From contig CP069419.1 of the NCBI GenBank assembly GCA_017569285.1, positions 2,356,001-2,420,000 of the forward strand: a stretch of 64,000 bases of DNA, given 5' to 3'. Of the stretch, positions 1-64,000 are shown piece after piece (the first letter of the stretch is position 1; each line of letters starts with the position of its first letter). This stretch comes from Clostridiales bacterium (GTDB lineage: Bacteria > Bacillota > Clostridia > Christensenellales > Aristaeellaceae). Under the pieces are notes generated by a model. That model saw nothing but the letters and a program-made list of their open reading frames with translations, searched no databases and was not told the origin of the DNA. The translations under genes were made by a program, and so were the position numbers.

Positions 1-1510
1 ATGGATGGAATCCCGGAAGGAAGGGGAGCCCATCCGCAAGCCCATGAATATCTATGAGATGCACCTGGGCACCTGGCGGCGGGGAGAAGGCGGGCGCATC
101 CTGAACTACGCCGAGATTGCCGATGAGCTCGTGCCCTACCTGCAGGACATGGGCTACACGCACGTGGAGTTCATGCCGGTGATGGAGCATCCGTTTGACG
201 GCTCCTGGGGTTACCAGGTGATCGGCTATTACGCGCCGACCTCCCGCTACGGCACGCCGGACCAGCTGCGGTACCTGGTGGACAAGCTGCACCAGGCGGG
301 CATCGCGGTGATCCTGGACTGGGTTCCCGCGCACTTCCCCAAGGACGAGGCAGGCCTGCGCCTGTTTGACGGAACACCCTGCTATGAGCACGCGGATTCC
401 CGCCGGGCGGAGATGCCGCAGTGGGGAACGCTGCTGTTTGACTATGCCCGGGGCGAGTCCGCCAGCTTCCTGAAATCCAATGCGCTGTTCTGGCTGAAGG
501 AATACCATGCGGACGGCCTGCGCTTTGACGCCGTCAGCTGCATGCTGTACCTGGACTTCGGCAAGGATCCGGGCCAGTGGCTGCCCAACCAGTACGGCGG
601 GCGGGAAAACCTGGACGCGATCCGCTTCCTGCAGACCCTGAACGAGACCGTGAACCGGGAATGCCCCGGCGCGATTACCGTGGCGGAGGAATCCACCGCG
701 TTCCCGAAGGTCACCCATCCTGTGGAGGAAGGCGGCCTGGGCTTCAGCTTCAAATGGAACATGGGCTGGATGAACGACATCCTCTCCTATATCGAGATGG
801 ACCCGATCTACCGGAAGTACCACCACGACAAGATCACCTTCTCGATGATGTACGCGTTCAGCGAGCATTATGTGCTGCCCTTCTCCCACGATGAGGTGGT
901 GCACTGCAAGCACTCGATGATCGAGAAGCAGCCCGGCGACCTGTGGCAGAAATTCGCGGGCCTGCGGGCACTGTACGGATACTACATGGTGCACCCCGGC
1001 AAGAAGCTGCTGTTTATGGGCGGGGAGTTCGGCCAGTTTGTGGAATGGCGGGACACCGAACAGCTGGACTGGTTCCTGCTGGCGTATGAACGGCATCCGG
1101 ACCTGCAGAAGTACATGAAAGCCCTGAACCGCCTGTACCGGGACGAGCCGGCCATGCATACGGTGGACGACAGCTGGGACGGCTTCAAGTGGCTGAACGT
1201 GAACGACAAGGACCGCAGCGTGGCGGCCGTGATGCGCTCCGACGGGGAGGACGGGTATATCGCCTGCGCGGTGAACTTCACGCCCCAGCCGTACCTGGAA
1301 TACCGCATCGGGCTGCCCTTTGACTGCGAACTGACGGAAATCCTGAACTCCGACCGGGCGGAATTCGGCGGGAGCAACCTCTACAACGGCACGGTCCGCC
1401 GCGCGGAGGAAATCCCCCAGGAGGAGCATCCCTTCTCCTGCGAGATTGTCCTGCCACCGCTGGCCGCGGTGTTCTTCCGGGTAAAGAAGGTTGAAGAAGA
1501 AAAGGAATAA
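1..1510 (+). CDS. glgB: 1,4-alpha-glucan branching enzyme GlgB, 5'-truncated by window edge
   Basis: Glycogen branching enzyme: cuts alpha-1,4-glucan chains and re-attaches them as alpha-1,6 branches in the cytoplasm. The visible ~500 residues cover the GH13 catalytic barrel and the all-beta C-terminal domain. The family motifs are present: DWVPAHF (region I), GLRFDAV with the nucleophile Asp (II), AEEST with the acid/base Glu (III) and FSHDE (IV). The reading frame is open to the left edge, and the usual N-terminal CBM48 domain (about 100-150 residues) is missing, so the true start lies outside the window. The Met at base 5 is unlikely to be the start. The gene ends at a clear terminator. 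No other glycogen gene is visible. Confidence 0.95.
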   Translation, partial: WMESRKEGEPIRKPMNIYEMHLGTWRRGEGGRILNYAEIADELVPYLQDMGYTHVEFMPVMEHPFDGSWGYQVIGYYAPTSRYGTPDQLRYLVDKLHQAGIAVILDWVPAHFPKDEAGLRLFDGTPCYEHADSRRAEMPQWGTLLFDYARGESASFLKSNALFWLKEYHADGLRFDAVSCMLYLDFGKDPGQWLPNQYGGRENLDAIRFLQTLNETVNRECPGAITVAEESTAFPKVTHPVEEGGLGFSFKWNMGWMNDILSYIEMDPIYRKYHHDKITFSMMYAFSEHYVLPFSHDEVVHCKHSMIEKQPGDLWQKFAGLRALYGYYMVHPGKKLLFMGGEFGQFVEWRDTEQLDWFLLAYERHPDLQKYMKALNRLYRDEPAMHTVDDSWDGFKWLNVNDKDRSVAAVMRSDGEDGYIACAVNFTPQPYLEYRIGLPFDCELTEILNSDRAEFGGSNLYNGTVRRAEEIPQEEHPFSCEIVLPPLAAVFFRVKKVEEEKE

Positions 1511-1528
1511 TCCCATACGGAAACCAGC

Positions 1529-1565
1529 CCCGGGCGGCGGGAAGATCCCGCCGCCCGGGTTTTTT
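1529..1565 (+). terminator. Rho-independent terminator after glgB
   Basis: A perfect 14-bp GC-rich stem (1529-1542 with 1546-1559), a 3-nt loop and a run of six T form a textbook intrinsic terminator 19 nt after the glgB stop codon. Confidence 0.9.
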
Positions 1566-1740
1566 GCGCCAGGCCCCTTTACTTTTCTCCAAAAACAACT
1601 TACAGTAGAAAAACAGGCAGATGTCCTACCGGAATTTAAACTTCAGTTGAAATCCGCTGTTCCGCTCAACCGAAAGTGGTGTTATGGTGGTATCGTTCCA
1701 ACCGGCGCGCAGCGGAATGAGAAAAAAGGAGGACGACATC

Positions 1741-2628
1741 ATGTCATTCGGAAGTATTTTACAGGGTCTGCGGAAAGAGGCCAAAGTCACCCAGGAGGAC
1801 CTGGCGCAGAACCTGGGCGTGAGCGCCCAGGCGGTATCGAAATGGGAAAACGGGAGCTACCCGGAGGGGGACCTGATTCCCCGGATCGCGGATTTTTTCC
1901 ATGTGCCGATTGATTACCTCTACGGACGCGCTGAAAAGGACATGGGGATTGAACAGCGGGTGGTACGGGAACTGAACCGGCTGTGGGAATCCTTCCGGGA
2001 GTCCGGCGCGGATGCGGACAGCGCCTCCCGGGCGTTTATCGACAAAATCCATGGGATCCTGTGGGCATTCCAGATCGGCGCCTGGGTGGAGAACAGCGAT
2101 TACTGGCCCCTGCCGGACGGCGGGGACGGGAGCAGCCGGATGGCCAGCACCTATGCCTGCAACCATGGATTTACCTATATGTCGCTGGCGAAAGACCGGG
2201 AGTTCTACGTTTTTCAGAAACAGCCCAGCGGGGAAGGCTTCGGCCGGTACCTGGAAGAGTCGGATGATATCCGGGCCCTGTTCCGGTTCCTCTCCGACAG
2301 GGCGAACACGGCACTGCTGAAATACCTGTACGGCCTGAAGGGCGGCGAGTATGTCCGGCGGGATACGCTGGTGAAAGCTCTGGGGGTGAGCGGCGAGAAG
2401 ATCGACAAAGCCCTGGAGTACCTGATGAGCATCCGGGGAAACCACGGGAACGATCCGGTGGTATCGATCTCTGTTGTAAATGAAGGCGGGCAGGCGGAGA
2501 CGGCTTACGGTATCAACATGACGCAGGGCGGACTGCTGTTCAGCCTGCTGGCGGTGGCGGATGAATATGTGCACTCGCCCTGCGGGTACAAGAACCAGAT
2601 TATGAACCGTTCAAAACCCTGGGCATAA
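1741..2628 (+). CDS. XRE-family transcriptional regulator with long C-terminal domain
   Basis: 295-residue DNA-binding protein. Residues ~5-60 are a classic Cro/C1-type helix-turn-helix (LAQNLGVSAQAVSKWENG). The remaining ~230 residues match no family I know and may sense a ligand or partner. The ATG at 1741 is chosen because AAAGGAGGA lies 7-8 nt upstream; a longer in-frame extension to 1684 lacks such a site. The S41-like peptidase starts 17 nt downstream, so the two probably form one operon. The regulator may act on itself or on that peptidase, which is inference. Confidence 0.8.
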   Translation: MSFGSILQGLRKEAKVTQEDLAQNLGVSAQAVSKWENGSYPEGDLIPRIADFFHVPIDYLYGRAEKDMGIEQRVVRELNRLWESFRESGADADSASRAFIDKIHGILWAFQIGAWVENSDYWPLPDGGDGSSRMASTYACNHGFTYMSLAKDREFYVFQKQPSGEGFGRYLEESDDIRALFRFLSDRANTALLKYLYGLKGGEYVRRDTLVKALGVSGEKIDKALEYLMSIRGNHGNDPVVSISVVNEGGQAETAYGINMTQGGLLFSLLAVADEYVHSPCGYKNQIMNRSKPWA

Positions 2629-2645
2629 AAAAGAGGTGGAGGAAC

Positions 2646-4007
2646 ATGAAAAACATACCGGACAGCCTGAAGATCTATGAGCTTTCCAGGATCTGGAAGG
2701 AGGCGGCCTACAATTTCGCGTTCTGGGACAAGGTGGACATCGACTGGGACGCGGAATACCGGAAGGCGCTGGAGCGGGTTCTGGCAACAGACAACGCATA
2801 TGACTATTACCGGGAGCTGAAGCGCTTCCTCGCGCTGCTGAATGACGGCCACACGGACGTCACCCTTCCCGGGGAGATTTACAGCGATCCGGAGTATTGC
2901 GCCATGATTCCCGTGATCCTGGGGAAGATCGGGCAGTTTGTCGTGCTGCAGACCTCGGAGGAACTCCGGGACCGGATTCCCCTGTTCAGCACCCTGGTGA
3001 AGATCGACGGGACGGACGTGGACGAGTACGTGCGGGAAAACTGCCTGCCGTATTTCTGGCACGCGCACGGGGACGCCTGCGGGATTACGGCGGCCAGCGA
3101 GATCATGACCGGCCGGCGCGGAAGCAGCGCGGTATACACATTTGAGAAGGACGGCAAGCCGTTCGATATCCGGCTGGAAAGGGAAGACCCGTCGAAAATC
3201 ACATGGCACAAGCCGGAGTATGCCGCCCGGGCGGAGGATGGCCTGCGGCAGGTCAGCGGCTCGGATACATATCAGGTCCGGGTTACGGATGACGGGATCG
3301 CGGTGATCCGGATGGTTTCGTTCATGGATGATTCCATGCCGGAGAAGATTTATGCCTGCTTCGACGAACTGAAAAACGCGAAGGGATATATCATCGACGT
3401 CCGGGGAAACACCGGCGGGAACAGCGGGAATGCCGACAAAATCGCGGCGCTGTTTATCGGCGGGGAATTCCGGAGCTGTTTCGCGGAAACCCAGGTGTAT
3501 GAGCCGACGTACAAGGCATGGGCCATGAACCGGGAGGATTTCCGGGACCTGACGCCGGGGGAGGCACAGGCGAAATTCGAAAACGAGGCATGGAACCTGA
3601 AGCTCTACCGGATGGGAAGGAATACATTCTACACCCGGGACGAAGGGAATACGGTCCATGCCGAAACGCCCGGAAAGCTGGAGGGCCCCGTCGCCGTCCT
3701 GATGAATGAATATACCGTTTCCGCGGCGGAGGATTTCATCGACGTGATGAAAATGTACACGGACGCGGTGTTCATCGGGAACAATACCGCGGGCACCAGC
3801 GGCCAGCCCCTGTGTGAGCGGCTTGAAAGCGGCGGATTCTTCCGGATCTGCACACGCAGGTGCATTGCCCAGGACGGGGAGGATATCTACAACAAAGGGT
3901 TTTCCCCGGATATCCGGGTCCTCCCGACAGTTGAGGGTTTCCAGGCAGGACAGGATCCTGTTTTTGACAAAGCGCTGGAAATCATCCGCGGGAAGATTTC
4001 CGGATAA
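2646..4007 (+). CDS. S41-like (C-terminal processing) peptidase
   Basis: 453-residue protein with an S41/TSPc-type core in its C-terminal half: a glycine-rich strand/turn (DVRGNTGGNSGN, about residue 255) and the nucleophile region VLMNEYTVSAAED with the likely catalytic Ser near residue 359. The N-terminal ~100 residues resemble the helical cap of tricorn-like S41 peptidases, including LNDGHTDV. No signal peptide is visible, so it probably acts in the cytoplasm. The start has GAGGTGGAGGAAC just upstream. It follows an XRE regulator by 17 nt. Substrate unknown. Confidence 0.78.
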   Translation: MKNIPDSLKIYELSRIWKEAAYNFAFWDKVDIDWDAEYRKALERVLATDNAYDYYRELKRFLALLNDGHTDVTLPGEIYSDPEYCAMIPVILGKIGQFVVLQTSEELRDRIPLFSTLVKIDGTDVDEYVRENCLPYFWHAHGDACGITAASEIMTGRRGSSAVYTFEKDGKPFDIRLEREDPSKITWHKPEYAARAEDGLRQVSGSDTYQVRVTDDGIAVIRMVSFMDDSMPEKIYACFDELKNAKGYIIDVRGNTGGNSGNADKIAALFIGGEFRSCFAETQVYEPTYKAWAMNREDFRDLTPGEAQAKFENEAWNLKLYRMGRNTFYTRDEGNTVHAETPGKLEGPVAVLMNEYTVSAAEDFIDVMKMYTDAVFIGNNTAGTSGQPLCERLESGGFFRICTRRCIAQDGEDIYNKGFSPDIRVLPTVEGFQAGQDPVFDKALEIIRGKISG

Positions 4008-4025
4008 GGAGACAAAAGAAAAAAC

Positions 4026-4056
4026 CGGACGGCAGGAACTCCTGTCGTCCGTCTTT
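4026..4056. terminator. Bidirectional terminator between convergent genes
   Basis: An 11-bp stem with one G-U pair (4026-4036 with 4041-4051), loop AACT, a T-rich 3' side and an A-run 5' side serves both the S41-like gene and the convergent acetyltransferase gene. Confidence 0.8.
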
Positions 4057-4581
4057 TCAGCATTCCTTTTTGTACACCAGCATCCCGTTTCCGTACGGGT
4101 CGTCCTCCGCGCCGAACTCCTCTTCGGCGAAACGGTAGCCGTTCTTTTCCAGCACCCGGGCGGAGGCTTCGTTTCCGTGAACCACACGCCCGTGCATCAC
4201 CCGGATGCCGAAGCGGGAGGCGATGAACCGGGTGGCCGCCTCCACCAGCTCGGCGGCATATCCTTTGCCGCGGTATTCGCGGCCGATGCAGTAGCCGATT
4301 TCCGCTTCATCCGGCCGGCCTTCCACCTCGCTGATGCCGGTGTCGCCGATCAGCTCCCCGGTTTCCTTCAGCACGACGCCGAGGACGTAGGGCAGGCGGC
4401 CGTTGTCCACGCAGTCCGCGTAGAAGCGGATGGCGTCCAGGGCTTCCGCCTCGTCGGCGTAGCACTCATTCGGGAACCAGCGGCGGACCTCGTCGTCCAT
4501 GTGGTTTTCATACAGCTTCCGGGCGTCTTCGTCCCGGAATTTCCGGACGGAAAGGCGCGCGGTTTCAAACAGGTTTTCCAT
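4057..4581 (-). CDS. GNAT N-acetyltransferase, RimJ/RimL-like
   Basis: 174-residue GCN5-related acetyltransferase of the RimJ/RimL kind, transferring acetyl from acetyl-CoA to an unknown amine. Typical elements are the opening ETARLSVRKF, the acetyl-CoA loop GREYRGKGYAAEL (about residue 105) and the closing ARVLEKNGYRF. The ATG at 4581 is preferred: GAGGTG lies 4 nt upstream, whereas the in-frame GTG at 4593 has no ribosome-binding site and overlaps that GAGGTG. The gene stands alone between the S41-like gene and pyrH, 88 nt after the pyrH stop codon. Confidence 0.85.
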   Translation of the reverse strand: MENLFETARLSVRKFRDEDARKLYENHMDDEVRRWFPNECYADEAEALDAIRFYADCVDNGRLPYVLGVVLKETGELIGDTGISEVEGRPDEAEIGYCIGREYRGKGYAAELVEAATRFIASRFGIRVMHGRVVHGNEASARVLEKNGYRFAEEEFGAEDDPYGNGMLVYKKEC

Positions 4582-4617
4582 GGGGCACCTCACGTAAAAA
4601 GAAGATGATAAAGAGAA

Positions 4618-4646
4618 TCCGCGATGGCATGATCGGGCATCGCGGA
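4618..4646 (-). terminator. Probable terminator after pyrH
   Basis: A perfect 9-bp inverted repeat (4618-4626 with 4638-4646) just downstream of pyrH is followed on the minus strand by a T-rich but not uniform tract. The weak tail lowers confidence. Confidence 0.5.
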
Positions 4647-4669
4647 TGAAATAACCGGAAAGGGATGGA

Positions 4670-5380
4670 TCAGGGATGGACGAAGGTACCGATGTCGCTG
4701 CCCTCGAGCACGCGGATCAGGTTGTCGGGATCGTCCAGGCCGAACACGCGCAGCATGGGCACCTTGTTCTCCGCACACAGGGCGAAGGCGGCGGCGTCCA
4801 TCACCTTGAGGCCGCGCTTCAGGGCTTCGGTGTAGGTGATATCCTTGATCAGGGTGGCGGTGGGATCCTTCATCGGGTCGGCGGTGTACACGCCGTCGAT
4901 GTTCTTGGCCATCAGGATGGCGTCCACTTCCATCTCCACGGCGCGCAGGGCGACGCCGGAGTCAGTGGAGAAGAACGGATTGCCCGTGCCGCAGGCGAAG
5001 AGGACCACGCGGCCCTCGGACAGGTGGCGGCGGGCAGCCATGGCGTTGAACGGCTCCGCGAAGCGGTTCATGTCCACAGCGCTCTGGACCACGGCGTCCA
5101 GTCCGGCATGGCGGAGGGCGTCCGCAACGCACAGGCAGTTGATCACGGTGCCCAGCATGCCCATCTGGTCCGCAGTAACGGCGTCCATGTTGGCCGCGGG
5201 GCCCTGGCGGCCGCGCCAGATATTGCCGGCGCCGATGACGATGCCGACTTCCACGCCCATATCGTGGATTTTCTTAATGATTCCGGCTGTGCGGTTTACC
5301 TTTTCAAAATCAAACAGGTCACGGTCTGACTTCAGCGCTTCACCGCTGAGCTTGAGCATAATCCGATGATAAACTGCCAT
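4670..5380 (-). CDS. pyrH: UMP kinase
   Basis: 236 residues, the normal bacterial UMP kinase length. Phosphorylates UMP to UDP with ATP in pyrimidine biosynthesis; cytoplasmic and usually hexameric. Amino-acid-kinase motifs are visible: MLKLSGEAL at the N terminus, VIGAGNIWRGR (about residue 50) and the loop near CGTGNPFFSTDS (about residue 130). GGGAGGAATAGC precedes the ATG. It is not in the common rpsB-tsf-pyrH-frr cluster: here it stands alone with a probable terminator behind it. A TGATATACT extended -10 lies about 40 nt upstream of the start. Confidence 0.96.
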   Translation of the reverse strand: MAVYHRIMLKLSGEALKSDRDLFDFEKVNRTAGIIKKIHDMGVEVGIVIGAGNIWRGRQGPAANMDAVTADQMGMLGTVINCLCVADALRHAGLDAVVQSAVDMNRFAEPFNAMAARRHLSEGRVVLFACGTGNPFFSTDSGVALRAVEMEVDAILMAKNIDGVYTADPMKDPTATLIKDITYTEALKRGLKVMDAAAFALCAENKVPMLRVFGLDDPDNLIRVLEGSDIGTFVHP

Positions 5381-5478
5381 GCTATTCCTCCCATGCGTTT
5401 GATCTGCATCCTGTTCAGTATATCACGTTTCCGGCCGGCGATAAAGACAGAATTCACGGGAAGTTTACAAACGGCTCG

Positions 5479-5507
5479 TTGAACTTCCGTTTCAGATCAT
5501 GTATAAT
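5479..5507 (+). promoter_or_regulatory. Sigma-A-type promoter for the PpiC-like gene
   Basis: TTGAAC (5479-5484), a 17-nt spacer and a perfect TATAAT (5502-5507), about 52 nt before the start codon of the secreted foldase gene. Confidence 0.75.
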
Positions 5508-5559
5508 GCTTGCATCAGGAAGGCTGCGCCTTCCCAGTTGAAAACCGGAGGAAACAAAG

Positions 5560-7008
5560 ATGATGAAACGGATAATTGCCGTACTGACAGCCCTGATGAT
5601 GCTGATCTCCGCGGCCGCGCTGGCGGAAGGCAGCGCTGAAGATCCCGTACTGGTCACCGTGAACGGCCAGGAGCTGCGGGAAAGCAGCGAGGAGTACCGG
5701 GTATGGCAGGATTACCTGACCTACCAGGCCGGCCAGGACTCGGAAGAATATGCCGTGATGATCCAGCAGTACGCGATGGATTACGCGATTCGCTATGTGG
5801 CCATGGCCCAGAAGCTGAACGAGATGGGTAACAGCGTTCCGGAAGAGGAACTGAATGCCGGCCGGGAAGAAGCCCGCGCGGGCTGGGAGAGCATTGTGGC
5901 GGACTTCATGCAGAGCCAGTACGGCGTGGGCGCCGATGCCACCGATGAGGAAAAGGCGGCGGCGAAGGCCGACACGCTGGCGTATATCCTGGAAAACTAC
6001 GGATATACCGAAGAGAGCTACGTGGAAGAGGCCATGATGTATACCCGCCTGAACGCGGTTTACGACCGCGGACAGAAACTCGCCGAGGAAGGCATCGAAG
6101 TGACCGACCAGGAAGTGGAGGATCACTTCAAAACCATCGTGGCGGAGGATGAAACCTTCCTGAACCAGATGGTCCAGCCGGAAGAAGGGGAGGAAAAGAC
6201 CCCCGAGCAGATGAGCGATGAGCTGGTGCAGGCCTACGAGTTCTACAGCCAGTACTACGGATATGATTTCAAGTATTTCCCGGAAGGCTACCGGGGCATC
6301 ACCCACATCCTGCTGAAGGTGGAACAGGAACTGCTGGACAAGTGGCAGGAGCTGGCCGCGAAGCTGGAAGAGCAGAACGAGCCCAAGGAAGAAGTCGCCC
6401 CCGAAACGGTTGAAGCAACAGACGCGGAACCCACTGCGGAACCGGAACCCACTGCCGAGCCGGAAGAACCCGTGACCCCCGAAATGGTGGAAGCGGCGAA
6501 GCAGGCGATCCTGGACAGCGTGAAGGACACGGTGGATGAGATCAACGCGAAGCTGGAAGCCGGCGCGAACTTTGAGGACCTGATCCTCGAGTACGGCACG
6601 GACCCGGGCATGCAGGCGGAAGAAAACCGCACGAAGGGCTACGCGGTGCATCCCTCCAGCATCATGTTTGAGCAGAACTTCACCGCCGGCGCCGCGGCGC
6701 TGGAAAAGGTCGGCGACGTCAGCGATCCCATCGTGAGCCAGTTCGGCGTGCACATCCTGCACTACCTGCGGGATATCCCCGGCGGCGCGGTGGAACTCAC
6801 CGATGCCCTGAAGGAAGAACTGCGCGCGGACCTGAAGAGCGAAAAGATCCAGGCGGCGTTTGACGCGCTGCAGGAGAAGTGGGTTGCCGAGTCCGAGGTC
6901 GTATGGACCGAAGCCGGCGAGGACTGGAAGATTGACGAGGCGGCCCTGGCGGCCGAACCGGAAACTGCTGAACCGGCCGAAGAGACCGAAGCGGTTCCGG
7001 CAGAATAA
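5560..7008 (+). CDS. Secreted PpiC/SurA-like peptidyl-prolyl isomerase
   Basis: 482 residues with an N-terminal signal peptide (MKRIIAVLTALMMLISAAALAEG), so exported. Residues ~25-220 form a SurA-N-like helical chaperone region. Residues ~230-430 form a parvulin (PpiC) domain, recognisable by EYGTDPGMQAEENRTKGY and VSQFGVHILHYL. The parvulin domain is split by an acidic Pro/Glu/Thr-rich stretch (about residues 280-306) and the C terminus is also acidic. Likely folds secreted proteins, like PrsA, but no lipobox cysteine is visible, so membrane anchoring is not shown. GGAGG lies 9 nt upstream of tandem ATG codons. Confidence 0.85.
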   Translation: MMKRIIAVLTALMMLISAAALAEGSAEDPVLVTVNGQELRESSEEYRVWQDYLTYQAGQDSEEYAVMIQQYAMDYAIRYVAMAQKLNEMGNSVPEEELNAGREEARAGWESIVADFMQSQYGVGADATDEEKAAAKADTLAYILENYGYTEESYVEEAMMYTRLNAVYDRGQKLAEEGIEVTDQEVEDHFKTIVAEDETFLNQMVQPEEGEEKTPEQMSDELVQAYEFYSQYYGYDFKYFPEGYRGITHILLKVEQELLDKWQELAAKLEEQNEPKEEVAPETVEATDAEPTAEPEPTAEPEEPVTPEMVEAAKQAILDSVKDTVDEINAKLEAGANFEDLILEYGTDPGMQAEENRTKGYAVHPSSIMFEQNFTAGAAALEKVGDVSDPIVSQFGVHILHYLRDIPGGAVELTDALKEELRADLKSEKIQAAFDALQEKWVAESEVVWTEAGEDWKIDEAALAAEPETAEPAEETEAVPAE

Positions 7009-7022
7009 TCGACCCGAAGATG

Positions 7023-7057
7023 ACGGGAGAGCGGATCACAGCTGCTCTCCTGTTTTT
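7023..7057 (+). terminator. Rho-independent terminator after the PpiC-like gene
   Basis: A 10-bp stem with one G-U pair (7023-7032 with 7044-7053) followed by TTTTT, 14 nt past the stop codon. Confidence 0.8.
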
Positions 7058-7152
7058 GTTTCCGGGAATATTACCGGAAAACGGCAACAAACTGCCGCCC
7101 GGATTCGTCTATATATCTGGGAACACATAACGGGAAAGGACGGAAAACAACC

Positions 7153-8025
7153 ATGAAAAGGATCTGCGCCCTGCTTTTTGCGCTCTGCATGCTGGTATCC
7201 TGCGCGTATGCGTCCGTGGAAAAAGAAGAACGGCGTACGCCTTTGTCCAATAAAACCCTGGTCAAAATCCTGGAAAATAACGGATACAAGGGCTGGACGC
7301 TGTACCAGCCCGGCCCCTGCGAGACGGAAACCAACACGTCCTCCAAAACGTTCCTGCGCCGGGTCAGTATCTATCCCATCGTGGCCGAAAAGGACGGGGA
7401 AACGCACCTGGTGATCCTGCGGAAGAAGGGCAAGGACTGGAAATTCCAGCTGGCCAGCGACAAGGCAGTCTCCCGGGACGGCTTCCGGATGTATGATTTT
7501 TCCATGGATGAGAATATCAGCAGTGAAAGTAAAACCCTGTATATCTGGTTTGACTACGCGGACGGACAGGATCGGAGATATACGCTGGAGCTGGATCTCA
7601 GCGACACGTACAATTCTTACTTCAGGTACCTGGAGCTGCCGGGAGAGGATACGGCTGACGGCCGGATCTACCGGACGATCATTATGAATTACCTCCGGGA
7701 TTTTGACTTTGAACTGAGTTATTACGGCGGCTCTTTCCGGGAGACCATCGGTGTGCAGCCGTGGAAGACGCATGAATTCGGAATCGAGGAATTTTCCCTG
7801 GCAGAGATGCCGCTTTCCCTGGCGGACCTGACAAAGCAGGCCGTTGTGAAGAACGCGCCGGACGGAGCGCCCCTGTACCGCCGGCCGTCGGAAACCGGTG
7901 AGCCGATTGCGGTGCTCCATGAAGGCGAACCTGCGAACATTGTCCGGCTGGAGTACAGTGACAAGTGGATGATTGTATACATGCAGGACGATGTATATTA
8001 CGCGCGGAGCGCGGCGTTTGAATAA
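7153..8025 (+). CDS. Secreted hypothetical protein with C-terminal SH3-like segment
   Basis: 290 residues. A signal peptide (MKRICALLFALCMLVSCAYA) ends near residue 20; the Cys in VSCAY is not in a convincing lipobox. The middle is a beta-rich domain I do not recognise. The last ~60 residues (PDGAPLYRRPSETGEPIAVL, then KWMIVYMQDDVYYA) look like a bacterial SH3 domain, which often binds cell wall. AACGGAAAGGAC-type site upstream. No operon partner is obvious. Confidence 0.7.
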   Translation: MKRICALLFALCMLVSCAYASVEKEERRTPLSNKTLVKILENNGYKGWTLYQPGPCETETNTSSKTFLRRVSIYPIVAEKDGETHLVILRKKGKDWKFQLASDKAVSRDGFRMYDFSMDENISSESKTLYIWFDYADGQDRRYTLELDLSDTYNSYFRYLELPGEDTADGRIYRTIIMNYLRDFDFELSYYGGSFRETIGVQPWKTHEFGIEEFSLAEMPLSLADLTKQAVVKNAPDGAPLYRRPSETGEPIAVLHEGEPANIVRLEYSDKWMIVYMQDDVYYARSAAFE

Positions 8026-8144
8026 CGCAATAAGAAAAGGCCCGGTGGATTAACCGGTTCTATTTTGCCGTTTTGGCCCTGTTTTGACGCTGTGTATGGC
8101 TATATGATATCATTAAACCGGATAAATCGAAAGGATAAGTTTCT

Positions 8145-8999
8145 ATGGACCCGACAACAGGACCCCGGAAGACCAACTTTGGATATAACCGCTTTGCGGA
8201 TCTGTTCTATTACCTGCTTGCCCACATGCCGCTGGACTGCGCCGCGGACGTGTACGACGCGGAATATGTGGCGCAGATGGCGGGGGAGCTGGGCGTTTCC
8301 CCGCAGGTTCCCCAGCGGCTGACGGAATACTACCAGGAACATTTTGACCGCCTGAATATCATCAACTTTTTCCCGCTGGCAGCGGACAACATCCGGCATC
8401 TCCGGGAAGGGCTGGCATCCTGCGGACAGCTGACGGAAGAGGATATGAGCCGATTCGTGGATCCGCTGCTGGAAATCTGCGAACGGGTATCCGGCCCGTT
8501 CTACAAATGGTGGGAACAGCACCACGCCGAATCGGCGGAACGGAAGGAGAAGGTATACGACCGGTTCAGCGCCCTGGCGGCCCGTTTTGCCCCGTTCCTG
8601 GACAAAGCCGCCGGCACTGCGAAGGTTCTCTTCTCCTACAGCCTGCAGAAGAACGGCCGGGCCTTTTTCCAGCCGGACGGAATCACGGTTTACCTGACCT
8701 TCCCGGAAAAGGATGAGGAGATTGCCGGCTGCTTCCTGCAGTACCTGCATGAATGCACCCACGGGGTCACCGACCCGCTGATGAACCGGAATATCCTCAT
8801 GGCGGACGGATCCCATGACGTCTCCGAATACCAGGTGCTGTGCTTTGACGAGTACCTGATCGGGGCGCTGGCCCCGGACATGGCGGAAATCTACCGGACC
8901 TGGATCAGCCGGGAATACCTGGATTATTCCCATGAACAGCTGGGAGCGGAAGGCGAACAGCGGCTGAAGGACTGCCTGAAGGAAATCCTGGAACGGTAA
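8145..8999 (+). CDS. Hypothetical protein with HECTH zinc-protease motif
   Basis: 284-residue protein without a signal peptide. Residues 202-206 read HECTH, an HExxH zinc-binding signature in a hydrophobic helix context (CFLQYLHECTHGVTD), with acidic residues further on (SEYQVLCFDEYL, about residue 235) that could supply a third ligand. This suggests a cytoplasmic zincin-type peptidase, but I recognise no named family and the catalytic role is inferred. The start has GAAAGGATAAG about 5 nt upstream. The next gene encodes a different, secreted HExxH protein. Confidence 0.6.
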   Translation: MDPTTGPRKTNFGYNRFADLFYYLLAHMPLDCAADVYDAEYVAQMAGELGVSPQVPQRLTEYYQEHFDRLNIINFFPLAADNIRHLREGLASCGQLTEEDMSRFVDPLLEICERVSGPFYKWWEQHHAESAERKEKVYDRFSALAARFAPFLDKAAGTAKVLFSYSLQKNGRAFFQPDGITVYLTFPEKDEEIAGCFLQYLHECTHGVTDPLMNRNILMADGSHDVSEYQVLCFDEYLIGALAPDMAEIYRTWISREYLDYSHEQLGAEGEQRLKDCLKEILER

Positions 9000-9054
9000 T
9001 ATACCGGAACAAGATCCGGAGAAACAGAAACGAACGGAGAAGGAGGACATCAGG

Positions 9055-10035
9055 ATGAAACGGATAATCTCATTGCTGCTGGCGGTTCTGCTGCTTTCGG
9101 CGGTTTTGACTGCCGGCGCGGAAGAAGCCGGGTACGTGAAGGAGGAAAACACCGCACGGGATGCCGTGAGCTATCCGTACCTGATCCGGACGCCGTCGGC
9201 GGTATGGCATATCTCCAAAGCGGATATTGAACTGCTGGGAGAGGATGCTTACTACGAAGGCCTGTACGCGGTCATGGGCCTGGCGGAGGCCGACTTCGCC
9301 GACGCGCGGGCGGCACTGGAAGGATATATTTTCGATGAGATCCCACCGATTGACATCTACACGGATTTCTGCAACAAAGGGGAGCTTTCGTTTATCGCAT
9401 GGGCGTATTACGACGGCAACCGAAATGAAATCCGGCTGTTCAATGGGTGGGAAAAAGCGTGCACCGCGCTGCAGCATGAATATGTGCACTACCTGACCAT
9501 GCACTGTGCGGATCCCGCGACGCCGCCGTATTACTGGGCGGAAAGCGTCGCCGACTATGTCACGCATTACGTGTGCAAAAACCGCCTCGCACGTTCTGTG
9601 AACATGGGCAGGGATTTTACACTCGATCCGCCGGAAATGCGGGAAGCGATATGGGACGAAACGGAGAACTGCGTGGATCCCCGGCGGGCCTACATGGTGT
9701 GGGGCATATTCTATACGCGCGGATACGTTATCGGCGAAAGGTATTTTGACGTCCGGAACCAGTGGATGACGCGGACGGAAGATCTCCAGGGCCGCCTGAC
9801 GCCGGATATGATTTCCTATTATGAGGCTGCGGGAATAATGGCCTACCTCGTGGACACCTATGGGAGAGAGACGGTCTTCGGCAGCTGGACGGCCGACCCG
9901 AAACACCTGGAAACCGTGTTCGGCAAAACATTCCGGGAGCTGTATGCCGATTGGGCAGCCTGGAACGAAGAACAGTGCATACAGGAGGGAATCATCGTCC
10001 CCGACCTTTTCGCACTGGCGGAACAAGCCCAATAA
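9055..10035 (+). CDS. Secreted probable zinc metallopeptidase (HEYVH)
   Basis: 326 residues with a signal peptide (MKRIISLLLAVLLLSAVLTAGAEE without a lipobox). The core is HEYVHYL (H141, E142, H145) followed 18 residues later by WAESVADY with E163. That HExxH plus downstream Glu spacing is of gluzincin type (as in M1/M4-like peptidases); exact family not assigned. Probably cuts proteins or peptides outside the cell. GGAGAAGGAGGACATCAGG precedes the ATG. It ends shortly before a strong terminator and lies 55 nt behind the HECTH gene, so the two may be co-transcribed. Confidence 0.72.
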   Translation: MKRIISLLLAVLLLSAVLTAGAEEAGYVKEENTARDAVSYPYLIRTPSAVWHISKADIELLGEDAYYEGLYAVMGLAEADFADARAALEGYIFDEIPPIDIYTDFCNKGELSFIAWAYYDGNRNEIRLFNGWEKACTALQHEYVHYLTMHCADPATPPYYWAESVADYVTHYVCKNRLARSVNMGRDFTLDPPEMREAIWDETENCVDPRRAYMVWGIFYTRGYVIGERYFDVRNQWMTRTEDLQGRLTPDMISYYEAAGIMAYLVDTYGRETVFGSWTADPKHLETVFGKTFRELYADWAAWNEEQCIQEGIIVPDLFALAEQAQ

Positions 10036-10050
10036 GGAACAGAACCTGAT

Positions 10051-10083
10051 CCGGCCCGGGAGAGATTCCCGGGCCGGTTTCCT
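10051..10083 (+). terminator. Rho-independent terminator
   Basis: A perfect 11-bp GC stem (10051-10061 with 10067-10077) followed by a short T-rich tail, 15 nt after the HEYVH peptidase gene. Confidence 0.75.
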
Positions 10084-10096
10084 TATCCGGTTTGCT

Positions 10097-10125
10097 TTGA
10101 CAGGCGGGCGGCAGAAGGCTATACT
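10097..10125 (+). promoter_or_regulatory. Sigma-A-type promoter for the aldo/keto reductase
   Basis: TTGACA (10097-10102), a 17-nt spacer and TATACT (10120-10125), placed between the upstream terminator and the reductase start at 10160. Confidence 0.8.
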
Positions 10126-10159
10126 TGAAGCAGAAAAACGATCCGGAGGAAAAAACAAT

Positions 10160-11311
10160 ATGCAGTACAGGCGCCTTGGAAAAACCGGCCTGATGGTGAG
10201 TGAAATCGGCTTCGGCGGGGAATGGCTGGAACGGCATGAGGAGAGCGAATCGGTCGCCCTGATGAAGTATGCCCACAGCAAGGGGATCAACATCGTGGAC
10301 TGCTGGATGCCGGACCCGAAATCCCGGGATATCATCGGGCAGGCGATCGCGGAAGACCGGGCCGGGTGGTACGTCCAGGGGCATGTTGGCTCTACCTACC
10401 AGAACGGGCAGTACACCCGCACCCGGGATGTGGAACAGTGCCGGATTGCCTTTGAGGACCTGCTGGCCCGGCTGAAAACGGATTATATCGACCTGGGCAT
10501 GATCCATTATGTGGACCAGGAAAGCGACTGGGAGCTGGTTTCCCGTCCGGGTCTCTACCTGGATTATGTGACGGAGCTGAAAGCGAAGGGAACCATCCGG
10601 CACATCGGCCTGTCCACCCATAACCCGGTGATCGCCCGGAAGGCCGCGGAAAGCGGACTGGTGGAGATGATCCTCTTCAGCGTCAACCCGGCTTTTGACC
10701 TGATGCCGCCGACGGATGACATTGAAGATTACTTCGCCGGACGCTATGCGGACGACCTCAGCGGGGTTGACCCGGTGCGGGTGGAAATGTACAAAGTCTG
10801 CGAGCAGCAGGACGTCGGGATCACCTGCATGAAGCCGTATGCGGGCGGGCGCCTGTTTGACGCGGCGCGGTCGCCCTTCGGCACGGCGCTGACGCCGGTG
10901 CAGTGCATCCACTACGCGCTGACCAAACCGGGCGTCGCTTCTGTCCTGTGCGGATACGATACGCCGGACCAGGTGGACGCCGCTGTAGCCTATGAGACCG
11001 CGGATGACAGCGAAAAGGACTACGCGAGCGTGCTGGCGAACGCCCCGAAGCATACGTTCGCGGGCGGGGAATGCACCTACTGCGGCCACTGCAAGCCCTG
11101 CCCGATGGATATCGACATCGCCATGGTGAACAAGCTGTACGACCTGGCGGTGATGCAGCCGGAGGTGCCGGAATCCCTGAAGCAGCACTACCTTTCCCTG
11201 GAACACCACGCGGGCGAATGCGTCGGCTGCCGCGGCTGTGAGAGCCGCTGCCCCTTCGGCGTGAAGGTGGCAGGCCGGATGGAACGGACGGCGGAACTGT
11301 TCGGGGAATAA
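10160..11311 (+). CDS. Aldo/keto reductase with C-terminal 4Fe-4S domain
   Basis: 383 residues. Residues ~1-280 are an aldo/keto reductase TIM barrel (opening MQYRRLGKTGLMVSEIGFGG; IDLGMIHYVD). The C-terminal ~100 residues carry two ferredoxin-type cysteine clusters, CTYCGHCKPCP and CVGCRGCESRCP, enough for two 4Fe-4S centres. Such fusions are common in anaerobic Clostridia and probably couple NAD(P)H and iron-sulfur electron transfer to reduction of an unknown carbonyl. ATG at 10160 is chosen for GGAGGAAAAAACA upstream; an open extension to 9860 runs through the terminator and promoter and is rejected. Single-gene unit. Confidence 0.9.
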   Translation: MQYRRLGKTGLMVSEIGFGGEWLERHEESESVALMKYAHSKGINIVDCWMPDPKSRDIIGQAIAEDRAGWYVQGHVGSTYQNGQYTRTRDVEQCRIAFEDLLARLKTDYIDLGMIHYVDQESDWELVSRPGLYLDYVTELKAKGTIRHIGLSTHNPVIARKAAESGLVEMILFSVNPAFDLMPPTDDIEDYFAGRYADDLSGVDPVRVEMYKVCEQQDVGITCMKPYAGGRLFDAARSPFGTALTPVQCIHYALTKPGVASVLCGYDTPDQVDAAVAYETADDSEKDYASVLANAPKHTFAGGECTYCGHCKPCPMDIDIAMVNKLYDLAVMQPEVPESLKQHYLSLEHHAGECVGCRGCESRCPFGVKVAGRMERTAELFGE

Positions 11312-11330
11312 TGGCGGAATAATATAACAA

Positions 11331-11358
11331 ACAGGGAGCGGATTGATCCGCTCCCTGT
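11331..11358. terminator. Bidirectional terminator
   Basis: A perfect 12-bp stem (11331-11342 with 11347-11358), loop TTGA, flanked by AA and TT, between the reductase gene and the convergent small secreted-protein gene. Confidence 0.75.
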
Positions 11359-11412
11359 TTGCTCTACCTGCTGTGATTTCCGGACCCAGACCGCCCGATG
11401 ACGGTATGCGGC

Positions 11413-11802
11413 TTATTCCGCTTCCAGGTTCGGGAGAATCCGCAGCAGGGTCCAGTTTGCCATTTCAATGGTGCCTTCATACGGGTTGTATTTCGGGTTT
11501 GCAATCACCAGGATATAGCCGTCCAGCATCCCTTTTTCCTCATCGAAGAAGGCAACGAAGGATTCGGGATCATTGGCTCCTGAGAAAAGGTTGACCGTTC
11601 CGGTTTCATCTGCTGCCAGGGCAACCACGGGATTGAGCACCTGGATGACTTTCAGCAGCAGCATGCAGTCGCCGCATTCTCCCTTGGCATCCATCCATTC
11701 CTGAATGGTGACAAACTTCGGCCCCTCTTCGGCCTGGGCAAAGCATGAAAGGGAAGCAAGGACGAGGACAATGGAAAGTGTCAGTGCGATGGTTTTTTTC
11801 AT
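11413..11802 (-). CDS. Small secreted hypothetical protein with CGDC motif
   Basis: 129 residues with a signal peptide (MKKTIALTLSIVLVLASLSCFAQAEE). The mature part is ~105 residues and contains GECGDCMLLLKV near its start, a CxxC pair that could form a disulfide or bind metal, followed by a beta-rich segment. No family recognised. GAAAGGAGCTGACCCTCA upstream supports the start. Single gene between the aldo/keto reductase and typA. Confidence 0.7.
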   Translation of the reverse strand: MKKTIALTLSIVLVLASLSCFAQAEEGPKFVTIQEWMDAKGECGDCMLLLKVIQVLNPVVALAADETGTVNLFSGANDPESFVAFFDEEKGMLDGYILVIANPKYNPYEGTIEMANWTLLRILPNLEAE

Positions 11803-12007
11803 TGAGGGTCAGCTCCTTTCAGTTATGCTGTTATGATATGAACCATCATAGCAGATATTTATATTTGACGCAATATAAATCTGCGAAGCCCAGTTTCTGA
11901 AACGTTTTCCGAAATGTATATCCGGAACCGGCCCATGGATATACTACTGATGAATCAGAACAGATCATGGCATAGAAAACAGGGAAAAGAGATTCCGGAG
12001 GAACGAA

Positions 12008-12042
12008 AAAAGGGAACCGGCTGATTCAGCCGATTCCCTTTT
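12008..12042 (-). terminator. Rho-independent terminator after typA
   Basis: An imperfect 15-bp inverted repeat with an A-run on the plus strand, giving a U-tract when transcribed from the minus strand, 12 nt beyond the typA stop codon. Confidence 0.8.
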
Positions 12043-12053
12043 GGGCAGGCAGG

Positions 12054-13883
<1,830 letters not shown>

Positions 13884-13889
13884 AAATTG

Positions 13890-14020
13890 ATTTATCTCTC
13901 CTTATAAATCCAGGTTACCTATCAGGGGTTTCGTGCCTGCGGGCACGACCAGGGCTTTCCGATCGCCCTGGACCTTCGGACAATCATTTTTTGATGATTG
14001 AACTCTTTCCCCTTATTGAA
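13890..14020 (-). promoter_or_regulatory. Structured leader between prfC and typA
   Basis: On the minus strand this gap holds three hairpins: one around CAATCAT/ATGATTG, one with arms CCAGGGC/GCCCTGG, and one with arms CGTGCC/GGCACG. None has a following U-tract, so they do not look like simple terminators. They could be a typA leader or RNA-processing sites. Function unknown. Confidence 0.35.
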
Positions 14021-14031
14021 TAATCAGTATT

Positions 14032-15648
14032 TTACCTATCGGAGGTTTCCTTCAGCTCCAGGCCTTCGTTGTTTTCGCAGGCGAGGCGGATGCTCCATTC
14101 GTTTTCAAAGAGCAGCACGTCCCGGCCGTGGCTGTCCTTCGCCCGGCCGGATGTGGAGGTCAGTTTCAGGTCCTCCACGGGCTTGGGCGTCTTCACGACC
14201 CAGCGGACATACCGGAAGGGCATGCCTTCCATGACGATTTCCGTCTGGTACTCCGTTCGCAGCCGGTGCTCGAGCACTTCAAACTGCAGCACACCGACGA
14301 CGCCGACCATGAATTCTTCGCGGCCCGTCTCGGTGCGGATGAAGGTCTGGATGGCGCCTTCCTCCGCCAGCTGGCTGATGCCCTTCTGGAACTGCTTGCG
14401 CTTCATGCTGTCCAGCGGGCGGACGCGGTTGAAGAATTCCGGCGCGAACACCGGGATGTTGGCGTAGTGCAGCTTGGGTCCGGTGGACAGGGTGTCGCCC
14501 AGGCGGTATATCCCGGGGTCGAACAGGCCGATGATGTCGCCTGCCCATGCCTCCTCCACGGCTTCCCGCTCGTCCGCCATAAACTGCTGGGGCTGCTTCA
14601 GGGCCACCGGCTTGCCGGTGCCGCTGTGCCATACTTCCATACCCTTTTCAAAGGCGCCGGACACAATGCGCATGAAGGCAAGGCGGTCGCGGTGCGCCGG
14701 GTTCATGTTGGCCTGGATCTTGAAGATGAAGCCGGAGAAGAAAGGCTCCTCGGGCGTGATCAGGCCCTGGTCGCTTTCCCGGGGCAGGGGCGGCGGCGTG
14801 AAGGAAAGGAAGCGGTCCAGGAACGGCTCGACGCCGAAGTTGGTGACCGCGGAGCCGAAGAACATGGGTGTCAGCTCCCCGGCGCGGACCTTCTCCAGGT
14901 CAAACTCATCGCCGGCTTCGTCCAGCAGCTCGATTTCCTCCTGCAGGCGGTCGCGGTAGTGCTTCTCCAGCACCTTTTCCAGCGCGGGATCATCGATGGC
15001 GATATCGGTCTTTTCGACCATTTTCTTGCCGTGGTCCCCGCCGGTGTACAGTTCCACCATCTTCGTATCCCGGTGGTAGACGCCCTGGAAGTCCCCATCC
15101 ACGCCGATGGGCCAGTTGATGGGGCAGGAACGGATGCCGAGCACCTGCTCCAGCTCCTCCATCAGGGAGAAGGGATCCTTGGCGGCCCGGTCCATCTTGT
15201 TGACAAAGGTAAAAATCGGGATGTTGCGCATACGGCAGACCTTGAACAGCTTGATGGTCTGGGCTTCCACGCCCTTGGCCGCGTCCAGCAGCATGACCGC
15301 CGCGTCCGCCGCGACGAGCACCCGGTAGGTATCCTCGGAGAAGTCCTGGTGGCCGGGGGTATCCAGGATGTTGATCCGGTACCCGTCGTAGATGAACTGC
15401 ATGGCGGAACTCGTGACCGAGATGCCGCGCTGCTTTTCAATCTCCATCCAGTCGGAGGTCGCGTGCTTGTCCGTTTTCCGGGCCTTGACGCTGCCGGCGC
15501 TGCGGATCGCTCCGCCGTACAGGAGCAGCTTTTCGGTCAGGGTGGTTTTACCCGCGTCGGGGTGGGAAATGATCGCAAAGGTGCGGCGTTTTTCCACCTG
15601 CTCATGGAGCATGGCGCGGAATTCGGCTGTATCGTTCGCTGGCAGCAT
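14032..15648 (-). CDS. prfC: Peptide chain release factor 3
   Basis: 538 residues. GTPase that removes RF1/RF2 from ribosomes after termination. Motifs: SHPDAGKTTLTEK (P-loop), QRGISVTSSAM (switch I), DTPGHQDFSEDT (G3), NKMDRAAKDP (G4), followed by the RF3 beta-barrel and C-terminal domains. The ATG at 15648 is chosen because AGGAGG lies 6 nt upstream; a 12-codon extension to 15684 has no such site. It precedes typA on the same strand, so two translational GTPases sit together. Confidence 0.95.
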   Translation of the reverse strand: MLPANDTAEFRAMLHEQVEKRRTFAIISHPDAGKTTLTEKLLLYGGAIRSAGSVKARKTDKHATSDWMEIEKQRGISVTSSAMQFIYDGYRINILDTPGHQDFSEDTYRVLVAADAAVMLLDAAKGVEAQTIKLFKVCRMRNIPIFTFVNKMDRAAKDPFSLMEELEQVLGIRSCPINWPIGVDGDFQGVYHRDTKMVELYTGGDHGKKMVEKTDIAIDDPALEKVLEKHYRDRLQEEIELLDEAGDEFDLEKVRAGELTPMFFGSAVTNFGVEPFLDRFLSFTPPPLPRESDQGLITPEEPFFSGFIFKIQANMNPAHRDRLAFMRIVSGAFEKGMEVWHSGTGKPVALKQPQQFMADEREAVEEAWAGDIIGLFDPGIYRLGDTLSTGPKLHYANIPVFAPEFFNRVRPLDSMKRKQFQKGISQLAEEGAIQTFIRTETGREEFMVGVVGVLQFEVLEHRLRTEYQTEIVMEGMPFRYVRWVVKTPKPVEDLKLTSTSGRAKDSHGRDVLLFENEWSIRLACENNEGLELKETSDR

Positions 15649-15768
15649 ACGGATCCTCCTGAAGTCTTCTGGCGCTTCCGCCACCGGGCGGAAAACACAA
15701 CAGGGTATTTTATATCGCGGGAGCCCGCATTGTCAAGAAAAACAAGCGTTTGGGGACCCAAAAGCACG

Positions 15769-15805
15769 AAAAAAGGGAGGCGGGGAATTCATTTCCCTGC
15801 CTCCC
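15769..15805 (-). terminator. Terminator of the first sigma/anti-sigma operon
   Basis: A 13-bp stem with one G-U pair (arms starting GGGAGGCGGGG at 15775 and ending CTGCCTCCC at 15805) followed on the minus strand by six T. Related GGGAGGCAGG hairpins occur at 22339, 24713 and, in part, 25206. Confidence 0.85.
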
Positions 15806-15830
15806 GGGGTTGTACAGGTATCAGGGGGAC

Positions 15831-17960
15831 TCAGGTATCCAGGAAAGGAAACCGGGCCAGCGGAACCTGGACGATCCATTCCCCTTCAATTGCGGGATCG
15901 GCTTCTGTGACCGTCACTTCCAGCCGGAGATTTTCCAGGGCTTCCGGATCACAGGGGAAAACATACTCCTCGAAGTCCGCAATCCCGTCGCTGTTTGTAT
16001 CCCATGCCATCGGCCGGGTCCAGGCGGGAAGGTCCGCATCGGTGCCGCACTCATTGCAGGACACCTGGACTGTCCTGGATGCGTACTCATCACTCTCACC
16101 GATATATTTCAGCTGCAGATGGAGCATTCCTTCCGCCGTGCCGATCGCGCTCACGCGGATGCCGTCGCCCAGGTGCTCCAGCTCTTCACCGCTTTCCAGG
16201 ATCTTCAGGCCCAGTTTCCGGTAATCCTCGTTGGTGTAATACCGGATATTCCCGCCGAAATTGTTTTTCACCTTGTACTCGAGCAGCACCGGCAGGTCCA
16301 CCAGGTCGGCATGGCCGTCATACTCCCGGAGCAGGTTTTCCAGGTGCCAGGTTTCACTGTGAAGGTTCTGGATGCCGCAGATGGCCAGCCCGATTTCACC
16401 GTTCCGGCTGATTTCGGAGAGGTTATTATATCTGTAATGGACCACACCGGTATACCGGCCGACCGGATCGTCATATGCCAGCTGCGTATAGGCTGCGCGC
16501 ACCGGGAGATCTGAATCGGGAACCGGACGGGCGGACACACTTTCCATGATCCGGGCGCCTTCCAGGTCCTCAACGGAATACACAAACAGGGCTTCCTTTT
16601 CTGTGACTGCGCCGCAGATGATATCCATCCGGATTCCCTGGTCCTCAAAGCTGAGGTCGACCGGGACCAGGCAGTCGTTGAACTGGGGATAGTTTTCCTT
16701 TACATAATCGGGGATATTCTCCTTTTCAATCCTGCGCGAGATTTCCGAATAAGACGCTTCACCCGTCCATATACACGTCAGGGGAATCTCGACTTTCCAG
16801 CCGGCATTCAGCACCTGTGCGGTTTCGGTGAGGTCCACCCGGTATTCCAGGGCCCCGGCCGGCTTGCCGTTGAGGGTGAACACGAATTCCTCAAAATCCG
16901 TATCTCCGTCGCCGTCTGCGTCCCACCGGTAATGCTGGTCATATCCGGGCTGGTTTTCGAGGGATACAGCCACATCCACGAACGGAGCGTATTCCGAGTT
17001 TCCATTGAGCGGAACAGGCGCGGTGTCCACATAGCGGAACTGCACGCGGAACTGTCCGTCTACCACCCCGGCCTGGCTGACCCGGACATGGGTGCCCAGC
17101 GGGACGTCCTGCGGGCTGGAATAATCCATTACCTTAAGGTCCGGCTTTTCGGTGTTTTCAGCGTACCAGTCCGCCTGCTCCGGCATGGCCACGAGGGCAG
17201 GGGATTCACTGCTGTCCGGATTTACCTGCATGACAGCGGTTTTGGATTCGGTCACATCCAGGTACGACATGTTCAGCGGGAAAACAGGACCGTCCAGGCA
17301 GTGTGCCAGGTCCTTATACCGGACGTGGATGCCGTAAGTGCACCGGTTACCGGCTTCATCATATTCGGCCAGGACGTTTTCATAGCTGTCAAAGCTGCCG
17401 ATGTCCGGGTACACCGGATTATAGGTGCGTTCATTGATCCGGCCGCCTTCGAGGTCCTCAACGGAATACACCAGCAGGGCTTCGGTTTCCGTGACTGCGC
17501 CCTGGAGCACATCCAGGCGGATTCCGGATTTTTCATAGCTGAGGTTCACCGGAACCAGGGCGTCCATGAGATCCCGATCCATGGAATCAATCCAGGTGTG
17601 GTAATTCAGGCTTACTTCCGGTTCAGGCTGCACCGCTGTTTCCGGCGTTCCTTCCGGCTGGGCCAGGGGGACAAAACCGGTAGGTTCGGGCTGGACGGCG
17701 GCCAGGTCCCCGGTGGTGCGGACCTGGTCCGGATGGCCGGCCAGGAAGCCGTTTCCGGACAGGACCGGAACGCCAATACCCAGCAGCAGCACCAGCGCCG
17801 CGGCGACCGCGGCGAGCCGGTAGTAAGGCCGGTAGCTGCGGGCAGGCTTTTCATCCAGCTTATGGAGGATCTGCGCCCTTTGGGAGGGCATGGAGCCGAT
17901 TCCGGCACGGTATTGCTCAAAGGTTTCACGGATCAGCTGATCCTGTTTGTTTTCACTCAT
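15831..17960 (-). CDS. Transmembrane anti-sigma factor with large two-repeat external domain
   Basis: 709 residues. Residues 1-~45 are a charged cytoplasmic segment (FEQYRAGIGSMPSQRAQIL) of the kind that binds an ECF sigma factor; ~47-70 are one membrane helix; the rest is external. The external part has two copies of a domain beginning LVPVNLSYEKSGIRLDVLQG and LVPVDLSFEDQGIRMDIICG, each with a VYSVEDLEG strand; they resemble DUF4179-type modules of Clostridial anti-sigma factors (inference). The start overlaps the sigma gene end by 8 nt, implying coupled translation. The N-terminal segment aligns with the protein at 18632-21709. Confidence 0.82.
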   Translation of the reverse strand: MSENKQDQLIRETFEQYRAGIGSMPSQRAQILHKLDEKPARSYRPYYRLAAVAAALVLLLGIGVPVLSGNGFLAGHPDQVRTTGDLAAVQPEPTGFVPLAQPEGTPETAVQPEPEVSLNYHTWIDSMDRDLMDALVPVNLSYEKSGIRLDVLQGAVTETEALLVYSVEDLEGGRINERTYNPVYPDIGSFDSYENVLAEYDEAGNRCTYGIHVRYKDLAHCLDGPVFPLNMSYLDVTESKTAVMQVNPDSSESPALVAMPEQADWYAENTEKPDLKVMDYSSPQDVPLGTHVRVSQAGVVDGQFRVQFRYVDTAPVPLNGNSEYAPFVDVAVSLENQPGYDQHYRWDADGDGDTDFEEFVFTLNGKPAGALEYRVDLTETAQVLNAGWKVEIPLTCIWTGEASYSEISRRIEKENIPDYVKENYPQFNDCLVPVDLSFEDQGIRMDIICGAVTEKEALFVYSVEDLEGARIMESVSARPVPDSDLPVRAAYTQLAYDDPVGRYTGVVHYRYNNLSEISRNGEIGLAICGIQNLHSETWHLENLLREYDGHADLVDLPVLLEYKVKNNFGGNIRYYTNEDYRKLGLKILESGEELEHLGDGIRVSAIGTAEGMLHLQLKYIGESDEYASRTVQVSCNECGTDADLPAWTRPMAWDTNSDGIADFEEYVFPCDPEALENLRLEVTVTEADPAIEGEWIVQVPLARFPFLDT

Positions 17961-18465
17961 GGTTTTTTTCTCCTCCTTCCAGGATATTCCGCATCAGGCT
18001 GTAGGCCTTCCGCATCCGCTTGGAAACCGCCATTGGTGTCAGGCCGAGCAGGCCGGCGATTTCCTCGTTGTTCAGCCCCTGGTCATACTTCAGCAGGATG
18101 ACCTCGCGGCTTTGCAGCGGCAGTTTCAGGATTGCGTCCATCAGGTCAATGTGGGTTTCATCGGGGGGCAGGACGGCGCCAGGCAGTTCCGCGGAGATCT
18201 CCAGGCTCCGGTGCCTGAACCATGCCGCCCGGCGGATATCCTTGCAGGTGTTGATGACGATCCGTGTCAGCCACGTCTTTTCGGAAGACGCCCCGCGGAA
18301 GGTATCAAAGCGGGTATAGGCCTTGAGAAAGCTTTCCTGCAGTGCTTCCTGCGCGAGGTCCATATTGCGCAGGTAGACAAAGCACAGCATCAGCATATCC
18401 TTCTCATACTGGACCACCATCCGGCTGACCTGCTCTGTGCGGGTATCCGTAATCGGTGCTGTCAT
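17953..18465 (-). CDS. ECF-type RNA polymerase sigma factor
   Basis: 170 residues with region 2 (MLMLCFVYLRNMDLAQEALQ, then FRGASSEKTWLTRIVINTCKD) and region 4 (PLQSREVILLKYDQGLNNEE through MAVSKRMRKA), the ECF sigma plan without region 3. It should direct RNA polymerase to stress or envelope promoters and be held inactive by the overlapping anti-sigma gene. ATG at 18465 is preferred because GGAGG lies 5 nt upstream; the TTG at 18477 overlaps it. A sigma-A-type and an ECF-type promoter lie upstream. Confidence 0.9.
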   Translation of the reverse strand: MTAPITDTRTEQVSRMVVQYEKDMLMLCFVYLRNMDLAQEALQESFLKAYTRFDTFRGASSEKTWLTRIVINTCKDIRRAAWFRHRSLEISAELPGAVLPPDETHIDLMDAILKLPLQSREVILLKYDQGLNNEEIAGLLGLTPMAVSKRMRKAYSLMRNILEGGEKNHE

Positions 18466-18505
18466 TGCTGCCTCCAAAGTCCTTTCTCACTCCTTTCACC
18501 CGGAT

Positions 18506-18535
18506 TAGACGCAATCTGGAAGAAGAAGTAAACCG
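18506..18535 (-). promoter_or_regulatory. Putative ECF-type autoregulatory promoter, sigma gene 1
   Basis: On the minus strand, CGGTTTAC (18528-18535), 16 nt, then CGTCTA (18506-18511). The CGTC-type -10 fits ECF promoters, and the same arrangement is found at 22267-22297 and 24645-24674. Assigned by comparison of the three sites only. Confidence 0.55.
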
Positions 18536-18536
18536 A

Positions 18537-18565
18537 ATCATATACGATTTTGAAATTTTATTCAA
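18537..18565 (-). promoter_or_regulatory. Sigma-A-type promoter, sigma gene 1
   Basis: On the minus strand, TTGAAT (18560-18565), 17-nt spacer, TATGAT (18537-18542). Could give basal transcription, with the adjacent ECF-type site giving feedback. Confidence 0.55.
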
Positions 18566-18590
18566 ATTTCCGGTCCCCGGGAACGGAAGG

Positions 18591-18614
18591 CGCCCCGCGG
18601 CGCCGGCCGCGGGG
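18591..18614. terminator. GC hairpin beyond the second anti-sigma gene
   Basis: A 10-bp inverted repeat GCCCCGCGGC/GCCGCGGGGC just downstream of the second anti-sigma gene. The minus-strand tail is not T-rich, so termination is only probable. Confidence 0.4.
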
Positions 18615-18631
18615 CAGGGAAATGGTTTTTT

Positions 18632-21600
18632 TTATTTCCGCAAGCTGTCCGCCTGGATTTCGATCTTCCAGGGACCGTGCGCGAAACTGCTGGTGATATA
18701 GACAGCTGCTTTCAGTCCCTCCTTGTTGAGGGATTCACGCGTGCACCGGTAGGCATATTCGACCCAGCTTTCTGCTCCGTCTTCATCGGTGGCCCATTCG
18801 ATAACGGATACCTCTTCTGAAGGATTATATTCTTCAAACGGTCTCCAGGCGGAAACGTTGAAGATCGGACGGTATTCATAGCCGCTGCTGTCCGCCAGCT
18901 TGCCGTTGTTGATCACATGCATCCGGATGTGCAGCCGGCCGTCTTCAGGATAACCGATTCCGTCCAGCGTTACGTTTTCGGCAATCGGAATATCCAGCGA
19001 ATCGGTACTGTCGAGCACCTTGATGTCCATCTCTTTTGCATACTTCCTATATTCAGGATAATCCGGGAACGGTATTGCATTCTCCGGCAGATCCACCAGT
19101 TTCCAGGTTCGGTCCTCATACTTCCGGAGCAGCGGCAGCAGGTCGACTTCTTTCTCCTTGTAGAACAGCAGGTCCCTGCTCAGGCTGCAATTCAGGTTTC
19201 CTTCGATGTTATACAGTTGATCACCCGGGATATACATCGCGTAGCTGGCGTAGTGCTCTTCAGCATCCTGTTCCAGGTACGAAACCGACCAGCCGTCCAT
19301 AGGATAATCGACACCGCTGATATGCAGCCAGGGAGCATATTCCTCATGCCGGCCCACGCGGTCTCCCGTCAGGTCCTTCAGCGAATAGAGGATCAGGGAT
19401 CCTTCTTTCTGAATGGCGGCAGATATGATTTCCAGGCGGATACCGTCCGATTCGCAGGTGAGGCCAAGCGGAACCAGGGAATCTACCAGCGAAGGATGAT
19501 TGCTTTTAATGAAGGACATAGGATCCGAACTGGTTACGGTACCGGCATCGGCAGAAGGGAAATAATAGTCCCTTCGGCTTTCCGCCCGCGCCATCCGGAA
19601 TTTCAGGATTTCTTCCGCAGTCATCGCTTTGCAGTCCCGCAGGCTTTCCGGGTCCAGGTACCAGAGGCCGTCGGCTTCCTTCCGCATGGAAACGGCTGCA
19701 TGGTACCAGGTTTCCCGGGCCGAACGGCTGCGGAGGATGCAGTCGGCGGTGTATTCCGTTTCACCGGACTTCAGGGGTGTTGAATCAACGATCTCCGGAT
19801 TGCCGAACGGGAAGAGGGTTTTCAGGGTTTCCAGCGAATCAGCGGCCTGTTCCTTCCAGGCCGGGACGCACAAGTCCAGCAGCCCCTGCCAGTTTTCCGC
19901 ACGCCACAGCTGGATGCACTTCAGCAGCCGGGTGTTCGCGTAGGGGATGATTTTGGCTTCAGCGGTCTCTTCCGGTTCCGCAGCAGGGGTTTCCGCCGCT
20001 TCCGCGATCTCCCCGGTGCTGACCCAGATCTGTTCAGTCGGGATCTCAATGCTCCAGGTGCCGGAAACGGCTGTTGAAAAACAGTCTGCTGTCATGATCA
20101 GCGACGCGTCATCCCGGATTTCGCCGTTCAGCTTCAGCTGCACTTCCAACCAGGGCCCGGGGACCCGGCTGTTTCCGTCCCAGTAAAGATGGGAAGGCCG
20201 GTCCGGCTGAATGAAATCTTCCTCCTGGATGATGCCGGAAGCGGATTGGATGGTCGGATAAGTATAGCCATAACTCTTTGGATAACGCAGCTGCACGTGC
20301 AGGATTCCGTCCTTATCCAGGTCAATACCGGACAGGATTACATAATCGCTCAGGGGGATTTCCCGGGAACTGGCGGGATCCAGGACTTTGACGCCCAGGT
20401 CCCGGATCTGTGAATCGGTAAACCGCGTGTCCCAGGGGACGCGGTGGATGTGGCCGTTTGTCACGATCGGCGGACTCGTCAGCGCCCGGGGCTGGCCGCC
20501 GTATTCCCGCAGCAGCGGGATCAGGTCGATTTCCAATTCATGCAGGGTACGCAGGTTTATCATGGAAAGGGCAGCCATCCGATCAAAATCCGTGAGATCT
20601 GCCGGTTCAAGGAAACTGGTACATGCTGCAAGGATGACCTTGTTTGCTGCCGGGTCCACATATCTGTAAGGCAGGTACGTACTCCACGAGCTTTCGTCAT
20701 ATGACGGGCCGAGGGACAGTATCGGGAATTCCAGGTTGGGATCCCCGGTCAGCCGGCTGCCTTCCAGATCCTCCAGCGAGTATACGACCAGGGCACCCTC
20801 TTTCGACAATGCGGCGGAGATGATCTCCAGCTTTATACCGGAAGATTCACAGGATAAGCCAATCGGTACCAGGGACGCAGCCAGGACCGGATCCGCCTGC
20901 ACGAGGGCCTGCATGAGCCGCTCTTCCTCCGGGATCTCCTCTTCCGCGGTTTCCGGAAGGTGCCGCGAAGCCAGGACAGTATAATCCTTCAGGGAATCCG
21001 GATTGATATACCAGAGGCCGCCGTTTTCCTTCTTTACGTTCAGGCTGATCATGTATTGTGTTTCGGGTTTCTCTATGTCACTGACCGTAACGTTCATGAC
21101 ATACCCGGCGTCCTCAGTTTCTTTGATGCCGGTGATTGCGTCAAATTCGAGCGTATCGGGGGTCATGAATCCGGTGAGGTCCGCCAGCGAGGCGGCCGGG
21201 TCCGGCTGCCGGTCCCGCCATTCCTGGGAGCACATTTCCAGCAGCTCCGCCCACTTGTGATCCCGCCACCGGCTGAAAAACCAGACCGCCTGGACATTTG
21301 CCTCGGGTACAGGCTCCACGGTGGGCACGACCGCGCCCCACTGATCCCAGGTGACGCTGTTTCCTTCGAGCACGACGGTATCGGTTCCGCCTTCGCCTTC
21401 CGGCTGGGCCAGCGGGACGAAGTCCGTCGGCAGCGGCTTTTCGGCCACCAGGGTGGCGTCTGTTTTGAGCGGATCCGGATAGGGCTGCGAGCCCTGCAGG
21501 CCGGAAAACACCCCGATGCCGGCACACAGCAGCAGAGTCAGCGCTGCCGGGAGGGCGATGGCGCGGAAAGCGATCCGCCCGGTGTGTGCGGGGGCTTCCG

Positions 21601-21709
21601 ACAGCTTTCTGGTGATTTCCGCCCGTTGGGAGGGCAGGGTATCGATTCCGGACAGGCACTGCTCGAAGGTTTCGCGCAGTTTCCGGTCCCGCTTTTCATC
21701 ATTGGTCAT
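18632..21709 (-). CDS. Very large transmembrane anti-sigma factor with alternating external repeats
   Basis: About 1025 residues. The N terminus (FEQCLSGIDTLPSQRAEITRKL) matches the shorter anti-sigma factor, followed by one membrane helix (~45-70). The external part alternates two repeat types: A, an ~110-residue module ending GLWYINPDSLKD / GLWYLDPESLRD (twice), and B, the LVPIGLSCESSGIKLEIISA / LVPLGLTCESDGIRLEIISA module (twice), giving A-B-A-B. Probably senses an envelope signal and releases the cognate sigma. The ATG at 21709 is chosen for GAAGGAG 9 nt upstream; it overlaps the sigma stop. Unusually large for the class. Confidence 0.8.
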   Translation of the reverse strand: MTNDEKRDRKLRETFEQCLSGIDTLPSQRAEITRKLSEAPAHTGRIAFRAIALPAALTLLLCAGIGVFSGLQGSQPYPDPLKTDATLVAEKPLPTDFVPLAQPEGEGGTDTVVLEGNSVTWDQWGAVVPTVEPVPEANVQAVWFFSRWRDHKWAELLEMCSQEWRDRQPDPAASLADLTGFMTPDTLEFDAITGIKETEDAGYVMNVTVSDIEKPETQYMISLNVKKENGGLWYINPDSLKDYTVLASRHLPETAEEEIPEEERLMQALVQADPVLAASLVPIGLSCESSGIKLEIISAALSKEGALVVYSLEDLEGSRLTGDPNLEFPILSLGPSYDESSWSTYLPYRYVDPAANKVILAACTSFLEPADLTDFDRMAALSMINLRTLHELEIDLIPLLREYGGQPRALTSPPIVTNGHIHRVPWDTRFTDSQIRDLGVKVLDPASSREIPLSDYVILSGIDLDKDGILHVQLRYPKSYGYTYPTIQSASGIIQEEDFIQPDRPSHLYWDGNSRVPGPWLEVQLKLNGEIRDDASLIMTADCFSTAVSGTWSIEIPTEQIWVSTGEIAEAAETPAAEPEETAEAKIIPYANTRLLKCIQLWRAENWQGLLDLCVPAWKEQAADSLETLKTLFPFGNPEIVDSTPLKSGETEYTADCILRSRSARETWYHAAVSMRKEADGLWYLDPESLRDCKAMTAEEILKFRMARAESRRDYYFPSADAGTVTSSDPMSFIKSNHPSLVDSLVPLGLTCESDGIRLEIISAAIQKEGSLILYSLKDLTGDRVGRHEEYAPWLHISGVDYPMDGWSVSYLEQDAEEHYASYAMYIPGDQLYNIEGNLNCSLSRDLLFYKEKEVDLLPLLRKYEDRTWKLVDLPENAIPFPDYPEYRKYAKEMDIKVLDSTDSLDIPIAENVTLDGIGYPEDGRLHIRMHVINNGKLADSSGYEYRPIFNVSAWRPFEEYNPSEEVSVIEWATDEDGAESWVEYAYRCTRESLNKEGLKAAVYITSSFAHGPWKIEIQADSLRK

Positions 21710-22226
21710 TCGGGTCATCTCCTTCCAGTACATCCCGCAGCCGGGCATATGCCTGGCGCATCCGTTTGGACACCGCCATCGGCGTCAGGCCAAGCACCCC
21801 GGCAATCTCTTCGTTGTTCATGCCCTGCTGGTATTTCAGCAGGATCACCTCCCGGTTTTTCACCGGCAGTTTCATGACCGCGTTCATCAGGTCCATATGG
21901 GCCTCATCCGGCGGCGGAACAGCGTCCGGAATCTGGTCCGCGCACAGTTCCGAGCCGCGGCGCCGGAACCAGGCGGACCGGCGGAAGTCTTTGCAGGTGT
22001 TGACCACGATATGGGTCAGCCATGTTTTTTCGGAAGATTCCCCGCGGTAAGTGTGGTACCGGGTATATGCCTTAAGGAAGCTCTCCTGCAGCGCCTCCTG
22101 CGCCAGGTGGATATCCCGCAGGTACACATAGCAGAGCTTCAGCATTTCCTTTTCATACTGGATGACCATCCGGTTGACCGCTTCCGTGCGGTCGGATTCC
22201 CCGGTCATGGTGATGGACGTCTCCAT
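21699..22226 (-). CDS. ECF-type RNA polymerase sigma factor (second copy)
   Basis: 175 residues, clearly paralogous to the sigma at 17953-18465: YEKEMLKLCYVYLRDIHLAQ in region 2, SSEKTWLTHIVVNTCKD, and region 4 NREVILLKYQQGMNNEEIAG with MAVSKRMRQAYA. The ATG at 22226 has GGAGG 8 nt upstream; the earlier TTG overlaps that site. It overlaps the downstream anti-sigma gene by 11 nt. The two pairs look like an old tandem duplication, and differences in region 4 are few, so cross-recognition of promoters is plausible (inference). Confidence 0.9.
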   Translation of the reverse strand: METSITMTGESDRTEAVNRMVIQYEKEMLKLCYVYLRDIHLAQEALQESFLKAYTRYHTYRGESSEKTWLTHIVVNTCKDFRRSAWFRRRGSELCADQIPDAVPPPDEAHMDLMNAVMKLPVKNREVILLKYQQGMNNEEIAGVLGLTPMAVSKRMRQAYARLRDVLEGDDPNDQ

Positions 22227-22266
22227 TCCTGTTGCCTCCAATTCCGGTTCGCCTCCTTCACAGGGA

Positions 22267-22297
22267 TAGACGAAGCAGAAGGAAGAAAAGTAAACCG
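22267..22297 (-). promoter_or_regulatory. Putative ECF-type autoregulatory promoter, sigma gene 2
   Basis: On the minus strand, CGGTTTAC (22290-22297), 17 nt, CGTCTA (22267-22272), at a position equivalent to the site before sigma gene 1. Flanking leader sequence is also partly conserved. Confidence 0.55.
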
Positions 22298-22338
22298 GCC
22301 GGGTTATTTGTTTCCCGTTATCTCAAAACAGAGAAAAT

Positions 22339-22385
22339 GGGAGGCAGGGAACTCCTCCAGGGCCGAAGCCCGTTCCCTGCCTCCC
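22339..22385 (-). terminator. Terminator downstream of the orphan sensor gene
   Basis: A long hairpin, outer arms GGGAGGCAGGGAAC and GTTCCCTGCCTCCC (14 bp perfect) with an inner GGGC/GCCC stem, and T-rich sequence following on the minus strand. Confidence 0.75.
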
Positions 22386-22407
22386 GGCTCTCCACGGGAG
22401 AAGCGGT

Positions 22408-24531
22408 TTATGCCCCGGCGGGCCCGCTTTCTCCCACCCAGATATCCTGTACCGGAACCTCAGCGGTCCAGTTCCCGTTGACCACATCCACCAGTTCGGT
22501 GATGTAAACCTTGATGCCCAGGCGGTATCCGGCCAGCTCGTCCCAGGGAATGATGAACTCCTGGAAGTCCGCCCAGTTTCCCTTATTGCTATTCCATATG
22601 ATGTCGCTGTTCCAGCTGTGTATGCAGTCGTCCCTGCCGTTGACCGTTCGGCACACGTCTACAACCTCGATACGGGGACAGCGCCGGGAACCGTCTGCTT
22701 TGAAATGCTCATTGTCAATATAATGGACCTGGACGTGGAGCTGTCCGCCGACGACGCCGATGCCGCTCAGCTCGAGATTTTTGTGCAGGCGGACGGAGAG
22801 GGGATCCTGGTAGTCCAGGACCCTGACGCCCGCCTTCCGCAGGTCTTCGGTGGTATAAAACTCAGTGCCTTCGGGGCCGTCGCTTTTGACATACCGTTCC
22901 TGAATCTCCGGAACTTCCACCAGCTTCGCCCGGCTGCCGTATTTCTGCAGCAGGCCCAGGATGGACTGCCCGGTGCGGCGGCATACATTGAGGTAAGGTG
23001 CCTCCAGCCGGAAGGCGGAGCCGGTGTCCAGGGCTTTTTTGCCGTCTGCCTTAAAATGTGTGGCGAAACAGGCTTTCCCGGCAGCTTCGTCATAATGCAG
23101 CGGGAATATGGTCTGTCCATCATCAATCGGGGAAAGGACATTCACGATCGGGTAGGAAAGGTCATTGATCCGGCTGCCTTCCGGGTCTTCCATTGAATAG
23201 ACGGCCAGGCCGGCGGTTTCATTGATGGCCGCGGAGATCAGTTCGAACCGGATGCCTTCTCTTTCACAGACACTGTGAAGGGGCACAAGCTTATCCACAA
23301 GATCCCGGATTTCGGCCGGTTCGCCGCGGAGGCGGGCTTTGAGTTCATCCTGCCAGTCATACGGGGCCGGATCGGCCGCCGGGGCGGCTTTAGCTGCGGA
23401 GGCCGCGGCTTCGGCCGGCGTGACAGATCCCTTCCATACATCCGCCAGCGGGATGCCAATATTCCAGTTGCCGAAAATCTCTTTCGCGATTTCGGTGATC
23501 TGCACCCGGATTACCGGCCGGTCTCCCTCCTTCGGATTCCAGGGGAAAATGAATTCCTGATAATCCGGGAGATATTCATTCCTGTCGACAGCCCATGAGA
23601 CTGAATTTTTCCAGGACCCCCAGTCCATATAATTCCCGTTAAACCCGCAGTTCACCCATACGCTGCTGATTGAATGGAGGGCAGTTGGCCAGGAACGGTG
23701 GGCATTTTCCAGGTAGTGGACCTGGACGTGCAGCTTCCCGTCCGCCACAGCGATGCCGCTCAGTTCGAGGTTTTTGTGAAGACGGACAGAGAGCGGGTTT
23801 TTGTAATCCAGGACCTTGACGCCCGCGTTCCGGTAATCCTCTGTGGTGTAGTATTCCGGGTTTTCAGGATCATCATTCTTCGGGTACCGTTTCAGAATCT
23901 CCGGGACATCCACAAGATCTGAGCGGCTGCCGTATTTTTCCAGCATTCCCTGGATAAACAGGTCGGACGTGTGCTCGACCTGCAGGGAAGACATGCTGGC
24001 TGTAATCTTTTCAGGGAGTTCAGCCGGAGCGTCAAACTGAAGAAAGGCGATATAAGTGACCTTTGGATCTGTTTCGCTGTGATGCAGGAAGGTATAGGTG
24101 CCGTGACTTCTGACAGGAGCGCAGGAAAAATCCACAATCGGGAAAACGAAATCAACATCGATTTTTCCCTCCAGGTCCTGCAGGGAATAAACAAACAGGG
24201 CCTGCTGCTCCTTTACAGCGCCGGCAATGATTTCCAGCCGGATTCCATTGTCCTCACAGCTGAGATTCAGCGGGACCAGGTCGTCCACGATTCCTTTCTC
24301 CTCATCAGGCACACGCCAGAAGTGAGACCGGATGGCTTCCGACGACAGGAGAGATTCCGCCGGGGCGGCGGACGGAGCAGCCTGTTCCGGCGCGCCGGCG
24401 GTTTCGGCTCCCTCACCGAAGCCTGGAATGACCGCCAGCAGCAGCGCCAGCGCCGCGGCGGCGGCCAGGAGCCGGCATAGGATCTTATTGATTGGGATAT
24501 CTTTCATGTTCCGTTTGTTTTCATGTTTCAT
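22408..24531 (-). CDS. Exported paralogue of the anti-sigma external domains, no sigma partner
   Basis: 707 residues. A hydrophobic helix near residues 18-40 (LLAAAAALALLLAVIPGFGEG) acts as signal peptide or anchor; the remainder is external. It has two copies of the same module as the neighbouring anti-sigma factors (LVPLNLSCEDNGIRLEIIAG and LVPLHSVCEREGIRFELISA, each with a VYSLQDLEG/VYSMEDPEG strand). The sigma-binding segment FEQxxxGIxxxPSQRA is absent and no sigma gene overlaps, so it may be a decoy, co-sensor or structural surface protein. An ECF-type promoter like those of the sigma genes lies upstream, suggesting it is a regulon target. AAAGGAGAATAACCCG supports the start. Confidence 0.72.
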   Translation of the reverse strand: MKHENKRNMKDIPINKILCRLLAAAAALALLLAVIPGFGEGAETAGAPEQAAPSAAPAESLLSSEAIRSHFWRVPDEEKGIVDDLVPLNLSCEDNGIRLEIIAGAVKEQQALFVYSLQDLEGKIDVDFVFPIVDFSCAPVRSHGTYTFLHHSETDPKVTYIAFLQFDAPAELPEKITASMSSLQVEHTSDLFIQGMLEKYGSRSDLVDVPEILKRYPKNDDPENPEYYTTEDYRNAGVKVLDYKNPLSVRLHKNLELSGIAVADGKLHVQVHYLENAHRSWPTALHSISSVWVNCGFNGNYMDWGSWKNSVSWAVDRNEYLPDYQEFIFPWNPKEGDRPVIRVQITEIAKEIFGNWNIGIPLADVWKGSVTPAEAAASAAKAAPAADPAPYDWQDELKARLRGEPAEIRDLVDKLVPLHSVCEREGIRFELISAAINETAGLAVYSMEDPEGSRINDLSYPIVNVLSPIDDGQTIFPLHYDEAAGKACFATHFKADGKKALDTGSAFRLEAPYLNVCRRTGQSILGLLQKYGSRAKLVEVPEIQERYVKSDGPEGTEFYTTEDLRKAGVRVLDYQDPLSVRLHKNLELSGIGVVGGQLHVQVHYIDNEHFKADGSRRCPRIEVVDVCRTVNGRDDCIHSWNSDIIWNSNKGNWADFQEFIIPWDELAGYRLGIKVYITELVDVVNGNWTAEVPVQDIWVGESGPAGA

Positions 24532-24644
24532 CGGGTTATTCTCCTTTCAGGACGTCTTCAGCGCCTGCGGCCGCGGCGCGGCCTCCATTCCGCGCCCCGC
24601 GTAAACGCCGGGGTTCCTCCGGGTTCAAAATCCCCTTTATATAA

Positions 24645-24674
24645 TAGACGTATTAAAACAGCAAAAATATACCG
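24645..24674 (-). promoter_or_regulatory. Putative ECF-type promoter before the orphan sensor gene
   Basis: On the minus strand, CGGTATAT (24667-24674), 16 nt, CGTCTA (24645-24650), matching the sites in front of the two sigma genes. Confidence 0.5.
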
Positions 24675-24705
24675 GCATTTTTACAAAAATATCAAAATCC
24701 GGCAT

Positions 24706-24736
24706 AAAAAAGGGGAGGCAGGGCTATCTGCCTCCC
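24706..24736 (-). terminator. Terminator of the small-membrane-protein operon
   Basis: A perfect 9-bp stem GGGAGGCAG/CTGCCTCCC followed on the minus strand by T-runs; ends transcription of the genes at 24752-25783. Confidence 0.8.
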
Positions 24737-24751
24737 GCGGCGGGCTGTGCT

Positions 24752-24871
24752 TTACCGATTTTCCGAAGTCCGGTTCATCCGGATCAGGTGGCGGAGCCAG
24801 CACAGCAGGGCGGCAGCTGCGCCCATGGCCGCAATGGGAATCAGCACGGTTGCAAAACCCGGCAGTTTCAG
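24752..24871 (-). CDS. Possible 39-residue single-span membrane peptide, CTG start
   Basis: An open frame starting at a CTG that overlaps the stop codon of the upstream small membrane protein, with AAGGAAGG placed a few nt before it. The peptide is strongly hydrophobic in the middle (ATVLIPIAAMGAAAALLCWL) and basic at the end (RHLIRMNRTSENR), the pattern of a small membrane protein. It ends just before the operon terminator. Evidence is the frame, hydrophobicity, overlap and site only; a non-ATG start makes it uncertain. Confidence 0.35.
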   Translation of the reverse strand: MKLPGFATVLIPIAAMGAAAALLCWLRHLIRMNRTSENR

Positions 24872-25158
24872 TCATCCTTCCTTCCCATATTTTCCGTTTC
24901 CCGCCGGGCGCGGATCCCTTTGATGATCCGGCGGATGAGGAACAGCAGCACGGCAAAAGCGCCTGTGATCACCCCGAAGAGGATGACCGGGAACCGCGTG
25001 CCCGCGAAAACCCCGGGGAAGAAGCCCAGGACCAGCAGCGCGAACATCAGTGAGAATACCCACACCAGCAGGTCCCCGACCCGATAGAAGCGGTAAATCC
25101 GCTGCCCATCCTTGCGCTCGACGCTTCTCAGCCAGTAAAACCCGTTGGGGCGGCGCAT
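24868..25158 (-). CDS. Small two-helix membrane protein
   Basis: 96 residues with two membrane helices (about residues 29-50 and 55-76) and basic ends. The linker AGTRFPVILFG is shared with the upstream protein (SGTRFPGMVLAG), so the two are paralogues. No known family. AAAGGATG lies 12 nt upstream of the ATG. It is part of a minus-strand run of tiny proteins directly behind the sigma/anti-sigma block, but separated from the previous gene by a terminator-like hairpin. Confidence 0.6.
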   Translation of the reverse strand: MRRPNGFYWLRSVERKDGQRIYRFYRVGDLLVWVFSLMFALLVLGFFPGVFAGTRFPVILFGVITGAFAVLLFLIRRIIKGIRARRETENMGRKDD

Positions 25159-25198
25159 CTGGAAACCATCATCCTTTCTCGGCGGACAGGCCGGGTAT

Positions 25199-25243
25199 AA
25201 AAAGAGGCAGGGACCCCTCCAGGGCTTTCGCCCGATCCCTGCC
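25199..25243 (-). terminator. Terminator inside the small-membrane-protein run
   Basis: Outer 8-bp stem GGCAGGGA/TCCCTGCC, inner GGGC-GAAA-GCCC hairpin, then T-run on the minus strand. Shares the GAGGCAGGGA core with the hairpin at 22339. Confidence 0.7.
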
Positions 25244-25264
25244 CCGGCAGGCTGCCGGATCTGC

Positions 25265-25525
25265 TCACTTGGAGAAAAACCTGCGCAGCACGGCGCGAAG
25301 GAAGAACAACAGCCCGGCGATCCCGGCCATGATGCCGGCCAGGACCATGCCCGGGAAGCGCGTACCCGACGTGAGGTCCGGGCAGAATTCCGCGACGATC
25401 AGGACGCAGAAAAGGCCCAGGGCGCACATGGCCGGTCCCACGGTCTTCCGGAAGAGAATCGAAAGACGGTCCTCTTCCTTCCCGCGCTTCGACGGGAGAT
25501 AATAACTGCTGCTCAGGCGGCTCAT
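25265..25525 (-). CDS. Small two-helix membrane protein (paralogue)
   Basis: 86 residues from ATG 25525 (93 from the GTG at 25546). Two membrane helices in the C-terminal two thirds, with SGTRFPGMVLAG between them like the neighbour at 24868-25158, and a polar charged N terminus (YYLPSKRGKEEDR). Unknown function. Start uncertain: AAGGA is 12 nt before the ATG and overlaps the GTG. Confidence 0.55.
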   Translation of the reverse strand: MSRLSSSYYLPSKRGKEEDRLSILFRKTVGPAMCALGLFCVLIVAEFCPDLTSGTRFPGMVLAGIMAGIAGLLFFLRAVLRRFFSK

Positions 25526-25564
25526 CAATTCATTCCATCCTTTCACGGGTGAGGGCAGGGGCGG

Positions 25565-25783
25565 TTATATCGTCAGCAGGCCTTCGCAGTAGAGATGGCG
25601 CTGCTGCTTGTAATCCACATACAGGTACGGCTGCTGGCTGTCATTGATGTACGGATCATCGCGGAGGCGATCCGCGCGGACATCGGCGGCATTCATTTCC
25701 GGACTGGTTTTTCCTTCCGCCGGAACGGTTCCGGCAGATCCATCGGGGAACGCATAACGGACAGGCTCGAACTCTTTTTTCAT
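25565..25783 (-). CDS. Small acidic hypothetical protein
   Basis: 72 residues, soluble, with no signal peptide or membrane segment; ends YVDYKQQRHLYCEGLLTI. AGGAGGG lies about 9 nt upstream of the ATG, a good site. First gene of the minus-strand run of tiny proteins. No homology recognised. Real by its ribosome-binding site and by same-strand close packing. Confidence 0.5.
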   Translation of the reverse strand: MKKEFEPVRYAFPDGSAGTVPAEGKTSPEMNAADVRADRLRDDPYINDSQQPYLYVDYKQQRHLYCEGLLTI

Positions 25784-25885
25784 CTTTCCAATCCCTCCTG
25801 GGAGTCATTACAGAAATAAAGACACACAAAGTTTCTATTTTTTGCAGCTTTTTGGAATTTTTTTTATATTTTTTTTCGAAAATGA

Positions 25886-25912
25886 AAAACCGGGCGGCCG
25901 AAAGGCCGTCCG
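25886..25912 (-). terminator. Rho-independent terminator of the ImmR/ImmA operon
   Basis: A 9-bp stem CGGGCGGCC/GGCCGTCCG with a GAAA tetraloop and a T-run on the minus strand, just past the zinc-ribbon gene. Confidence 0.85.
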
Positions 25913-25927
25913 GAAGGCAGAAATGGT

Positions 25928-26194
25928 TCAGTTTTCAGCCGGGCTTTCCTCCCACGGCGCCAGCAGGCCGCCCAGGAGGAAGGCCGTGGGGGCGCCGCAC
26001 TGCTCGCAGAAGCGGGCATCGGGCGGGCAGGTGTGCCGGGGCGCCAGGCCGTCCTTCGGCCGGCAGAGGTTGCGGCGGCTTTCCCCGCAGCGGGGGCAGT
26101 AGTCCTTCTCCGGCAGGAAGTCTGTATTCCCGCAGCCGGGGCAGCGGAGGGCCAGGCCGCCGGCGGTCACTTCGGACGTGCCGGGATAGATCAT
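25928..26194 (-). CDS. Zinc-ribbon protein, coupled to ImmA-like gene
   Basis: 88 residues with two zinc-ribbon modules: CPGC...CPRCG, then a degenerate module ending CEQCG. The ATG at 26194 overlaps the stop of the upstream ImmA-like gene (ATGA) with GGAGGAGG before it, so translation is coupled. It continues the row of ribbons at the end of the preceding protein, as though the same ribbon array had been split into two polypeptides. Binding partner unknown; single-strand nucleic acid or protein binding is typical of such ribbons. Confidence 0.68.
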   Translation of the reverse strand: MIYPGTSEVTAGGLALRCPGCGNTDFLPEKDYCPRCGESRRNLCRPKDGLAPRHTCPPDARFCEQCGAPTAFLLGGLLAPWEESPAEN

Positions 26195-27123
26195 TCGGCA
26201 TCCTCCTCCTTTGCGAGCTGCCGGCGGATAAACGCCCCGCGGACGTCTTTCCATTCCGGCAGGAGCCCGCGGCGGGCGTATGCGGTTTCACTGCCGCAGG
26301 ACGGGCAGAAGCGGGCCCCGGGATGGCAGGCCCGGGCACAGGATTCATCGGCGCAGGTGTTGAAGGCGGGCGTGCCGCAGATGCGGCAGAAGCGCGCGTT
26401 TTCCGAAAACTCCGTATTCCGGCAGAGGGGGCACCGGGTGACCCGGCCGGTTTTATCCGCCGGGGCCGCCGGATACGGAACGGGGAGAACACCGGGGGCC
26501 GGGCCGGATTTCCGGCCGCAGGCGGCGCAGTATGCCGCGCCGGGAGCGGACAGCAGGCCGCAGCGCAGGCAGATGTTTCCCCGGACCGGGGTGAAGATAT
26601 CCGGGTTTCCGAGGTTTTCCAGCCGCCGGGCGGCCGCCTGCTCCGAAACGAGGAAGGCTTCCGCCAGGGCGGAAAGGTTCCGGGGGCGGCAGGCGCGGAC
26701 AAGCCCGGCAGGCATCAGCAGGCGGCCGGCAAACTCATCCGCCTCCAGGTCGTCCCGGAGGCGCTCCTCCGGGGATTTCGCCTGTCCGGGAATCGCCAGG
26801 TGGCCGCAGAAAATATGCCCCAGCTCATGGGCCAGGGTGAAATTGCAGCGCCGGTCCGGGGAACGCTCCTTCCAGCGCTCCGGGACCGGCTTCATGACGA
26901 TTGCATAGCTGTCGACCGACGGGAAATATCCAGCCACGGCGTCGAACGCGGCGGACAGCCGGCTGGTTTCCAGGATATCCAGGCGGATGAGCTGCTTTTC
27001 GCGGATGGTATCCAGCAGGCGGAAGCAGTTCAGGGGAAAGGAACAGACGTCATATTCCCGGATGAAGCGCCGGACGCTGCGGCCGACGACAAAAAGGCTC
27101 TCCGCGGAAAGCCGCGGGTTCAC
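26191..27123 (-). CDS. ImmA/IrrE-type metallopeptidase with zinc-ribbon tail
   Basis: 310 residues. Residues ~30-150 form an ImmA/IrrE (DUF955) peptidase: HELGHIFCGH supplies the HExxH zinc site (about residue 100) and EADEFAGRLLMP the downstream Glu. The C-terminal half adds about three zinc-ribbon modules (CLRCG/CAACG, CPLC/CRICG, CxxxxC/CPSCG). ImmA enzymes cut a partner ImmR repressor to induce mobile elements. Starts at GTG 27123 overlapping the end of the XRE gene, the usual ImmR-ImmA coupling. The extra ribbons are unusual and may sense or bind a signal. Confidence 0.83.
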   Translation of the reverse strand: MNPRLSAESLFVVGRSVRRFIREYDVCSFPLNCFRLLDTIREKQLIRLDILETSRLSAAFDAVAGYFPSVDSYAIVMKPVPERWKERSPDRRCNFTLAHELGHIFCGHLAIPGQAKSPEERLRDDLEADEFAGRLLMPAGLVRACRPRNLSALAEAFLVSEQAAARRLENLGNPDIFTPVRGNICLRCGLLSAPGAAYCAACGRKSGPAPGVLPVPYPAAPADKTGRVTRCPLCRNTEFSENARFCRICGTPAFNTCADESCARACHPGARFCPSCGSETAYARRGLLPEWKDVRGAFIRRQLAKEEDAE

Positions 27124-27563
27124 GACTTGCCTTCCTTTGCCTTTTCGGCGCGGCGGCGCTCCAGGTATACGTTGGCCATGTCCATGAGGATCTGCCGGTC
27201 GCGGTCGCTGAGCTCATGGGAGACGCGGTAGGCGATATTGGCCCAGGCGGCGTCCTTCGAGAGCATTTCCCGCACGCCGCGGACAACGTCCACAATTTCC
27301 CCGTTCTCATCCCGGAAGACCTGCTCGAAGGTCTGCTCCGCCTCGTGGGTTTCCTGGCTGTAGCCGGCCAGGGCCATCAGGGCGGGATAGCTGATGACCA
27401 GGGCGTCGGCCACCGCCTTCAGGATCGTGGGGGACGGCTTCTGCCGCTTGCCGGATTCCACACGGGAGATTTCAGCCGAGCTGATTCCGCACTTTTCGGC
27501 CAGCTCCCGCTGGGAGACGCCGCGCTCCGTGCGGGCGCTGATCAGGTATTCTCCTAAGGTCAT
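27120..27563 (-). CDS. XRE repressor, ImmR-like
   Basis: 147 residues. Residues ~2-60 are a Cro/C1 helix-turn-helix (SQRELAEKCGISSAEISRVES); the rest is helical and may hold the cleavage site for the ImmA-like partner. ATG at 27563 is preferred, with GGAGG 9 nt upstream. Its promoter region faces the divergent GNAT gene and contains two TTACCAAATG repeats 31 bp apart, which could be its operator. It is ~5.5 kb from the phage gene cluster; whether it controls that cluster is unknown. Confidence 0.82.
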   Translation of the reverse strand: MTLGEYLISARTERGVSQRELAEKCGISSAEISRVESGKRQKPSPTILKAVADALVISYPALMALAGYSQETHEAEQTFEQVFRDENGEIVDVVRGVREMLSKDAAWANIAYRVSHELSDRDRQILMDMANVYLERRRAEKAKEGKS

Positions 27564-27598
27564 CTGCACACACCTCCATCCCTATCATACCTGCTTTG

Positions 27599-27640
27599 TT
27601 ACCAAATGTCAAACGAAAAGATACAAACATTACCAAATGG
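27599..27640. promoter_or_regulatory. Two direct repeats TTACCAAATG, 31 bp apart
   Basis: Identical 10-mers at 27599-27608 and 27630-27639, in the gap between the XRE gene and the divergent acetyltransferase gene. Three-turn spacing on one helix face suggests a repressor operator, probably for the XRE protein. Confidence 0.45.
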
Positions 27641-27689
27641 AAACCACAACAGGAGGCAATTTCCCGGATGAACCTGCCAAGCGCGTTCA

Positions 27690-27719
27690 TTGACAGGGAC
27701 GGTCCCTGTCCTGTATCCT
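27690..27719 (+). promoter_or_regulatory. Promoter with overlapping palindromic operator
   Basis: TTGACA (27690-27695), 18 nt, TATCCT (27714-27719). A perfect inverted repeat GACAGGGAC-G-GTCCCTGTC (27692-27710) covers the -35 and spacer, so a bound protein would block the promoter of the GNAT gene. Confidence 0.55.
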
Positions 27720-27758
27720 GCAGATATAAAGGAGAAAGTGCTTTGGAGGAAACCACAG

Positions 27759-28301
27759 ATGGATTACGCGAAACTGTTCAATGAAATGCACCCCGGTTTT
27801 TTTGACCAGGGGTATATCCGGGAGATGCCGGAAGAATATGCGTTCGCCGAGCTGGTGATGGACCTGCGGAAGGAGCGTCCGGCGGTGCCGGCGTACTGCC
27901 CGCCGGAAGGAATCACCTTCGGCGTGTACCGCGGCGGCATCGCGGCGCTGCGGGAGGCGGTGGCGCAGGTGGACGACGACTGGGTGCAGTACTTCCACGA
28001 GACCACTCCGGTATTCTGCGCCTTTGACGGGGAAGAAATCGCGGCGTTCTGCATCCTGAGCGACTGGGGGACGCACGGCGGCCTGCGGATCGGCGGGCCG
28101 GGATGCGTCGGTACGGTGCCGGCATACCGCGGAAAGGGCATCGGGCTGGAGATGGTGCGGCTGGCCACGGAGCAGCAGGCCGCGGATGGCTTTGACATCT
28201 CCTGGATCCACTATACGCACCTGGAGAAGTGGTACAGCCGCCTGGGCTACCGCACGGTGCTGAAGTGGAACCGCACCGGTTTTATCTTCGCCGGGGAATA
28301 A
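27759..28301 (+). CDS. GNAT-family N-acetyltransferase
   Basis: 180 residues. The acetyl-CoA binding loop reads VPAYRGKGIGLEMV (about residue 128) and the closing WYSRLGYRTVLKW is typical of GNAT enzymes. The N-terminal part is unusual and helical. Substrate unknown. ATG 27759 is chosen because TTTGGAGGAAACCACAG precedes it; an open extension to 27690 covers the promoter. Own promoter and terminator, so a single-gene unit. Confidence 0.82.
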   Translation: MDYAKLFNEMHPGFFDQGYIREMPEEYAFAELVMDLRKERPAVPAYCPPEGITFGVYRGGIAALREAVAQVDDDWVQYFHETTPVFCAFDGEEIAAFCILSDWGTHGGLRIGGPGCVGTVPAYRGKGIGLEMVRLATEQQAADGFDISWIHYTHLEKWYSRLGYRTVLKWNRTGFIFAGE

Positions 28302-28318
28302 GCGGACAGACAGCGAAA

Positions 28319-28351
28319 CGGTGAGGGGAAATCCCCCTCATCGGTTTTTTT
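28319..28351 (+). terminator. Rho-independent terminator after GNAT gene
   Basis: A 10-bp stem with one G-U pair (28319-28328 with 28334-28343) and a run of seven T. Confidence 0.88.
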
Positions 28352-28362
28352 GTTTTTGGGGG

Positions 28363-28392
28363 TTGACAATCTATATCGGATGGCGATATAAT
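28363..28392 (+). promoter_or_regulatory. Strong sigma-A promoter of the ABC exporter operon
   Basis: Perfect TTGACA (28363-28368), 18 nt, perfect TATAAT (28387-28392). It lies inside a set of repeated operator-like sequences. Confidence 0.8.
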
Positions 28393-28433
28393 CCGATTAC
28401 GATATATCGGATGCCGTTATATCGATGGGCGAT
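28372..28433 (+). promoter_or_regulatory. Tandem operator-like repeats over the exporter promoter
   Basis: Two copies of TATATCGGATGSCRNTATA, at 28372-28390 and 28403-28421, exactly 31 bp apart, plus a partial third (ATATCGATGGGCGATA). They cover the spacer, -10 and initial transcribed region. Inverted ATCGGAT/ATCCGAT halves are also present. This pattern fits a dimeric repressor such as a PadR or GntR/YtrA regulator, but no such gene is in the window. Confidence 0.6.
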
Positions 28434-28459
28434 AAAAGAGCGAAAAGAAGGTGAATGTG

Positions 28460-28507
28460 ATGGAAATACAAAACAAAAACGAAAATAACGCAAACAAATC
28501 ATTCTGA
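28460..28507 (+). CDS. 15-residue leader peptide
   Basis: A short open frame, MEIQNKNENNANKSF, starting at an ATG with AGAAGGTG upstream, between the exporter promoter and the ABC ATPase gene. It is rich in Asn and Lys codons. It may be a regulatory leader ORF; no attenuator hairpin pair is obvious, so function is unproven. Confidence 0.35.
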   Translation: MEIQNKNENNANKSF

Positions 28508-28511
28508 ATGG

Positions 28512-28539
28512 TGTAACAAACCGGGAGCCCGGGCGTCTA
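28512..28539 (+). promoter_or_regulatory. Possible ECF-type promoter of the ABC exporter genes
   Basis: TGTAAC (28512-28517), 16 nt, CGTCTA (28534-28539), the textbook spacing for ECF promoters, with the same CGTCTA -10 as the three sites in the sigma/anti-sigma block. It lies about 70 nt before the ATPase start. Confidence 0.42.
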
Positions 28540-28607
28540 TATATATGATGGACTGTTATACGGGAATGATACCCGGAGGATATATACGAGGGGAGAGAAG
28601 GAGAAAA

Positions 28608-29507
28608 ATGGCAATCGAGGTAAACGGGATCAGCAAGACCTATACCGGGAGGAAAGCCGTGGACAACGTTTCCTTCACCGCGGAGGCGGGGAAGGCGCTG
28701 GGGCTCCTGGGGAGGAACGGGGCCGGCAAGACCACGACCATCCGCGTCCTGATGAACGTGATCCGCCCGGAGAGCGGAAACGTGACGCTGGACGGGAAGC
28801 CGATCAACTACGACAGGGTGCGCATCGGCTACCTGCCGGAGGAGCGGGGCCTGTACGCGAAAAAGGAGATCTTCACCCAGCTGGTGTATTTCGCCCGGCT
28901 CAAGGGCATGGAACGGGCGGACGCCGCCCGGTCCGTGGATGGATGGCTGGAGCGCGTGGGGCTGGCGGAATACCGGAACAAGAAGCTGGAAACGCTGTCC
29001 AAGGGCAACCAGCAGAAGGTGCAGCTGATCACCGCCCTGGCGCATGATCCGCAGATCATCATCCTGGACGAGCCGTTCTCCGGCCTGGACCCGGTGAACG
29101 CCATGATGCTGGAGGAGATTGTGAAGGAGCAGATCGAAAAGGGGAAGATCGTGCTGTTTTCCAGCCACCAGATGAACTACATCGAGGAGTTCTGCGACGA
29201 CATTGTCATCCTGAACCACGGCAGCCGGGTGCTGTACGGCAACCTGCGGGAGATCCGGCGGTCCTATCCCCGCACGAAGCTGCTGGTCCGGTCCGACCGG
29301 GCGGATGAGATCCGGGCGGCCTACGGGGATGCCTGCCGGGATTATGAGCGGGACCTGCTGGAGATCACCCTGGCGGACGCCGGGGAAAAGCAGGCGGCCA
29401 TGGCACGGCTGGTGGAGCATTTCAGCCCGGACGAAATCCGGGTGTTCGAGCCTTCCCTGAACGATATCTTCATTGAATACACACAGGAGGCGGAGGAGAC
29501 AAAATGA
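28608..29507 (+). CDS. ABC transporter ATP-binding protein
   Basis: 299 residues. Energises an exporter formed with the next gene. Walker A GRNGAGKTTT (about residue 38), signature LSKGNQQKVQL (about residue 128), Walker B IIILDEPFSGLDP. The C-terminal ~75 residues match NatA/YhaQ-like ATPases of ABC-2 exporters. ATG 28608 has GAGAAGGAG just upstream. It overlaps the permease gene by 4 nt, so translation is coupled. Confidence 0.92.
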   Translation: MAIEVNGISKTYTGRKAVDNVSFTAEAGKALGLLGRNGAGKTTTIRVLMNVIRPESGNVTLDGKPINYDRVRIGYLPEERGLYAKKEIFTQLVYFARLKGMERADAARSVDGWLERVGLAEYRNKKLETLSKGNQQKVQLITALAHDPQIIILDEPFSGLDPVNAMMLEEIVKEQIEKGKIVLFSSHQMNYIEEFCDDIVILNHGSRVLYGNLREIRRSYPRTKLLVRSDRADEIRAAYGDACRDYERDLLEITLADAGEKQAAMARLVEHFSPDEIRVFEPSLNDIFIEYTQEAEETK

Positions 29508-30754
29508 GCAGGTTCCGTACGGTATTCGGGTTTGAGCTCAGCAGCTACCTGAAGAATAAAGTGATTATCGGGGTGACCGTTTTCCTGGTGCTGGCCAGCG
29601 CCATCATGCTCTCCTTCCCGCGGTTTACGCAGGGCGGGGGAAGCGGAACAGACACAGGCGATTCTGCGGACCGTCCCGTGATGCTCATCATCGCGGGCGG
29701 GGAGGAGGATACCGCCCGCATGCGCGAGGTGTTCGCCGGAGTGTTCCCCGGGTATGACGTCCGGGAGTCGGGCATTACGGCGGAAGAGGCGCAGGAGCAG
29801 ATCCGCTCCGGCGAGGCCGGGTGCGCGTTTGTCTTCACAGCGCCGGATGCCTGCACCTATTATGTGGACAACCTGGGCATGAACGACGCCGCGCCGCGTA
29901 CGGCGGCCGCCGCGCTGCAGGCGGAGCGGCGCCGCAGCGGGATGATCGAGAACGGCGTGGCGCCGGATAAGGCGGATGAGATCCTTGCCGGCACGGTTTC
30001 CGTGGAGACGGTGAAGCTGGGCAAGGACCAGTCCTTCACCTTCTTCTATACCTATATCATGATTTTCGCCCTGTACATGGTGATCCTGATGTACGGGCAG
30101 ATGATCGCCACCAACGTGGCCAACGAGAAGAGCTCCCGGACGATGGAGCTGCTGGTGACCAGCGTGAACACCCACGCGATGATCTTCGGCAAGGTGCTGG
30201 CCTCCTGCCTGGTGGGCTTCCTCCAGCTGGGGGTGATCTTCGGGTCGTCGATCCTGTTCTTCAACCTGAACAAGGGGTTCTGGGCGGATGACATGATCAT
30301 CAGCTCCATCTTCAACCCGCCGCCGGCATTGCTGCTGCACCTGCTGCTGTTCTTCTTCCTGGGCTTCCTGGTATACGCGTTCCTCTACGGCGCGGTGGGC
30401 TCCACGGTTTCCCGCCTGGAGGATGTGAACACCGCGGTAATGCCCGTGACGATGCTGTTTATGATCAGCTTCTTCCTGGTGCTCATTCCCCTGGCCGGCG
30501 GGAACGTCGAAAGCACCCTGATCAAGGTATGCTCCTTTGTGCCCTTCACCGCGCCCATGGCGATGTTCACCCGCATTGGTATGAGTTCGGTGCCGCCGAT
30601 TGAGATCGCAGTTTCCGTGATGATCCTGGCGCTGTCCGCCCTGCTGATCGGCTTCCTGTCCGCAAGGATCTACCGGGCAGGCGTGCTGCTGTACGGCGTG
30701 AAGCCGACCCCGGCGCAGATTATCGCGATGCTGAAAAAGGAAAAGCAGGCCTGA
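29504..30754 (+). CDS. ABC-2 type permease
   Basis: 416 residues, NatB/YhaP-like. One N-terminal membrane helix (VIIGVTVFLVLASAIML), a ~130-residue extracytoplasmic loop, then about five C-terminal helices, ending in a basic cytoplasmic tail. Forms the channel of an exporter with the preceding ATPase; such pairs export sodium, antibiotics or peptides, and the substrate here is unknown. Starts within the end of the ATPase gene. Confidence 0.9.
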   Translation: MSRFRTVFGFELSSYLKNKVIIGVTVFLVLASAIMLSFPRFTQGGGSGTDTGDSADRPVMLIIAGGEEDTARMREVFAGVFPGYDVRESGITAEEAQEQIRSGEAGCAFVFTAPDACTYYVDNLGMNDAAPRTAAAALQAERRRSGMIENGVAPDKADEILAGTVSVETVKLGKDQSFTFFYTYIMIFALYMVILMYGQMIATNVANEKSSRTMELLVTSVNTHAMIFGKVLASCLVGFLQLGVIFGSSILFFNLNKGFWADDMIISSIFNPPPALLLHLLLFFFLGFLVYAFLYGAVGSTVSRLEDVNTAVMPVTMLFMISFFLVLIPLAGGNVESTLIKVCSFVPFTAPMAMFTRIGMSSVPPIEIAVSVMILALSALLIGFLSARIYRAGVLLYGVKPTPAQIIAMLKKEKQA

Positions 30755-30768
30755 AAGGAGGATGCGCC

Positions 30769-30948
30769 ATGACAAAGGAATTCCTGAAGGAAAAGATTTT
30801 TACCATCCTGATGATCCTGCTGTCCCTTGGGATCGTCATCATGGACATCACCAAAGGGGACACCAGCCACATGGTGTGGTGGCTCCTGATTGCAGGACTG
30901 AATGTTGTTACCCTTGTGCGGGATTACCTGCGGGAAAAGAAGAAATGA
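30769..30948 (+). CDS. 59-residue two-helix membrane protein in the exporter operon
   Basis: Starts 15 nt after the permease stop with AAAGGAGGATGCGCC before its ATG, an excellent site. Sequence begins MTKEFLKEKIFTILMILLSL; two hydrophobic spans (about 9-26 and 35-52) and a lysine-rich end. It is probably an accessory subunit of the exporter. Family unknown; genuine by site, position and membrane topology. Confidence 0.75.
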   Translation: MTKEFLKEKIFTILMILLSLGIVIMDITKGDTSHMVWWLLIAGLNVVTLVRDYLREKKK

Positions 30949-31104
30949 ACGGATGCGGCGCGGCCTTCGGGCCGCCCCTTTTCACATGGAAAAAACGGAA
31001 CAGTTTTCCGGATGTACGGACAGGAAAAAGCCGCCGGCCCGGCGAAATAATAAAAGCGGTTTTTGGACAACAGGACAGACAGATGACCCGGGAGGGACAA
31101 GAAA

Positions 31105-31308
31105 ATGCTGTACAACAAAGCCTGCGGGGAGGAGCTTTCCCGGCTGGGTTTCGGCTGCGGCGCCTGCGCGGCAGTGTGCCCGCAGAACATCGACATCCCG
31201 GCGGCCATGGCGGAGCTGGCGGAAACAATCGCGAAGATGCCGAGCTGGGCGGAGATGTGCCGCCAGCGGGAAGAGGCAGCCCGGAAGCTGAAGGAACAGA
31301 AAGCGTAA
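31105..31308 (+). CDS. Short ferredoxin-like protein resembling an aldo/keto reductase tail
   Basis: 67 residues. GCGACAAVCPQNIDIPAAM matches the C-terminal 4Fe-4S region of aldo/keto reductases such as the one at 10160-11311, but no barrel precedes it. The usual CxxCxxCxxxCP is reduced to CxxCxxxCP: the first Cys is replaced by Gly, with another Cys at about residue 7 that might substitute. GGGAGGGACAAGAAA precedes the ATG, so it can be translated. Either a small electron carrier or a decaying fragment. Confidence 0.55.
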   Translation: MLYNKACGEELSRLGFGCGACAAVCPQNIDIPAAMAELAETIAKMPSWAEMCRQREEAARKLKEQKA

Positions 31309-31345
31309 AGGATTTACCAACCGACCCAAACAGGAGGGAAAACAC

Positions 31346-31894
31346 ATGGAATTCGCGGGAAACAAATCGGTGATTACGCCGGAAGCGGTATTCATCATCG
31401 GGACGTATGACGAAAACGGCGTGCCGAACGCCATGAACGCCGCCTGGGCGATGCAGAGCGACATGAACGAGATTACGATCATGCTGTCGAAGCACAAGAC
31501 GACGGAAAACTTTGAGAAAACCGGCGCGTTCACGGTGGCCTTCGGCACCGTGGATACCATGCTGATTTCCGACTATTTCGGCGTGGAAACCGGCAAAAAG
31601 GTAAACAAGATCAAGAAGGCCGGCTGCCATGTGCACAAAAGCGCGCACGTGAACGCCCCGATCATCGAGGAATATCCGCTGACGCTGGAATGCAGGGTGA
31701 AATCCTGGGACCCGGCCACCGGGTACGTCATCGGGGAGATCGTTGCCTCCCAGGCGGACGAGCGCATCCTCACGGACGGGAAGGTGGACCTGGGCAAGCT
31801 GAAGCCCATCATCTTCGATCCGTCCTTCAATGCCTACCGCGTGGTGGGGGAAATCGTCGGAAATGCCTTCAAAGACGGGCTGAAACTGAAATAA
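31346..31894 (+). CDS. Flavin reductase-like (flavoredoxin) protein
   Basis: 182 residues of the FMN-binding split-barrel flavin reductase family (flavoredoxin type): NAAWAMQSDMNEITIMLSKH near residue 32 and NFEKTGAFTVAF near residue 57 are typical, and the C terminus has the usual DPSFNAYRVVGE. It probably binds FMN and serves in electron transfer. AGGAGGGAAAACAC precedes the start. It follows the ferredoxin-like gene by 37 nt and precedes the SGNH esterase by 21 nt, so the three may be one operon. Confidence 0.88.
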   Translation: MEFAGNKSVITPEAVFIIGTYDENGVPNAMNAAWAMQSDMNEITIMLSKHKTTENFEKTGAFTVAFGTVDTMLISDYFGVETGKKVNKIKKAGCHVHKSAHVNAPIIEEYPLTLECRVKSWDPATGYVIGEIVASQADERILTDGKVDLGKLKPIIFDPSFNAYRVVGEIVGNAFKDGLKLK

Positions 31895-31915
31895 TCATTA
31901 CAGGAGGAACTGACC

Positions 31916-32857
31916 ATGACCAACCGGGAACTGCAGGACATCTGGTTCGGGGCTTATTCTTTTGAGGAGACGGGGGACGGATGGCTGCAGGCTTTCCAGT
32001 ACACCAAGGCCCAGATGGAATACTTCCGGTCCGCCTTTGATTTCTGGTATGACCGGAGCATGGCGACGACCGCCAAGACGCTGGAATTCACCACGGACGC
32101 GGAAACCGTTTCCTTTGAGTACCGGTTTACCTGGACGGGCTCCCAGGATTCCTTTGAGCTGGCGGTAGACGGCCTGATCACGGAGATCCGCTATGTGAAG
32201 GACCTGCCGGAGGAAGGGAAGCTGGAATGGAAGCTGCCCGAAGGGAAGAAGGACGTCGTGATCTACCTGCCGGCGGACGCGACCGTGGAGCTGCGGAGGT
32301 GCGAAATCGGCGGCGCGTACACCCCGGCGAAGAAGAACGAAAAGGTGCTGTGGCTCGGGGATTCGATCACCCAGGGCTACGGGCCGCTGCGCTCCGCCAT
32401 GACCTACGTCAGCGTGGCCAACCGCCTGCTGAACTACGACATCATCAACCAGGGCATCGGCGGATACATCTATGACAAAAAGTCCCTGATGAAGATGGAC
32501 GGCTACACGCCGGACAAGATCATCGTGGCGCTGGGCACCAACCAGTTCGGCTGCGAGACGATGAAGGACGTGGAGGAATACTACGAAACCCTCATCGGCC
32601 TGTACGGGGAGACGCCGGTGCTGTGCGTGACCCCGCTGTGGCGCGGCGACGTGCCGGACGGGTTCCCGACCCTGAAGCGCTTCTGCGAAAACGTGAAGCA
32701 GATTGCCGGAAAGTACCCGAATGTGAAGATCGCGGACGGCTTCACCCTGGTGCCGCACCTGCCGGAATATTTCCGGGACAACCTGCACCCGAATGAGCTG
32801 GGCTGCGAGACCTATGGCCGGAACCTGGTGGAAGAAATCCGGAAACTGGAATTCTGA
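31916..32857 (+). CDS. SGNH/GDSL-family esterase
   Basis: 313 residues without a signal peptide. Residues ~20-130 form a beta-sandwich domain as in two-domain acetyl-xylan-type esterases; ~135-313 are an SGNH hydrolase: WLGDSITQG (Ser block I, about residue 145), GIGG (II), ALGTNQF (III) and DNLHPNE (catalytic Asp/His, block V). Probably removes acyl groups from carbohydrates. AGGAGGAACTGACC precedes the ATG. Last host gene before the phage cluster. Confidence 0.85.
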   Translation: MTNRELQDIWFGAYSFEETGDGWLQAFQYTKAQMEYFRSAFDFWYDRSMATTAKTLEFTTDAETVSFEYRFTWTGSQDSFELAVDGLITEIRYVKDLPEEGKLEWKLPEGKKDVVIYLPADATVELRRCEIGGAYTPAKKNEKVLWLGDSITQGYGPLRSAMTYVSVANRLLNYDIINQGIGGYIYDKKSLMKMDGYTPDKIIVALGTNQFGCETMKDVEEYYETLIGLYGETPVLCVTPLWRGDVPDGFPTLKRFCENVKQIAGKYPNVKIADGFTLVPHLPEYFRDNLHPNELGCETYGRNLVEEIRKLEF

Positions 32858-32945
32858 CGAAATTCAACGGCACTTGTAACAAAAACGCAACAAACAGTCC
32901 ATTTATTAAGGATTCTGTAACAAATTTGACCGCTTTTGAGCAAGA

Positions 32946-32976
32946 TTAACACCCAGCCGTTGTGATATGATATACT
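32946..32976 (+). promoter_or_regulatory. Putative promoter in front of the terminase genes
   Basis: TTAACA (32946-32951), 19 nt, TATACT (32971-32976) with an extended TG motif directly before the -10. Spacing is long for sigma-A, but the extended -10 could compensate. Confidence 0.42.
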
Positions 32977-32987
32977 CGCAAAGAAAG

Positions 32988-33020
32988 AATCCCTTGCTGA
33001 GAAAACAGCAGGGGATTTTT
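32988..33020 (+). terminator. Terminator immediately before the terminase genes
   Basis: A 12-bp stem with one G-U pair (32988-32999 with 33006-33017) followed by TTTTT, ending 22 nt before the small-terminase ATG. It lies between the putative promoter and the first phage gene; it could instead simply end the esterase transcript. Confidence 0.75.
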
Positions 33021-33042
33021 CATTGGGAAAGGAGGCAGGGGC

Positions 33043-33426
33043 ATGCCGGATACCGGGACCCTGAAGGGCCTGCGCCGGGAGATGACCCGGGAGATGTTTG
33101 AGGAGCTGGCCGCGCTGCAGTGCGAGGTGCCGGAGATCCTCGGATACGTCGGCACCACGGCGGAGAAGCTGGAGAAGTGGTGCCGGAAAACCTACCGCCA
33201 TCCGCTGGATGAAATGCTGCGGATGATCCGCCAGGACGGCCTGGTCGCCATCCGGCGGGCCTCCTTTGACCAGCTGAAGAAAAGCGCCACCGTGATTACC
33301 CAGCAGTACAACCGCTTCCTGCCGCAGGCCGGGGCGGAGGACCGTTCCCAGGCGGACAGCGCGATCCGCGCCTTCACCGCCATGATGAATCCCTCCGGGG
33401 ATACGGTCCGGGAGCTGTTCGAATAG
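33043..33426 (+). CDS. Terminase small subunit (probable)
   Basis: 127 residues, mainly helical, directly upstream of the large terminase. Helical turn region EVPEILGYVGTTAEKLEKWC resembles a DNA-binding domain, and the ADRSQADSAIRAF-like C-terminal helix is typical of small terminases that recognise the packaging start. AAAGGAGG precedes the ATG. First gene of the structural cluster. Identification rests on position plus general features. Confidence 0.68.
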   Translation: MPDTGTLKGLRREMTREMFEELAALQCEVPEILGYVGTTAEKLEKWCRKTYRHPLDEMLRMIRQDGLVAIRRASFDQLKKSATVITQQYNRFLPQAGAEDRSQADSAIRAFTAMMNPSGDTVRELFE

Positions 33427-33434
33427 CGCCCTTT

Positions 33435-34661
33435 GTGCTGCAGCCCCTGTCGCGGAAGCAGAAGCAGGCGATCGCCTGGTGGATGCCCGGATCGGGCCAT
33501 GAGCACGACCGGATCATGCTGGCGGACGGAGCCATCCGCTCCGGTAAGACAATCTCCATGATCCTCTCGTTTCTCCTGTGGAGCCTGTCCTCCTTCCGCG
33601 ACGCGGACTTCATCGTCGCCGGGGTCACCGGCGGCGCGCTGCGCCGCAACGTCCTTTCCCCCATGTTCCGGATGCTGGAAACCTACGGCGTCCCGTATGA
33701 GTGGAAACGCAGCGAGGCGAAGGTCGTGATCGGCACGAACACCTACCACCTGTTCGGCGCCGACAAGGACAACGCCCAGGACAAGCTGCAGGGAATGACC
33801 GCCGCCGGCGCCTACGCCGACGAGGCGGCGCTCTTCCCGCGGTCCTTTGTGGACCAGATGATCGGCCGCTGCTCGGTGGCGGGCAGCAAGATCTTCATGA
33901 ACTGCAACCCGAACGGCGCGTACCATTACATCAAAACCGACTTCATCGACCATGCCGGGGAAATCGGCCTTTTCCGCCTTCATTTCACCATGGATGACAA
34001 TCTGACACTCTCACCCGGGATCAGGGAAAGCTACGCCCGGTCATTCCAGGGCGTTTTTTACCGTCAGTATATCCTGGGGGAATGGGTGAGCGCGGAAGGC
34101 GCCGTGTATCCCATGTGGGATGACGGCGCCAATTCTTTTGAGGATGAAGGTTCCGGGATGTATGAGGGTACGCGCCGTTTCGCGGCCATCGACTATGGCA
34201 CGGTCAATCCGTGTGTGTTCCTGGACGTACGCGACGACGGGCACACCTTCCGGATTGCCAATGAGTATTACTGGGACTCCGCCGCCAGGCAGCGCCAGAA
34301 GACGGACGCGGAATACGCGGACGACCTGCTGGACTTCCTCGGCGGGGATCTGGATACCCTGGTCATTGTCGATCCAAGCGCCGCAAGCTTCAAAACGGAG
34401 CTGCGGAACCGGGGCTTCCGGGTCCGGGACGCGGTGAACAGCGTCCGGGAGGGCATTGCCACCACGGCCGTGCTCATCGGGAACCGCCAGGTCCTTGCCG
34501 AACGGACCCGGTGCCCCAATTTATTCCGCGAAATCCATGACTATGTATGGGACGACCGGGCCCGCCAGCGCGGCGAGGAGCGCCCCCTCAAGGAGCACGA
34601 CCACGCGATGGACGCCCTGCGCTACCTGTGCCATACGCTGACAGACCGTTTCAGGAGGTAA
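33435..34661 (+). CDS. Phage terminase large subunit
   Basis: 408 residues. ATP-driven DNA-packaging motor with nuclease. Motor motifs: DGAIRSGKT (Walker A, about residue 33) and AYADEAALFP (Walker B with catalytic Glu, about residue 127). RNase-H-like nuclease residues: AIDYGTVNP, IVDPSAAS and the closing DHAMDALRYL. All look intact. The GTG at 33435 has no ribosome-binding site; in-frame ATA at 33423, overlapping the small-subunit stop, is a possible alternative start. The stop lies inside a 16-bp direct repeat. Confidence 0.92.
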   Translation: MLQPLSRKQKQAIAWWMPGSGHEHDRIMLADGAIRSGKTISMILSFLLWSLSSFRDADFIVAGVTGGALRRNVLSPMFRMLETYGVPYEWKRSEAKVVIGTNTYHLFGADKDNAQDKLQGMTAAGAYADEAALFPRSFVDQMIGRCSVAGSKIFMNCNPNGAYHYIKTDFIDHAGEIGLFRLHFTMDDNLTLSPGIRESYARSFQGVFYRQYILGEWVSAEGAVYPMWDDGANSFEDEGSGMYEGTRRFAAIDYGTVNPCVFLDVRDDGHTFRIANEYYWDSAARQRQKTDAEYADDLLDFLGGDLDTLVIVDPSAASFKTELRNRGFRVRDAVNSVREGIATTAVLIGNRQVLAERTRCPNLFREIHDYVWDDRARQRGEERPLKEHDHAMDALRYLCHTLTDRFRR

Positions 34662-34719
34662 AAGGGGTTGGAAAAAGAACAAAGTTCTTTTTTCGCTGAT
34701 ATGGACCGTTTCAGGAGGT
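34644..34719. repeat. 16-bp direct repeats flanking a hairpin, terminase/portal junction
   Basis: GACCGTTTCAGGAGGT occurs at 34644-34659 and 34704-34719, 60 bp apart. The first copy encodes the end of the large terminase; the second supplies the portal ribosome-binding site. Between them lies a 9-bp A/T-rich hairpin. Confidence 0.8.
34672..34693 (+). terminator. Terminator-like hairpin between terminase and portal
   Basis: AAAAAGAAC-AAA-GTTCTTTTT followed by T: a symmetrical A/T-rich hairpin that could attenuate readthrough into the portal gene. Confidence 0.45.
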
Positions 34720-34724
34720 GACAA

Positions 34725-35999
34725 ATGAGCCGGAAAAGAAAACACCGCGGGGCAGGGGACGGATACGTCAACCTGCCCGCGCGGCTGGGCGGTGCAAGCA
34801 CGCTGCTTTCCGCCGGGACGTATGAGCGGACGTTCCCGTTCAACCCCGCGCTGCTGACCAGCCTGTACCGGGAGTCCTGGATCGCCAAGCGCATCATCGA
34901 CATGCCGGGCGAGGACATGACCCGGGGCTGGTACACGATGCCGCTGGAGGAGAAGCAGGCGGAGGAGCTGCGGGCACTGGAAACCCGCCACGATATCCGG
35001 CGGGAGATCACCGACGCCATCCGCTGGGCGCGCCTGTACGGCGGCGCCCTTGCCCTGATGGTGATCGACGGCCACGAAGGTTTCCTTTCGGACCCCCTGG
35101 ACCCGGACACGGTGATGCCCGGGTCTTTTTGCGGGCTGCTGGTGCGCGACCGGCTCAGCGTAACGCCCTCGGCGGAGCTGGAGGACGACCTCAACGACCC
35201 GGATTTCGGCTACCCGATGTACTACGACCTGCAGGCGGACACCGGCGCTCCGGGCGGAATGCCCGGCACCCTGCGCGTGCACCATTCCCGGGTGCTGCGC
35301 TTTACCGGGCGGGACCTTCCCCGGGCCGAGGAAGCCGCGGAGCAGTACTGGGGCGCCAGCGAGCTGGAGCATATCTGGGAGGAGCTGCAGAAGCGGAGCG
35401 CGACCAGCGCGAACATCGCGCAGCTGGTGTTCCAGGCGAACATCACCACGCTGCGCATGGGCGACTTCGGCGAAATCCTCGCCATGGGCACCGACCAGCA
35501 GCGCCGCCGGGTGCTGGAAGCCCTGGAGCAGGAGAACGCGCTGCGAACCTCCTTCGGCCTGCAGCTGCTTTCCGCCGGCGACACGATGGAAAACCACCCG
35601 TATTCCTTTGCCGGGCTGAGCCAGATCTATGAGGCTTTCATGCTGGACATGGCCGGCGCGGCAGGCATTCCCGCCACGCGGCTGTTCGGCCGCAGCCCCC
35701 AGGGTATGAATGCTACCGGGGAAGGCGACCTGAAGAACTACTATGAGCTGATCACCGCCATGCAGGAGCGTCACCTGCGCCCCGCCCTGGAAAAACTGTT
35801 TCCCGTGATGGCCATGAGCCTGTGGGGAGCGGTTCCGGAGCGCCCGGACATCACCTTCCCCTCCCTGATGCCCGTTTCCCCGCCGGAGGAGGCGGAGGTG
35901 CAGGCCCGGCAGGCGGAAACGATCACCCGCCTGACCCAGGCGGGACTGATGACCCCGGCCGAGGCCCGTTCCCGTCTCACGGCCCTCGGCATTCTCTGA
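34725..35999 (+). CDS. Phage portal protein (DUF1073-like)
   Basis: 424 residues. Dodecameric ring at the capsid vertex for DNA passage. The opening SLYRESWIAKRIIDMPGEDMTRGW and the region GGALALMVIDG are characteristic of the DUF1073-type portal group, and SRVLRFTGRDLP and TRLFGRSPQGMNATGEGDLKNYYE follow in the expected order. Full length for the group. CAGGAGGTGACAA precedes the ATG. Followed by the DUF2213-like protein, the normal order. Confidence 0.88.
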   Translation: MSRKRKHRGAGDGYVNLPARLGGASTLLSAGTYERTFPFNPALLTSLYRESWIAKRIIDMPGEDMTRGWYTMPLEEKQAEELRALETRHDIRREITDAIRWARLYGGALALMVIDGHEGFLSDPLDPDTVMPGSFCGLLVRDRLSVTPSAELEDDLNDPDFGYPMYYDLQADTGAPGGMPGTLRVHHSRVLRFTGRDLPRAEEAAEQYWGASELEHIWEELQKRSATSANIAQLVFQANITTLRMGDFGEILAMGTDQQRRRVLEALEQENALRTSFGLQLLSAGDTMENHPYSFAGLSQIYEAFMLDMAGAAGIPATRLFGRSPQGMNATGEGDLKNYYELITAMQERHLRPALEKLFPVMAMSLWGAVPERPDITFPSLMPVSPPEEAEVQARQAETITRLTQAGLMTPAEARSRLTALGIL

Positions 36000-36024
36000 A
36001 GACGCAGCAAATGAAAGGAGTGAT

Positions 36025-37353
36025 GTGAATTTGCTGTATTTTGCCGAACGACTGAGCCCGCACATGGCGGAGAGCGCGGAGGGTTACCTGATCTGCCGCG
36101 GGGTGCCGGTGGCCCGCAGCGGCACGCAGATGTACCTGCCCGCCGAGCTCGGCCTGCCGCCGGGCACCGCGCCGGACCCGGTGCCGGTGTACCGGCCGGA
36201 AGGGGAGGTTTTCTCCCCGGCGTGCATGGCCTCCTTTGAGGGCAAGCCCGTGACGGAGGACCACCCGGACCTGCCGGAGGGCGTGAGCGCGGAGAACATC
36301 CGCCTGTACCAGAAAGGCCACGCGCAGAATGTCCGCCGCGGGAAAGGCGCGCAGGGAAACCTGCTGCTGGCCGACCTGGTGATTACCGACCCGGAGACCA
36401 TCCGCCATATCCGGGACGGGAAGCGGGAAATTTCCTGCGGGTACACCTACACCCTGGCAGAGGAAAACGGCCGCTATGTCCAGCGGGATATCCGCGGCAA
36501 CCACATTGCCGTGGTGGACCGCGGGCGCGCGGGATCGCGCGTCCGCATCAACGACTCAGAAAGGAGCATGAAACCCATGAAGAAACCCAACACACCCGAT
36601 ACCCCGGTGCGCCTGCTGGCCCGCATGGCCGCATCCGCCCTGCGGGGCAATGACCTGGAACCGGAGGAACTGCCGGAGGTGGCCAGCCTGCTGGAAACCG
36701 TAGCCGGAATCGCAGAAACCGCCGCTGAGGAAGAAAATGGCGGGGAGCCGGAAATCCGGATCACCCGGACCGAAACGGAAATCCCGGCCCCGGAAGGGGA
36801 GGAACAGCCGGAACAGTCCGTAAATGCGGCTGACACAGATCCGGAAATCATTTCCAGGCTGGACCGGATCATCTCCCTCCTTGAAACGATGGGGACTGTC
36901 CCCAGCGTTTCAGATTCTTCGGATGAAACAGCCGGGACTGTCCCCGATGTTCCACCGGAAGCCGAAAAGGTGGAGGAGGAAATGGAAAACCTGGAGGAGG
37001 CGGTGGCGGAGCTGCTCTCCGCGGAAGAAACGGAAGAGGAAGCGGCTCCCGGAACCGAACCCGGGACGGAAGCCGGGGCCCCGGATGAGAACGAAGAGAG
37101 CGGCTTCCTGTCCGCCTCCGACCGGATGGTCCGCGCCGCCGTGCGGGCGCTGAAGCCGGTGATCGCCCGCCTGCCGGAAAAGGAACGCGCGTCCGCCGCG
37201 GACGCCGCCCTGCGCGCGATGCGCAGCCTCCCGAAAGGGGAGAAGCCCGCACGGAGCACGTATGCCGCGCTGGCCGGGGCGGCCCGGGCGGAGGATCCCG
37301 CGGACCTCGGAAAGCGGATTATCAGCAGCCGGAATATCAACTACCGCAGATAA
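36025..37353 (+). CDS. DUF2213-like capsid maturation protease/scaffold
   Basis: 442 residues. Residues ~1-170 match the DUF2213 type (SAEGYLICRGVPVARSG; CGYTYTLAEENGRYVQRDIR; NHIAVVDRGRAGSRVR), thought to be a head-maturation protease. Residues ~180-370 are acidic and Glu/Pro/Thr-rich, as expected of an internal scaffold that is removed on maturation. AAAGGAG precedes a GTG start; a TTG two codons later would also fit. Position between portal and capsid supports the role. Confidence 0.8.
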   Translation: MNLLYFAERLSPHMAESAEGYLICRGVPVARSGTQMYLPAELGLPPGTAPDPVPVYRPEGEVFSPACMASFEGKPVTEDHPDLPEGVSAENIRLYQKGHAQNVRRGKGAQGNLLLADLVITDPETIRHIRDGKREISCGYTYTLAEENGRYVQRDIRGNHIAVVDRGRAGSRVRINDSERSMKPMKKPNTPDTPVRLLARMAASALRGNDLEPEELPEVASLLETVAGIAETAAEEENGGEPEIRITRTETEIPAPEGEEQPEQSVNAADTDPEIISRLDRIISLLETMGTVPSVSDSSDETAGTVPDVPPEAEKVEEEMENLEEAVAELLSAEETEEEAAPGTEPGTEAGAPDENEESGFLSASDRMVRAAVRALKPVIARLPEKERASAADAALRAMRSLPKGEKPARSTYAALAGAARAEDPADLGKRIISSRNINYRR

Positions 37354-37366
37354 AGGAGGAAGATGA

Positions 37367-37870
37367 ATGGGAAAAGTACTTTCTGAATTCCGGCGCGGCT
37401 GGCCCGGCGCGGTCACCCGCTCCAAAGATGACGTAATCGTCTCCCTGAAAAATGCCGATATGAACCCGATTGCCTTCGGCGCCCCGGTATTCCTGGACGC
37501 CGCGGCCGGCGGCGCGGTGAACTTTGCCGCCGGGGAGACCGCGGCGGAACAGTTTATCGGTTTTGCCGTGCGCGTACCGGACAAGACGCCGGACACGTAT
37601 GCCTCCGGGCAGAACCCGCCGGATACCGCGGGCGCCTGGGCCCCCGGGAATGCGGCGGATATCCTGGTGCGCGGCAGCGTGGCAGTGCCGGTCCAGACCA
37701 CGGGCGCGAAGACCGGGGACAAGGTGTATATCCGCCTTTCCGACAAAAAGCTGGTGACCGCCGCCGGCGAAAGCGGCACCACGGTGCTGCTTCCCAACGT
37801 AACCGTCCGCAACGCCCGGGACAGCAAGGGCTTCTGCGAAGTGACCGTGACCAAACGCAACCTGATCTGA
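37367..37870 (+). CDS. Capsid cement/decoration protein
   Basis: 167 residues, beta-rich, glycine- and alanine-rich, beginning MGKVLSEFRRGWPGAVTRS. A protein of this size and type (structural cement, Gp24-like) lies directly before the DUF2184-type major capsid protein in related phages. AAAGGAGGAAG precedes the ATG. It should coat and stabilise the capsid surface. Identification is by sequence style and order. Confidence 0.7.
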   Translation: MGKVLSEFRRGWPGAVTRSKDDVIVSLKNADMNPIAFGAPVFLDAAAGGAVNFAAGETAAEQFIGFAVRVPDKTPDTYASGQNPPDTAGAWAPGNAADILVRGSVAVPVQTTGAKTGDKVYIRLSDKKLVTAAGESGTTVLLPNVTVRNARDSKGFCEVTVTKRNLI

Positions 37871-37887
37871 CAAAGGAGTGAACGCTA

Positions 37888-38856
37888 TTGATCCGTAATC
37901 CTTCCGCCATGCGCCGGCTGGCTGCCGGCGACTCCTACACCTTCCTGATGAAGGAACTGGAAAAGGTGGACGACGTGATCCTCGAGCCCCTGACCGGGAC
38001 GGACTGGCCGCGCGACATGCCGGTGATCACCGGCGGCGGCCTGCTGGAATCCATCGCGTCCATCGACGTGACCTATGCCTCCTCCGGCGGGGACGATGAC
38101 AATCTCTTTTTCGAGGCGGCCAACGATATCCCCGTCATCCAGGCGGACATGTCCAAATCCATCGCGCGGACGTTCAACTTCGCCGAGTACATGGCCTTCT
38201 CCGTGCTGGAAAAGGAAAAGATGGTGCAGGTGGGCCGGGACCCGGAGACCTTCCTCAACAAGGGCATCCGCCTGCACTGCGACAAGGTGATCGACCGCAA
38301 CGTCTACCGCGGCTTCAGCAAGGTTTCCTCCACGGGCTTGGTGAACAACCCGTCCGTGCTCCGTTCGTCCGCCGCGCCGCATACGCCCGGCGGCAGCGAC
38401 ACCCAGTGGAGCGGCAAGACCGCGGATGAGATCCTGGCCGATATCAACACGGCGATCTCCGCCGTGTGGGCGGCCAACGACTGCTCGGGCGACGCGCTGC
38501 CGAACCATATCCTGATTCCCGTGGAGCAGTTCGGCCAGCTGGTGACCCGCAAGGTGTCCGACGACTCCGAGCGCTCCATACTCACCTATGTGCTGGAGAA
38601 CAACCTGGCGGTCCAGCAGGGCAGCGACCTGGTGATCTCCCCCTGCAAATGGTGCAGCGGTGCGGGCACCGGCGGCACGGACCGCATGGTTGTTTACGCC
38701 AACCGCGTGGACCGCATCTGCTTCAACCTTACCCAGCCCCTGCGCCGCATGGAGACCGAGTATGCCGACATGCGCATCAAGATCCCGTACTTCGCGCAGT
38801 TTTCCGAGGTCCGTTTCCTGTATCCGTCCACGGTCCGGTACATGGACGCGATATAA
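37888..38856 (+). CDS. Major capsid protein (DUF2184-like)
   Basis: 322 residues of the DUF2184 type of HK97-fold capsid proteins: FLMKELEKVDDVILEPLTGT at the start, NFAEYMAFSVLEKEKMVQVG in the middle and a C-terminal PLRRMETEYADMRIKIPYFA. Starts with TTG at 37888 behind AAAGGAG with 9-nt spacing. Intact length. After it the phage gene order is interrupted by a minus-strand secreted-protein gene. Confidence 0.87.
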   Translation: MIRNPSAMRRLAAGDSYTFLMKELEKVDDVILEPLTGTDWPRDMPVITGGGLLESIASIDVTYASSGGDDDNLFFEAANDIPVIQADMSKSIARTFNFAEYMAFSVLEKEKMVQVGRDPETFLNKGIRLHCDKVIDRNVYRGFSKVSSTGLVNNPSVLRSSAAPHTPGGSDTQWSGKTADEILADINTAISAVWAANDCSGDALPNHILIPVEQFGQLVTRKVSDDSERSILTYVLENNLAVQQGSDLVISPCKWCSGAGTGGTDRMVVYANRVDRICFNLTQPLRRMETEYADMRIKIPYFAQFSEVRFLYPSTVRYMDAI

Positions 38857-38867
38857 CCTGCAAGGGT

Positions 38868-38901
38868 AAAAAAGATGGCAGGGGAGTTATCCCCTGCCAT
38901 C
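38868..38901 (-). terminator. Terminator of the first inserted cellular gene
   Basis: A perfect 12-bp stem (38874-38885 with 38890-38901) with a six-T tail on the minus strand. The plus-strand side is also T-rich but broken. Confidence 0.85.
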
Positions 38902-38915
38902 TTCATGAATCCTTT

Positions 38916-41378
38916 TTATCTGCTTCCGTTGTCGGCCAGGACGATGATTGCGAATGAGCGGGACTGCAGCTTTCTCACGAGCGACGCGTCCACCTCGGCA
39001 CGCAGCCGGTTTCCGATCAGCCTGGTTGGTTTTTTCAGCACTTCCCAATGTTCTCCGGCATCATCACGGTATACCAGGATCATAATCAGATCAAGGTTCA
39101 GAGGGAATTCCTGACTGCCGGTATAATCCAGGCTGACCCGGTCTGCAAGGTCAGAAAATTTTTCCAGTCTCCAGACCTTTGCCTCGATCAGTTTTAAGGC
39201 ATAAGGCGGAATATTCGGTAAAACCGAATCGGGTTCTGTCTGGAAATAGACTCCGCTGTCATCGCTGAAAATCTGATGAATGACAGAATGCTCCAGTTCC
39301 TGTTCTTCTTCAAGGAATACCGGCTGGATGATCCGGAGTACCGATTTTTTCGGCGCGATGACGATTTCAGCATCCGGCTTGCCGGTGCCTTCTTCTTTCG
39401 TGTCCGGAACCGGTACCGGTTCCGGCAGGGCAGGCAGTTGATTATAACGGTACTCCAGCTCCAAACCGCAGACTGTGCAGCAGATTATCGTTTCCTCGAA
39501 GCCGGCTTTGCCGACCTGAGGTTCCTCCCGGGCTGTTACGACCGGCTCTCCCGGGGTATGGCCCGGCGCTGCGATTTCCCTGTAGGTGGTGTAGCTGCAC
39601 CGGGAGCAGGTATCATAGGCATCCCAGCCGGCTTCGGTGCAGGTGGCTGCCTTTCCCTCATGATGTGTGAGGTCATGACCCAGCGCCGGGATTTCCTTGT
39701 AGGTGGTGTAGTCGCAGCCTTCACGTTTGCAGGTATCGTATGCTTCCCAGCCGGCTTCGGTGCAGGTGGCAGCTTTTCCCTCGTGATGTGTGAGGTCATG
39801 GCCCAGCCTGGCCTGCATGATCAGCAGGGTGGTGTAATTGCATCCCTCGCGCTTGCAGGTGTCGTAAGCCGGCCAGCCGTCTTCGGTGCAGGTGGCGGGC
39901 TTTGCAGCATGGTGTTCGATATCATGTCCAAGCGCCGGGATTTCCTTGAAGGTGGAGTAATCGCAGCGGGAGCAGGAGTCGTAGGCGTCCCAGCCAGCTT
40001 CGGTGCAGGTGGCTGCCTTCGCGTCATGCTTTACCAGGTCATGGCCCAGCGCCGGGATTTCCTTGTAGGTGGAATAATCGCAGCGGGAGCAGGTGTCGTA
40101 GGCATCCCAGCCGGGTTCGGTACAGGTGGCAGCTCTCGCTTCGTGGTGTACGAGGTCATGACCCAGCTTTGCCTGCTTTACCAGCAGGGTGGTGTAATCG
40201 CAGCCCTCGCGCTTGCAGGTGTCATAAGCCGGCCAGCCCTCTTCGGTGCAGGTGGCAGGCTTTGCGTCGTGGTGTTCCAGGTCGTGGCCCAGCTTATCAA
40301 TTTCCTCGTAGGTGGAGTAATCGCAGCCCTCGCGTTTGCAGGTGTCGTAGGCATCCCAGCCGATCTCTGTACAGGTGGCGGGCTTTGCGTCATGATGTTC
40401 CAGGTCATGGTTCGTCAGATCGAAGTTCCCGTATTCCAGACCGCAGAGGTCGCATACGGCTTTGGCGACACAGGTGGCTTTTCCGCCTTCATGGGTGCAT
40501 TTCCGTTCGCAGACTGTGCATATGCCATTTTCATATTGATGGCCTTCTGATTCGAAAGCTCCGCACATAGTGCAGTTGCGCTGATGGCTGTACGGATCCA
40601 CGGACAGCCATTCGCCCCATTCATGGGGTGTGGTTTCCGTTTCCCCGCATCCTTCAACGGAGCATACATGCTTATGGGTTTTTCCGTCTTCCTGGGGAAC
40701 CCAGGGTTTCCACTGATGGCCTTTGGCCTCGATGATCCAGGAATCCTCTTCAATCGTGGTTACCCCGTCTGAGTCGCCGAAGAAAGCCCCGCAATCCGCA
40801 CAGGACCAGTATTCATTATTTCCGTCTTCGGTGCAGGTGGCAGGTTTTGCCTCATGATATTGGATGTCATGGAGTGCCGGATTTTTATCCCCGTATTTCT
40901 GGCCGCAGAATTCGCATACGGCTTCGGATATGCAGCTGGCGGAACCCCCGGAACACTTCATGATGACTTCCGCACCGCAGACGGTACAGGTACCCTGATG
41001 GGTATCGGTCCCTTCAATCCGGGTGCAGTTTTTTAAGAAATGGGGTCCTTCATTTTTCTTGTATGTACATTTGCTACAATACTGATAATGATTCCCGTTT
41101 TCTTTGTCAATGCACCATTCCCATGTACAAATACCAGCCTCATTATAAGAGTCGGTGCCCAGAAAATATATGAATTCATAACAGCAGGAAAAGCACTTGA
41201 AATCTGTTATAACATCATCTTCAGGTGTTGTTACAACATCAAGAGTTATATTGGTTGAACCGCAGCAAGGGCAGGTACCATCTACGACAGGACAATCCGC
41301 TGATGCCGGCACAATCATAATCCCAAGCACCAAAACAAGAACCAACAATACCGGGATAATTCTCCGCAGTTTCTCCAT
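38916..41378 (-). CDS. Secreted cysteine/histidine-rich repeat protein
   Basis: 820 residues. A signal peptide (IIPVLLVLVLVLGIMIVPASA) is followed by Cys-rich zinc-ribbon-like segments (CPCCG, CEFCG, CADCG, CTVCE). Then come seven near-identical ~37-42-residue repeats of form LGHDL-x-HH-xA-x-ATCTExGW-xAYDTC-xxCDYTT, plus a degenerate first copy. The end is a proline/glutamate-rich spacer and a beta domain. The His/Cys pattern suggests metal-stabilised surface repeats, as in Clostridial cell-surface proteins; ligand unknown. ATG 41378 has GGAGG 9 nt upstream. It has its own promoter and terminator and lies between capsid and connector genes. Confidence 0.78.
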   Translation of the reverse strand: MEKLRRIIPVLLVLVLVLGIMIVPASADCPVVDGTCPCCGSTNITLDVVTTPEDDVITDFKCFSCCYEFIYFLGTDSYNEAGICTWEWCIDKENGNHYQYCSKCTYKKNEGPHFLKNCTRIEGTDTHQGTCTVCGAEVIMKCSGGSASCISEAVCEFCGQKYGDKNPALHDIQYHEAKPATCTEDGNNEYWSCADCGAFFGDSDGVTTIEEDSWIIEAKGHQWKPWVPQEDGKTHKHVCSVEGCGETETTPHEWGEWLSVDPYSHQRNCTMCGAFESEGHQYENGICTVCERKCTHEGGKATCVAKAVCDLCGLEYGNFDLTNHDLEHHDAKPATCTEIGWDAYDTCKREGCDYSTYEEIDKLGHDLEHHDAKPATCTEEGWPAYDTCKREGCDYTTLLVKQAKLGHDLVHHEARAATCTEPGWDAYDTCSRCDYSTYKEIPALGHDLVKHDAKAATCTEAGWDAYDSCSRCDYSTFKEIPALGHDIEHHAAKPATCTEDGWPAYDTCKREGCNYTTLLIMQARLGHDLTHHEGKAATCTEAGWEAYDTCKREGCDYTTYKEIPALGHDLTHHEGKAATCTEAGWDAYDTCSRCSYTTYREIAAPGHTPGEPVVTAREEPQVGKAGFEETIICCTVCGLELEYRYNQLPALPEPVPVPDTKEEGTGKPDAEIVIAPKKSVLRIIQPVFLEEEQELEHSVIHQIFSDDSGVYFQTEPDSVLPNIPPYALKLIEAKVWRLEKFSDLADRVSLDYTGSQEFPLNLDLIMILVYRDDAGEHWEVLKKPTRLIGNRLRAEVDASLVRKLQSRSFAIIVLADNGSR

Positions 41379-41424
41379 GATCTCCATCCTCCATATGTAA
41401 CCGGGCTTTTTTCTCCATGTAAAA

Positions 41425-41453
41425 AGTATACTTTTTTACGTTCAAATTTACAA
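41425..41453 (-). promoter_or_regulatory. Promoter of the secreted repeat protein
   Basis: On the minus strand, TTGTAA (41448-41453), 17 nt, TATACT (41425-41430). The -10 lies in a near-palindrome (41419-41439) that could be an operator. Confidence 0.6.
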
Positions 41454-41482
41454 GACCAATGTTTTAAAGGAGGCAATCCACC

Positions 41483-41830
41483 ATGATGATTCTTTCCCGT
41501 GTATGTGCCCAGTTTCACAACGCGAAAGGCGAAACCATGTTCACGGTGACGCCCGCCCTGCGCAACCTCTTTACGGAGGCCCCGGAGGAGATCCGGGAGG
41601 ACCCGCTGTTCCGGCTGCTGATCCGGGACGGGTCCCTGGAAGCCGCCGTGACCGAGAAACGGAAGAAACTGCTGGAAAACGACCCCGCGCAGGGAACGGA
41701 CGCTTCCGGTAAAAAGGCGGAGGCGGAGAAGCCGGATGCCCCGGTCCGCAAAGGCCGGGGAAAGGCTGCCCCGGGAGCGGAAGTTCCCGCTGTGGAGGTT
41801 CCTGCCGCGGAGAACGGTGAGGCAAAATGA
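41483..41830 (+). CDS. Small phage head-associated protein
   Basis: 115 residues. N-terminal ~70 residues compact (MFTVTPALRNLFTEAPEEI), C-terminal part Lys/Ala/Pro/Glu-rich and probably disordered. AAAGGAGGCAATCCACC before the ATG. It overlaps the next gene by 4 nt, so it belongs to the connector operon. No definite family; the position after the capsid fits a minor head protein. Confidence 0.55.
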   Translation: MMILSRVCAQFHNAKGETMFTVTPALRNLFTEAPEEIREDPLFRLLIRDGSLEAAVTEKRKKLLENDPAQGTDASGKKAEAEKPDAPVRKGRGKAAPGAEVPAVEVPAAENGEAK

Positions 41831-42222
41831 CGGAAGCTTCCTTCCTCTCCTGGTATCCGCAGTTTGAATCCTTCATCCCGGCCTTTGTGCTGCGGGAGAC
41901 GGTTTCCCGGGCTAACGGCCTGTTTGCCGGCATGGAGCCGGAGGATGCGGAGGAAGCCCGGCGCCTATACACGGCGCACCGGCTGACCCTGTATACCCTG
42001 GCGCAGCCGGAGAGCGGCGCCGGGCCGCAGGCGGCTGCCGCGGCAGGGAAAACCGCCCTGCAGCGGATTGCCTCCCGGAAGGTGGGCGAGGTTTCCGTGA
42101 CCTACGCGGAAAACGCTTCCGCCGGACAGGCCGGGTGCTTTGCGGACCTTGCGGAAACCGCCTGGGGAATCCAGCTGCTGGGCCTGATGCGGCTGTATCC
42201 CGGCACGAGGTATATTCCATGA
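41827..42222 (+). CDS. Head-tail connector protein (DUF4054-like)
   Basis: 131 residues: FLSWYPQFESFIPAFVLRET at the start and AWGIQLLGLMRLYPGTRYIP at the end are typical of the DUF4054-type adaptor placed after the capsid. Should join the portal to the neck. It is translationally coupled on both sides by ATGA overlaps. Confidence 0.72.
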   Translation: MTEASFLSWYPQFESFIPAFVLRETVSRANGLFAGMEPEDAEEARRLYTAHRLTLYTLAQPESGAGPQAAAAAGKTALQRIASRKVGEVSVTYAENASAGQAGCFADLAETAWGIQLLGLMRLYPGTRYIP

Positions 42223-42722
42223 AGCTCACATTTACCGAGGATGCGGGCCAGGCGCGGAAGCGGCTGGAATGCATCCGTTTTTTAAACAGGACCAAGGTGG
42301 ACGTCGGCCTCACGTCAAGTGCTTCCGAAAGGAGCCGCTGGCTCATGGCGCTGCATGAGCACGGGGCCCCGGGCGCGCATATTCCCGCGCGCCCGGTTAT
42401 TCTTCCGGCGCTCAGCGCGGACAAAGCCCGGGAGGCCGTCGGCCGGGAACTTCGGGAAGCGGCATCCGCCGCCAACGCGGGAGATCGGCAAGCGGTTCAG
42501 GCCGCCCTGGAAAAGGCCGGGGAGGCCGGCGCGGACGCCATCCGGGCGTATATTGACGCCGGCGTCCCGCCGCCCAACGCGCCGCTGACCGTGGAAGGCG
42601 GATGGATCCGGAATTTTACATCCAAGAAGCCGGTGCATGTGGAGGGAAAGGGGTTCAGCAAACCCCTTTATGACACCGGGGAGCTGTACGACGACTTTGA
42701 CTATGAAATAACCGAAAGGTGA
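42219..42722 (+). CDS. Head-tail joining / virion morphogenesis protein
   Basis: 167 residues starting at the ATG that overlaps the previous stop. Contains WLMALHEHGAPGAHIPARP and SKPLYDTGELYDDFDYEI, the pattern of virion-morphogenesis/tail-completion proteins (Mu gpG- or HK97 gp10-like). Placed between connector and neck genes. Exact class uncertain. Confidence 0.65.
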   Translation: MKLTFTEDAGQARKRLECIRFLNRTKVDVGLTSSASERSRWLMALHEHGAPGAHIPARPVILPALSADKAREAVGRELREAASAANAGDRQAVQAALEKAGEAGADAIRAYIDAGVPPPNAPLTVEGGWIRNFTSKKPVHVEGKGFSKPLYDTGELYDDFDYEITER

Positions 42723-42733
42723 AAGGAGAACCC

Positions 42734-43111
42734 ATGACGGATATCACCCGGGCGCTTTCGGATCCGGAGCTGGGCAGCACCCCTTTCCGGGTGATCCGCC
42801 CGGCGTACCGGATTTCGCAGGGGACCACCGTGGAAACCACGCAGGTGTTTTCCGCGTCCGGCTGCATTCAGCCCGGCAGGGCGGAAACGCTGAAACTCCT
42901 CCCGGAGGAGGAGCGCCATGAAACGCATATTGTGATCTATACCGTGTTTCCGCTTTCGCTGGGTGAAAACAGCGGCGGGGACGCCTGGACCGGCGCCGAC
43001 CGGATCGCCTGGGGCGGGAAAATATGGAAGCTGGTGAGCCTGCAGGACTGGTCGCCGTTCCGGTTCTTCCGGGCGGCGGCCGTGGAGACGGAACAGGACG
43101 GCCAGGGCTGA
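42734..43111 (+). CDS. Phage head-closure-type protein
   Basis: 125 residues, beta-rich, ending in a segment WKLVSLQDWSPFRFFRAAAV, common in small head-closure or stopper proteins encoded at this point. ATG 42734 has AAAGGAG before it; the earlier ATG at 42719 lies upstream of that site. Role inferred from order. Confidence 0.55.
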   Translation: MTDITRALSDPELGSTPFRVIRPAYRISQGTTVETTQVFSASGCIQPGRAETLKLLPEEERHETHIVIYTVFPLSLGENSGGDAWTGADRIAWGGKIWKLVSLQDWSPFRFFRAAAVETEQDGQG

Positions 43112-43133
43112 AAACAGCCGGGAGGGAAATGCT

Positions 43134-43682
43134 ATGACAGATGAAATCCGCCGCGCCGTATACCGCGCCCTGTGCGCCTGCCTGGAGATGACGCCGGAAT
43201 CCCGGGAGGCTTCCGGAATGATCCGACCGGTGATGCCGGAGGGAGAAAACCCGCCGCGGATGCCGCGGAGCGAAAACGTGATTTACTATGACCTGCTGCC
43301 GGAGAACGCCCCGGACGCCGGATACGCGGTGACCGCGGCGGAGAACCCGGAAGCGGGAACCGCGGTTCCCGCGGTGACATCCTTTATGCCGTACCGGCTG
43401 GTGCTGGTATGTTATGGGCCGGGGAGCGAATGGAACGCCCGGCGGATCCGCGCCTTCCTGTACCTGGACGGCAGCGGGTATCCCCGCCGCATCCTGCGCG
43501 AAGCCGGAATCTTTCCGGTGCCCCGGCCCCCGATGCCGGTGCTGCTGCAGGAGGAAGCCGGCGGGATGATCCGCCTGCGGGCAGACCTGGTGATTCCGCT
43601 GCGGATCCGGGAAACGCTGGCGCGCGCAGGGCGGCGGTACGGGATCGCGGCGGCGCCGGCGGTGATCATCAGGCGCCGATGA
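43134..43682 (+). CDS. Phage neck/tail-terminator protein
   Basis: 182 residues. YDLLPENAPDAGYAV and FMPYRLVLVCYGPGSEWNARRIR resemble neck-terminator proteins of short contractile phages (LIC_12616-like). It would cap the tail and bind the neck. GGGAGGGAAATGCT precedes the ATG. It ends the head/neck module, after which cellular genes intervene. Confidence 0.62.
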   Translation: MTDEIRRAVYRALCACLEMTPESREASGMIRPVMPEGENPPRMPRSENVIYYDLLPENAPDAGYAVTAAENPEAGTAVPAVTSFMPYRLVLVCYGPGSEWNARRIRAFLYLDGSGYPRRILREAGIFPVPRPPMPVLLQEEAGGMIRLRADLVIPLRIRETLARAGRRYGIAAAPAVIIRRR

Positions 43683-43692
43683 ACACGGAACG

Positions 43693-43720
43693 AAAAAGGC
43701 CGTCCCCGGCGGGACGGCCT
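43693..43720 (-). terminator. Terminator of the SH3-domain gene
   Basis: A perfect 10-bp stem (43697-43706 with 43711-43720), loop CGGC, with a T-run on the minus strand. Confidence 0.85.
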
Positions 43721-43736
43721 TCCATGATCAATCAGG

Positions 43737-44342
43737 TTACTTGACGTAGGTGTAATACACGAATCCGACTTTTCCGGATGCCGGATCGGAGACCTGGTAC
43801 CAGTCGGTCAGCTCGGCAATGACGGTGAGTTCATAGCCGTCGCCGAGGGTCAGCAGGGTTTCCGCATTCTTGGTGGGGAACCAGCGGACATACACCGAAC
43901 CTTTGGATGTGGTGGGGTGAACGGTGACAGAGTAGGGGGTGACGAACTTCGCGGAAGCGGCCAGTGAGTTCAGCTGGGCGACGTTGGTTGCTTCCTTGAC
44001 GTTGAAGGATCCTGCTTTCTTCGCACCGGAGCCGCCGGAGGAGCCGTCATAGGGAGCGGGCTTTTCCTTGACCAGGTATTTGGCCATGATGTATCCGGTG
44101 GCGTTGCCGTAGTCGATCATCAGCCAGCCGTCTTTGCCGCCGTAGGTGATGACCTTGGAGCCGTAGCGCAGGGAGCCGATGACATTGCTGTCATCCGCTG
44201 AGCTCATGCTGGAACGGACGTTCAGGGCTTTTCCGTTCGGGGTTTTGACGTACATGGTGGTTCCCTGGCTTTCGGACACAGCCACGGAAACCGCCAGCAC
44301 AAGAAGTACGGCTGCAATCAAGACGCTTATGAACTTTTTCAT
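43737..44342 (-). CDS. Secreted SH3-domain protein
   Basis: 201 residues. Signal peptide MKKFISVLIAAVLLVLAVSVAVS; a bacterial SH3 domain near residues 30-90 (ALNVRSSMSS; IGSLRYGSKV; GWLMIDYGNATGYI); a Gly/Ser linker; and a second SH3-like domain (YVRWFPTKNAETLLTLGDGY; WYQVSDPASGKVGFV). Likely binds peptidoglycan on the cell surface. ATG 44342 has GAAAGGATGATCCAT before it. Own promoter and terminator. Cellular gene placed after the neck module. Confidence 0.82.
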   Translation of the reverse strand: MKKFISVLIAAVLLVLAVSVAVSESQGTTMYVKTPNGKALNVRSSMSSADDSNVIGSLRYGSKVITYGGKDGWLMIDYGNATGYIMAKYLVKEKPAPYDGSSGGSGAKKAGSFNVKEATNVAQLNSLAASAKFVTPYSVTVHPTTSKGSVYVRWFPTKNAETLLTLGDGYELTVIAELTDWYQVSDPASGKVGFVYYTYVK

Positions 44343-44408
44343 ATGGATCATCCTTTCGTGTTTCGATTTGAAAAAACGCATATTTCACGCTTGGAATGTA
44401 CTGTTTAT

Positions 44409-44436
44409 ATTGTACCAATTAATTGAAAAGAGTCAA
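44409..44436 (-). promoter_or_regulatory. Promoter of the SH3-domain gene
   Basis: On the minus strand, TTGACT (44431-44436), 16 nt, TACAAT (44409-44414). Confidence 0.6.
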
Positions 44437-44445
44437 GCATAAATA

Positions 44446-44474
44446 CAGGCCGCCGTCACGCGGACGGCGGCCTG
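44446..44474 (-). terminator. Terminator of the YdcF-like gene
   Basis: A perfect 12-bp GC-rich stem (44446-44457 with 44463-44474) followed on the minus strand by a TATTTAT tail. Confidence 0.7.
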
Positions 44475-44492
44475 CAGGAAAGAACGGAAGGA

Positions 44493-45938
44493 TTATCCGA
44501 TGAGGGTCATGGACAGGAACGCGAAGAATGCCGTGAGGCCGATGAGCAGGACCAGCTCCTGCTTCCAGCGGCTGGCGATGAGGCCGATACATTCCCGCAT
44601 GAAGGCATTGGGCCAGAACCACCATCTGGTGCGGCTGCTGATGCCTTCCGCGTCCAGGCCGGCCCGGGCCGCCCACATACCGCTGCGGAACACATGGTAG
44701 TTCGTGGTGGCAAAGACACAGCGGAGGGGCAGGCTGTTTTCCGCCATGATGCGGCGGGAGAAGAGCAGGTTCTGGAAAGTGCTGGTGGACTTTGTTTCCG
44801 GGAGGATCCGGTTTTCCGGAATGCCCCGGCGGATGAGATATGCCCGGAGGGCTTCGGCCTCCGGCATGGGCTCATCCATTCCCTGTCCGCCGGAGGGGAT
44901 GATGTACGCCTCACGGCCGGTTTGCTCGAGGGTGTCCTGCCAGTATTCGACTGCCCGGTCCGCCCGGCCGCGGAGCAGCGGCGGCAGCGTGCCGTCCGGC
45001 CGGAACCAGCAGCCCAGGACGATGATGACCTCCCGGCCCGGAGGGACCCGGTGCCGGGCGGCCCGGATTCCGCAGATGACCGCGCCGGCCAGGATGCACT
45101 CAAAGTAGACAAAGGCCGCGCAGCAGACGTTGCGGACGGTGTTGTCAATCCGGTATTCCAGGAGGGAACCGGAAAAATCCCGGATATAGGCCAGCCAGAT
45201 ACAGAAGGAATCCCCGCCGATGATCAGCACGCTGATGAGCAGGCCCAGGACATTCTGAAACCGGGGCCGGTTATGGCGCAGCAGCGCGATATTGCTGACG
45301 GCGAGGGCCAGCGAAAAGGCGAGGAGCAGCGGGAAACTCAGGGTGAGGAAAAACGCCGCGGAACTGCCGATGGACGAATAGACGTACCGCATGGAATATG
45401 AACCCGGCCGGATCATATGGCCCAGGGCGGCACCGGCTACGGTGATTCCCGTGATCAGCGCGAAAAAGAAGAAGCCGATGTAGAACATCGTGGAATAGGA
45501 ATAGAGCTCTGGTCCCTTCGCGGTGAGGAAGCCGTGGAGCATCATGGCGCTGATGAGGAACAGGAACAGGGCGATGAGCGCCATCACCGCCAGGTCGCCG
45601 GGGAATTCGCCGGTTTCCAGGCTGGAGACGGTGCCGGTGCGGGAGACGGACAGATACAGCGTATCGATAATCTCGCCGTCCGGGCCCGGAACGGCAACGG
45701 TGGCAGAGCCGTGATTCAGCGGAACAACGTCAAATGTGAGAATGCCGTTTTCCAGGGACAGGTTCTCGATGCGGGCATTTTCCGTTTCCTCCACCTGCAC
45801 ATCGGGCAGGGGATCCCCGGGAGAACCGGGCCACGGGACAGAAGCCCGGAAAGCGTTTCCGGCCAGCAGGCGGGCAGCGGTCAGCGCAACGAGGAGGATT
45901 CCCATGAGCACCAGCACCTGCCGCCTGTACCTGCGCAT
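44493..45938 (-). CDS. Membrane protein with YdcF/ElyC-like DUF218 domain
   Basis: 481 residues. One N-terminal helix, a short external beta segment, a group of ~5 membrane helices (about residues 105-290), then a DUF218 domain (REVIIVLGCWF; IPSGGQGMDE; ETKSTSTFQNLLFSR; ATTNYHVFRSG). Related E. coli proteins ElyC and SanA affect envelope and peptidoglycan lipid-carrier use. ATG 45938 has GGAGGCGGGATC before it; open sequence further upstream lacks a site. Cellular gene inside the phage cluster. Confidence 0.82.
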   Translation of the reverse strand: MRRYRRQVLVLMGILLVALTAARLLAGNAFRASVPWPGSPGDPLPDVQVEETENARIENLSLENGILTFDVVPLNHGSATVAVPGPDGEIIDTLYLSVSRTGTVSSLETGEFPGDLAVMALIALFLFLISAMMLHGFLTAKGPELYSYSTMFYIGFFFFALITGITVAGAALGHMIRPGSYSMRYVYSSIGSSAAFFLTLSFPLLLAFSLALAVSNIALLRHNRPRFQNVLGLLISVLIIGGDSFCIWLAYIRDFSGSLLEYRIDNTVRNVCCAAFVYFECILAGAVICGIRAARHRVPPGREVIIVLGCWFRPDGTLPPLLRGRADRAVEYWQDTLEQTGREAYIIPSGGQGMDEPMPEAEALRAYLIRRGIPENRILPETKSTSTFQNLLFSRRIMAENSLPLRCVFATTNYHVFRSGMWAARAGLDAEGISSRTRWWFWPNAFMRECIGLIASRWKQELVLLIGLTAFFAFLSMTLIG

Positions 45939-46079
45939 GATCCCGCCTCCGTTCCGTAATCCGCGGGCCGGCAGGCTGCCTGCCCGGCACACGCGGTGAT
46001 CCATATGCACATGATTATACCGCCGGAAGGAGGAAACTGAAAGGGAGAAAGGAAAAAAGGTTTTTCCGGCCTGCTGCCG

Positions 46080-46133
46080 GCGCTGGACGGGAGCCTGGAA
46101 TCCGCGGTGATCAGCGTAAATGTGCAGATGTAA
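46080..46133 (+). pseudogene. 3' fossil of a second sheath-like phage gene
   Basis: An 18-codon stretch in frame to a TAA reads ALDGSLESAVISVNVQM, matching the end of the sheath-like protein at 49865-50980 (LAGSLESVVINVNVQV). Most codon differences are synonymous or conservative, as between homologous coding genes. No start or upstream sheath sequence remains. It lies exactly where a sheath gene is expected, after the neck module. Confidence 0.7.
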
Positions 46134-46212
46134 TATGATTCTATATAGATGAAATGAATGCAAAAATATTACAGAAATGTGAAATAAAAAGATTAAAAAT
46201 AGATGAAAAGTG

Positions 46213-46241
46213 TTTACAATTTTGTAACAAAATGCTATAAT
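46213..46241 (+). promoter_or_regulatory. Promoter of the peptidoglycan-binding protein gene
   Basis: TTTACA (46213-46218), 17 nt, perfect TATAAT (46236-46241), about 70 nt before the start. Confidence 0.8.
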
Positions 46242-46313
46242 CCGGATAACAGAAACAGGCGGTTCATTGGAGAGTGAACAGCCGGGAACCGGATACCGGA
46301 GGAGGACGGTAAG

Positions 46314-47564
46314 ATGAAACGATTTGGATTCGGAAGAAAGCTGATGATTTCCCTTCTGGCCATTTGCCTGTGCATGGCCATGACGGTGCCGGCGCTGGCA
46401 CTGGATCCTTCCACCCTTTACAACGGATCCACCGGGGAGGAAGTAAAAGCCCTGCAGCAGAAGCTGATTGACCTGGGCTACCTGGAAGGCACGGCGGACG
46501 GCATTTTCGGCAACAAAACCGAAAAAGCGGTCCGGAGATTCCAGTGGAAAAACGGAATGACAGCGGATGGCCTGGCAGGGAAGAGAACCCTGGCCGCACT
46601 GGGAACGAAAGCCCCCGCGGCGGAGACGGCTGCTGCAGCCCCGGCAGCGGCTCCGACAGCAGCTCCTGCCGCGGCACCGGTTGCAGCACCAGCGACGGCA
46701 CCGGCTGCCGCACCGGTAACAGCCCCGGCGGCGCGCCCAGCCGGCGTGAAGAACCCTTCCACCCTCTACAACGGATGCAGCGGGGAGGAAGTCCGCGTAC
46801 TACAGCAGGCGCTGATCGACCTCGGTTATCTCGAAGGCACAGCGGACGGCACATTCGGCGACCAGACGGAAGCAGCCGTCCGGGCTTTCCAGAGCGCATA
46901 CGGACTGAAAGCCGACGGCCTGGCCGGAACAAAGACCCGTACAAAGCTGGCGAAGGTGCAGGCCAGGCGCATGAGCAGGGAGGCCAGCAACAGCAGCAGT
47001 ACCTATGTGGATATATCCGCCGGCCAGGTAGCGGAGATCAGTCCGCCGGAGGGCTGCGACTGGGGCGCCCTGGAGCAGAAAGCCCGGCAGGAGCTGAAGA
47101 ATGGAGGGTTCAGCACAGAGGGACTGAACTATATCACCCATTTCTATGCTCCGAGGGGAACCAGCGGGCTTCGGTATGATTATTACCGGTTAACCTTCTA
47201 CGAGTCCAGGGACACCAAATCGTTTGACTGGACGTACAGCGTCGATTTTGACCAGAACGGGAAGCTGGCCAGGCTGGAAACCAGACCCTGGGGCGGAGGA
47301 AACGGAAAGAAGCTGTCACATATCAATGAACCTACTGTCAACGATGTGGACAAGGAACTTGAGAAGAAGGCAAAAGAAGGAATCAAAGCCTGGCTGAAAG
47401 AGCACGGCTATTCATCCCTTGTCAACAAAGTCAGCAAGCTGTATGTGACCCAGATCACCTTCTCGGAGAACAAAACGGAGACCTATTATACATTCGCGCA
47501 GGAGTTTATGTGCCGCGTCCGGGTTCTTCCGTCCATCCGCATCGACTACTTCAGCCAGCCATAA
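46314..47564 (+). CDS. Secreted protein with two peptidoglycan-binding domains
   Basis: 416 residues. Signal peptide near residues 1-28 (LMISLLAICLCMAMTVPALA). Two PG_binding_1 domains (STLYNGSTGEEVKALQQKL and STLYNGCSGEEVRVLQQAL) flank an Ala/Pro repeat linker (about residues 105-140). The C-terminal ~190 residues are an unassigned mixed domain. Likely attaches to the cell wall. GGAGGAGGACGGTAAG precedes the ATG. It is the only plus-strand cellular gene among the inserted blocks. Confidence 0.85.
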   Translation: MKRFGFGRKLMISLLAICLCMAMTVPALALDPSTLYNGSTGEEVKALQQKLIDLGYLEGTADGIFGNKTEKAVRRFQWKNGMTADGLAGKRTLAALGTKAPAAETAAAAPAAAPTAAPAAAPVAAPATAPAAAPVTAPAARPAGVKNPSTLYNGCSGEEVRVLQQALIDLGYLEGTADGTFGDQTEAAVRAFQSAYGLKADGLAGTKTRTKLAKVQARRMSREASNSSSTYVDISAGQVAEISPPEGCDWGALEQKARQELKNGGFSTEGLNYITHFYAPRGTSGLRYDYYRLTFYESRDTKSFDWTYSVDFDQNGKLARLETRPWGGGNGKKLSHINEPTVNDVDKELEKKAKEGIKAWLKEHGYSSLVNKVSKLYVTQITFSENKTETYYTFAQEFMCRVRVLPSIRIDYFSQP

Positions 47565-47587
47565 CTAATCAGATCCGGCAATGCTTC

Positions 47588-47621
47588 CGGACTCGTCACA
47601 ATGTGTGACGGGTCCGTTTTT
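47588..47621 (+). terminator. Terminator after the peptidoglycan-binding protein gene
   Basis: A 13-bp stem with one G-U pair (47588-47600 with 47604-47616) and five T. Confidence 0.85.
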
Positions 47622-47640
47622 GTTGGCCGGGAGGCGGTGA

Positions 47641-48399
47641 TCAATGGCTGATATCCATCTTCGGATAGACGCGGATAAAGTCCAGATCACCGATCAGATA
47701 ATCATGGGTGGAATTGTAATCCGCCAGGCCGATGCCATCCTGGTATTTCTGTGTCCGGTGGATCGTGAGCACCGATTCATCTGTGAACACGCCGTCCGTC
47801 ACGGTATAGTTCCCGCAGCTGAACAGCACGTTTTCGTTTCCTTCCGCAACCGCAAACTGCCGGAACGACCCATCGTCATAGTAAAACCAGAGGGTGGGAA
47901 GATAGGTCTCGCTGCCGTCCGCCCTGACCAGCTTTTGCTTGTCCACCTGCATAAACGCAGCGGTAAGCTGCTGAACCGGATTGGTATTGTCCGGGTACAG
48001 GCAATATTCCATTGCCCGATCCAGGTTTACATCATAAGTGAGATCAGCCGCTTCTGTCTGATGATCATCGGTATGGATCTGCTCAGCGTGAATTGTGAGG
48101 ATATGCGGTGCCTTATCCTGCCAGCCCGGCTCCGTCCAGTCAAAATTGACTTCAAATGTTCCTTTGCTGTAAATCTCATACCGTTTTTCATGTTCCACAT
48201 ACTGGACGTAGGAATGATCCTGATACAGAAAGATTACGGTATCGGCCAGCTCTTTGGACTGATCATTCCCGGTGATGATCTGTGCCTCCGGGCAGGAATA
48301 GACCGCCAGGATCTCCGGCTGTTCTTTTTCCCCGGCAACTGAGCAGCATACGATGCAAAGCAGCGCGGCCATCAGCAGAACAGAAATCAGCTTTTTCAC
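47641..48399 (-). CDS. Secreted hypothetical protein
   Basis: 252 residues. Hydrophobic N terminus MKKLISVLLMAALLCIVCCSVAG is a signal peptide; cysteines near its end might allow lipid attachment, but the lipobox is imperfect. The mature protein is beta-rich with many aromatic residues and no recognised domain. Base composition here looks less GC-rich than flanking phage genes. The upstream minus-strand asparaginase gene is 114 nt away. Confidence 0.65.
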   Translation of the reverse strand: MKKLISVLLMAALLCIVCCSVAGEKEQPEILAVYSCPEAQIITGNDQSKELADTVIFLYQDHSYVQYVEHEKRYEIYSKGTFEVNFDWTEPGWQDKAPHILTIHAEQIHTDDHQTEAADLTYDVNLDRAMEYCLYPDNTNPVQQLTAAFMQVDKQKLVRADGSETYLPTLWFYYDDGSFRQFAVAEGNENVLFSCGNYTVTDGVFTDESVLTIHRTQKYQDGIGLADYNSTHDYLIGDLDFIRVYPKMDISH

Positions 48400-48513
48400 C
48401 AGAATACATCTCCCCTCATTTTTATCCGCCTGAATTCATGAATTTGTTTTCAAAGATCCCGCCATGATTGATGATGGATTCAGCCGAGTCCATATGATCC
48501 TTATCACAAATCA

Positions 48514-49578
48514 TCAGTATTGCAGGAACAGCTTCTCCAGGTATTCCTGGTTTACTTCCCCGGTCAGCGCCAGCCTCAGGAGAATTGCTGCCTTCTGCGG
48601 GGAAAGATTGTTTGCAGCCACAGTATTCCTGCACAGCAGATTGTCTTTTGTGATCACGCCATCATCGATTCGGGAACTGATGACAACGGGGATTGAAAGC
48701 TCCGAGATGATTTCGATCCACTTTTCACTGAATTCACCCGCGCCGGCGCCGGCAATGACCAGACCGTCCGAATGCCCGGCAGCATAACGCAGAAGCTCCG
48801 GATCTGCATCTACAGAAAAGTAAAGGATCGAAACTTTGGGAAGATCTGACAAACCCATTATATCAAACTCCGTTTCGGTTGTATGCGCCTTTGACGGGCT
48901 GTCGTACAGATAAACGGTTCCGTCGCGGACAATTCCCATCGCTCCCATTTCACCGGCTGAAACTGCCATGACACTGTAAGTGCTGGTTTTTGTTACGGAA
49001 CGCGCGGCATAAATCCGATCAGAGAAAACGATGAGCACGCCTTTTCCGACCGCAGCATCCGATGCGGCAACGCAAACCGCCTCATACAGATTCATCGGCC
49101 CGTCTGCCGAGATGGATGTGGCAGGACGCATGGAACCAGTCAGTACAACCGGCTTATCCGTCTTCACCGTAAGGTTCAGGAAATATGCCGTTTCTTCCAT
49201 GGTATCCGTTCCATGGGTGATGACGAAGCCTTTGACAGCAGGATCGGCTGCAAGCTCATTGATTTTACCGGCAAGCGCAAGCCAGATTTCCGCTGTGATG
49301 TCATCGGAGTTGACGTTGCAGATCTGAATTGCTTCGATCTGGGCCACTTTTTCCAGATCAGGCACAGCGAGCAGCAGTTCTTCAGCTGTCAATACACCGG
49401 GTATATATCCGGCTGTTTTTCCCTCTTCTCCGATACCGGCAATTGTTCCACCTGTGGCCAGGACCACAATTTTCCCTTTCCCTTCATGGCCGGCGGTTTC
49501 ACCGGACGTTTCCGCAATGGCGGCGACAAAAGGCAAAAGCATAATGAAACAAAGCACAAGAACCATTGTTTTTTTCAT
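48514..49578 (-). CDS. Type II L-asparaginase, exported
   Basis: 354 residues. Signal peptide MVLVLCFIMLLPFVAAIAE, then the asparaginase fold: VVLATGGTIAG with the nucleophile Thr, GFVITHGTDTMEETA with the second catalytic Thr-Asp pair, and TGSMRPATSISADGP. Hydrolyses asparagine (and possibly glutamine) outside the membrane. ATG 49578 has GAGGGGAACAGAAA before it; a 29-residue in-frame extension lacks a site and would hide the signal peptide. Less GC-rich than the flanking phage genes. Confidence 0.9.
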   Translation of the reverse strand: MKKTMVLVLCFIMLLPFVAAIAETSGETAGHEGKGKIVVLATGGTIAGIGEEGKTAGYIPGVLTAEELLLAVPDLEKVAQIEAIQICNVNSDDITAEIWLALAGKINELAADPAVKGFVITHGTDTMEETAYFLNLTVKTDKPVVLTGSMRPATSISADGPMNLYEAVCVAASDAAVGKGVLIVFSDRIYAARSVTKTSTYSVMAVSAGEMGAMGIVRDGTVYLYDSPSKAHTTETEFDIMGLSDLPKVSILYFSVDADPELLRYAAGHSDGLVIAGAGAGEFSEKWIEIISELSIPVVISSRIDDGVITKDNLLCRNTVAANNLSPQKAAILLRLALTGEVNQEYLEKLFLQY

Positions 49579-49657
49579 TTTCTGTTCCCCCTCAGCAGTT
49601 GGCATCACAAGTTCCGATTGTTGACGGTCACCCAACTCAAAAGTTTGCAGTTGTACT

Positions 49658-49745
49658 GTTACCACAATAATTCTGCATCATACCAGTGGAATTCCTGCAT
49701 GCAGGGATTCTTTTGGAGGTTTAAAAAAGGAGGTTCGTCCTCATG
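49658..49745 (+). repeat. Junction repeat, copy 1
   Basis: About 85 bp alignable with 53045-53128: shared ATTCTGC-TCATAC, the palindrome-containing ATTCCTGCATGCAGG, ATTCTTTT and AAAAAAGGAGGTTCG-CCTCATG. Both copies lie between the 5' end of a minus-strand cellular gene and a plus-strand tail gene. Confidence 0.75.
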
Positions 49746-49867
49746 TGATCGCCGTTATCTGTCCTTTCTTCGCTTTTCGCTCGAAACGACAGACGGCTGT
49801 AACATGGGACTCTCCAAACCTTTTTCACTTCGTCTTCGACTCGCAAAAAAGGAGGTTCGTCCTCATG
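49723..49867. repeat. 23-bp direct repeats flanking an inverted hairpin element
   Basis: AAAAAAGGAGGTTCGTCCTCATG occurs at 49723-49745 and 49845-49867. The second copy contains the ribosome-binding site and ATG of the sheath-like gene; the first reproduces them without a long frame. Between them is a hairpin element in reverse orientation. Confidence 0.8.
49752..49852 (-). repeat. Structured GA/GAA hairpin element, reverse copy
   Basis: On the minus strand two hairpins (49819-49852 and 49752-49796) share the plan: outer stem, GA, inner stem, loop, inner stem, GAA, outer stem. The second ends in ACGGCGATC-CA. Stem sequences differ from those at 53566-53668 but still pair. The first hairpin overlaps the sheath ribosome-binding site. 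Confidence 0.65.
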
Positions 49868-50980
49868 TTGAGTATTGATACCATTGCCCGGGTTGTGGTG
49901 AATGCGGCCCGGACTACCGCCGCCCCGTCTGTTTTTGATACCGGCCTTTTGCTGGTGAAGGACAGTAATTTTACCGCCGCGAGACGCCTGAAGGCTTACA
50001 CTTCCGGAACGGACGCCGCGGCCGGACTTATTGCGGATGGATTTGCCGCAACCACGGAAGCCTATAAATCCGCGGTGAAATACTTTGCCGCATCCCCGGC
50101 GCCGGGAAAACTGCTTGTTTCGTGCTATCCGTCCTCGGAGACGCCGGCACAGGCTTTGGCCGCGGTCCTGAATGAGACCGCGGATTTTTATGGAGTCGCC
50201 CTGGGGGCCGCGGAGACGGATGAGCGGATCCTCGCGCTGGAAGCGGCGGTCTCTGCCGGAGAAAAGCCCTGCATGCTGTTCCTGCAGCTGTCCGGAACCC
50301 CGGCGCAGGCTGCGGCGGACAGCAGCCTGCTGCATACCCTGCATGACCGGTCCTCGAAGCGGACGGTTGCGACCTATGCCTCCGCGCTTTCCGACGCGGC
50401 GGCTGTGATGGGCACCGCCATGGGCCTGCAGCTGGCGAATCCGGGATCCGCATTTGCCCTGTGTTACAAGACGGTTTACGGAATGGTTCCCTCTGAACTG
50501 ACGCAGACGCAGATTGACGCCATCCAGGAACTGGGCGGGAATGTGTATGTGACCCGGAACTATTCCTTCCATCTGCTGGAGAAGGGGAGTACGCCCTCCG
50601 GATACCGGTATGACGAGATCCTGTATATGGATATGATTGCCGCGGACCTGCAGTCCGCTGCGGTTTCCCTGCTGGCGCAGAACACCGGGAAGCTGCCGCA
50701 GACGGATGATTCCACCGCGATTTTCATCAACCGGTTCTCCGGGATCCTGGCGGGATATACCGCCCGGGGCGTGCTGGCGTCCGCTCAATGGAGGGGAGCC
50801 GCACTCGGCGGCATCCAGCCGGGGGATGTGCTGGAAAACGGCTTTGCCCTCTGGGCGGATTCCTATGACAACCAGCCGGACGCGGACCGGCAGGCGCATA
50901 AAGCCATGCCGATCCAGGCGGCGCTGACGCTGGCCGGGAGCCTGGAGTCTGTGGTAATCAACGTGAATGTGCAGGTGTGA
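49865..50980 (+). CDS. Tail sheath-like protein (DUF3383-like)
   Basis: 371 residues. Opening SIDTIARVVVNAARTTAAPSVFDTGLLL, ISVNVxV-type ending (LAGSLESVVINVNVQV), and the following tube protein fit the DUF3383 sheath-like group of contractile phages, where it forms the outer contractile layer. AAAAAAGGAGG lies 9 nt before the ATG and is partly inside a hairpin. After it come two inserted cellular genes and then the tube gene. A fossil end of a second such gene lies at 46080. Confidence 0.75.
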   Translation: MLSIDTIARVVVNAARTTAAPSVFDTGLLLVKDSNFTAARRLKAYTSGTDAAAGLIADGFAATTEAYKSAVKYFAASPAPGKLLVSCYPSSETPAQALAAVLNETADFYGVALGAAETDERILALEAAVSAGEKPCMLFLQLSGTPAQAAADSSLLHTLHDRSSKRTVATYASALSDAAAVMGTAMGLQLANPGSAFALCYKTVYGMVPSELTQTQIDAIQELGGNVYVTRNYSFHLLEKGSTPSGYRYDEILYMDMIAADLQSAAVSLLAQNTGKLPQTDDSTAIFINRFSGILAGYTARGVLASAQWRGAALGGIQPGDVLENGFALWADSYDNQPDADRQAHKAMPIQAALTLAGSLESVVINVNVQV

Positions 50981-50990
50981 GCATGAAAAG

Positions 50991-51016
50991 ACCGCCGGTT
51001 CATTCGGACCGGCGGT
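50991..51016. terminator. Hairpin after the sheath-like gene
   Basis: A perfect 9-bp inverted repeat ACCGCCGGT/ACCGGCGGT ten bases past the stop codon, with only a weak T-rich tail. Confidence 0.45.
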
Positions 51017-51117
51017 ATGCGTTTGGTGAACTTTGGGGCTGGGCTTTGAATGATTAACTTCCGAAATTTCTTATCAACAGGTATTCCGGCAAACTGGAAT
51101 TTGCCGTTATTTGTTTC

Positions 51118-51984
51118 CTATGCCCAGATTGCCATCGCCAAAGTGCCGACAACGATCAGAATCAACCCGGCAAGCGCCTTTCTGCTCAACTTTTCTTTGA
51201 ATACGAAATAGGAAAAAGCGACGGAAACGATAATGCTGAGCTTATCGATCGGTACGACAACGCTGACGACGCCGTTCTGTATGGAGTAATAGTAACAGAG
51301 CCAAGATGCGCCTGTGGCAATCCCGGACAGAGCTATGAATACAAGTTCTTTGGAATCAGTATTTTTCAGTTCAGCACCTTTGCCTTTAACGAAGACGATC
51401 AGCCAAGCCATAACAAGAACAACACCTGTACGAATCGCCGTCCCGAGATTTGATTCTACATCCGTTATGCCAATCTTTCCCAGAATAGAGGTCAGGGCAG
51501 CAAAAACAGCGGAACCGATTGCGTAGGGCAGCCACGTGCGCTTTGTGTCCTTTGCTTCAGTTTTCTTCTTTTCGATCATCAGAAACACGCCTGCCGCAAG
51601 AAGCGCAGTACCGATCAGCTTGACCGCCAGATGTTCTGTCTCACTGAAAAGGATGATTGCGAGAAGCACTGTCAGAACCGTGCTGGATTTATCGACGGGA
51701 ACGACCTTGTTCACATCGCCGACGGACAGGGCTTTAAAATAGCAGATCCACGAGGCTCCTGTCGCAAGGCCGGACAGAATTAAGAAGAGGATAGATTTTG
51801 CCGATATTTCCGTGATCGTTCCGGCAGAGCCAACGATAAACACCATGATCCAGGCAAAAAGGAGTACAACGACCGTCCGCAGAGCAGTCGCCACGTCTGA
51901 ATCAGTCTTTTTGATCCCGCATTTCGCAAGTATCGCCGTAAGTCCGGCAAAGAGCGCGGACAAAGCCGCCATGATCAGCCACAT
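51118..51984 (-). CDS. EamA/DMT-family transporter
   Basis: 288 residues with about ten membrane helices in two EamA halves, each ending in a conserved motif (ATGASWICYFKALSVGDVNKVVPVDK and ATGASWLCYYYSIQNGVVSVVVPIDK are internal duplicates). Probably exports a small metabolite. AAGGGGAAGAT precedes the ATG. By eye clearly less GC-rich than surrounding phage genes, suggesting recent transfer. Lies with the ferredoxin-membrane protein between sheath and tube genes. Confidence 0.9.
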   Translation of the reverse strand: MWLIMAALSALFAGLTAILAKCGIKKTDSDVATALRTVVVLLFAWIMVFIVGSAGTITEISAKSILFLILSGLATGASWICYFKALSVGDVNKVVPVDKSSTVLTVLLAIILFSETEHLAVKLIGTALLAAGVFLMIEKKKTEAKDTKRTWLPYAIGSAVFAALTSILGKIGITDVESNLGTAIRTGVVLVMAWLIVFVKGKGAELKNTDSKELVFIALSGIATGASWLCYYYSIQNGVVSVVVPIDKLSIIVSVAFSYFVFKEKLSRKALAGLILIVVGTLAMAIWA

Positions 51985-52070
51985 ATCTTCCCCTTATTCA
52001 TTGTCATATATTCTGGTAATTCTCGTCCATCAATTATCTCTAAGAGAAATCCCGAGATTTATCGATATCT

Positions 52071-52090
52071 CGACAAATTGCGATTTGTCG
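52071..52090. promoter_or_regulatory. Inverted repeat between the EamA and NapH-like genes
   Basis: CGACAAAT-TGCG-ATTTGTCG, a perfect 8-bp inverted repeat within the 175-bp gap upstream of the EamA gene. Could be an operator. Confidence 0.4.
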
Positions 52091-52159
52091 ATGTCCACAT
52101 AACTCAAAATATATCTTCTGAGATTCTTTTCCAGCGGGTATCCCCAATTCAGGGAATCG

Positions 52160-52978
52160 TCATAAAGCGCCTTTAGGGCAGTTCTTCACGCACTCCATGC
52201 ATAAGATGCATTCTGTTCCATTTTCACGTTTCCTGGAATTATCAGTCACGTCTACATTCATCGGGCATACGCGTTTGCATTTACCGCATGCAATACACTT
52301 TTCCTTATCACATTTCACACGGAACAGGGAATAATAACTCATCGGCTTCAGGAATACTGTAATCGGACAGATATATTTGCAAAACGCACGGTTGTCCCGA
52401 AATACAAATGCGAGGATAATCCCTGTCGCATAATACAGGATATTGCCAATGATGAACGCCCAGAACATAATCCTCCCGATGTTCCCAACATGCGCAAGGA
52501 ACAATGACGCAACAAAGATGAGTGCGGCGGCAAAGGTTATATATCTGATCCAGCCCAGCTGCTTTCGCGGATGCTTTGGTACTTTATAAGGCAGGAAATC
52601 CAGTACCATGGCTGTCCAGCAGGCGTATCCGCACCATCCGCGTCCGAAGATCAGCGGCCCGAATATCTTTGCCACGGCATAATGGATCGTTGCCGCCTCA
52701 AATACACCTGTGAAGAGATAGTACCAGAATCCCTCAATCTGCATGTTTTCATTGCAGATCAGTCCGAGATAAACAAGCATGTACAGACCGACAAGCAGCT
52801 GAACAATGCGCCGGGCATGCTTATATTTTTTGATAAACAGGAAGACACCCAGTGAAACGGATATGCCGATATAGCTGAAATTGAACAGATAGAACAGATT
52901 GCCCTTTGTCAGCCATAATGTGATTGCGACTGCTTCAAATACAGCCAGCATAACGACCGGCATTGCATATTTCTTCAT
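52160..52978 (-). CDS. NapH/NosR-like membrane 4Fe-4S protein
   Basis: 272 residues with about five membrane helices, the membrane cysteine motif GRGWCGYACW, a second FCKYICPI motif, and a C-terminal pair of 4Fe-4S clusters (CIACGKCKRVCP and CILCMECVKNCP). Members of this group move electrons across or along the membrane. Start ATG 52978 is chosen with GGGGATG upstream; a 15-residue extension exists. Less GC-rich than the flanking phage genes, like its EamA neighbour. Confidence 0.85.
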   Translation of the reverse strand: MKKYAMPVVMLAVFEAVAITLWLTKGNLFYLFNFSYIGISVSLGVFLFIKKYKHARRIVQLLVGLYMLVYLGLICNENMQIEGFWYYLFTGVFEAATIHYAVAKIFGPLIFGRGWCGYACWTAMVLDFLPYKVPKHPRKQLGWIRYITFAAALIFVASLFLAHVGNIGRIMFWAFIIGNILYYATGIILAFVFRDNRAFCKYICPITVFLKPMSYYSLFRVKCDKEKCIACGKCKRVCPMNVDVTDNSRKRENGTECILCMECVKNCPKGAL

Positions 52979-53044
52979 CTCTGCATCCCCACAAATCCCG
53001 AATGTCCTGGCCGACAATTTCAAAAGATAGTAGTTCTACTATTC

Positions 53045-53128
53045 CCAATTATATTCTGCGTCATACTATTGATATTCCTGCATGCAGGAATTCTTTTCGA
53101 CTCGCAAAAAAGGAGGTTCGGCCTCATG
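53045..53128 (+). repeat. Junction repeat, copy 2
   Basis: Aligns with 49658-49745. It includes the perfect palindrome CCTGCATGCAGG and ends with CGACTCGCAAAAAAGGAGG-TTCGGCCTCATG, the same ribosome-binding region used by the sheath-like gene, here serving the tube gene. Confidence 0.75.
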
Positions 53129-53557
53129 TATAACGTTTATTCTTTCCCGGATATCAAGGCGGTGATTTACCACGAGGATATCGGGCAGTGCAGCCTGCAT
53201 GAATCCGGGCTGGGGAAGATCACGGTTTCCGCGGCCGGGGATCTTTCGTCCCACACCACCACCGCGGACGGCTATGTGATCGTGAACCGGCTGAAGAGCA
53301 CCAACGGGACGATCACCCTGGAGGTGCCGCAGGGCTCCGTGGCGGACTGGTTCCTGCGGAAATGGGCGCGCTGGGCGCGTTCCCTGCAGAACCCTTCCCG
53401 CATCGCCCTGGGCGTGCTGACGATCCAGGATACCGTGGGCGGGAACACGATCTCCGCCACCGGCGTCTCCCTGCAGAAGGCGCCGGACCGCGTATTCGAC
53501 CGCACCGCCGGGAACATCGCCTACACCTTCCTGGCGGCGACAATAAGTGAGTCGTAA
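53126..53557 (+). CDS. Tail tube protein (DUF3277-like)
   Basis: 143 residues. YSFPDIKAVIYHEDIGQ at the start and a beta-rich body with NGTITLEVPQGS fit the DUF3277-type inner tube protein that follows the sheath in related contractile phages. ATG 53126 has AAAAAAGGAGG 10 nt upstream; a 19-residue in-frame extension is rejected because it reads through the repeat. Separated from the sheath gene by two cellular genes. Confidence 0.78.
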   Translation: MYNVYSFPDIKAVIYHEDIGQCSLHESGLGKITVSAAGDLSSHTTTADGYVIVNRLKSTNGTITLEVPQGSVADWFLRKWARWARSLQNPSRIALGVLTIQDTVGGNTISATGVSLQKAPDRVFDRTAGNIAYTFLAATISES

Positions 53558-53565
53558 TGCGGTGA

Positions 53566-53668
53566 GCGTCTGCGACTGACGAGCAAAGCGAAGTCAGAGC
53601 AGGTAACGCCACCAATGCTACAGCCGTCCATTGTCACGAGTCGAAGACGAAGTGAGAATGGGTAACGG
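53566..53668 (+). repeat. Structured GA/GAA hairpin element, forward copy
   Basis: Two tandem hairpins, 53566-53609 and 53624-53668, each with outer stem, GA, inner stem, AAA or GAA loop, inner stem, GAA, outer stem. Stems pair perfectly though their sequences differ. After the second, CGATCGCAC leads directly into the ribosome-binding site of the chaperone gene. Confidence 0.7.
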
Positions 53669-53689
53669 CGATCGCACGGAGGAAATGAC

Positions 53690-54109
53690 ATGAGAAATAT
53701 CACAAAGAACATTCAGATCCCCATTGACGGAAACCCGACCGACTTCCGGCTGACGAAGCTCGACGCCTTCTCCGGCGCCGAGCTCCTGCGCATGCTGGCG
53801 AAAACCCCGGCGGGGAACGGGGGAGCGGAACAGGCGGTTTCCGCCGCCTTCGCCGCCCTGGACGCCGGGGACCTGCGGAGCCTGATGACCGCGTGCCTGA
53901 ACCACACGGAGGTGCTGCTTCCGGCGGGATACCAGCGCGTGATGCAGGGAGAGAGCTGGGGCTGGCCGGACCTGGAGCATGACGCCATGACCTGCCTGAA
54001 GCTGGCGATGGAGGAGGTGGCCTGGACGCTGGAGGGTTTTTTCGGCGAAGGCGGCCGGAGCTCCCGGCCGCCGGCCCCGGATACACCCCCTTCCGCGCCC
54101 CGAACCTGA
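53690..54109 (+). CDS. Tail assembly chaperone, short (G-like) form
   Basis: 139 residues, helical, placed between the tube and the tape-measure gene as in other contractile phages. CTGAELL-like helices and ALDAGDLRSLMTACLNHTE are typical of G-type chaperones that hold the tape measure. CGGAGGAAATGAC precedes the ATG. A TTTTTTC slippery site near its end allows a longer second product. The last ~20 residues in this frame are proline-rich and low in structure, as is usual for the unshifted tail. Confidence 0.72.
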   Translation: MRNITKNIQIPIDGNPTDFRLTKLDAFSGAELLRMLAKTPAGNGGAEQAVSAAFAALDAGDLRSLMTACLNHTEVLLPAGYQRVMQGESWGWPDLEHDAMTCLKLAMEEVAWTLEGFFGEGGRSSRPPAPDTPPSAPRT

Positions 54110-54267
54110 ACGAATTCCTGTTCCTGCCGGTTTCCGCGGGACTGTGGCGTCAGCACGAAATGTGGGACGGGACCTACACCCTGGACGACCTGCTGGACGC
54201 CGCAGAGCTGATCCTCGTGCGGCGGGAAAACGAAAAGCGCGCCGCCGAAGCGGCGCGCCCGGAATAA
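53690..54267 (+). CDS. Tail assembly chaperone, -1 frameshift (GT-like) product
   Basis: At TTTTTTC (54037-54043; codons GGT TTT TTC) a -1 slip continues reading without a stop to TAA at 54265-54267, giving about 192 residues. The added part contains NEFLFLPVSAGLWRQHEMWD and a helical end (LDDLLDAAELILVRRENEKR), as structured as a real domain. Six nt after the slippery site begins a perfect 9-bp hairpin, GGCGGCCGG with CCGGCCGCC (54050-54058 and 54064-54072). This matches the G/GT frameshift of lambda-like and P2-like tails. Confidence 0.78.
54037..54072 (+). promoter_or_regulatory. Programmed -1 frameshift signal
   Basis: Slippery heptamer T TTT TTC, 6-nt spacer, 9-bp GC-only stem with a 5-nt loop: the canonical arrangement for -1 ribosomal frameshifting. 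Confidence 0.8.
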
Positions 54268-54274
54268 GCACGCA

Positions 54275-54991
54275 TCAGTCGTCCGCGAAGTGCTCGCGGG
54301 CATGGAAGGTTTTGCAGATGGTCTGGTAATCCCCGAAGACGGTGAGTTTGTCACCGGGTTCGAACACCGTGTCCGCGTGGGGCGCTTCCGGCTTCCCGCC
54401 GTTGCGCTCCACCAGCATCACGGAGATGCCGGTATCCGCGCGCAGCTTGGTTTCGGCCAGGGTGAGGCCGCGGTATTCATCCGGAATATGGCGGATGGTC
54501 ACCTGGGCGATGGATTCGGAGCCGATGTAGTCCACCAGCATGACGGCGTTGAAGGTTTCCTGCCGGTCGAAGATCCGATCCGCGGTACGGCGGAGGAGAT
54601 TGTCGCCCCAGGCATGGATCTTCGGCACGCGCATGAAGATGAAGATGACCGCGACGGCGGCCAGGGGGATCAGCAGGCTGAGGAATTCATACCCGACCTG
54701 GACCAGCTTCATGGACAGGAACACGTTGATGAACGCGGATACGATGGTGACATTGAACACGTAGCCGAAGAGCATCGTGATCCGGGCCAGGCGGCGGCGC
54801 CGGCGGGAGGAGAGGATCATCTCGCTCTCCCGGGTGGTGAAGCCGCAGCCCGTCAGCAGGGAAATCACCTGGAAGCGGGCCTTCTCCGCTGGAAGCCCGG
54901 TGAGGCGGAAGATGAAGGTGAATACTTCCGTAATCACCCAGTACAGCAGGATGATGAACGAGAACAGCAACAGCGCGAGGGTGATATCCAT
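54275..54991 (-). CDS. Membrane protein with RCK_C (TrkA-C) domain
   Basis: 238 residues. Three or four membrane helices (about 5-30, 72-94 and 98-118), then a C-terminal RCK_C/TrkA-C domain (YRGLTLAETKLRADTGISVML; FEPGDKLTVFGDY), which binds a ligand such as a nucleotide and gates ion transport. The hydrophobic part is shorter than in known potassium channels, so a regulatory role is as likely. Cellular gene directly after the chaperone, with only 7 nt between their convergent stop codons. Confidence 0.8.
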   Translation of the reverse strand: MDITLALLLFSFIILLYWVITEVFTFIFRLTGLPAEKARFQVISLLTGCGFTTRESEMILSSRRRRRLARITMLFGYVFNVTIVSAFINVFLSMKLVQVGYEFLSLLIPLAAVAVIFIFMRVPKIHAWGDNLLRRTADRIFDRQETFNAVMLVDYIGSESIAQVTIRHIPDEYRGLTLAETKLRADTGISVMLVERNGGKPEAPHADTVFEPGDKLTVFGDYQTICKTFHAREHFADD

Positions 54992-55017
54992 TTCTTCTGT
55001 GCTCCTTGCAGATGGCC

Positions 55018-55048
55018 GCCGGGCCCGGGCAGCAGCTGCCCGGGCCCG
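55018..55048 (-). terminator. GC hairpin after the secreted hypothetical gene
   Basis: A long GC-rich inverted repeat (GGGCCCGGGCAGC with GCTGCCCGGGCCC) just past the minus-strand gene at 55068, without a T-run; terminator function is uncertain. Confidence 0.45.
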
Positions 55049-55067
55049 GATGGTTCATGGAATATAA

Positions 55068-56159
55068 TCAGTCTTCAATTTCGCACCAGGCGTACGCTTC
55101 GATGGTGGTGATTTCGACGCCCTTTTCGTTGAGCATCTTCACAAAGCGGTCGTCCAGGTTCTGCTTCATGATGAGGGAGCTGCCGGAGGTGAGCTCATGG
55201 CGGTACAGGGAGGTTTCCTCCACCAGCCAGGGCGTGCCTTCCGCATCCTCAAGGCAGAAGATTACCTGGGGAGTAGCGGGGTTTTCGGTCTGATTGGTGA
55301 CCGTGGTCTGCATCCAGGAAGTGGCGTAATCGCCTTCACCGAAGGTGAAATCGGAATCTGCGGCGGTGAGTGCGAAATCCTTCCGGTAGGGATTCGGGGA
55401 GACCTCCAGGGCCCGTTCGCAGGTGACTTCGATATTTTCGGGAATGTCCGCTTCCATGGAAACGAAGGTGGTTTCACCGGGCTCGAGGTAATAGGAACCG
55501 CGGTTGGAAAGGTAGGTGGCGCTTCCCACCAGGCTGCCTTCCGCATCCTTTACCTGCAGGCTGCCGCTGCGGATATACACGGGGTTCTGGTTCATGTTGA
55601 TGACCTTGGCGAGCCATACGGCGCGGTAGCCGTTGTAGCTCTCGACGACGTAATGGTTTTCCGAGATGATATCCACGGTATTGCCGGCGGCGGCAGAGGC
55701 CTGCGCTTCAGCGGCGGCCTTTTCCGCCATGAGCCGCTGGTATTCCGCATAGAAGTTCTTCCCGACGGTTTCCACGTCTTCCTTGGTCATGCCTTCCGGC
55801 AGCTCGTATTCCTCCCCGCTGAAATAGGCGGAGATGATCTCGTTGGGTACCCGGCCTTCCTCCCGGATGACCGGGAACATCAGCTCAGGGCTGAAAAGCA
55901 TGGTTCCGTCCCAGGCGAAGTCGAGCGCCTCCCCCTCGAGGGAGATGGTGACGGTTTCGCCTTCCGCGGACCATTCGCCGTCCACTTCGCCTGTGCCGAT
56001 GAGGTTGGCATGCACGGTTCCGTCCTCATTGAGCTGGAAAGATCCCAGGTCGACTTCGGCCAGGACCACATGCCACAGGCCGCTGAAATCCTCGGCCAGG
56101 ACGGGAACGACAGAGAGCAGCAGGCACAGGGCCAGCAGCAGCGCAAAAATCTTCTTCAT
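55068..56159 (-). CDS. Secreted hypothetical protein with lipocalin-like start
   Basis: 363 residues. Signal peptide MKKIFALLLALCLLLSVVPVLAE. Residues ~25-90 (GLWHVVLAEVDLGSFQLNED; ISLEGEALDFAWDGTMLF) resemble a small beta-barrel of the lipocalin-like type found in Clostridial secreted proteins. The second half is an unassigned beta domain. ATG 56159 has GAAAGGAG before it; extensive open sequence further upstream has no site and runs over the tape-measure gene. Cellular gene between chaperone and tape measure. Confidence 0.72.
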   Translation of the reverse strand: MKKIFALLLALCLLLSVVPVLAEDFSGLWHVVLAEVDLGSFQLNEDGTVHANLIGTGEVDGEWSAEGETVTISLEGEALDFAWDGTMLFSPELMFPVIREEGRVPNEIISAYFSGEEYELPEGMTKEDVETVGKNFYAEYQRLMAEKAAAEAQASAAAGNTVDIISENHYVVESYNGYRAVWLAKVINMNQNPVYIRSGSLQVKDAEGSLVGSATYLSNRGSYYLEPGETTFVSMEADIPENIEVTCERALEVSPNPYRKDFALTAADSDFTFGEGDYATSWMQTTVTNQTENPATPQVIFCLEDAEGTPWLVEETSLYRHELTSGSSLIMKQNLDDRFVKMLNEKGVEITTIEAYAWCEIED

Positions 56160-56265
56160 GTTCAGTCTCCTTTCAAAACAATGAAAATCATCCAACAGAT
56201 GTATCATACCATGTTTTGACAGGGAGGTCATCTTTTTTTCTGTATTAAAAAAGGAGGAAAAACAT

Positions 56266-57012
56266 ATGCCCCAGGAATTCCTGGCATCCTTTGCCGTGGA
56301 CATCGACGAGGGCGGGGTCAACCGCCTGGAACGGATCCTGGAAAACAACCGGGAGCTGGCAGGAAAGCTCGCGGACGCCTTTGACGCAGCCAGGAATGCC
56401 ATGGAAGGATTCATCCGCCCGATGGCGGAGGACCTGGAAGGGATCCTGCCCTTCCCGCAGCCGGAGGCGGCGGGGGAAACCCCCGGCATCGGCGGGACTT
56501 TCCCGGTGGGCCTGGACTTTGCGGAAGCCGGAAAGCAGCTGGAGACCTTCGTCACCGGCGCGAAAAAGCAGCTGCGCCTTTCCGCGGACGGATCGGGCAT
56601 CGTTTCGGCGGTGTCCGCGGCCATCTCCCGGGCCCGGTCTATGCTGGCGGGGGCGGGGCTGACGCTGCCGGTGCGGGTGGAAACATATGGGGCGGGGATT
56701 CCCGCCGGCGCGGCGCCGGCGGCATATGCCCCGGCCGCAGCCCCGGAAACGCCCCCGGCCGGAACAATCCAAACAGGCGGGTCCCCGGCCGCCCCGGCGG
56801 AAAGCGCCGCGCTGTTTGCCGGCATCCCCGCGCTGCTTTCCGGCGCCGCGGACGCCGCGGCCCCGCGGGTGACGCAGAACACGACCACCCGCAACGTTTC
56901 CGCCCCGGTGAACATCCGGGTGGAAGCCACCTCCGCGGACCCGGAGGCCGTGGGCCGTTCCATCTACAACACCGCGGAGCAGCACCTGCTCCGCACCCTG
57001 CAGGAGGCGTAA
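56266..57012 (+). CDS. Miniature tail tape-measure protein
   Basis: 248 residues. The N-terminal ASFAVDIDEGGVNRLERIL and helical run, an Ala/Pro/Gly-rich centre and the C-terminal VNIRVEATSADPEAVGRSIYNTAEQHLLRTLQEA match the two ends of tape-measure proteins of related phages. The middle is far shorter than usual (normally 500-1500 residues). Tape measures set tail length, so this predicts a very short tail. AAAAAGGAGGAAAAACAT precedes the ATG. It follows two cellular genes. Confidence 0.72.
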   Translation: MPQEFLASFAVDIDEGGVNRLERILENNRELAGKLADAFDAARNAMEGFIRPMAEDLEGILPFPQPEAAGETPGIGGTFPVGLDFAEAGKQLETFVTGAKKQLRLSADGSGIVSAVSAAISRARSMLAGAGLTLPVRVETYGAGIPAGAAPAAYAPAAAPETPPAGTIQTGGSPAAPAESAALFAGIPALLSGAADAAAPRVTQNTTTRNVSAPVNIRVEATSADPEAVGRSIYNTAEQHLLRTLQEA

Positions 57013-57013
57013 C

Positions 57014-57643
57014 ATGGCCCGTTCCGGAGCATATATCATCATCAAGGGGCAGGGAACGAGCCTGCACTTTACCGGGGTGACGGAGATCTCCCACCAGATC
57101 CGCCTGAAGATTTTCGACAAGGCGGATATCACAGAGGCGGCCTCCTTTGTGAACGGCGCGAAGAACGAGCCGGACCGGGTGACCCTTTCCGTGATCGAGA
57201 CGGACGCGGCGCACGAAGCGGCCGGCTGGTCCGCCCGGATGCTGGAAATCCTGTATACGGTGAAGCGGGACCGGATGCTGTGCGAGGTGGTCACCCCGCA
57301 GAAGGCATACAGCGATATGCTGCTTTCCGAAATCTCCGCGGTGCACAACGCCGAAATCCCGGACGGCTGGAGCGGGGAGCTGACCTTTACGGAATACATC
57401 CCGCTGGCAGTCCTGGGCGAAACGAAGGCGGACGACAATGCCTCCACCCCGCGGAACACCGGCTCCGCCGCCCCGCCGGAAAAGCTGGAGGCCGCTGTGG
57501 TGATGAGCGCCGTCACCGTCGGCACCGCCGCATCCGCCGGGATCATCACCGGGTATGCCGCCCTGTCCGCCGGCAGCACGCTGGAGCGGAAACTGGCTTC
57601 CGCGGGCGTGCTGGAGGCCGGGAAGGTACTGTACGTGATCTGA
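57014..57643 (+). CDS. Baseplate-proximal tail protein
   Basis: 209 residues. N-terminal ~125 residues (MARSGAYIIIKGQGTSLHFTGVTEIS; VIETDAAHEAAGWSARM) form a beta domain like the tail proteins that follow the tape measure in short contractile phages; the C-terminal part is Ala-rich with a hydrophobic stretch. CAGGAGGCG precedes the ATG, only 1 nt after the tape-measure stop. Exact role (tube initiator or Dit-like) uncertain. Confidence 0.62.
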   Translation: MARSGAYIIIKGQGTSLHFTGVTEISHQIRLKIFDKADITEAASFVNGAKNEPDRVTLSVIETDAAHEAAGWSARMLEILYTVKRDRMLCEVVTPQKAYSDMLLSEISAVHNAEIPDGWSGELTFTEYIPLAVLGETKADDNASTPRNTGSAAPPEKLEAAVVMSAVTVGTAASAGIITGYAALSAGSTLERKLASAGVLEAGKVLYVI

Positions 57644-57659
57644 AAAGGAGAAGCGAAAA

Positions 57660-58025
57660 ATGACCAAGCAGCTTTCGTATTCCGTGCTGCCGCTGACGAA
57701 TGACCCGTACCAGGTGTTTACCACTGACGTGGCACCGGATGGCACCCCGCTCCACGCGCGGATCGAAATCCGGTATCTGGCGGCGGCCGGACGGTGGGTG
57801 GTTTCCATCTTTGACCACGCCGCCGCCACTTTGCTGGCAAACCAGGTTCCCATGGTGGTCAGCAGCGGATTCCCGCTGGACCTGCTGTATCCCTTCCGCT
57901 ACCTGCGGGGAGGAAAGGGCATCGGAAGCATGTTCCTGCTGCGCGGCGGGGACACCGGCGCCCGGGACCCTGGGCAGGATAACCTGACCGAGTATACGCT
58001 CCTGTATGGGTCGCTTTTAGGGTGA
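57660..58025 (+). CDS. Baseplate plug protein (Pam3 plug-like)
   Basis: 121 residues. PYQVFTTDVAPDGTPLHARIEIRYLAAAGRWVVSIFD and a C-terminal LLYGSLLG are typical of the small baseplate-plug family known from the short contractile phage Pam3 and Clostridial relatives (DUF6983-type). AAAAGGAGAAGCG precedes the ATG. Followed by an inserted minus-strand glucuronoyl esterase-like gene. Confidence 0.7.
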   Translation: MTKQLSYSVLPLTNDPYQVFTTDVAPDGTPLHARIEIRYLAAAGRWVVSIFDHAAATLLANQVPMVVSSGFPLDLLYPFRYLRGGKGIGSMFLLRGGDTGARDPGQDNLTEYTLLYGSLLG

Positions 58026-58041
58026 CAATGCGGACGATCAC

Positions 58042-58072
58042 AAAAGGCCGGCGCTCGTACAGAGCGCCGGCC
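58042..58072 (-). terminator. Terminator of the glucuronoyl-esterase-like gene
   Basis: A perfect 11-bp stem (58046-58056 with 58062-58072) with TTTT on the minus strand. It is placed just after the plug gene on the other strand. Confidence 0.82.
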
Positions 58073-58088
58073 GGGGAAATAGGGTCAT

Positions 58089-60647
58089 TTATTTCCCCCA
58101 TGTGCGGTAATACCACCCGTCACGGCCGTCTGTGCCGGACGTTCCTCCAGTGATGGTATTGAAACCGCCGTAGTAGGTGTCAAAGGGGCTTGCGCCGCCG
58201 GAAACCGGCAGCAGGAAGGGATCGGTGAGCAGGGCGTCGGTTTCCGGGCTCATCGCCTCGCCGAAGAAGAAGGCGCGCATGTACTCCGCGGTGCGCTGCC
58301 GCTGGGCGTCGTCCGTGCCGTGGGGATCGCCGTCCTGCACGGAACGGTAGTTGAACTTCACGAGGGAATCCGCGTCCAGGCCCAGGTTCCGGTAGACGGA
58401 TTTGGCAATCTCCAGGCCCAGGGCGTCAGCCTCGGCGCCGTCATTGTAGTCATTGACGGTGTTGACCAGCAGGATGGCCCGGGGCGCAAGGGTGGCCACC
58501 AGGTCGCTCTGGTCATAGGGCAGGCGGGCGCCGTAGCCCCAGGCGCCGGGCAGCCGCTTATAGAAATTGCGCGGGGTGAGGAACTTGCGGAACACTTCGG
58601 TTTCGCGCACGCGGTTGTGCCGGATGCTGTTGCCCAGGGTTTCTGTGCCCCAGGATACCTGCTGCGCGGGGGCGGCGACGCCTTCCGCCGGGGCAAAGGG
58701 CGTGCCGGTCCAGTCGTACTCATGGCCGGTGTACACATACCGCCAGGGGGAAGGGCCGGAAGCGCCGGCCGCGCCGGGGATGCACAGGTCGATCCGCTCG
58801 TCGAATACGGCGGCCACGAAGGCGTACTTTCCGTTGATCGAGAATCCCGTGACGGCGAGGTTTTCCGGGTCCGCCGCGGCGGCGATTTCATCCGCGTATT
58901 CGATTCCGCAGCCCTCCAGCAGGGACAGGCTGTCGATGACCCGGCCGGCCGCCCAGGCGGCGGCCATCTCGCTGCTGACCTCCTTCAGGGCGCCTTCGCC
59001 GTTGCGCTCATAGGGATACAGCTCGTAGAACGCGCCAGAGCGCTGGCCCCAGGCGTATTCATTGGTGCGGACGTCGCCGCCGCTGCCGGCGGGCGTCTCG
59101 ATGACCACGAACCCGGCGTCGCGGTAAACTGCGCTGTCACCGTCATAGGAAAGGAGCACGGGGTTCTTCTGCCCCTGCCGCCCCGCGGCGGCGAGCTGCT
59201 CTTCCGTGGGCAGGTAAACGGTGTACTCCAGGGACGCGGTTTTTCCATTGTCCGTCACCGCGATGGCCACCACGTCGGTGGGGCAGTCCACGGTGACGTC
59301 CATGGGCCAGAAGCCCCAGAACAGGATGGTCCGGGTGTCGCCCGGGTTGAAGTGCGTAACGGACGTGATTTCCACCTTCTCCGGCGCGGCGGGCATGCAG
59401 CCGTATTCATAGAACTGCGCCAGGTCCAGGATCTCCGCGCGGCGTTCCGCCCAGTCCGCGGCGGTTTCCACCGTGCGGTCCCCGGCGAAGAAGCGGTAAG
59501 GATCCGGAAGCGTCATGAATTCCGGCAGGTCCGCGGGATCCGGATATTTCGTGTCCGCCCAGCGCAGGCCGTCCAGGGAGACGATGAGCTCATCCGCGGC
59601 GGCGTCCACGGCCACCTGGTCGGTGCTGCCTTCGTCCAGCAGCGCCTGGGCCGCGGCGCGGGCCGCGTCCAGCCGGGCCTGGGTTTCCGCTGTGTAGACA
59701 TCCTTCGCGAAGGCCACGGAATCCAGGAAACGGATGGTGTTGGAAATCCGCCAGGAGCTGAAGGCGAAGGCGGCGGAGCCGTCCCACCCGGCGAGGGTGA
59801 GGGTGCCCCAGTCCAGGTTCCGGGGATCCGAATCGTTGATGGAATCATACAGGGAATCGTTGCGGTGGCTCCACCACACGCGGTTTTCCACGGTGGAGGT
59901 GATCACCGGCTGGCCCCAGGCATCCGTGCCGGGGACCTTTTCCTCCTCGGTGGGCGTCCGCGCGTCGTTGATGACCACTTCCAGGCCCAGGCGGAAGTCC
60001 GCGGGGTCCATCAGGTCCTCAATATGCAGGGCCGCCTCCACGCAGTAGCCCTTCTCTGTGAGCTTTCCGGCGGCCGCCGCCAGGCGGCCGGTGTACTCCG
60101 GCGCCTCCGGGTCCGCGATGACCGAGCTCTGGGACGCGATGTTCCCGCTGCGGAAGAAGTACAGCTGCCCGTCCGCCCCGACGGTGAACGTTCCCACGGT
60201 GTCCGTGCCGAAGTTCACCTTGTCGTTCCACAGGTCGATGCCGAAGGTGACGCTGTCCGCCTGCGGCGGGATGGCGGGGTTGCTGCCCACGGGGCCGGCC
60301 TGCGCCGGCTCCAGGGAAACGGATGCGTCCTCCACCTCCACCAGCAGGTAGAGCATGGGGCCGTCCCACGCCGCGTACAGCGTGCCGGACGCGGCGGGCG
60401 CCTCACTGCCGTTGACCGGCTTCACCTGGGCGACGGCCTGGGCCTCGCAGGCGCCGTACGCCGCGTCGCGCTCGCCGTCCACCAGGACCGCATCCTGGGT
60501 GAAGGCGGCGGAGATGGCGCCCGGCAGGTCCACGGCGGGATCAAAACCGCCGGTGTATGGAATGATGTTGCTTTCGTTCTCCGCGGCGGCCGCGCCCAGC
60601 GCGCACAGCAGGCACACCGCCAGCAAAATGGAAACCAGCCTCCTCAT
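58089..60647 (-). CDS. Secreted glucuronoyl-esterase-like (CE15-like) protein
   Basis: 852 residues. Signal peptide MRRLVSILLAVCLLCALGAAAAE; residues ~40-290 a CBM9-like sugar-binding domain (VRTP-like core: TLYAAWDGPMLYLLVEVED; VNFGTDTVGTFTV); ~325-370 a FIVAR-like helical pair; ~400-800 an alpha/beta hydrolase with VTGFSINGKYAFVAAVFDERI, matching the catalytic Ser region GCSRxGK of CE15, and a late DPHGTD His. CE15 enzymes cut ester links between lignin and glucuronoxylan. ATG 60647 has AGGAGGGTTTTCC before it. Host plant-fibre gene within the baseplate module. Confidence 0.8.
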   Translation of the reverse strand: MRRLVSILLAVCLLCALGAAAAENESNIIPYTGGFDPAVDLPGAISAAFTQDAVLVDGERDAAYGACEAQAVAQVKPVNGSEAPAASGTLYAAWDGPMLYLLVEVEDASVSLEPAQAGPVGSNPAIPPQADSVTFGIDLWNDKVNFGTDTVGTFTVGADGQLYFFRSGNIASQSSVIADPEAPEYTGRLAAAAGKLTEKGYCVEAALHIEDLMDPADFRLGLEVVINDARTPTEEEKVPGTDAWGQPVITSTVENRVWWSHRNDSLYDSINDSDPRNLDWGTLTLAGWDGSAAFAFSSWRISNTIRFLDSVAFAKDVYTAETQARLDAARAAAQALLDEGSTDQVAVDAAADELIVSLDGLRWADTKYPDPADLPEFMTLPDPYRFFAGDRTVETAADWAERRAEILDLAQFYEYGCMPAAPEKVEITSVTHFNPGDTRTILFWGFWPMDVTVDCPTDVVAIAVTDNGKTASLEYTVYLPTEEQLAAAGRQGQKNPVLLSYDGDSAVYRDAGFVVIETPAGSGGDVRTNEYAWGQRSGAFYELYPYERNGEGALKEVSSEMAAAWAAGRVIDSLSLLEGCGIEYADEIAAAADPENLAVTGFSINGKYAFVAAVFDERIDLCIPGAAGASGPSPWRYVYTGHEYDWTGTPFAPAEGVAAPAQQVSWGTETLGNSIRHNRVRETEVFRKFLTPRNFYKRLPGAWGYGARLPYDQSDLVATLAPRAILLVNTVNDYNDGAEADALGLEIAKSVYRNLGLDADSLVKFNYRSVQDGDPHGTDDAQRQRTAEYMRAFFFGEAMSPETDALLTDPFLLPVSGGASPFDTYYGGFNTITGGTSGTDGRDGWYYRTWGK

Positions 60648-60870
60648 GGAAAACCCTCCTTTATGGGCAGAACCCACGAAAACGCCCTGCCCTGGAAGGC
60701 ATGGCCCGATATTCAGTTTCCGCCCGTTTTCTGCCTTTATTCTAAGATGGCCCCAGTCAAACCGGAAGAAACGAAAATTTCGCAGACCGCAGGAAAAACC
60801 GCATCCCGGCGCCCCGCCGGGATGTGCAGATTTTTTGGATATGTGCCCAAAGCACAGAAAGGATGAAAAA

Positions 60871-61644
60871 GTGGCCGACCGATCTTTCAACCTCCTCGCG
60901 GACGGAACCCCCGTCCCGTTTGCCGGCAGCGCCCGCCTGGAGGGGGAGGACTCCCTCTCCCTCTTTCCGGCGCTGTTCCGCCTGGAACTCCGGAACCTGC
61001 CGGAGGAAACATACCTGCACCTGACCCGCGCAAAGACCCTCTCCGTGAACCACGAAGGCGCCTGCCTGGTCTCCGGCCGGATCACGGACGCCTTCCGCCG
61101 CCCGGCGCCGGGCGGCACAGTAACCGAGATCGCCGTATGCGCGGGGCTGGACCTTTGGAAGGCCCGGGTGTCCCTCTCCGTACCGAAGGGCACCCGGGTT
61201 TCCGAAACCGTCCGGAAAATCCTGGAGGACTCCGGCACCGGCATCCCCCTGCTGGCAGACCCAACCCCGGACCCCGCATTCCTCCGGCCGGGCTGCTACT
61301 GGGGGCGGGCGGCGGAGTGCGCGGAACGGGCGCTCTCCGCCGCCGGGTGCTGCGCCGCGCTGACGCCCGCCGGCATCATGCCGGTGCCGCAGGGCGGCCT
61401 GGAAACCGCCTGGCGCCTCACCCCAAACGACCTGCTGGAGGAGCCTGCCTTCGCCGGCGGCGCCGCCCCCGGCGAAACGAAATATATGATCCTCACCGCC
61501 CGCCTTTCCGGCTGGCGGCCGGGGGAGACCGTTGAAGTGAACTGTAGCAAAACCAGGGCCAAAGGCATCATCGTACGCCGCGCCGTCTCCGCGGACACCG
61601 CCGCCGGGGAGTGGAAGACGGAACTATTGGCTGAAACAATATAA
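60871..61644 (+). CDS. Baseplate hub protein
   Basis: 257 residues. SFNLLADGTPVPFAGSARLEGEDSLSLFPALFRLEL and the TETVRKILEDSGTGIPLL-type segment match hub proteins (gpD-like fold) located before the spike gene. GTG 60871 is chosen with AAAGGA 7 nt upstream; ATG at 60841 has none. It lies after the esterase gene and before the spike gene. Confidence 0.7.
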   Translation: MADRSFNLLADGTPVPFAGSARLEGEDSLSLFPALFRLELRNLPEETYLHLTRAKTLSVNHEGACLVSGRITDAFRRPAPGGTVTEIAVCAGLDLWKARVSLSVPKGTRVSETVRKILEDSGTGIPLLADPTPDPAFLRPGCYWGRAAECAERALSAAGCCAALTPAGIMPVPQGGLETAWRLTPNDLLEEPAFAGGAAPGETKYMILTARLSGWRPGETVEVNCSKTRAKGIIVRRAVSADTAAGEWKTELLAETI

Positions 61645-61667
61645 AAAGTGAATGAGCCGAAGGAGTT

Positions 61668-61774
61668 CAGGGGCGAAGCTCTGCCGACCCGCAGTGCGGG
61701 AAGTCTCGTCAGAGCTGAGGTCAACCGAAAGGGAGCAAGCTCCCCGGTGGGGAGTTGCGACCTTTGAGGTTGCG
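61668..61774 (-). repeat. Large structured junction element, reverse copy
   Basis: On the minus strand aligns over ~107 nt with 62235-62340. It has hairpins at 61740-61754 (CTCCCC-GGT-GGGGAG) and 61678-61715 (outer GCTCTG/CAGAGC, inner CCCGC-AGT-GCGGG), joined by conserved GGTTGACCTCAGC. Fills the gap between hub and spike genes. Confidence 0.72.
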
Positions 61775-61809
61775 GATGCGACCGGAAAGCCCCCTGAGAA
61801 AGGAAGAAC

Positions 61810-62205
61810 ATGCAGCATATTTCCCGTGAAGAGATCGAGGCGCTGAAGCTCGATCTTTTTTCTTCCCTCCGCTGCGCCCTGCCGGGCACGGTGGAAGCCT
61901 GGGACCCGGAAACCCAGACCGCGGACATCCGCCCGGCCGTGCCCGGCAGGCTCCCCGGAAGCAGCCCCCCGAAACCGCTTCCCGTCCTCAAAGACGTCCC
62001 GGTCTTCCTCCCGCGGGGGCTGGAAAGCCAGTGCGCCGTTTCCCCGGGCGACGGCTGCCTGGTAATCTTCTGCGACTACCCGCTGGACGCCTGGCTGACC
62101 GGTGACGACACCGCCCCGGCCCCCGACCGGAGGCATGACCTTTCGGACGCGGTGGCACTGATAGGCTTCAGAACACAAACCACACAAGGAGGTGAGCGTC
62201 CGTGA
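61810..62205 (+). CDS. Baseplate spike protein (Gp138 N-terminal-like)
   Basis: 131 residues, an OB-fold-type protein (GTVEAWDPETQTADIRPAV; LKDVPVFLPRG; GDGCLVIFCDYPLDAWL) of the Gp5/Gp138-N type that forms the membrane-piercing spike base. AAAGGAAGAAC precedes the ATG. It sits between two structured elements. Confidence 0.78.
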   Translation: MQHISREEIEALKLDLFSSLRCALPGTVEAWDPETQTADIRPAVPGRLPGSSPPKPLPVLKDVPVFLPRGLESQCAVSPGDGCLVIFCDYPLDAWLTGDDTAPAPDRRHDLSDAVALIGFRTQTTQGGERP

Positions 62206-62207
62206 TT

Positions 62208-62412
62208 GACAAGCGAAGCGAAATAACAGCAATCCGCAACCTCAATCGTCGCGACTGTCCACTGGACAGATCGCTCGTTTCGGTTGACCTCAGCCATTAC
62301 GAGGTATCCGCCACTGGCGGTCGTAATGGCTTCGCCCCTGCTACAGGAACCGGCGATTGGCGAGCCAAAGGCGAAGACAGAGCCGTAGTGACGATCGCAC
62401 ATGGAGGTGACC
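62208..62412 (+). repeat. Large structured junction element, forward copy, with GA/GAA hairpin
   Basis: Includes hairpins at 62255-62269 (CTGTCC-ACT-GGACAG), 62292-62331 (AGCCATTACGA/TCGTAATGGCT with inner CCGCC-ACT-GGCGG) and a GA/GAA hairpin at 62351-62385 (inner GCC-AAA-GGC). Ends CGATCGCACATGGAGG, like the end of the element at 53566. The segment 62235-62340 is homologous in reverse to 61668-61774. Confidence 0.75.
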
Positions 62413-62416
62413 CGTA

Positions 62417-62779
62417 ATGCGCATGCGCCCCACCGACGGCACCGGCGACATCCTGCCGGTGCGAAGCACTGCTGCCCTCCTCACCGGCGCAGGAGCGGCC
62501 GCCGAGCTGGTCCGCTGCCGCCTGAACCTCCTGCCGGGGGAATGGTGGGAGAACCCGGACCACGGCTGCGCCGTATTCCGCATGCTGCGGGAGGAACGGC
62601 TGACCGCAGAAGGCAAAACCGCCCTGGCCGCCTACCTCACCGCGACCATCCGCGCCACGCCCGGCGTCCGTGCCGTGGACCGCGTCTCCGCCGCCGTCAC
62701 CGGAAGGCAGTTCACGTATTCCTGTGAAATCCGCACGGATGATGGCACCGCGGATGTTTCCTTTTCCCTCTCAACCTGA
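62417..62779 (+). CDS. Baseplate wedge protein (DUF2634/gp25-like)
   Basis: 120 residues. RSTAALLTGAGAAAELVRCRLNLLPGEWWENPDHG and the closing beta strands match the small wedge protein (gp25/XkdS/W-like) placed directly before gpJ. GGAGGTG lies 7 nt before the ATG, at the end of the structured element. The stop overlaps the next ATG. Confidence 0.78.
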   Translation: MRMRPTDGTGDILPVRSTAALLTGAGAAAELVRCRLNLLPGEWWENPDHGCAVFRMLREERLTAEGKTALAAYLTATIRATPGVRAVDRVSAAVTGRQFTYSCEIRTDDGTADVSFSLST

Positions 62780-63717
62780 TGAAAGGAGAATGCTCCATCG
62801 CTTATTTCGCACCCTACATCGACGATACCGGCCTCCACATGCCCACCTACGCGGAGCGGCTGGAAGCCCTGACCGAAGCCTATTACGGCATCTTCGGCAT
62901 CGACGCGGAGCTCTCCGAAGCCGTGCCGGACTACCAGCTGCTGTCCGTGATTGCCCGGGCCCTGGACGACCTGTCCCAGCTGGTGCTGGAGGCATACAAC
63001 AGCCGCAATCCGCTGTACGCCTCCGGGCAGGCGCTGGACCTGCTGCTGCCCCTGTACGGCCTGCGGAGGCAGGAAGGGGAGACGGACGCCCATGCCCGCG
63101 GCCGGATCCTCCCAGCCCTGGCGGGAAACGGGAACGCCTCGGCGGAAAGCATCGCCGCGGCGATCCTTCAGGTGCCGGACGTGCTCCAGGCCCAGGTGCA
63201 CGAAAACGACACCGACCAGACCGACGGGAAAGGAATCCCGCCCCACAGCATCTGCTGCGTGGTGGACGCCGGGAAGAAGGCGGACGTCGCGGACACCATC
63301 TTCCGCAAAAAGGCGCCGGGCATCGGGACGCACGGAACCACCGCCGTTTCCGTAACCGACGGAAACGGCGTTTCCCATACCGTGCGCTTTTCCCGCCCGG
63401 CGCAGTCTCCCGTGAACGTCTACATCGACATTACGGCCTATGCGGGATATGACCCTGAAACGACGGACGCCGTCGGGCGGGCGGCGGAGGACTACCTGAG
63501 AAGCCTCCGGATCGGCCAGTCCCTGGTGGTGCCCCGGCTGTACGGGGCCTGCTACGCCGCGGCGGGAGGGCAGGCGTCCGCCTTCGCCATCTCGGATATC
63601 CGGGCGGACTGCCCGCTCATACCCGAAATCACCCGGGAACTGGTGCCGGCAGGCTGGAACACCCGGCTGTATACCGCCTACCCGGACCGGGTGTTCATCA
63701 CCGTGACGGACGCGTAA
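62779..63717 (+). CDS. Baseplate J-like protein
   Basis: 312 residues from the ATG at 62779; wedge component that links the baseplate to fibres. YFAPYIDDTGLHMPTYAERL at the start and the body with DYQLLSVIARALDDL and LYASGQALDLLLPLYGL are typical of gpJ. The ATG overlaps the previous stop but has no ribosome-binding site; AAAGGAG lies inside the frame, 8 nt before an ATC at 62797 that would give the usual short start (M)AYFAPYID. An AUC start is therefore quite possible. Confidence 0.88.
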   Translation: MKGECSIAYFAPYIDDTGLHMPTYAERLEALTEAYYGIFGIDAELSEAVPDYQLLSVIARALDDLSQLVLEAYNSRNPLYASGQALDLLLPLYGLRRQEGETDAHARGRILPALAGNGNASAESIAAAILQVPDVLQAQVHENDTDQTDGKGIPPHSICCVVDAGKKADVADTIFRKKAPGIGTHGTTAVSVTDGNGVSHTVRFSRPAQSPVNVYIDITAYAGYDPETTDAVGRAAEDYLRSLRIGQSLVVPRLYGACYAAAGGQASAFAISDIRADCPLIPEITRELVPAGWNTRLYTAYPDRVFITVTDA

Positions 63718-63739
63718 GGAGGGGAGAACCATCGACTAC

Positions 63740-64000
63740 ATGACCCTGTTTCCCGCGTATACCCGCCGGAAGCCCCGCTTCTGCGCCCTGGTGCAGGCCA
63801 TCCTCTCCCAGGCGCAGGACCTGGAAACCGCCATCCGGGCAATCCCCGCGGCCTTCTCCCCGGAGGGGGCCGGGGGCGCCCGGCTGGACGCCCTAGGCAG
63901 CGCCTCCGGTCTGCCAAGGCCGGAAGGCATGGCGGACGAGGACTACCGGCAGTACCTCCTGGCGAAGTTCACCCTCTTCACCTGGGACGGCACCAACGGG
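63740..64000 (+). CDS. gpI-like/DUF2612-like tail protein, cut by window edge
   Basis: At least 87 residues are visible (MTLFPAYTRRKPRFCALVQA; LDALGSASGLPRPEGMADEDYRQYLLAKF), typical of the DUF2612/gpI protein that follows gpJ. No stop before the right edge. AGGAGGGGAG is 13 nt before the ATG but only 4 nt before an in-frame ATC at 63731, so an AUC start is again conceivable. Confidence 0.8.
   Translation, partial: MTLFPAYTRRKPRFCALVQAILSQAQDLETAIRAIPAAFSPEGAGGARLDALGSASGLPRPEGMADEDYRQYLLAKFTLFTWDGTNG

Follow-up and report, generated by a model that had tools for sequence, protein, structure and literature searches.

With regard to contractile particles of bacteria, PBSX has head and lysis genes, is controlled by its host and is encoded in a compact cluster that includes a regulator and fibres of its own, and PBSX-like particles kill related strains. 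Headless tailocins and extracellular contractile injection systems have no head or packaging genes, and the morons of temperate phages are self-contained genes that lie between structural genes, often antisense. Gene transfer agents (GTAs), viriforms such as RcGTA, BaGTA and BhGTA, are described as phage-derived late genes fixed in the chromosome, with no replication genes and with host co-divergence; their defining features are given as caudoviricete-derived proteins, packaging of mostly random host DNA, endogenised genes, a genome of their own that is not fully packageable, mostly vertical inheritance and delivery of DNA to cells, and the RcGTA genes are scattered over five loci (PMC9662315). 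FpGTA of Faecalibacterium is presented as podovirus-like and as encoded by a pair of compact operons (10.5 and 5.5 kb), and packaged host DNA has recently been reported for Christensenellaceae, no cluster being named in that part of the account (PMC12946183).

In this study, a gene cluster of a Clostridiales bacterium was compared with these systems. Like RcGTA, BaGTA and BhGTA, it consists, as far as its genes tell, of chromosomal phage late genes that have no replication genes among them and co-diverge with the host; unlike RcGTA, it has a contractile-sheath gene set and harbors host genes at many junctions. A contractile tail, head and lysis genes are shared with PBSX, whereas no regulator or fibres of its own were recognised in the cluster, and it differs from headless tailocins in having terminase, portal, cement and major capsid protein (MCP) genes. 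Its structural families and sheath fold resemble those of the myophages E217, Pam3, KPP10 and XM1, which are phages, and its MCP is 40% identical to that of Agathobaculum phage AB434P2, which, unlike the cluster, is a phage whose 44-kb record has many further genes and tRNAs. As FpGTA is outlined in PMC12946183, both belong to gut Clostridia, combine late and lysis genes and are genus-wide, but the cluster is a single interleaved locus that spans 33-43 kb and includes genes for sheath and tube. No interleaved cluster of such a kind was found among the open-access papers searched, preprints apart. Our preferred reading, to which we give a probability of roughly 0.6, is that the cluster encodes a domesticated, mostly vertically inherited, GTA-like contractile DNA-packaging particle whose late genes have been cut into units by host genes.

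The late genes and the cellular genes between them

The window, that is, the whole analysed stretch of 64,000 nucleotides (contig CP069419.1), was subjected to family searches, which revealed a late-gene set with open frames on the plus strand, beginning at 33043 and comprising 22 phage genes from the small terminase to gpI. Families were matched for the large terminase (TerL), portal, DUF2213, cement, MCP, DUF4054, neck, phrog_939, sheath, tube, tail assembly chaperone (TAC), Dit-like, plug, xxxxx_N, baseplate wedge and gpJ-like proteins, and these matches, together with the sheath model, identify the proteins as caudoviricete-derived; the terminator-like head gene scored slightly below the family cut-off, and the small terminase, the gene at 41483, the tape measure and the hub had no family match, their names being given by position only. 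The first gene of the cluster is the small terminase candidate (33043-33426; 127 aa, conserved in 16 aligned sequences), followed by the large terminase (33435-34661; PF03237, PF17289, phrog_2), the portal (34725-35999; PF06381, E 1.9e-102), a DUF2213 protein (36025-37353; PF09979), which we take from its gene position to be the prohead protease or scaffold, the capsid cement protein (37367-37870; PF22758) and the MCP (37888-38856, possible start 37909; PF09950). The head completion and neck block (41483-43682) consists of the 41483 gene, DUF4054, neck1, phrog_939 and the terminator-like gene. Further on lie the 371-aa tail sheath (49865-50980; PF11863, phrog_205), whose structure model matches phage and R-type/AFP contractile sheaths, the tail tube and TAC (53126-54268; PF11681, PF21822, phrog_280), with a second reading frame seen by eye behind TAC at 54110-54268, a short tape measure of 248 aa with the Dit-like and plug genes (56266-58025), and the baseplate genes for hub, xxxxx_N, wedge, gpJ-like protein and gpI (60871-64000), all of them on the plus strand. 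The 57-nt 3' end of a second sheath gene, also on the plus strand at 46076-46132 and 82% similar to 50923-50978, is a remnant that had gone unnoticed in the preliminary description. A tail-fibre gene was not recognised in the cluster, and scanning the window for tRNAs and Rfam families gave no match.

In the AlphaFold model, the small terminase candidate combines an N-terminal domain of three helices with one long helix; neither a fold search (threshold E 0.001) nor a profile search of solved structures returned a match. Loss of its DNA-binding domain was looked for in this model and not found, and the protein appears to keep a DNA-binding-like domain, which we count against the GTA reading. 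Some GTAs are reported to differ from it in this domain.

The set had earlier been described as running from terminase to gpJ/gpI and as having no lysis gene. It does not end at the window edge, and the missing lysis gene is an artefact of that edge, since gpI continues to 64150 and, just beyond the window, is followed by an endolysin (64215-65063; NlpC/P60 and PG_binding), a gene at 65070 and a holin (65383-65649; PF04531).

Five junctions of the plus-strand set hold 11 cellular-type genes, of which ten are antisense, in agreement with the five module boundaries and the single plus-strand insert reported earlier. The first insert is a secreted repeat protein with internal repeats (38916-41387, minus strand, possible start 41378), of which a shorter homologue occupies the same position in the close relative G015. 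The second block (43737-49581) contains SH3, DUF218, the 47641 gene and asparaginase on the minus strand and PG_binding on the plus strand, while the remaining three are all on the minus strand: an EamA transporter with a 4Fe-4S membrane protein (51118-52978), a TrkA_C (RCK-type) protein with a 363-aa secreted protein at 55068 (54275-56159), and a CE15-type esterase with CBM9 (58089-60647; PF22244, PF06452). The SH3, peptidoglycan-binding, asparaginase, transporter, ferredoxin-type, RCK and CE15-like identities first proposed were confirmed at the family level; the repeat protein (38916) has no family match, and neither have the 47641 and 55068 genes. Relatives of the 55068 protein are encoded outside the cluster in G023, G036 and G002, at 10-21 kb upstream of it, the asparaginase has an 81% counterpart on a non-cluster contig of G064, and an HU gene found inside the cluster in G002, G023 and G036 lies about 1.5 Mb from it in the genome studied here.

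Several of the inserts had further been credited with their own promoters and terminators. Terminator-like hairpins are moderately more frequent than in shuffled sequence (30 vs 17.8, sd 4.9; 23 vs 13.9, sd 4.2), and several sit at phage/insert boundaries; promoter-like sites, however, are in excess only in the second half (9 vs 4.0), with no clear excess in the first (9 vs 6.3). A promoter motif shared upstream of the phage units was sought by eye and by repeat counts in four genomes, and only AT-rich short repeats were obtained. The AATTCTGAATT-type repeat is denser in the cluster than in the flanks in G023, G036 and G002, occurs in the flanks as well, and is absent in G000.

Inheritance, selection and insertion in the genus

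Of 45 genomes of the genus, 29 contain a match to the TerL of the cluster, 28 of them in a single copy, and no match has a stop; the 16 genomes with no match include many incomplete ones. The MCP was found in 25 of 37 genomes of the genus vs none of 24 others of the order. Gene order is largely intact across species with 15-25% TerL divergence, the loci span 32.6-43.0 kb in four genomes, and the neighbourhood is common to several species. TerL and RecA trees of 24 genomes have 11 of 21 splits in common at the DNA level and 8 of 21 at the protein level, where the correlation is modest (r 0.31), and seven cluster genes correlate with RecA at Mantel r 0.53-0.80 (9-18 genomes per gene, with at most 1 of 1000 permutations reaching the observed value). 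Judged by RecA as the one host marker, the cluster has thus co-diversified with its hosts in a mostly vertical manner, as GTAs do.

The cluster is also endogenised. Family searches of the clusters examined and their flanks recognised no phage early genes, and no tyrosine integrase was found within 300 kb in four near-closed genomes, the nearest being 305 kb away in the genome studied here, 375 kb in G002 and more than 700 kb in G023 and G036; the exception is the draft G010, whose cluster contig carries a tyrosine integrase some 26 kb upstream. The PF07508 recombinases of three genomes are all over 590 kb distant, and G036 has none. The linked integrase and early or replication region of an intact temperate prophage is therefore missing, much as first described, and none of the close relatives compared was found to carry an intact, active prophage here, the result that had been named as refuting the proposal.

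The inserts differ between clades, are common to members within one clade and are placed between genes, except for a recombinase element splitting the capsid gene in several lineages. G023, G036 and G002 have common inserts at the same junctions, and none of the inserts described above occurs at those places. In the final count, inserts break up 67 of 275 junctions, and 113 of the 132 inserts lie antisense. These figures leave aside six plus-strand 'inserts' that probably belong to the phage set, namely a 72-aa gene that four genomes have between lysin and holin and a frame of 53-58 aa that follows TAC in two; nor does the strand count include the 13 genes of the element that splits the capsid gene of G010. 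An earlier count of 163 inserts, 124 of them antisense, took in G012 and G013, which were later dropped because both carry the other terminase treated below. The home-made gene caller missed xN in G023, G036 and G002, where tblastn finds it, so that the junction between hub and xN is interrupted there despite a count of 0/7; the tape measures labelled in G061, G018 and G003 represent fragments, and gpJ splits in G018 and G009 proved apparent only, each being one gene call (392 and 399 aa). Since the interleaving recurs across the genus, it is neither chance nor an assembly fault.

Between G023 and G036, the median dN/dS of 23 phage genes is 0.136, which is low, though above the 0.082 of flanking genes, so that the phage genes are the less constrained. 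Taken together, conserved order, low dN/dS, insert presence or absence and host co-divergence support the initial proposal of a domesticated particle with host genes at permissive junctions and frames kept by selection. The same values bear on the strongest rival, a domesticated weapon, that is, a PBSX-like headed bacteriocin that kills relatives and packages DNA incidentally. This has perhaps one chance in a handful: the head, contractile tail and lysis gene content would serve it equally, and the baseplate and tail genes evolve faster than the head genes (tail-tip genes and TAC reach 0.3-0.48), as expected of parts that meet a target. Yet the MCP (0.006) and TerL (0.017) are the most constrained, and a device for killing alone would have no need of this; family searches recognised no receptor-binding or immunity gene in the cluster. 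The tube gene stands at 0.

Phages with a second terminase and damaged copies

A second terminase type, TerL', gave 41 matches spread over 15 of the 45 genomes, with up to ten in one genome and a stop in four of the matches; the genome studied here has no TerL' match. Multi-copy prophages with TerL' have structural genes in common with the cluster, G012, G013 and G016:C32 carry this other type, and the MAG CAMVEB (L065, L068, L069) shows nothing that matches the TerL of the cluster. The IMG/VR contig V242 (L083) has VapE, a TerL'-type terminase, structural genes up to 88% like those of the G002/G023 clade, and non-phage genes between portal and DUF2213; likewise, the TerL'-linked cluster of G013 holds phosphatidylserine decarboxylase, NUDIX and LysM genes between structural genes. 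Phage structural alleles fall among the clusters in the trees, which means that inheritance is not purely vertical, and phages with a different terminase exchange structural alleles with the cluster.

These phages give some footing to the view that the cluster is an ordinary phage lineage with many moron-type genes that re-enters genomes repeatedly: TerL' is widespread and multi-copy, and both V242 and the G013 cluster combine phage structural genes with non-phage ones. We nonetheless consider it improbable, as the TerL of the cluster itself occurs singly and its divergence correlates with that of RecA, the neighbourhood is common to species, and TerL' is missing from the very genome in which the cluster was described. 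The inserts resemble morons in being self-contained and often antisense between structural genes. Unlike morons, they are cellular genes, such as HU and a flippase, that occur at the same junction in three species in a cluster free of phage early genes, and HU and the 55068 protein are host genes that lie elsewhere in relatives.

Damage is seen in the capsid gene, which an inserted element interrupts in six or more lineages, in G012 (TerL' type), with a short portal call and a split sheath call, and in G064, with a 61-aa sheath fragment. Together with the sheath remnant at 46076, such copies might suggest a slowly decaying prophage whose genes are mostly open by chance, but this is very unlikely given the low dN/dS, the order kept across 15-25% TerL divergence and inserts that avoid genes in the clusters examined.

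A probable GTA-like particle within the chromosome

If the cluster does encode a domesticated GTA-like particle, the host would make the particles, the retained terminase would load host DNA, endolysin and holin would release them, and the DNA would reach kin in the manner of a gene transfer agent. With the late operon broken up, every downstream unit would have to have its own promoter, perhaps within a divergent promoter region provided by an antisense neighbour. More speculatively, this may be a contractile GTA that is dissolving into the chromosome while still working, its single late operon replaced, through mostly antisense host genes, by many small units under scattered host promoters; particle DNA traffic may bring in the inserts, and the serine-recombinase element in the capsid gene may be a reversible off-switch in some lineages. 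The cluster belongs to one genus of gut and rumen Clostridia, in which it has probably been passed down with the chromosome. Should it work, it would represent a genus-wide contractile-tailed gene-transfer particle in gut Clostridia. Because they range from compact to heavily interleaved, the clusters offer a natural series in which to study how a phage operon joins a chromosome, and they allow one to ask which junctions tolerate insertion and how assembly is coordinated without a single late transcript.

Gene content of the late-gene cluster

In the own genome (G000; 3.27 Mb in two contigs, the window being bases 2356001-2420000 of contig 1), the plus strand was seen to carry contractile-phage late genes with open frames from window position 33043 on. 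Family matches were obtained in the window for the large terminase (TerL), portal, DUF2213, cement, MCP, DUF4054, neck, phrog_939, sheath, tube, TAC, a Dit-like protein, plug, xxxxx_N, the baseplate wedge and a gpJ-like gene, and the small terminase (TerS), gene 41483, the tape measure (TMP) and the hub were named by position only. Despite a C-terminal part of low confidence, the sheath model gave 42 matches to solved structures at E 0.001 or better, including phage, AFP and R-type sheaths and Pam3. The preliminary description had noticed cellular genes interleaved with the phage set, and we indeed counted 11 non-phage genes at five junctions, 10 of the 11 antisense. Its claim that no lysis gene is present did not hold, as an endolysin and a holin were found just past the window, after the rest of gpI; the late module is therefore complete from terminase to lysis. 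Immediately behind the holin lie an AbiEii-type nucleotidyltransferase gene and its upstream partner (L051:1814-3516; 66-67.5 kb in window numbering), and inverted repeats, 78% complementary, stand on either side of the xxxxx_N gene (window 61668-61777 and 62232-62340).

Distribution, inheritance and selection

The cluster TerL was matched in 29 of the 45 genus genomes, with no stops in the matches, and as a single match in 28 of the 29, G061 having two more at 45% identity. Among the 13 genus genomes at least 90% complete, 10 carried it; of the other three, G018 has structural genes that run off the contig end, and G012 and G068 matched only another terminase type. Of 37 genus genomes, 25 had an MCP match, against none of 24 other genomes of the order. 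When 200 genomes of the order were screened with a profile of the MCP family, 10 matches resulted: the three strong ones were all from this genus and the seven weak ones from other families, and the ten same-family, other-genus genomes among those listed had no match. The weak matches (L216-L222) come from seven genomes, six in one family, and possibly represent another phage or particle lineage.

With RecA as the single host marker for co-divergence, the TerL and RecA trees of 24 of the 29 genomes had 11 of 21 splits in common for DNA and 8 of 21 for protein, and their distances correlated at 0.45 (DNA) and 0.31 (protein), which none of 2000 permutations reached. Seven cluster genes, each in 9-18 genomes, gave r of 0.53-0.80 against RecA, with 0 of 1000 permutations as high (one for gpJ). 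Several genes surrounding the own cluster were found, rearranged, within ~100 kb of the clusters of four near-closed genomes, and G064 and G066 have upstream neighbours in common with G023, G036 and G002. Beside the compact clusters of G019, G061, G024 and G009, the one flanking gene family-tested in each was cellular in all four (flotillin, polysaccharide epimerase, C-C lyase, sialate esterase). The gene order is mostly the usual one, the TAC-TMP-Dit block being relocated behind gpJ in L042, L070 and L072 (G018, G019 and a relative). The distance from the cluster to the closest tyrosine integrase is ~305 kb in the own genome and 375 kb in G002, and exceeds 700 kb in both G023 and G036. Within such a distance, the only tyrosine integrase sharing a contig with the cluster among the 13 genomes searched was that of G010, ~26 kb upstream of TerS. 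PF07508 recombinases lie >590 kb away in G000, G002 and G023, and none was found in G036.

In the G023-G036 comparison, 23 phage genes had a median dN/dS of 0.136 and 128 flanking genes one of 0.082; for the inserts (28 compared, one a spurious pair) it was 0.116. Together with the open frames in the window, the value for the phage genes supports the earlier suggestion that structural frames are kept open by selection. Low values were noticed for MCP (0.006), TerL (0.017), tube (0) and endolysin (0.061) and high ones for TAC (0.48), gp25 (0.37) and hub (0.34); thus, head genes are tightly kept and tail-tip genes looser. The late-gene cluster is domesticated and under selection, as these data show.

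Junctions and origin of the inserted genes

Across 15 clusters carrying the cluster terminase or, in G018, its lineage (relatives not independent, five clusters cut by contig ends), 73 of 275 phage-phage junctions as called held other genes, and 113 of 138 inserted genes were antisense, compared with 35-48% of flanking genes in four genomes. Six sense-strand inserts are probably phage genes, and their removal gives 67/275 and 113/132. Clusters of G024, G019, G018 and G027 hold no insert. Some junctions were never interrupted (TerS|TerL 0/13, TerL|portal 0/14, DUF2213|cement 0/14, cement|MCP 0/14, Dit|plug 0/8) and others often: 41483|DUF4054 (7/13), terminator|sheath (5/11), sheath|tube (5/12) and TAC|TMP (7/11 as called, 5/11 minus two small frames resembling part of TAC).

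The presence or absence of the inserted blocks, a comparison proposed from the outset, showed that G023, G036 and G002 have common inserts (flippase, HU, Na/Ca exchanger, phosphoesterase and ECF sigma factor at the same junctions), none of the own genome's inserts being at the same place in these three. A 33% relative of the own SH3 insert occupies a different junction, an 81% orthologue of the asparaginase insert is found in G064, on a contig other than the cluster's, and the best relatives of the in-cluster 55068 protein lie 10-21 kb upstream of the cluster in G023, G036 and G002. The clusters of G002, G023 and G036 include HU, and in G001 it shares a contig with the cluster; its 85% orthologue in the own genome is ~1.5 Mb away from the cluster. 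The close relative G015 has the left flank and first insert in common with the own cluster. A sense-strand, BspA-type leucine-rich-repeat secreted protein (L031:18338-19783 and homologues in G003, G010, G036, G064 and G066; PF13306 in G023) may be a real cluster component and not a chance insert, because six genomes from distant lineages have it at 41483|DUF4054.

As an operon control, close co-directional pairs of the own genome were followed in relatives. Against G023, 8 of 15 phage pairs were separated and 7 adjacent, with 6 of 7 host pairs adjacent; against G036, separation affected 8/15 phage versus 0/7 host pairs, and, more weakly, 7/15 versus 1/4 against G002. G002 compared with G023 gave no phage-host difference (2/9 phage and 4/20 host pairs separated); from the host sample, a special tolerance can thus be neither established nor dismissed. 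Scars were found as a 57-nt sheath remnant in the own genome, which also has a 110-nt direct repeat (78%) ahead of sheath and tube, a 61-aa sheath fragment in G064, a tandem neck1 copy together with its insert in G036, and two tubes at locus L069; they suggest insertion and replacement through duplication and homologous recombination.

Phage relatives, class of the cluster and the split capsid gene

Matches to the other terminase numbered 41, spread over 15 of the 45 genus genomes with as many as ten in one genome; four had a stop, and the own genome gave no match. The carriers of this terminase are ordinary prophages, unlike the cluster, which is single-copy. The IMG/VR contig V242 carries VapE, other early-type genes and this other terminase, and its structural proteins have 56-88% identity with the nearest of four genomes. 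Five gene trees placed such phage contigs (L083 (L223-L224), L084, L085) among the chromosomal clusters, which shows an exchange of alleles between phages and clusters, phages either supplying the cluster or having acquired genes from it. The cluster is predicted to be a GTA-like courier, with a probability of roughly 0.6, and a PBSX-like weapon is considered unlikely. Of the GTA features taken from PMC9662315, three are seen here and three others call for experiments, so we call it GTA-like and not a GTA.

A break near codon 103 divides the MCP in G001, G004, G010, G011, G016, the MAG locus L076 and the IMG/VR loci L088/L089. In G010 (L046-L047), ~21 kb separate the halves and include two recombinase-like genes in tandem, a call made from sequence alone; L088 has similar genes and a different element end, and in G004 and G016 the MCP half is at the contig edge. 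As the MCP halves at L021, L022, L023, L024, L028, L076, L088 and L089 show, elements carrying tandem recombinase-like genes occupy the same codon across several species, and their ends are of two or more kinds. These elements are possibly a reversible switch, or simply mark a hot spot. In the split-MCP lineages, particles would form only after excision or with a second capsid gene, or else not at all.
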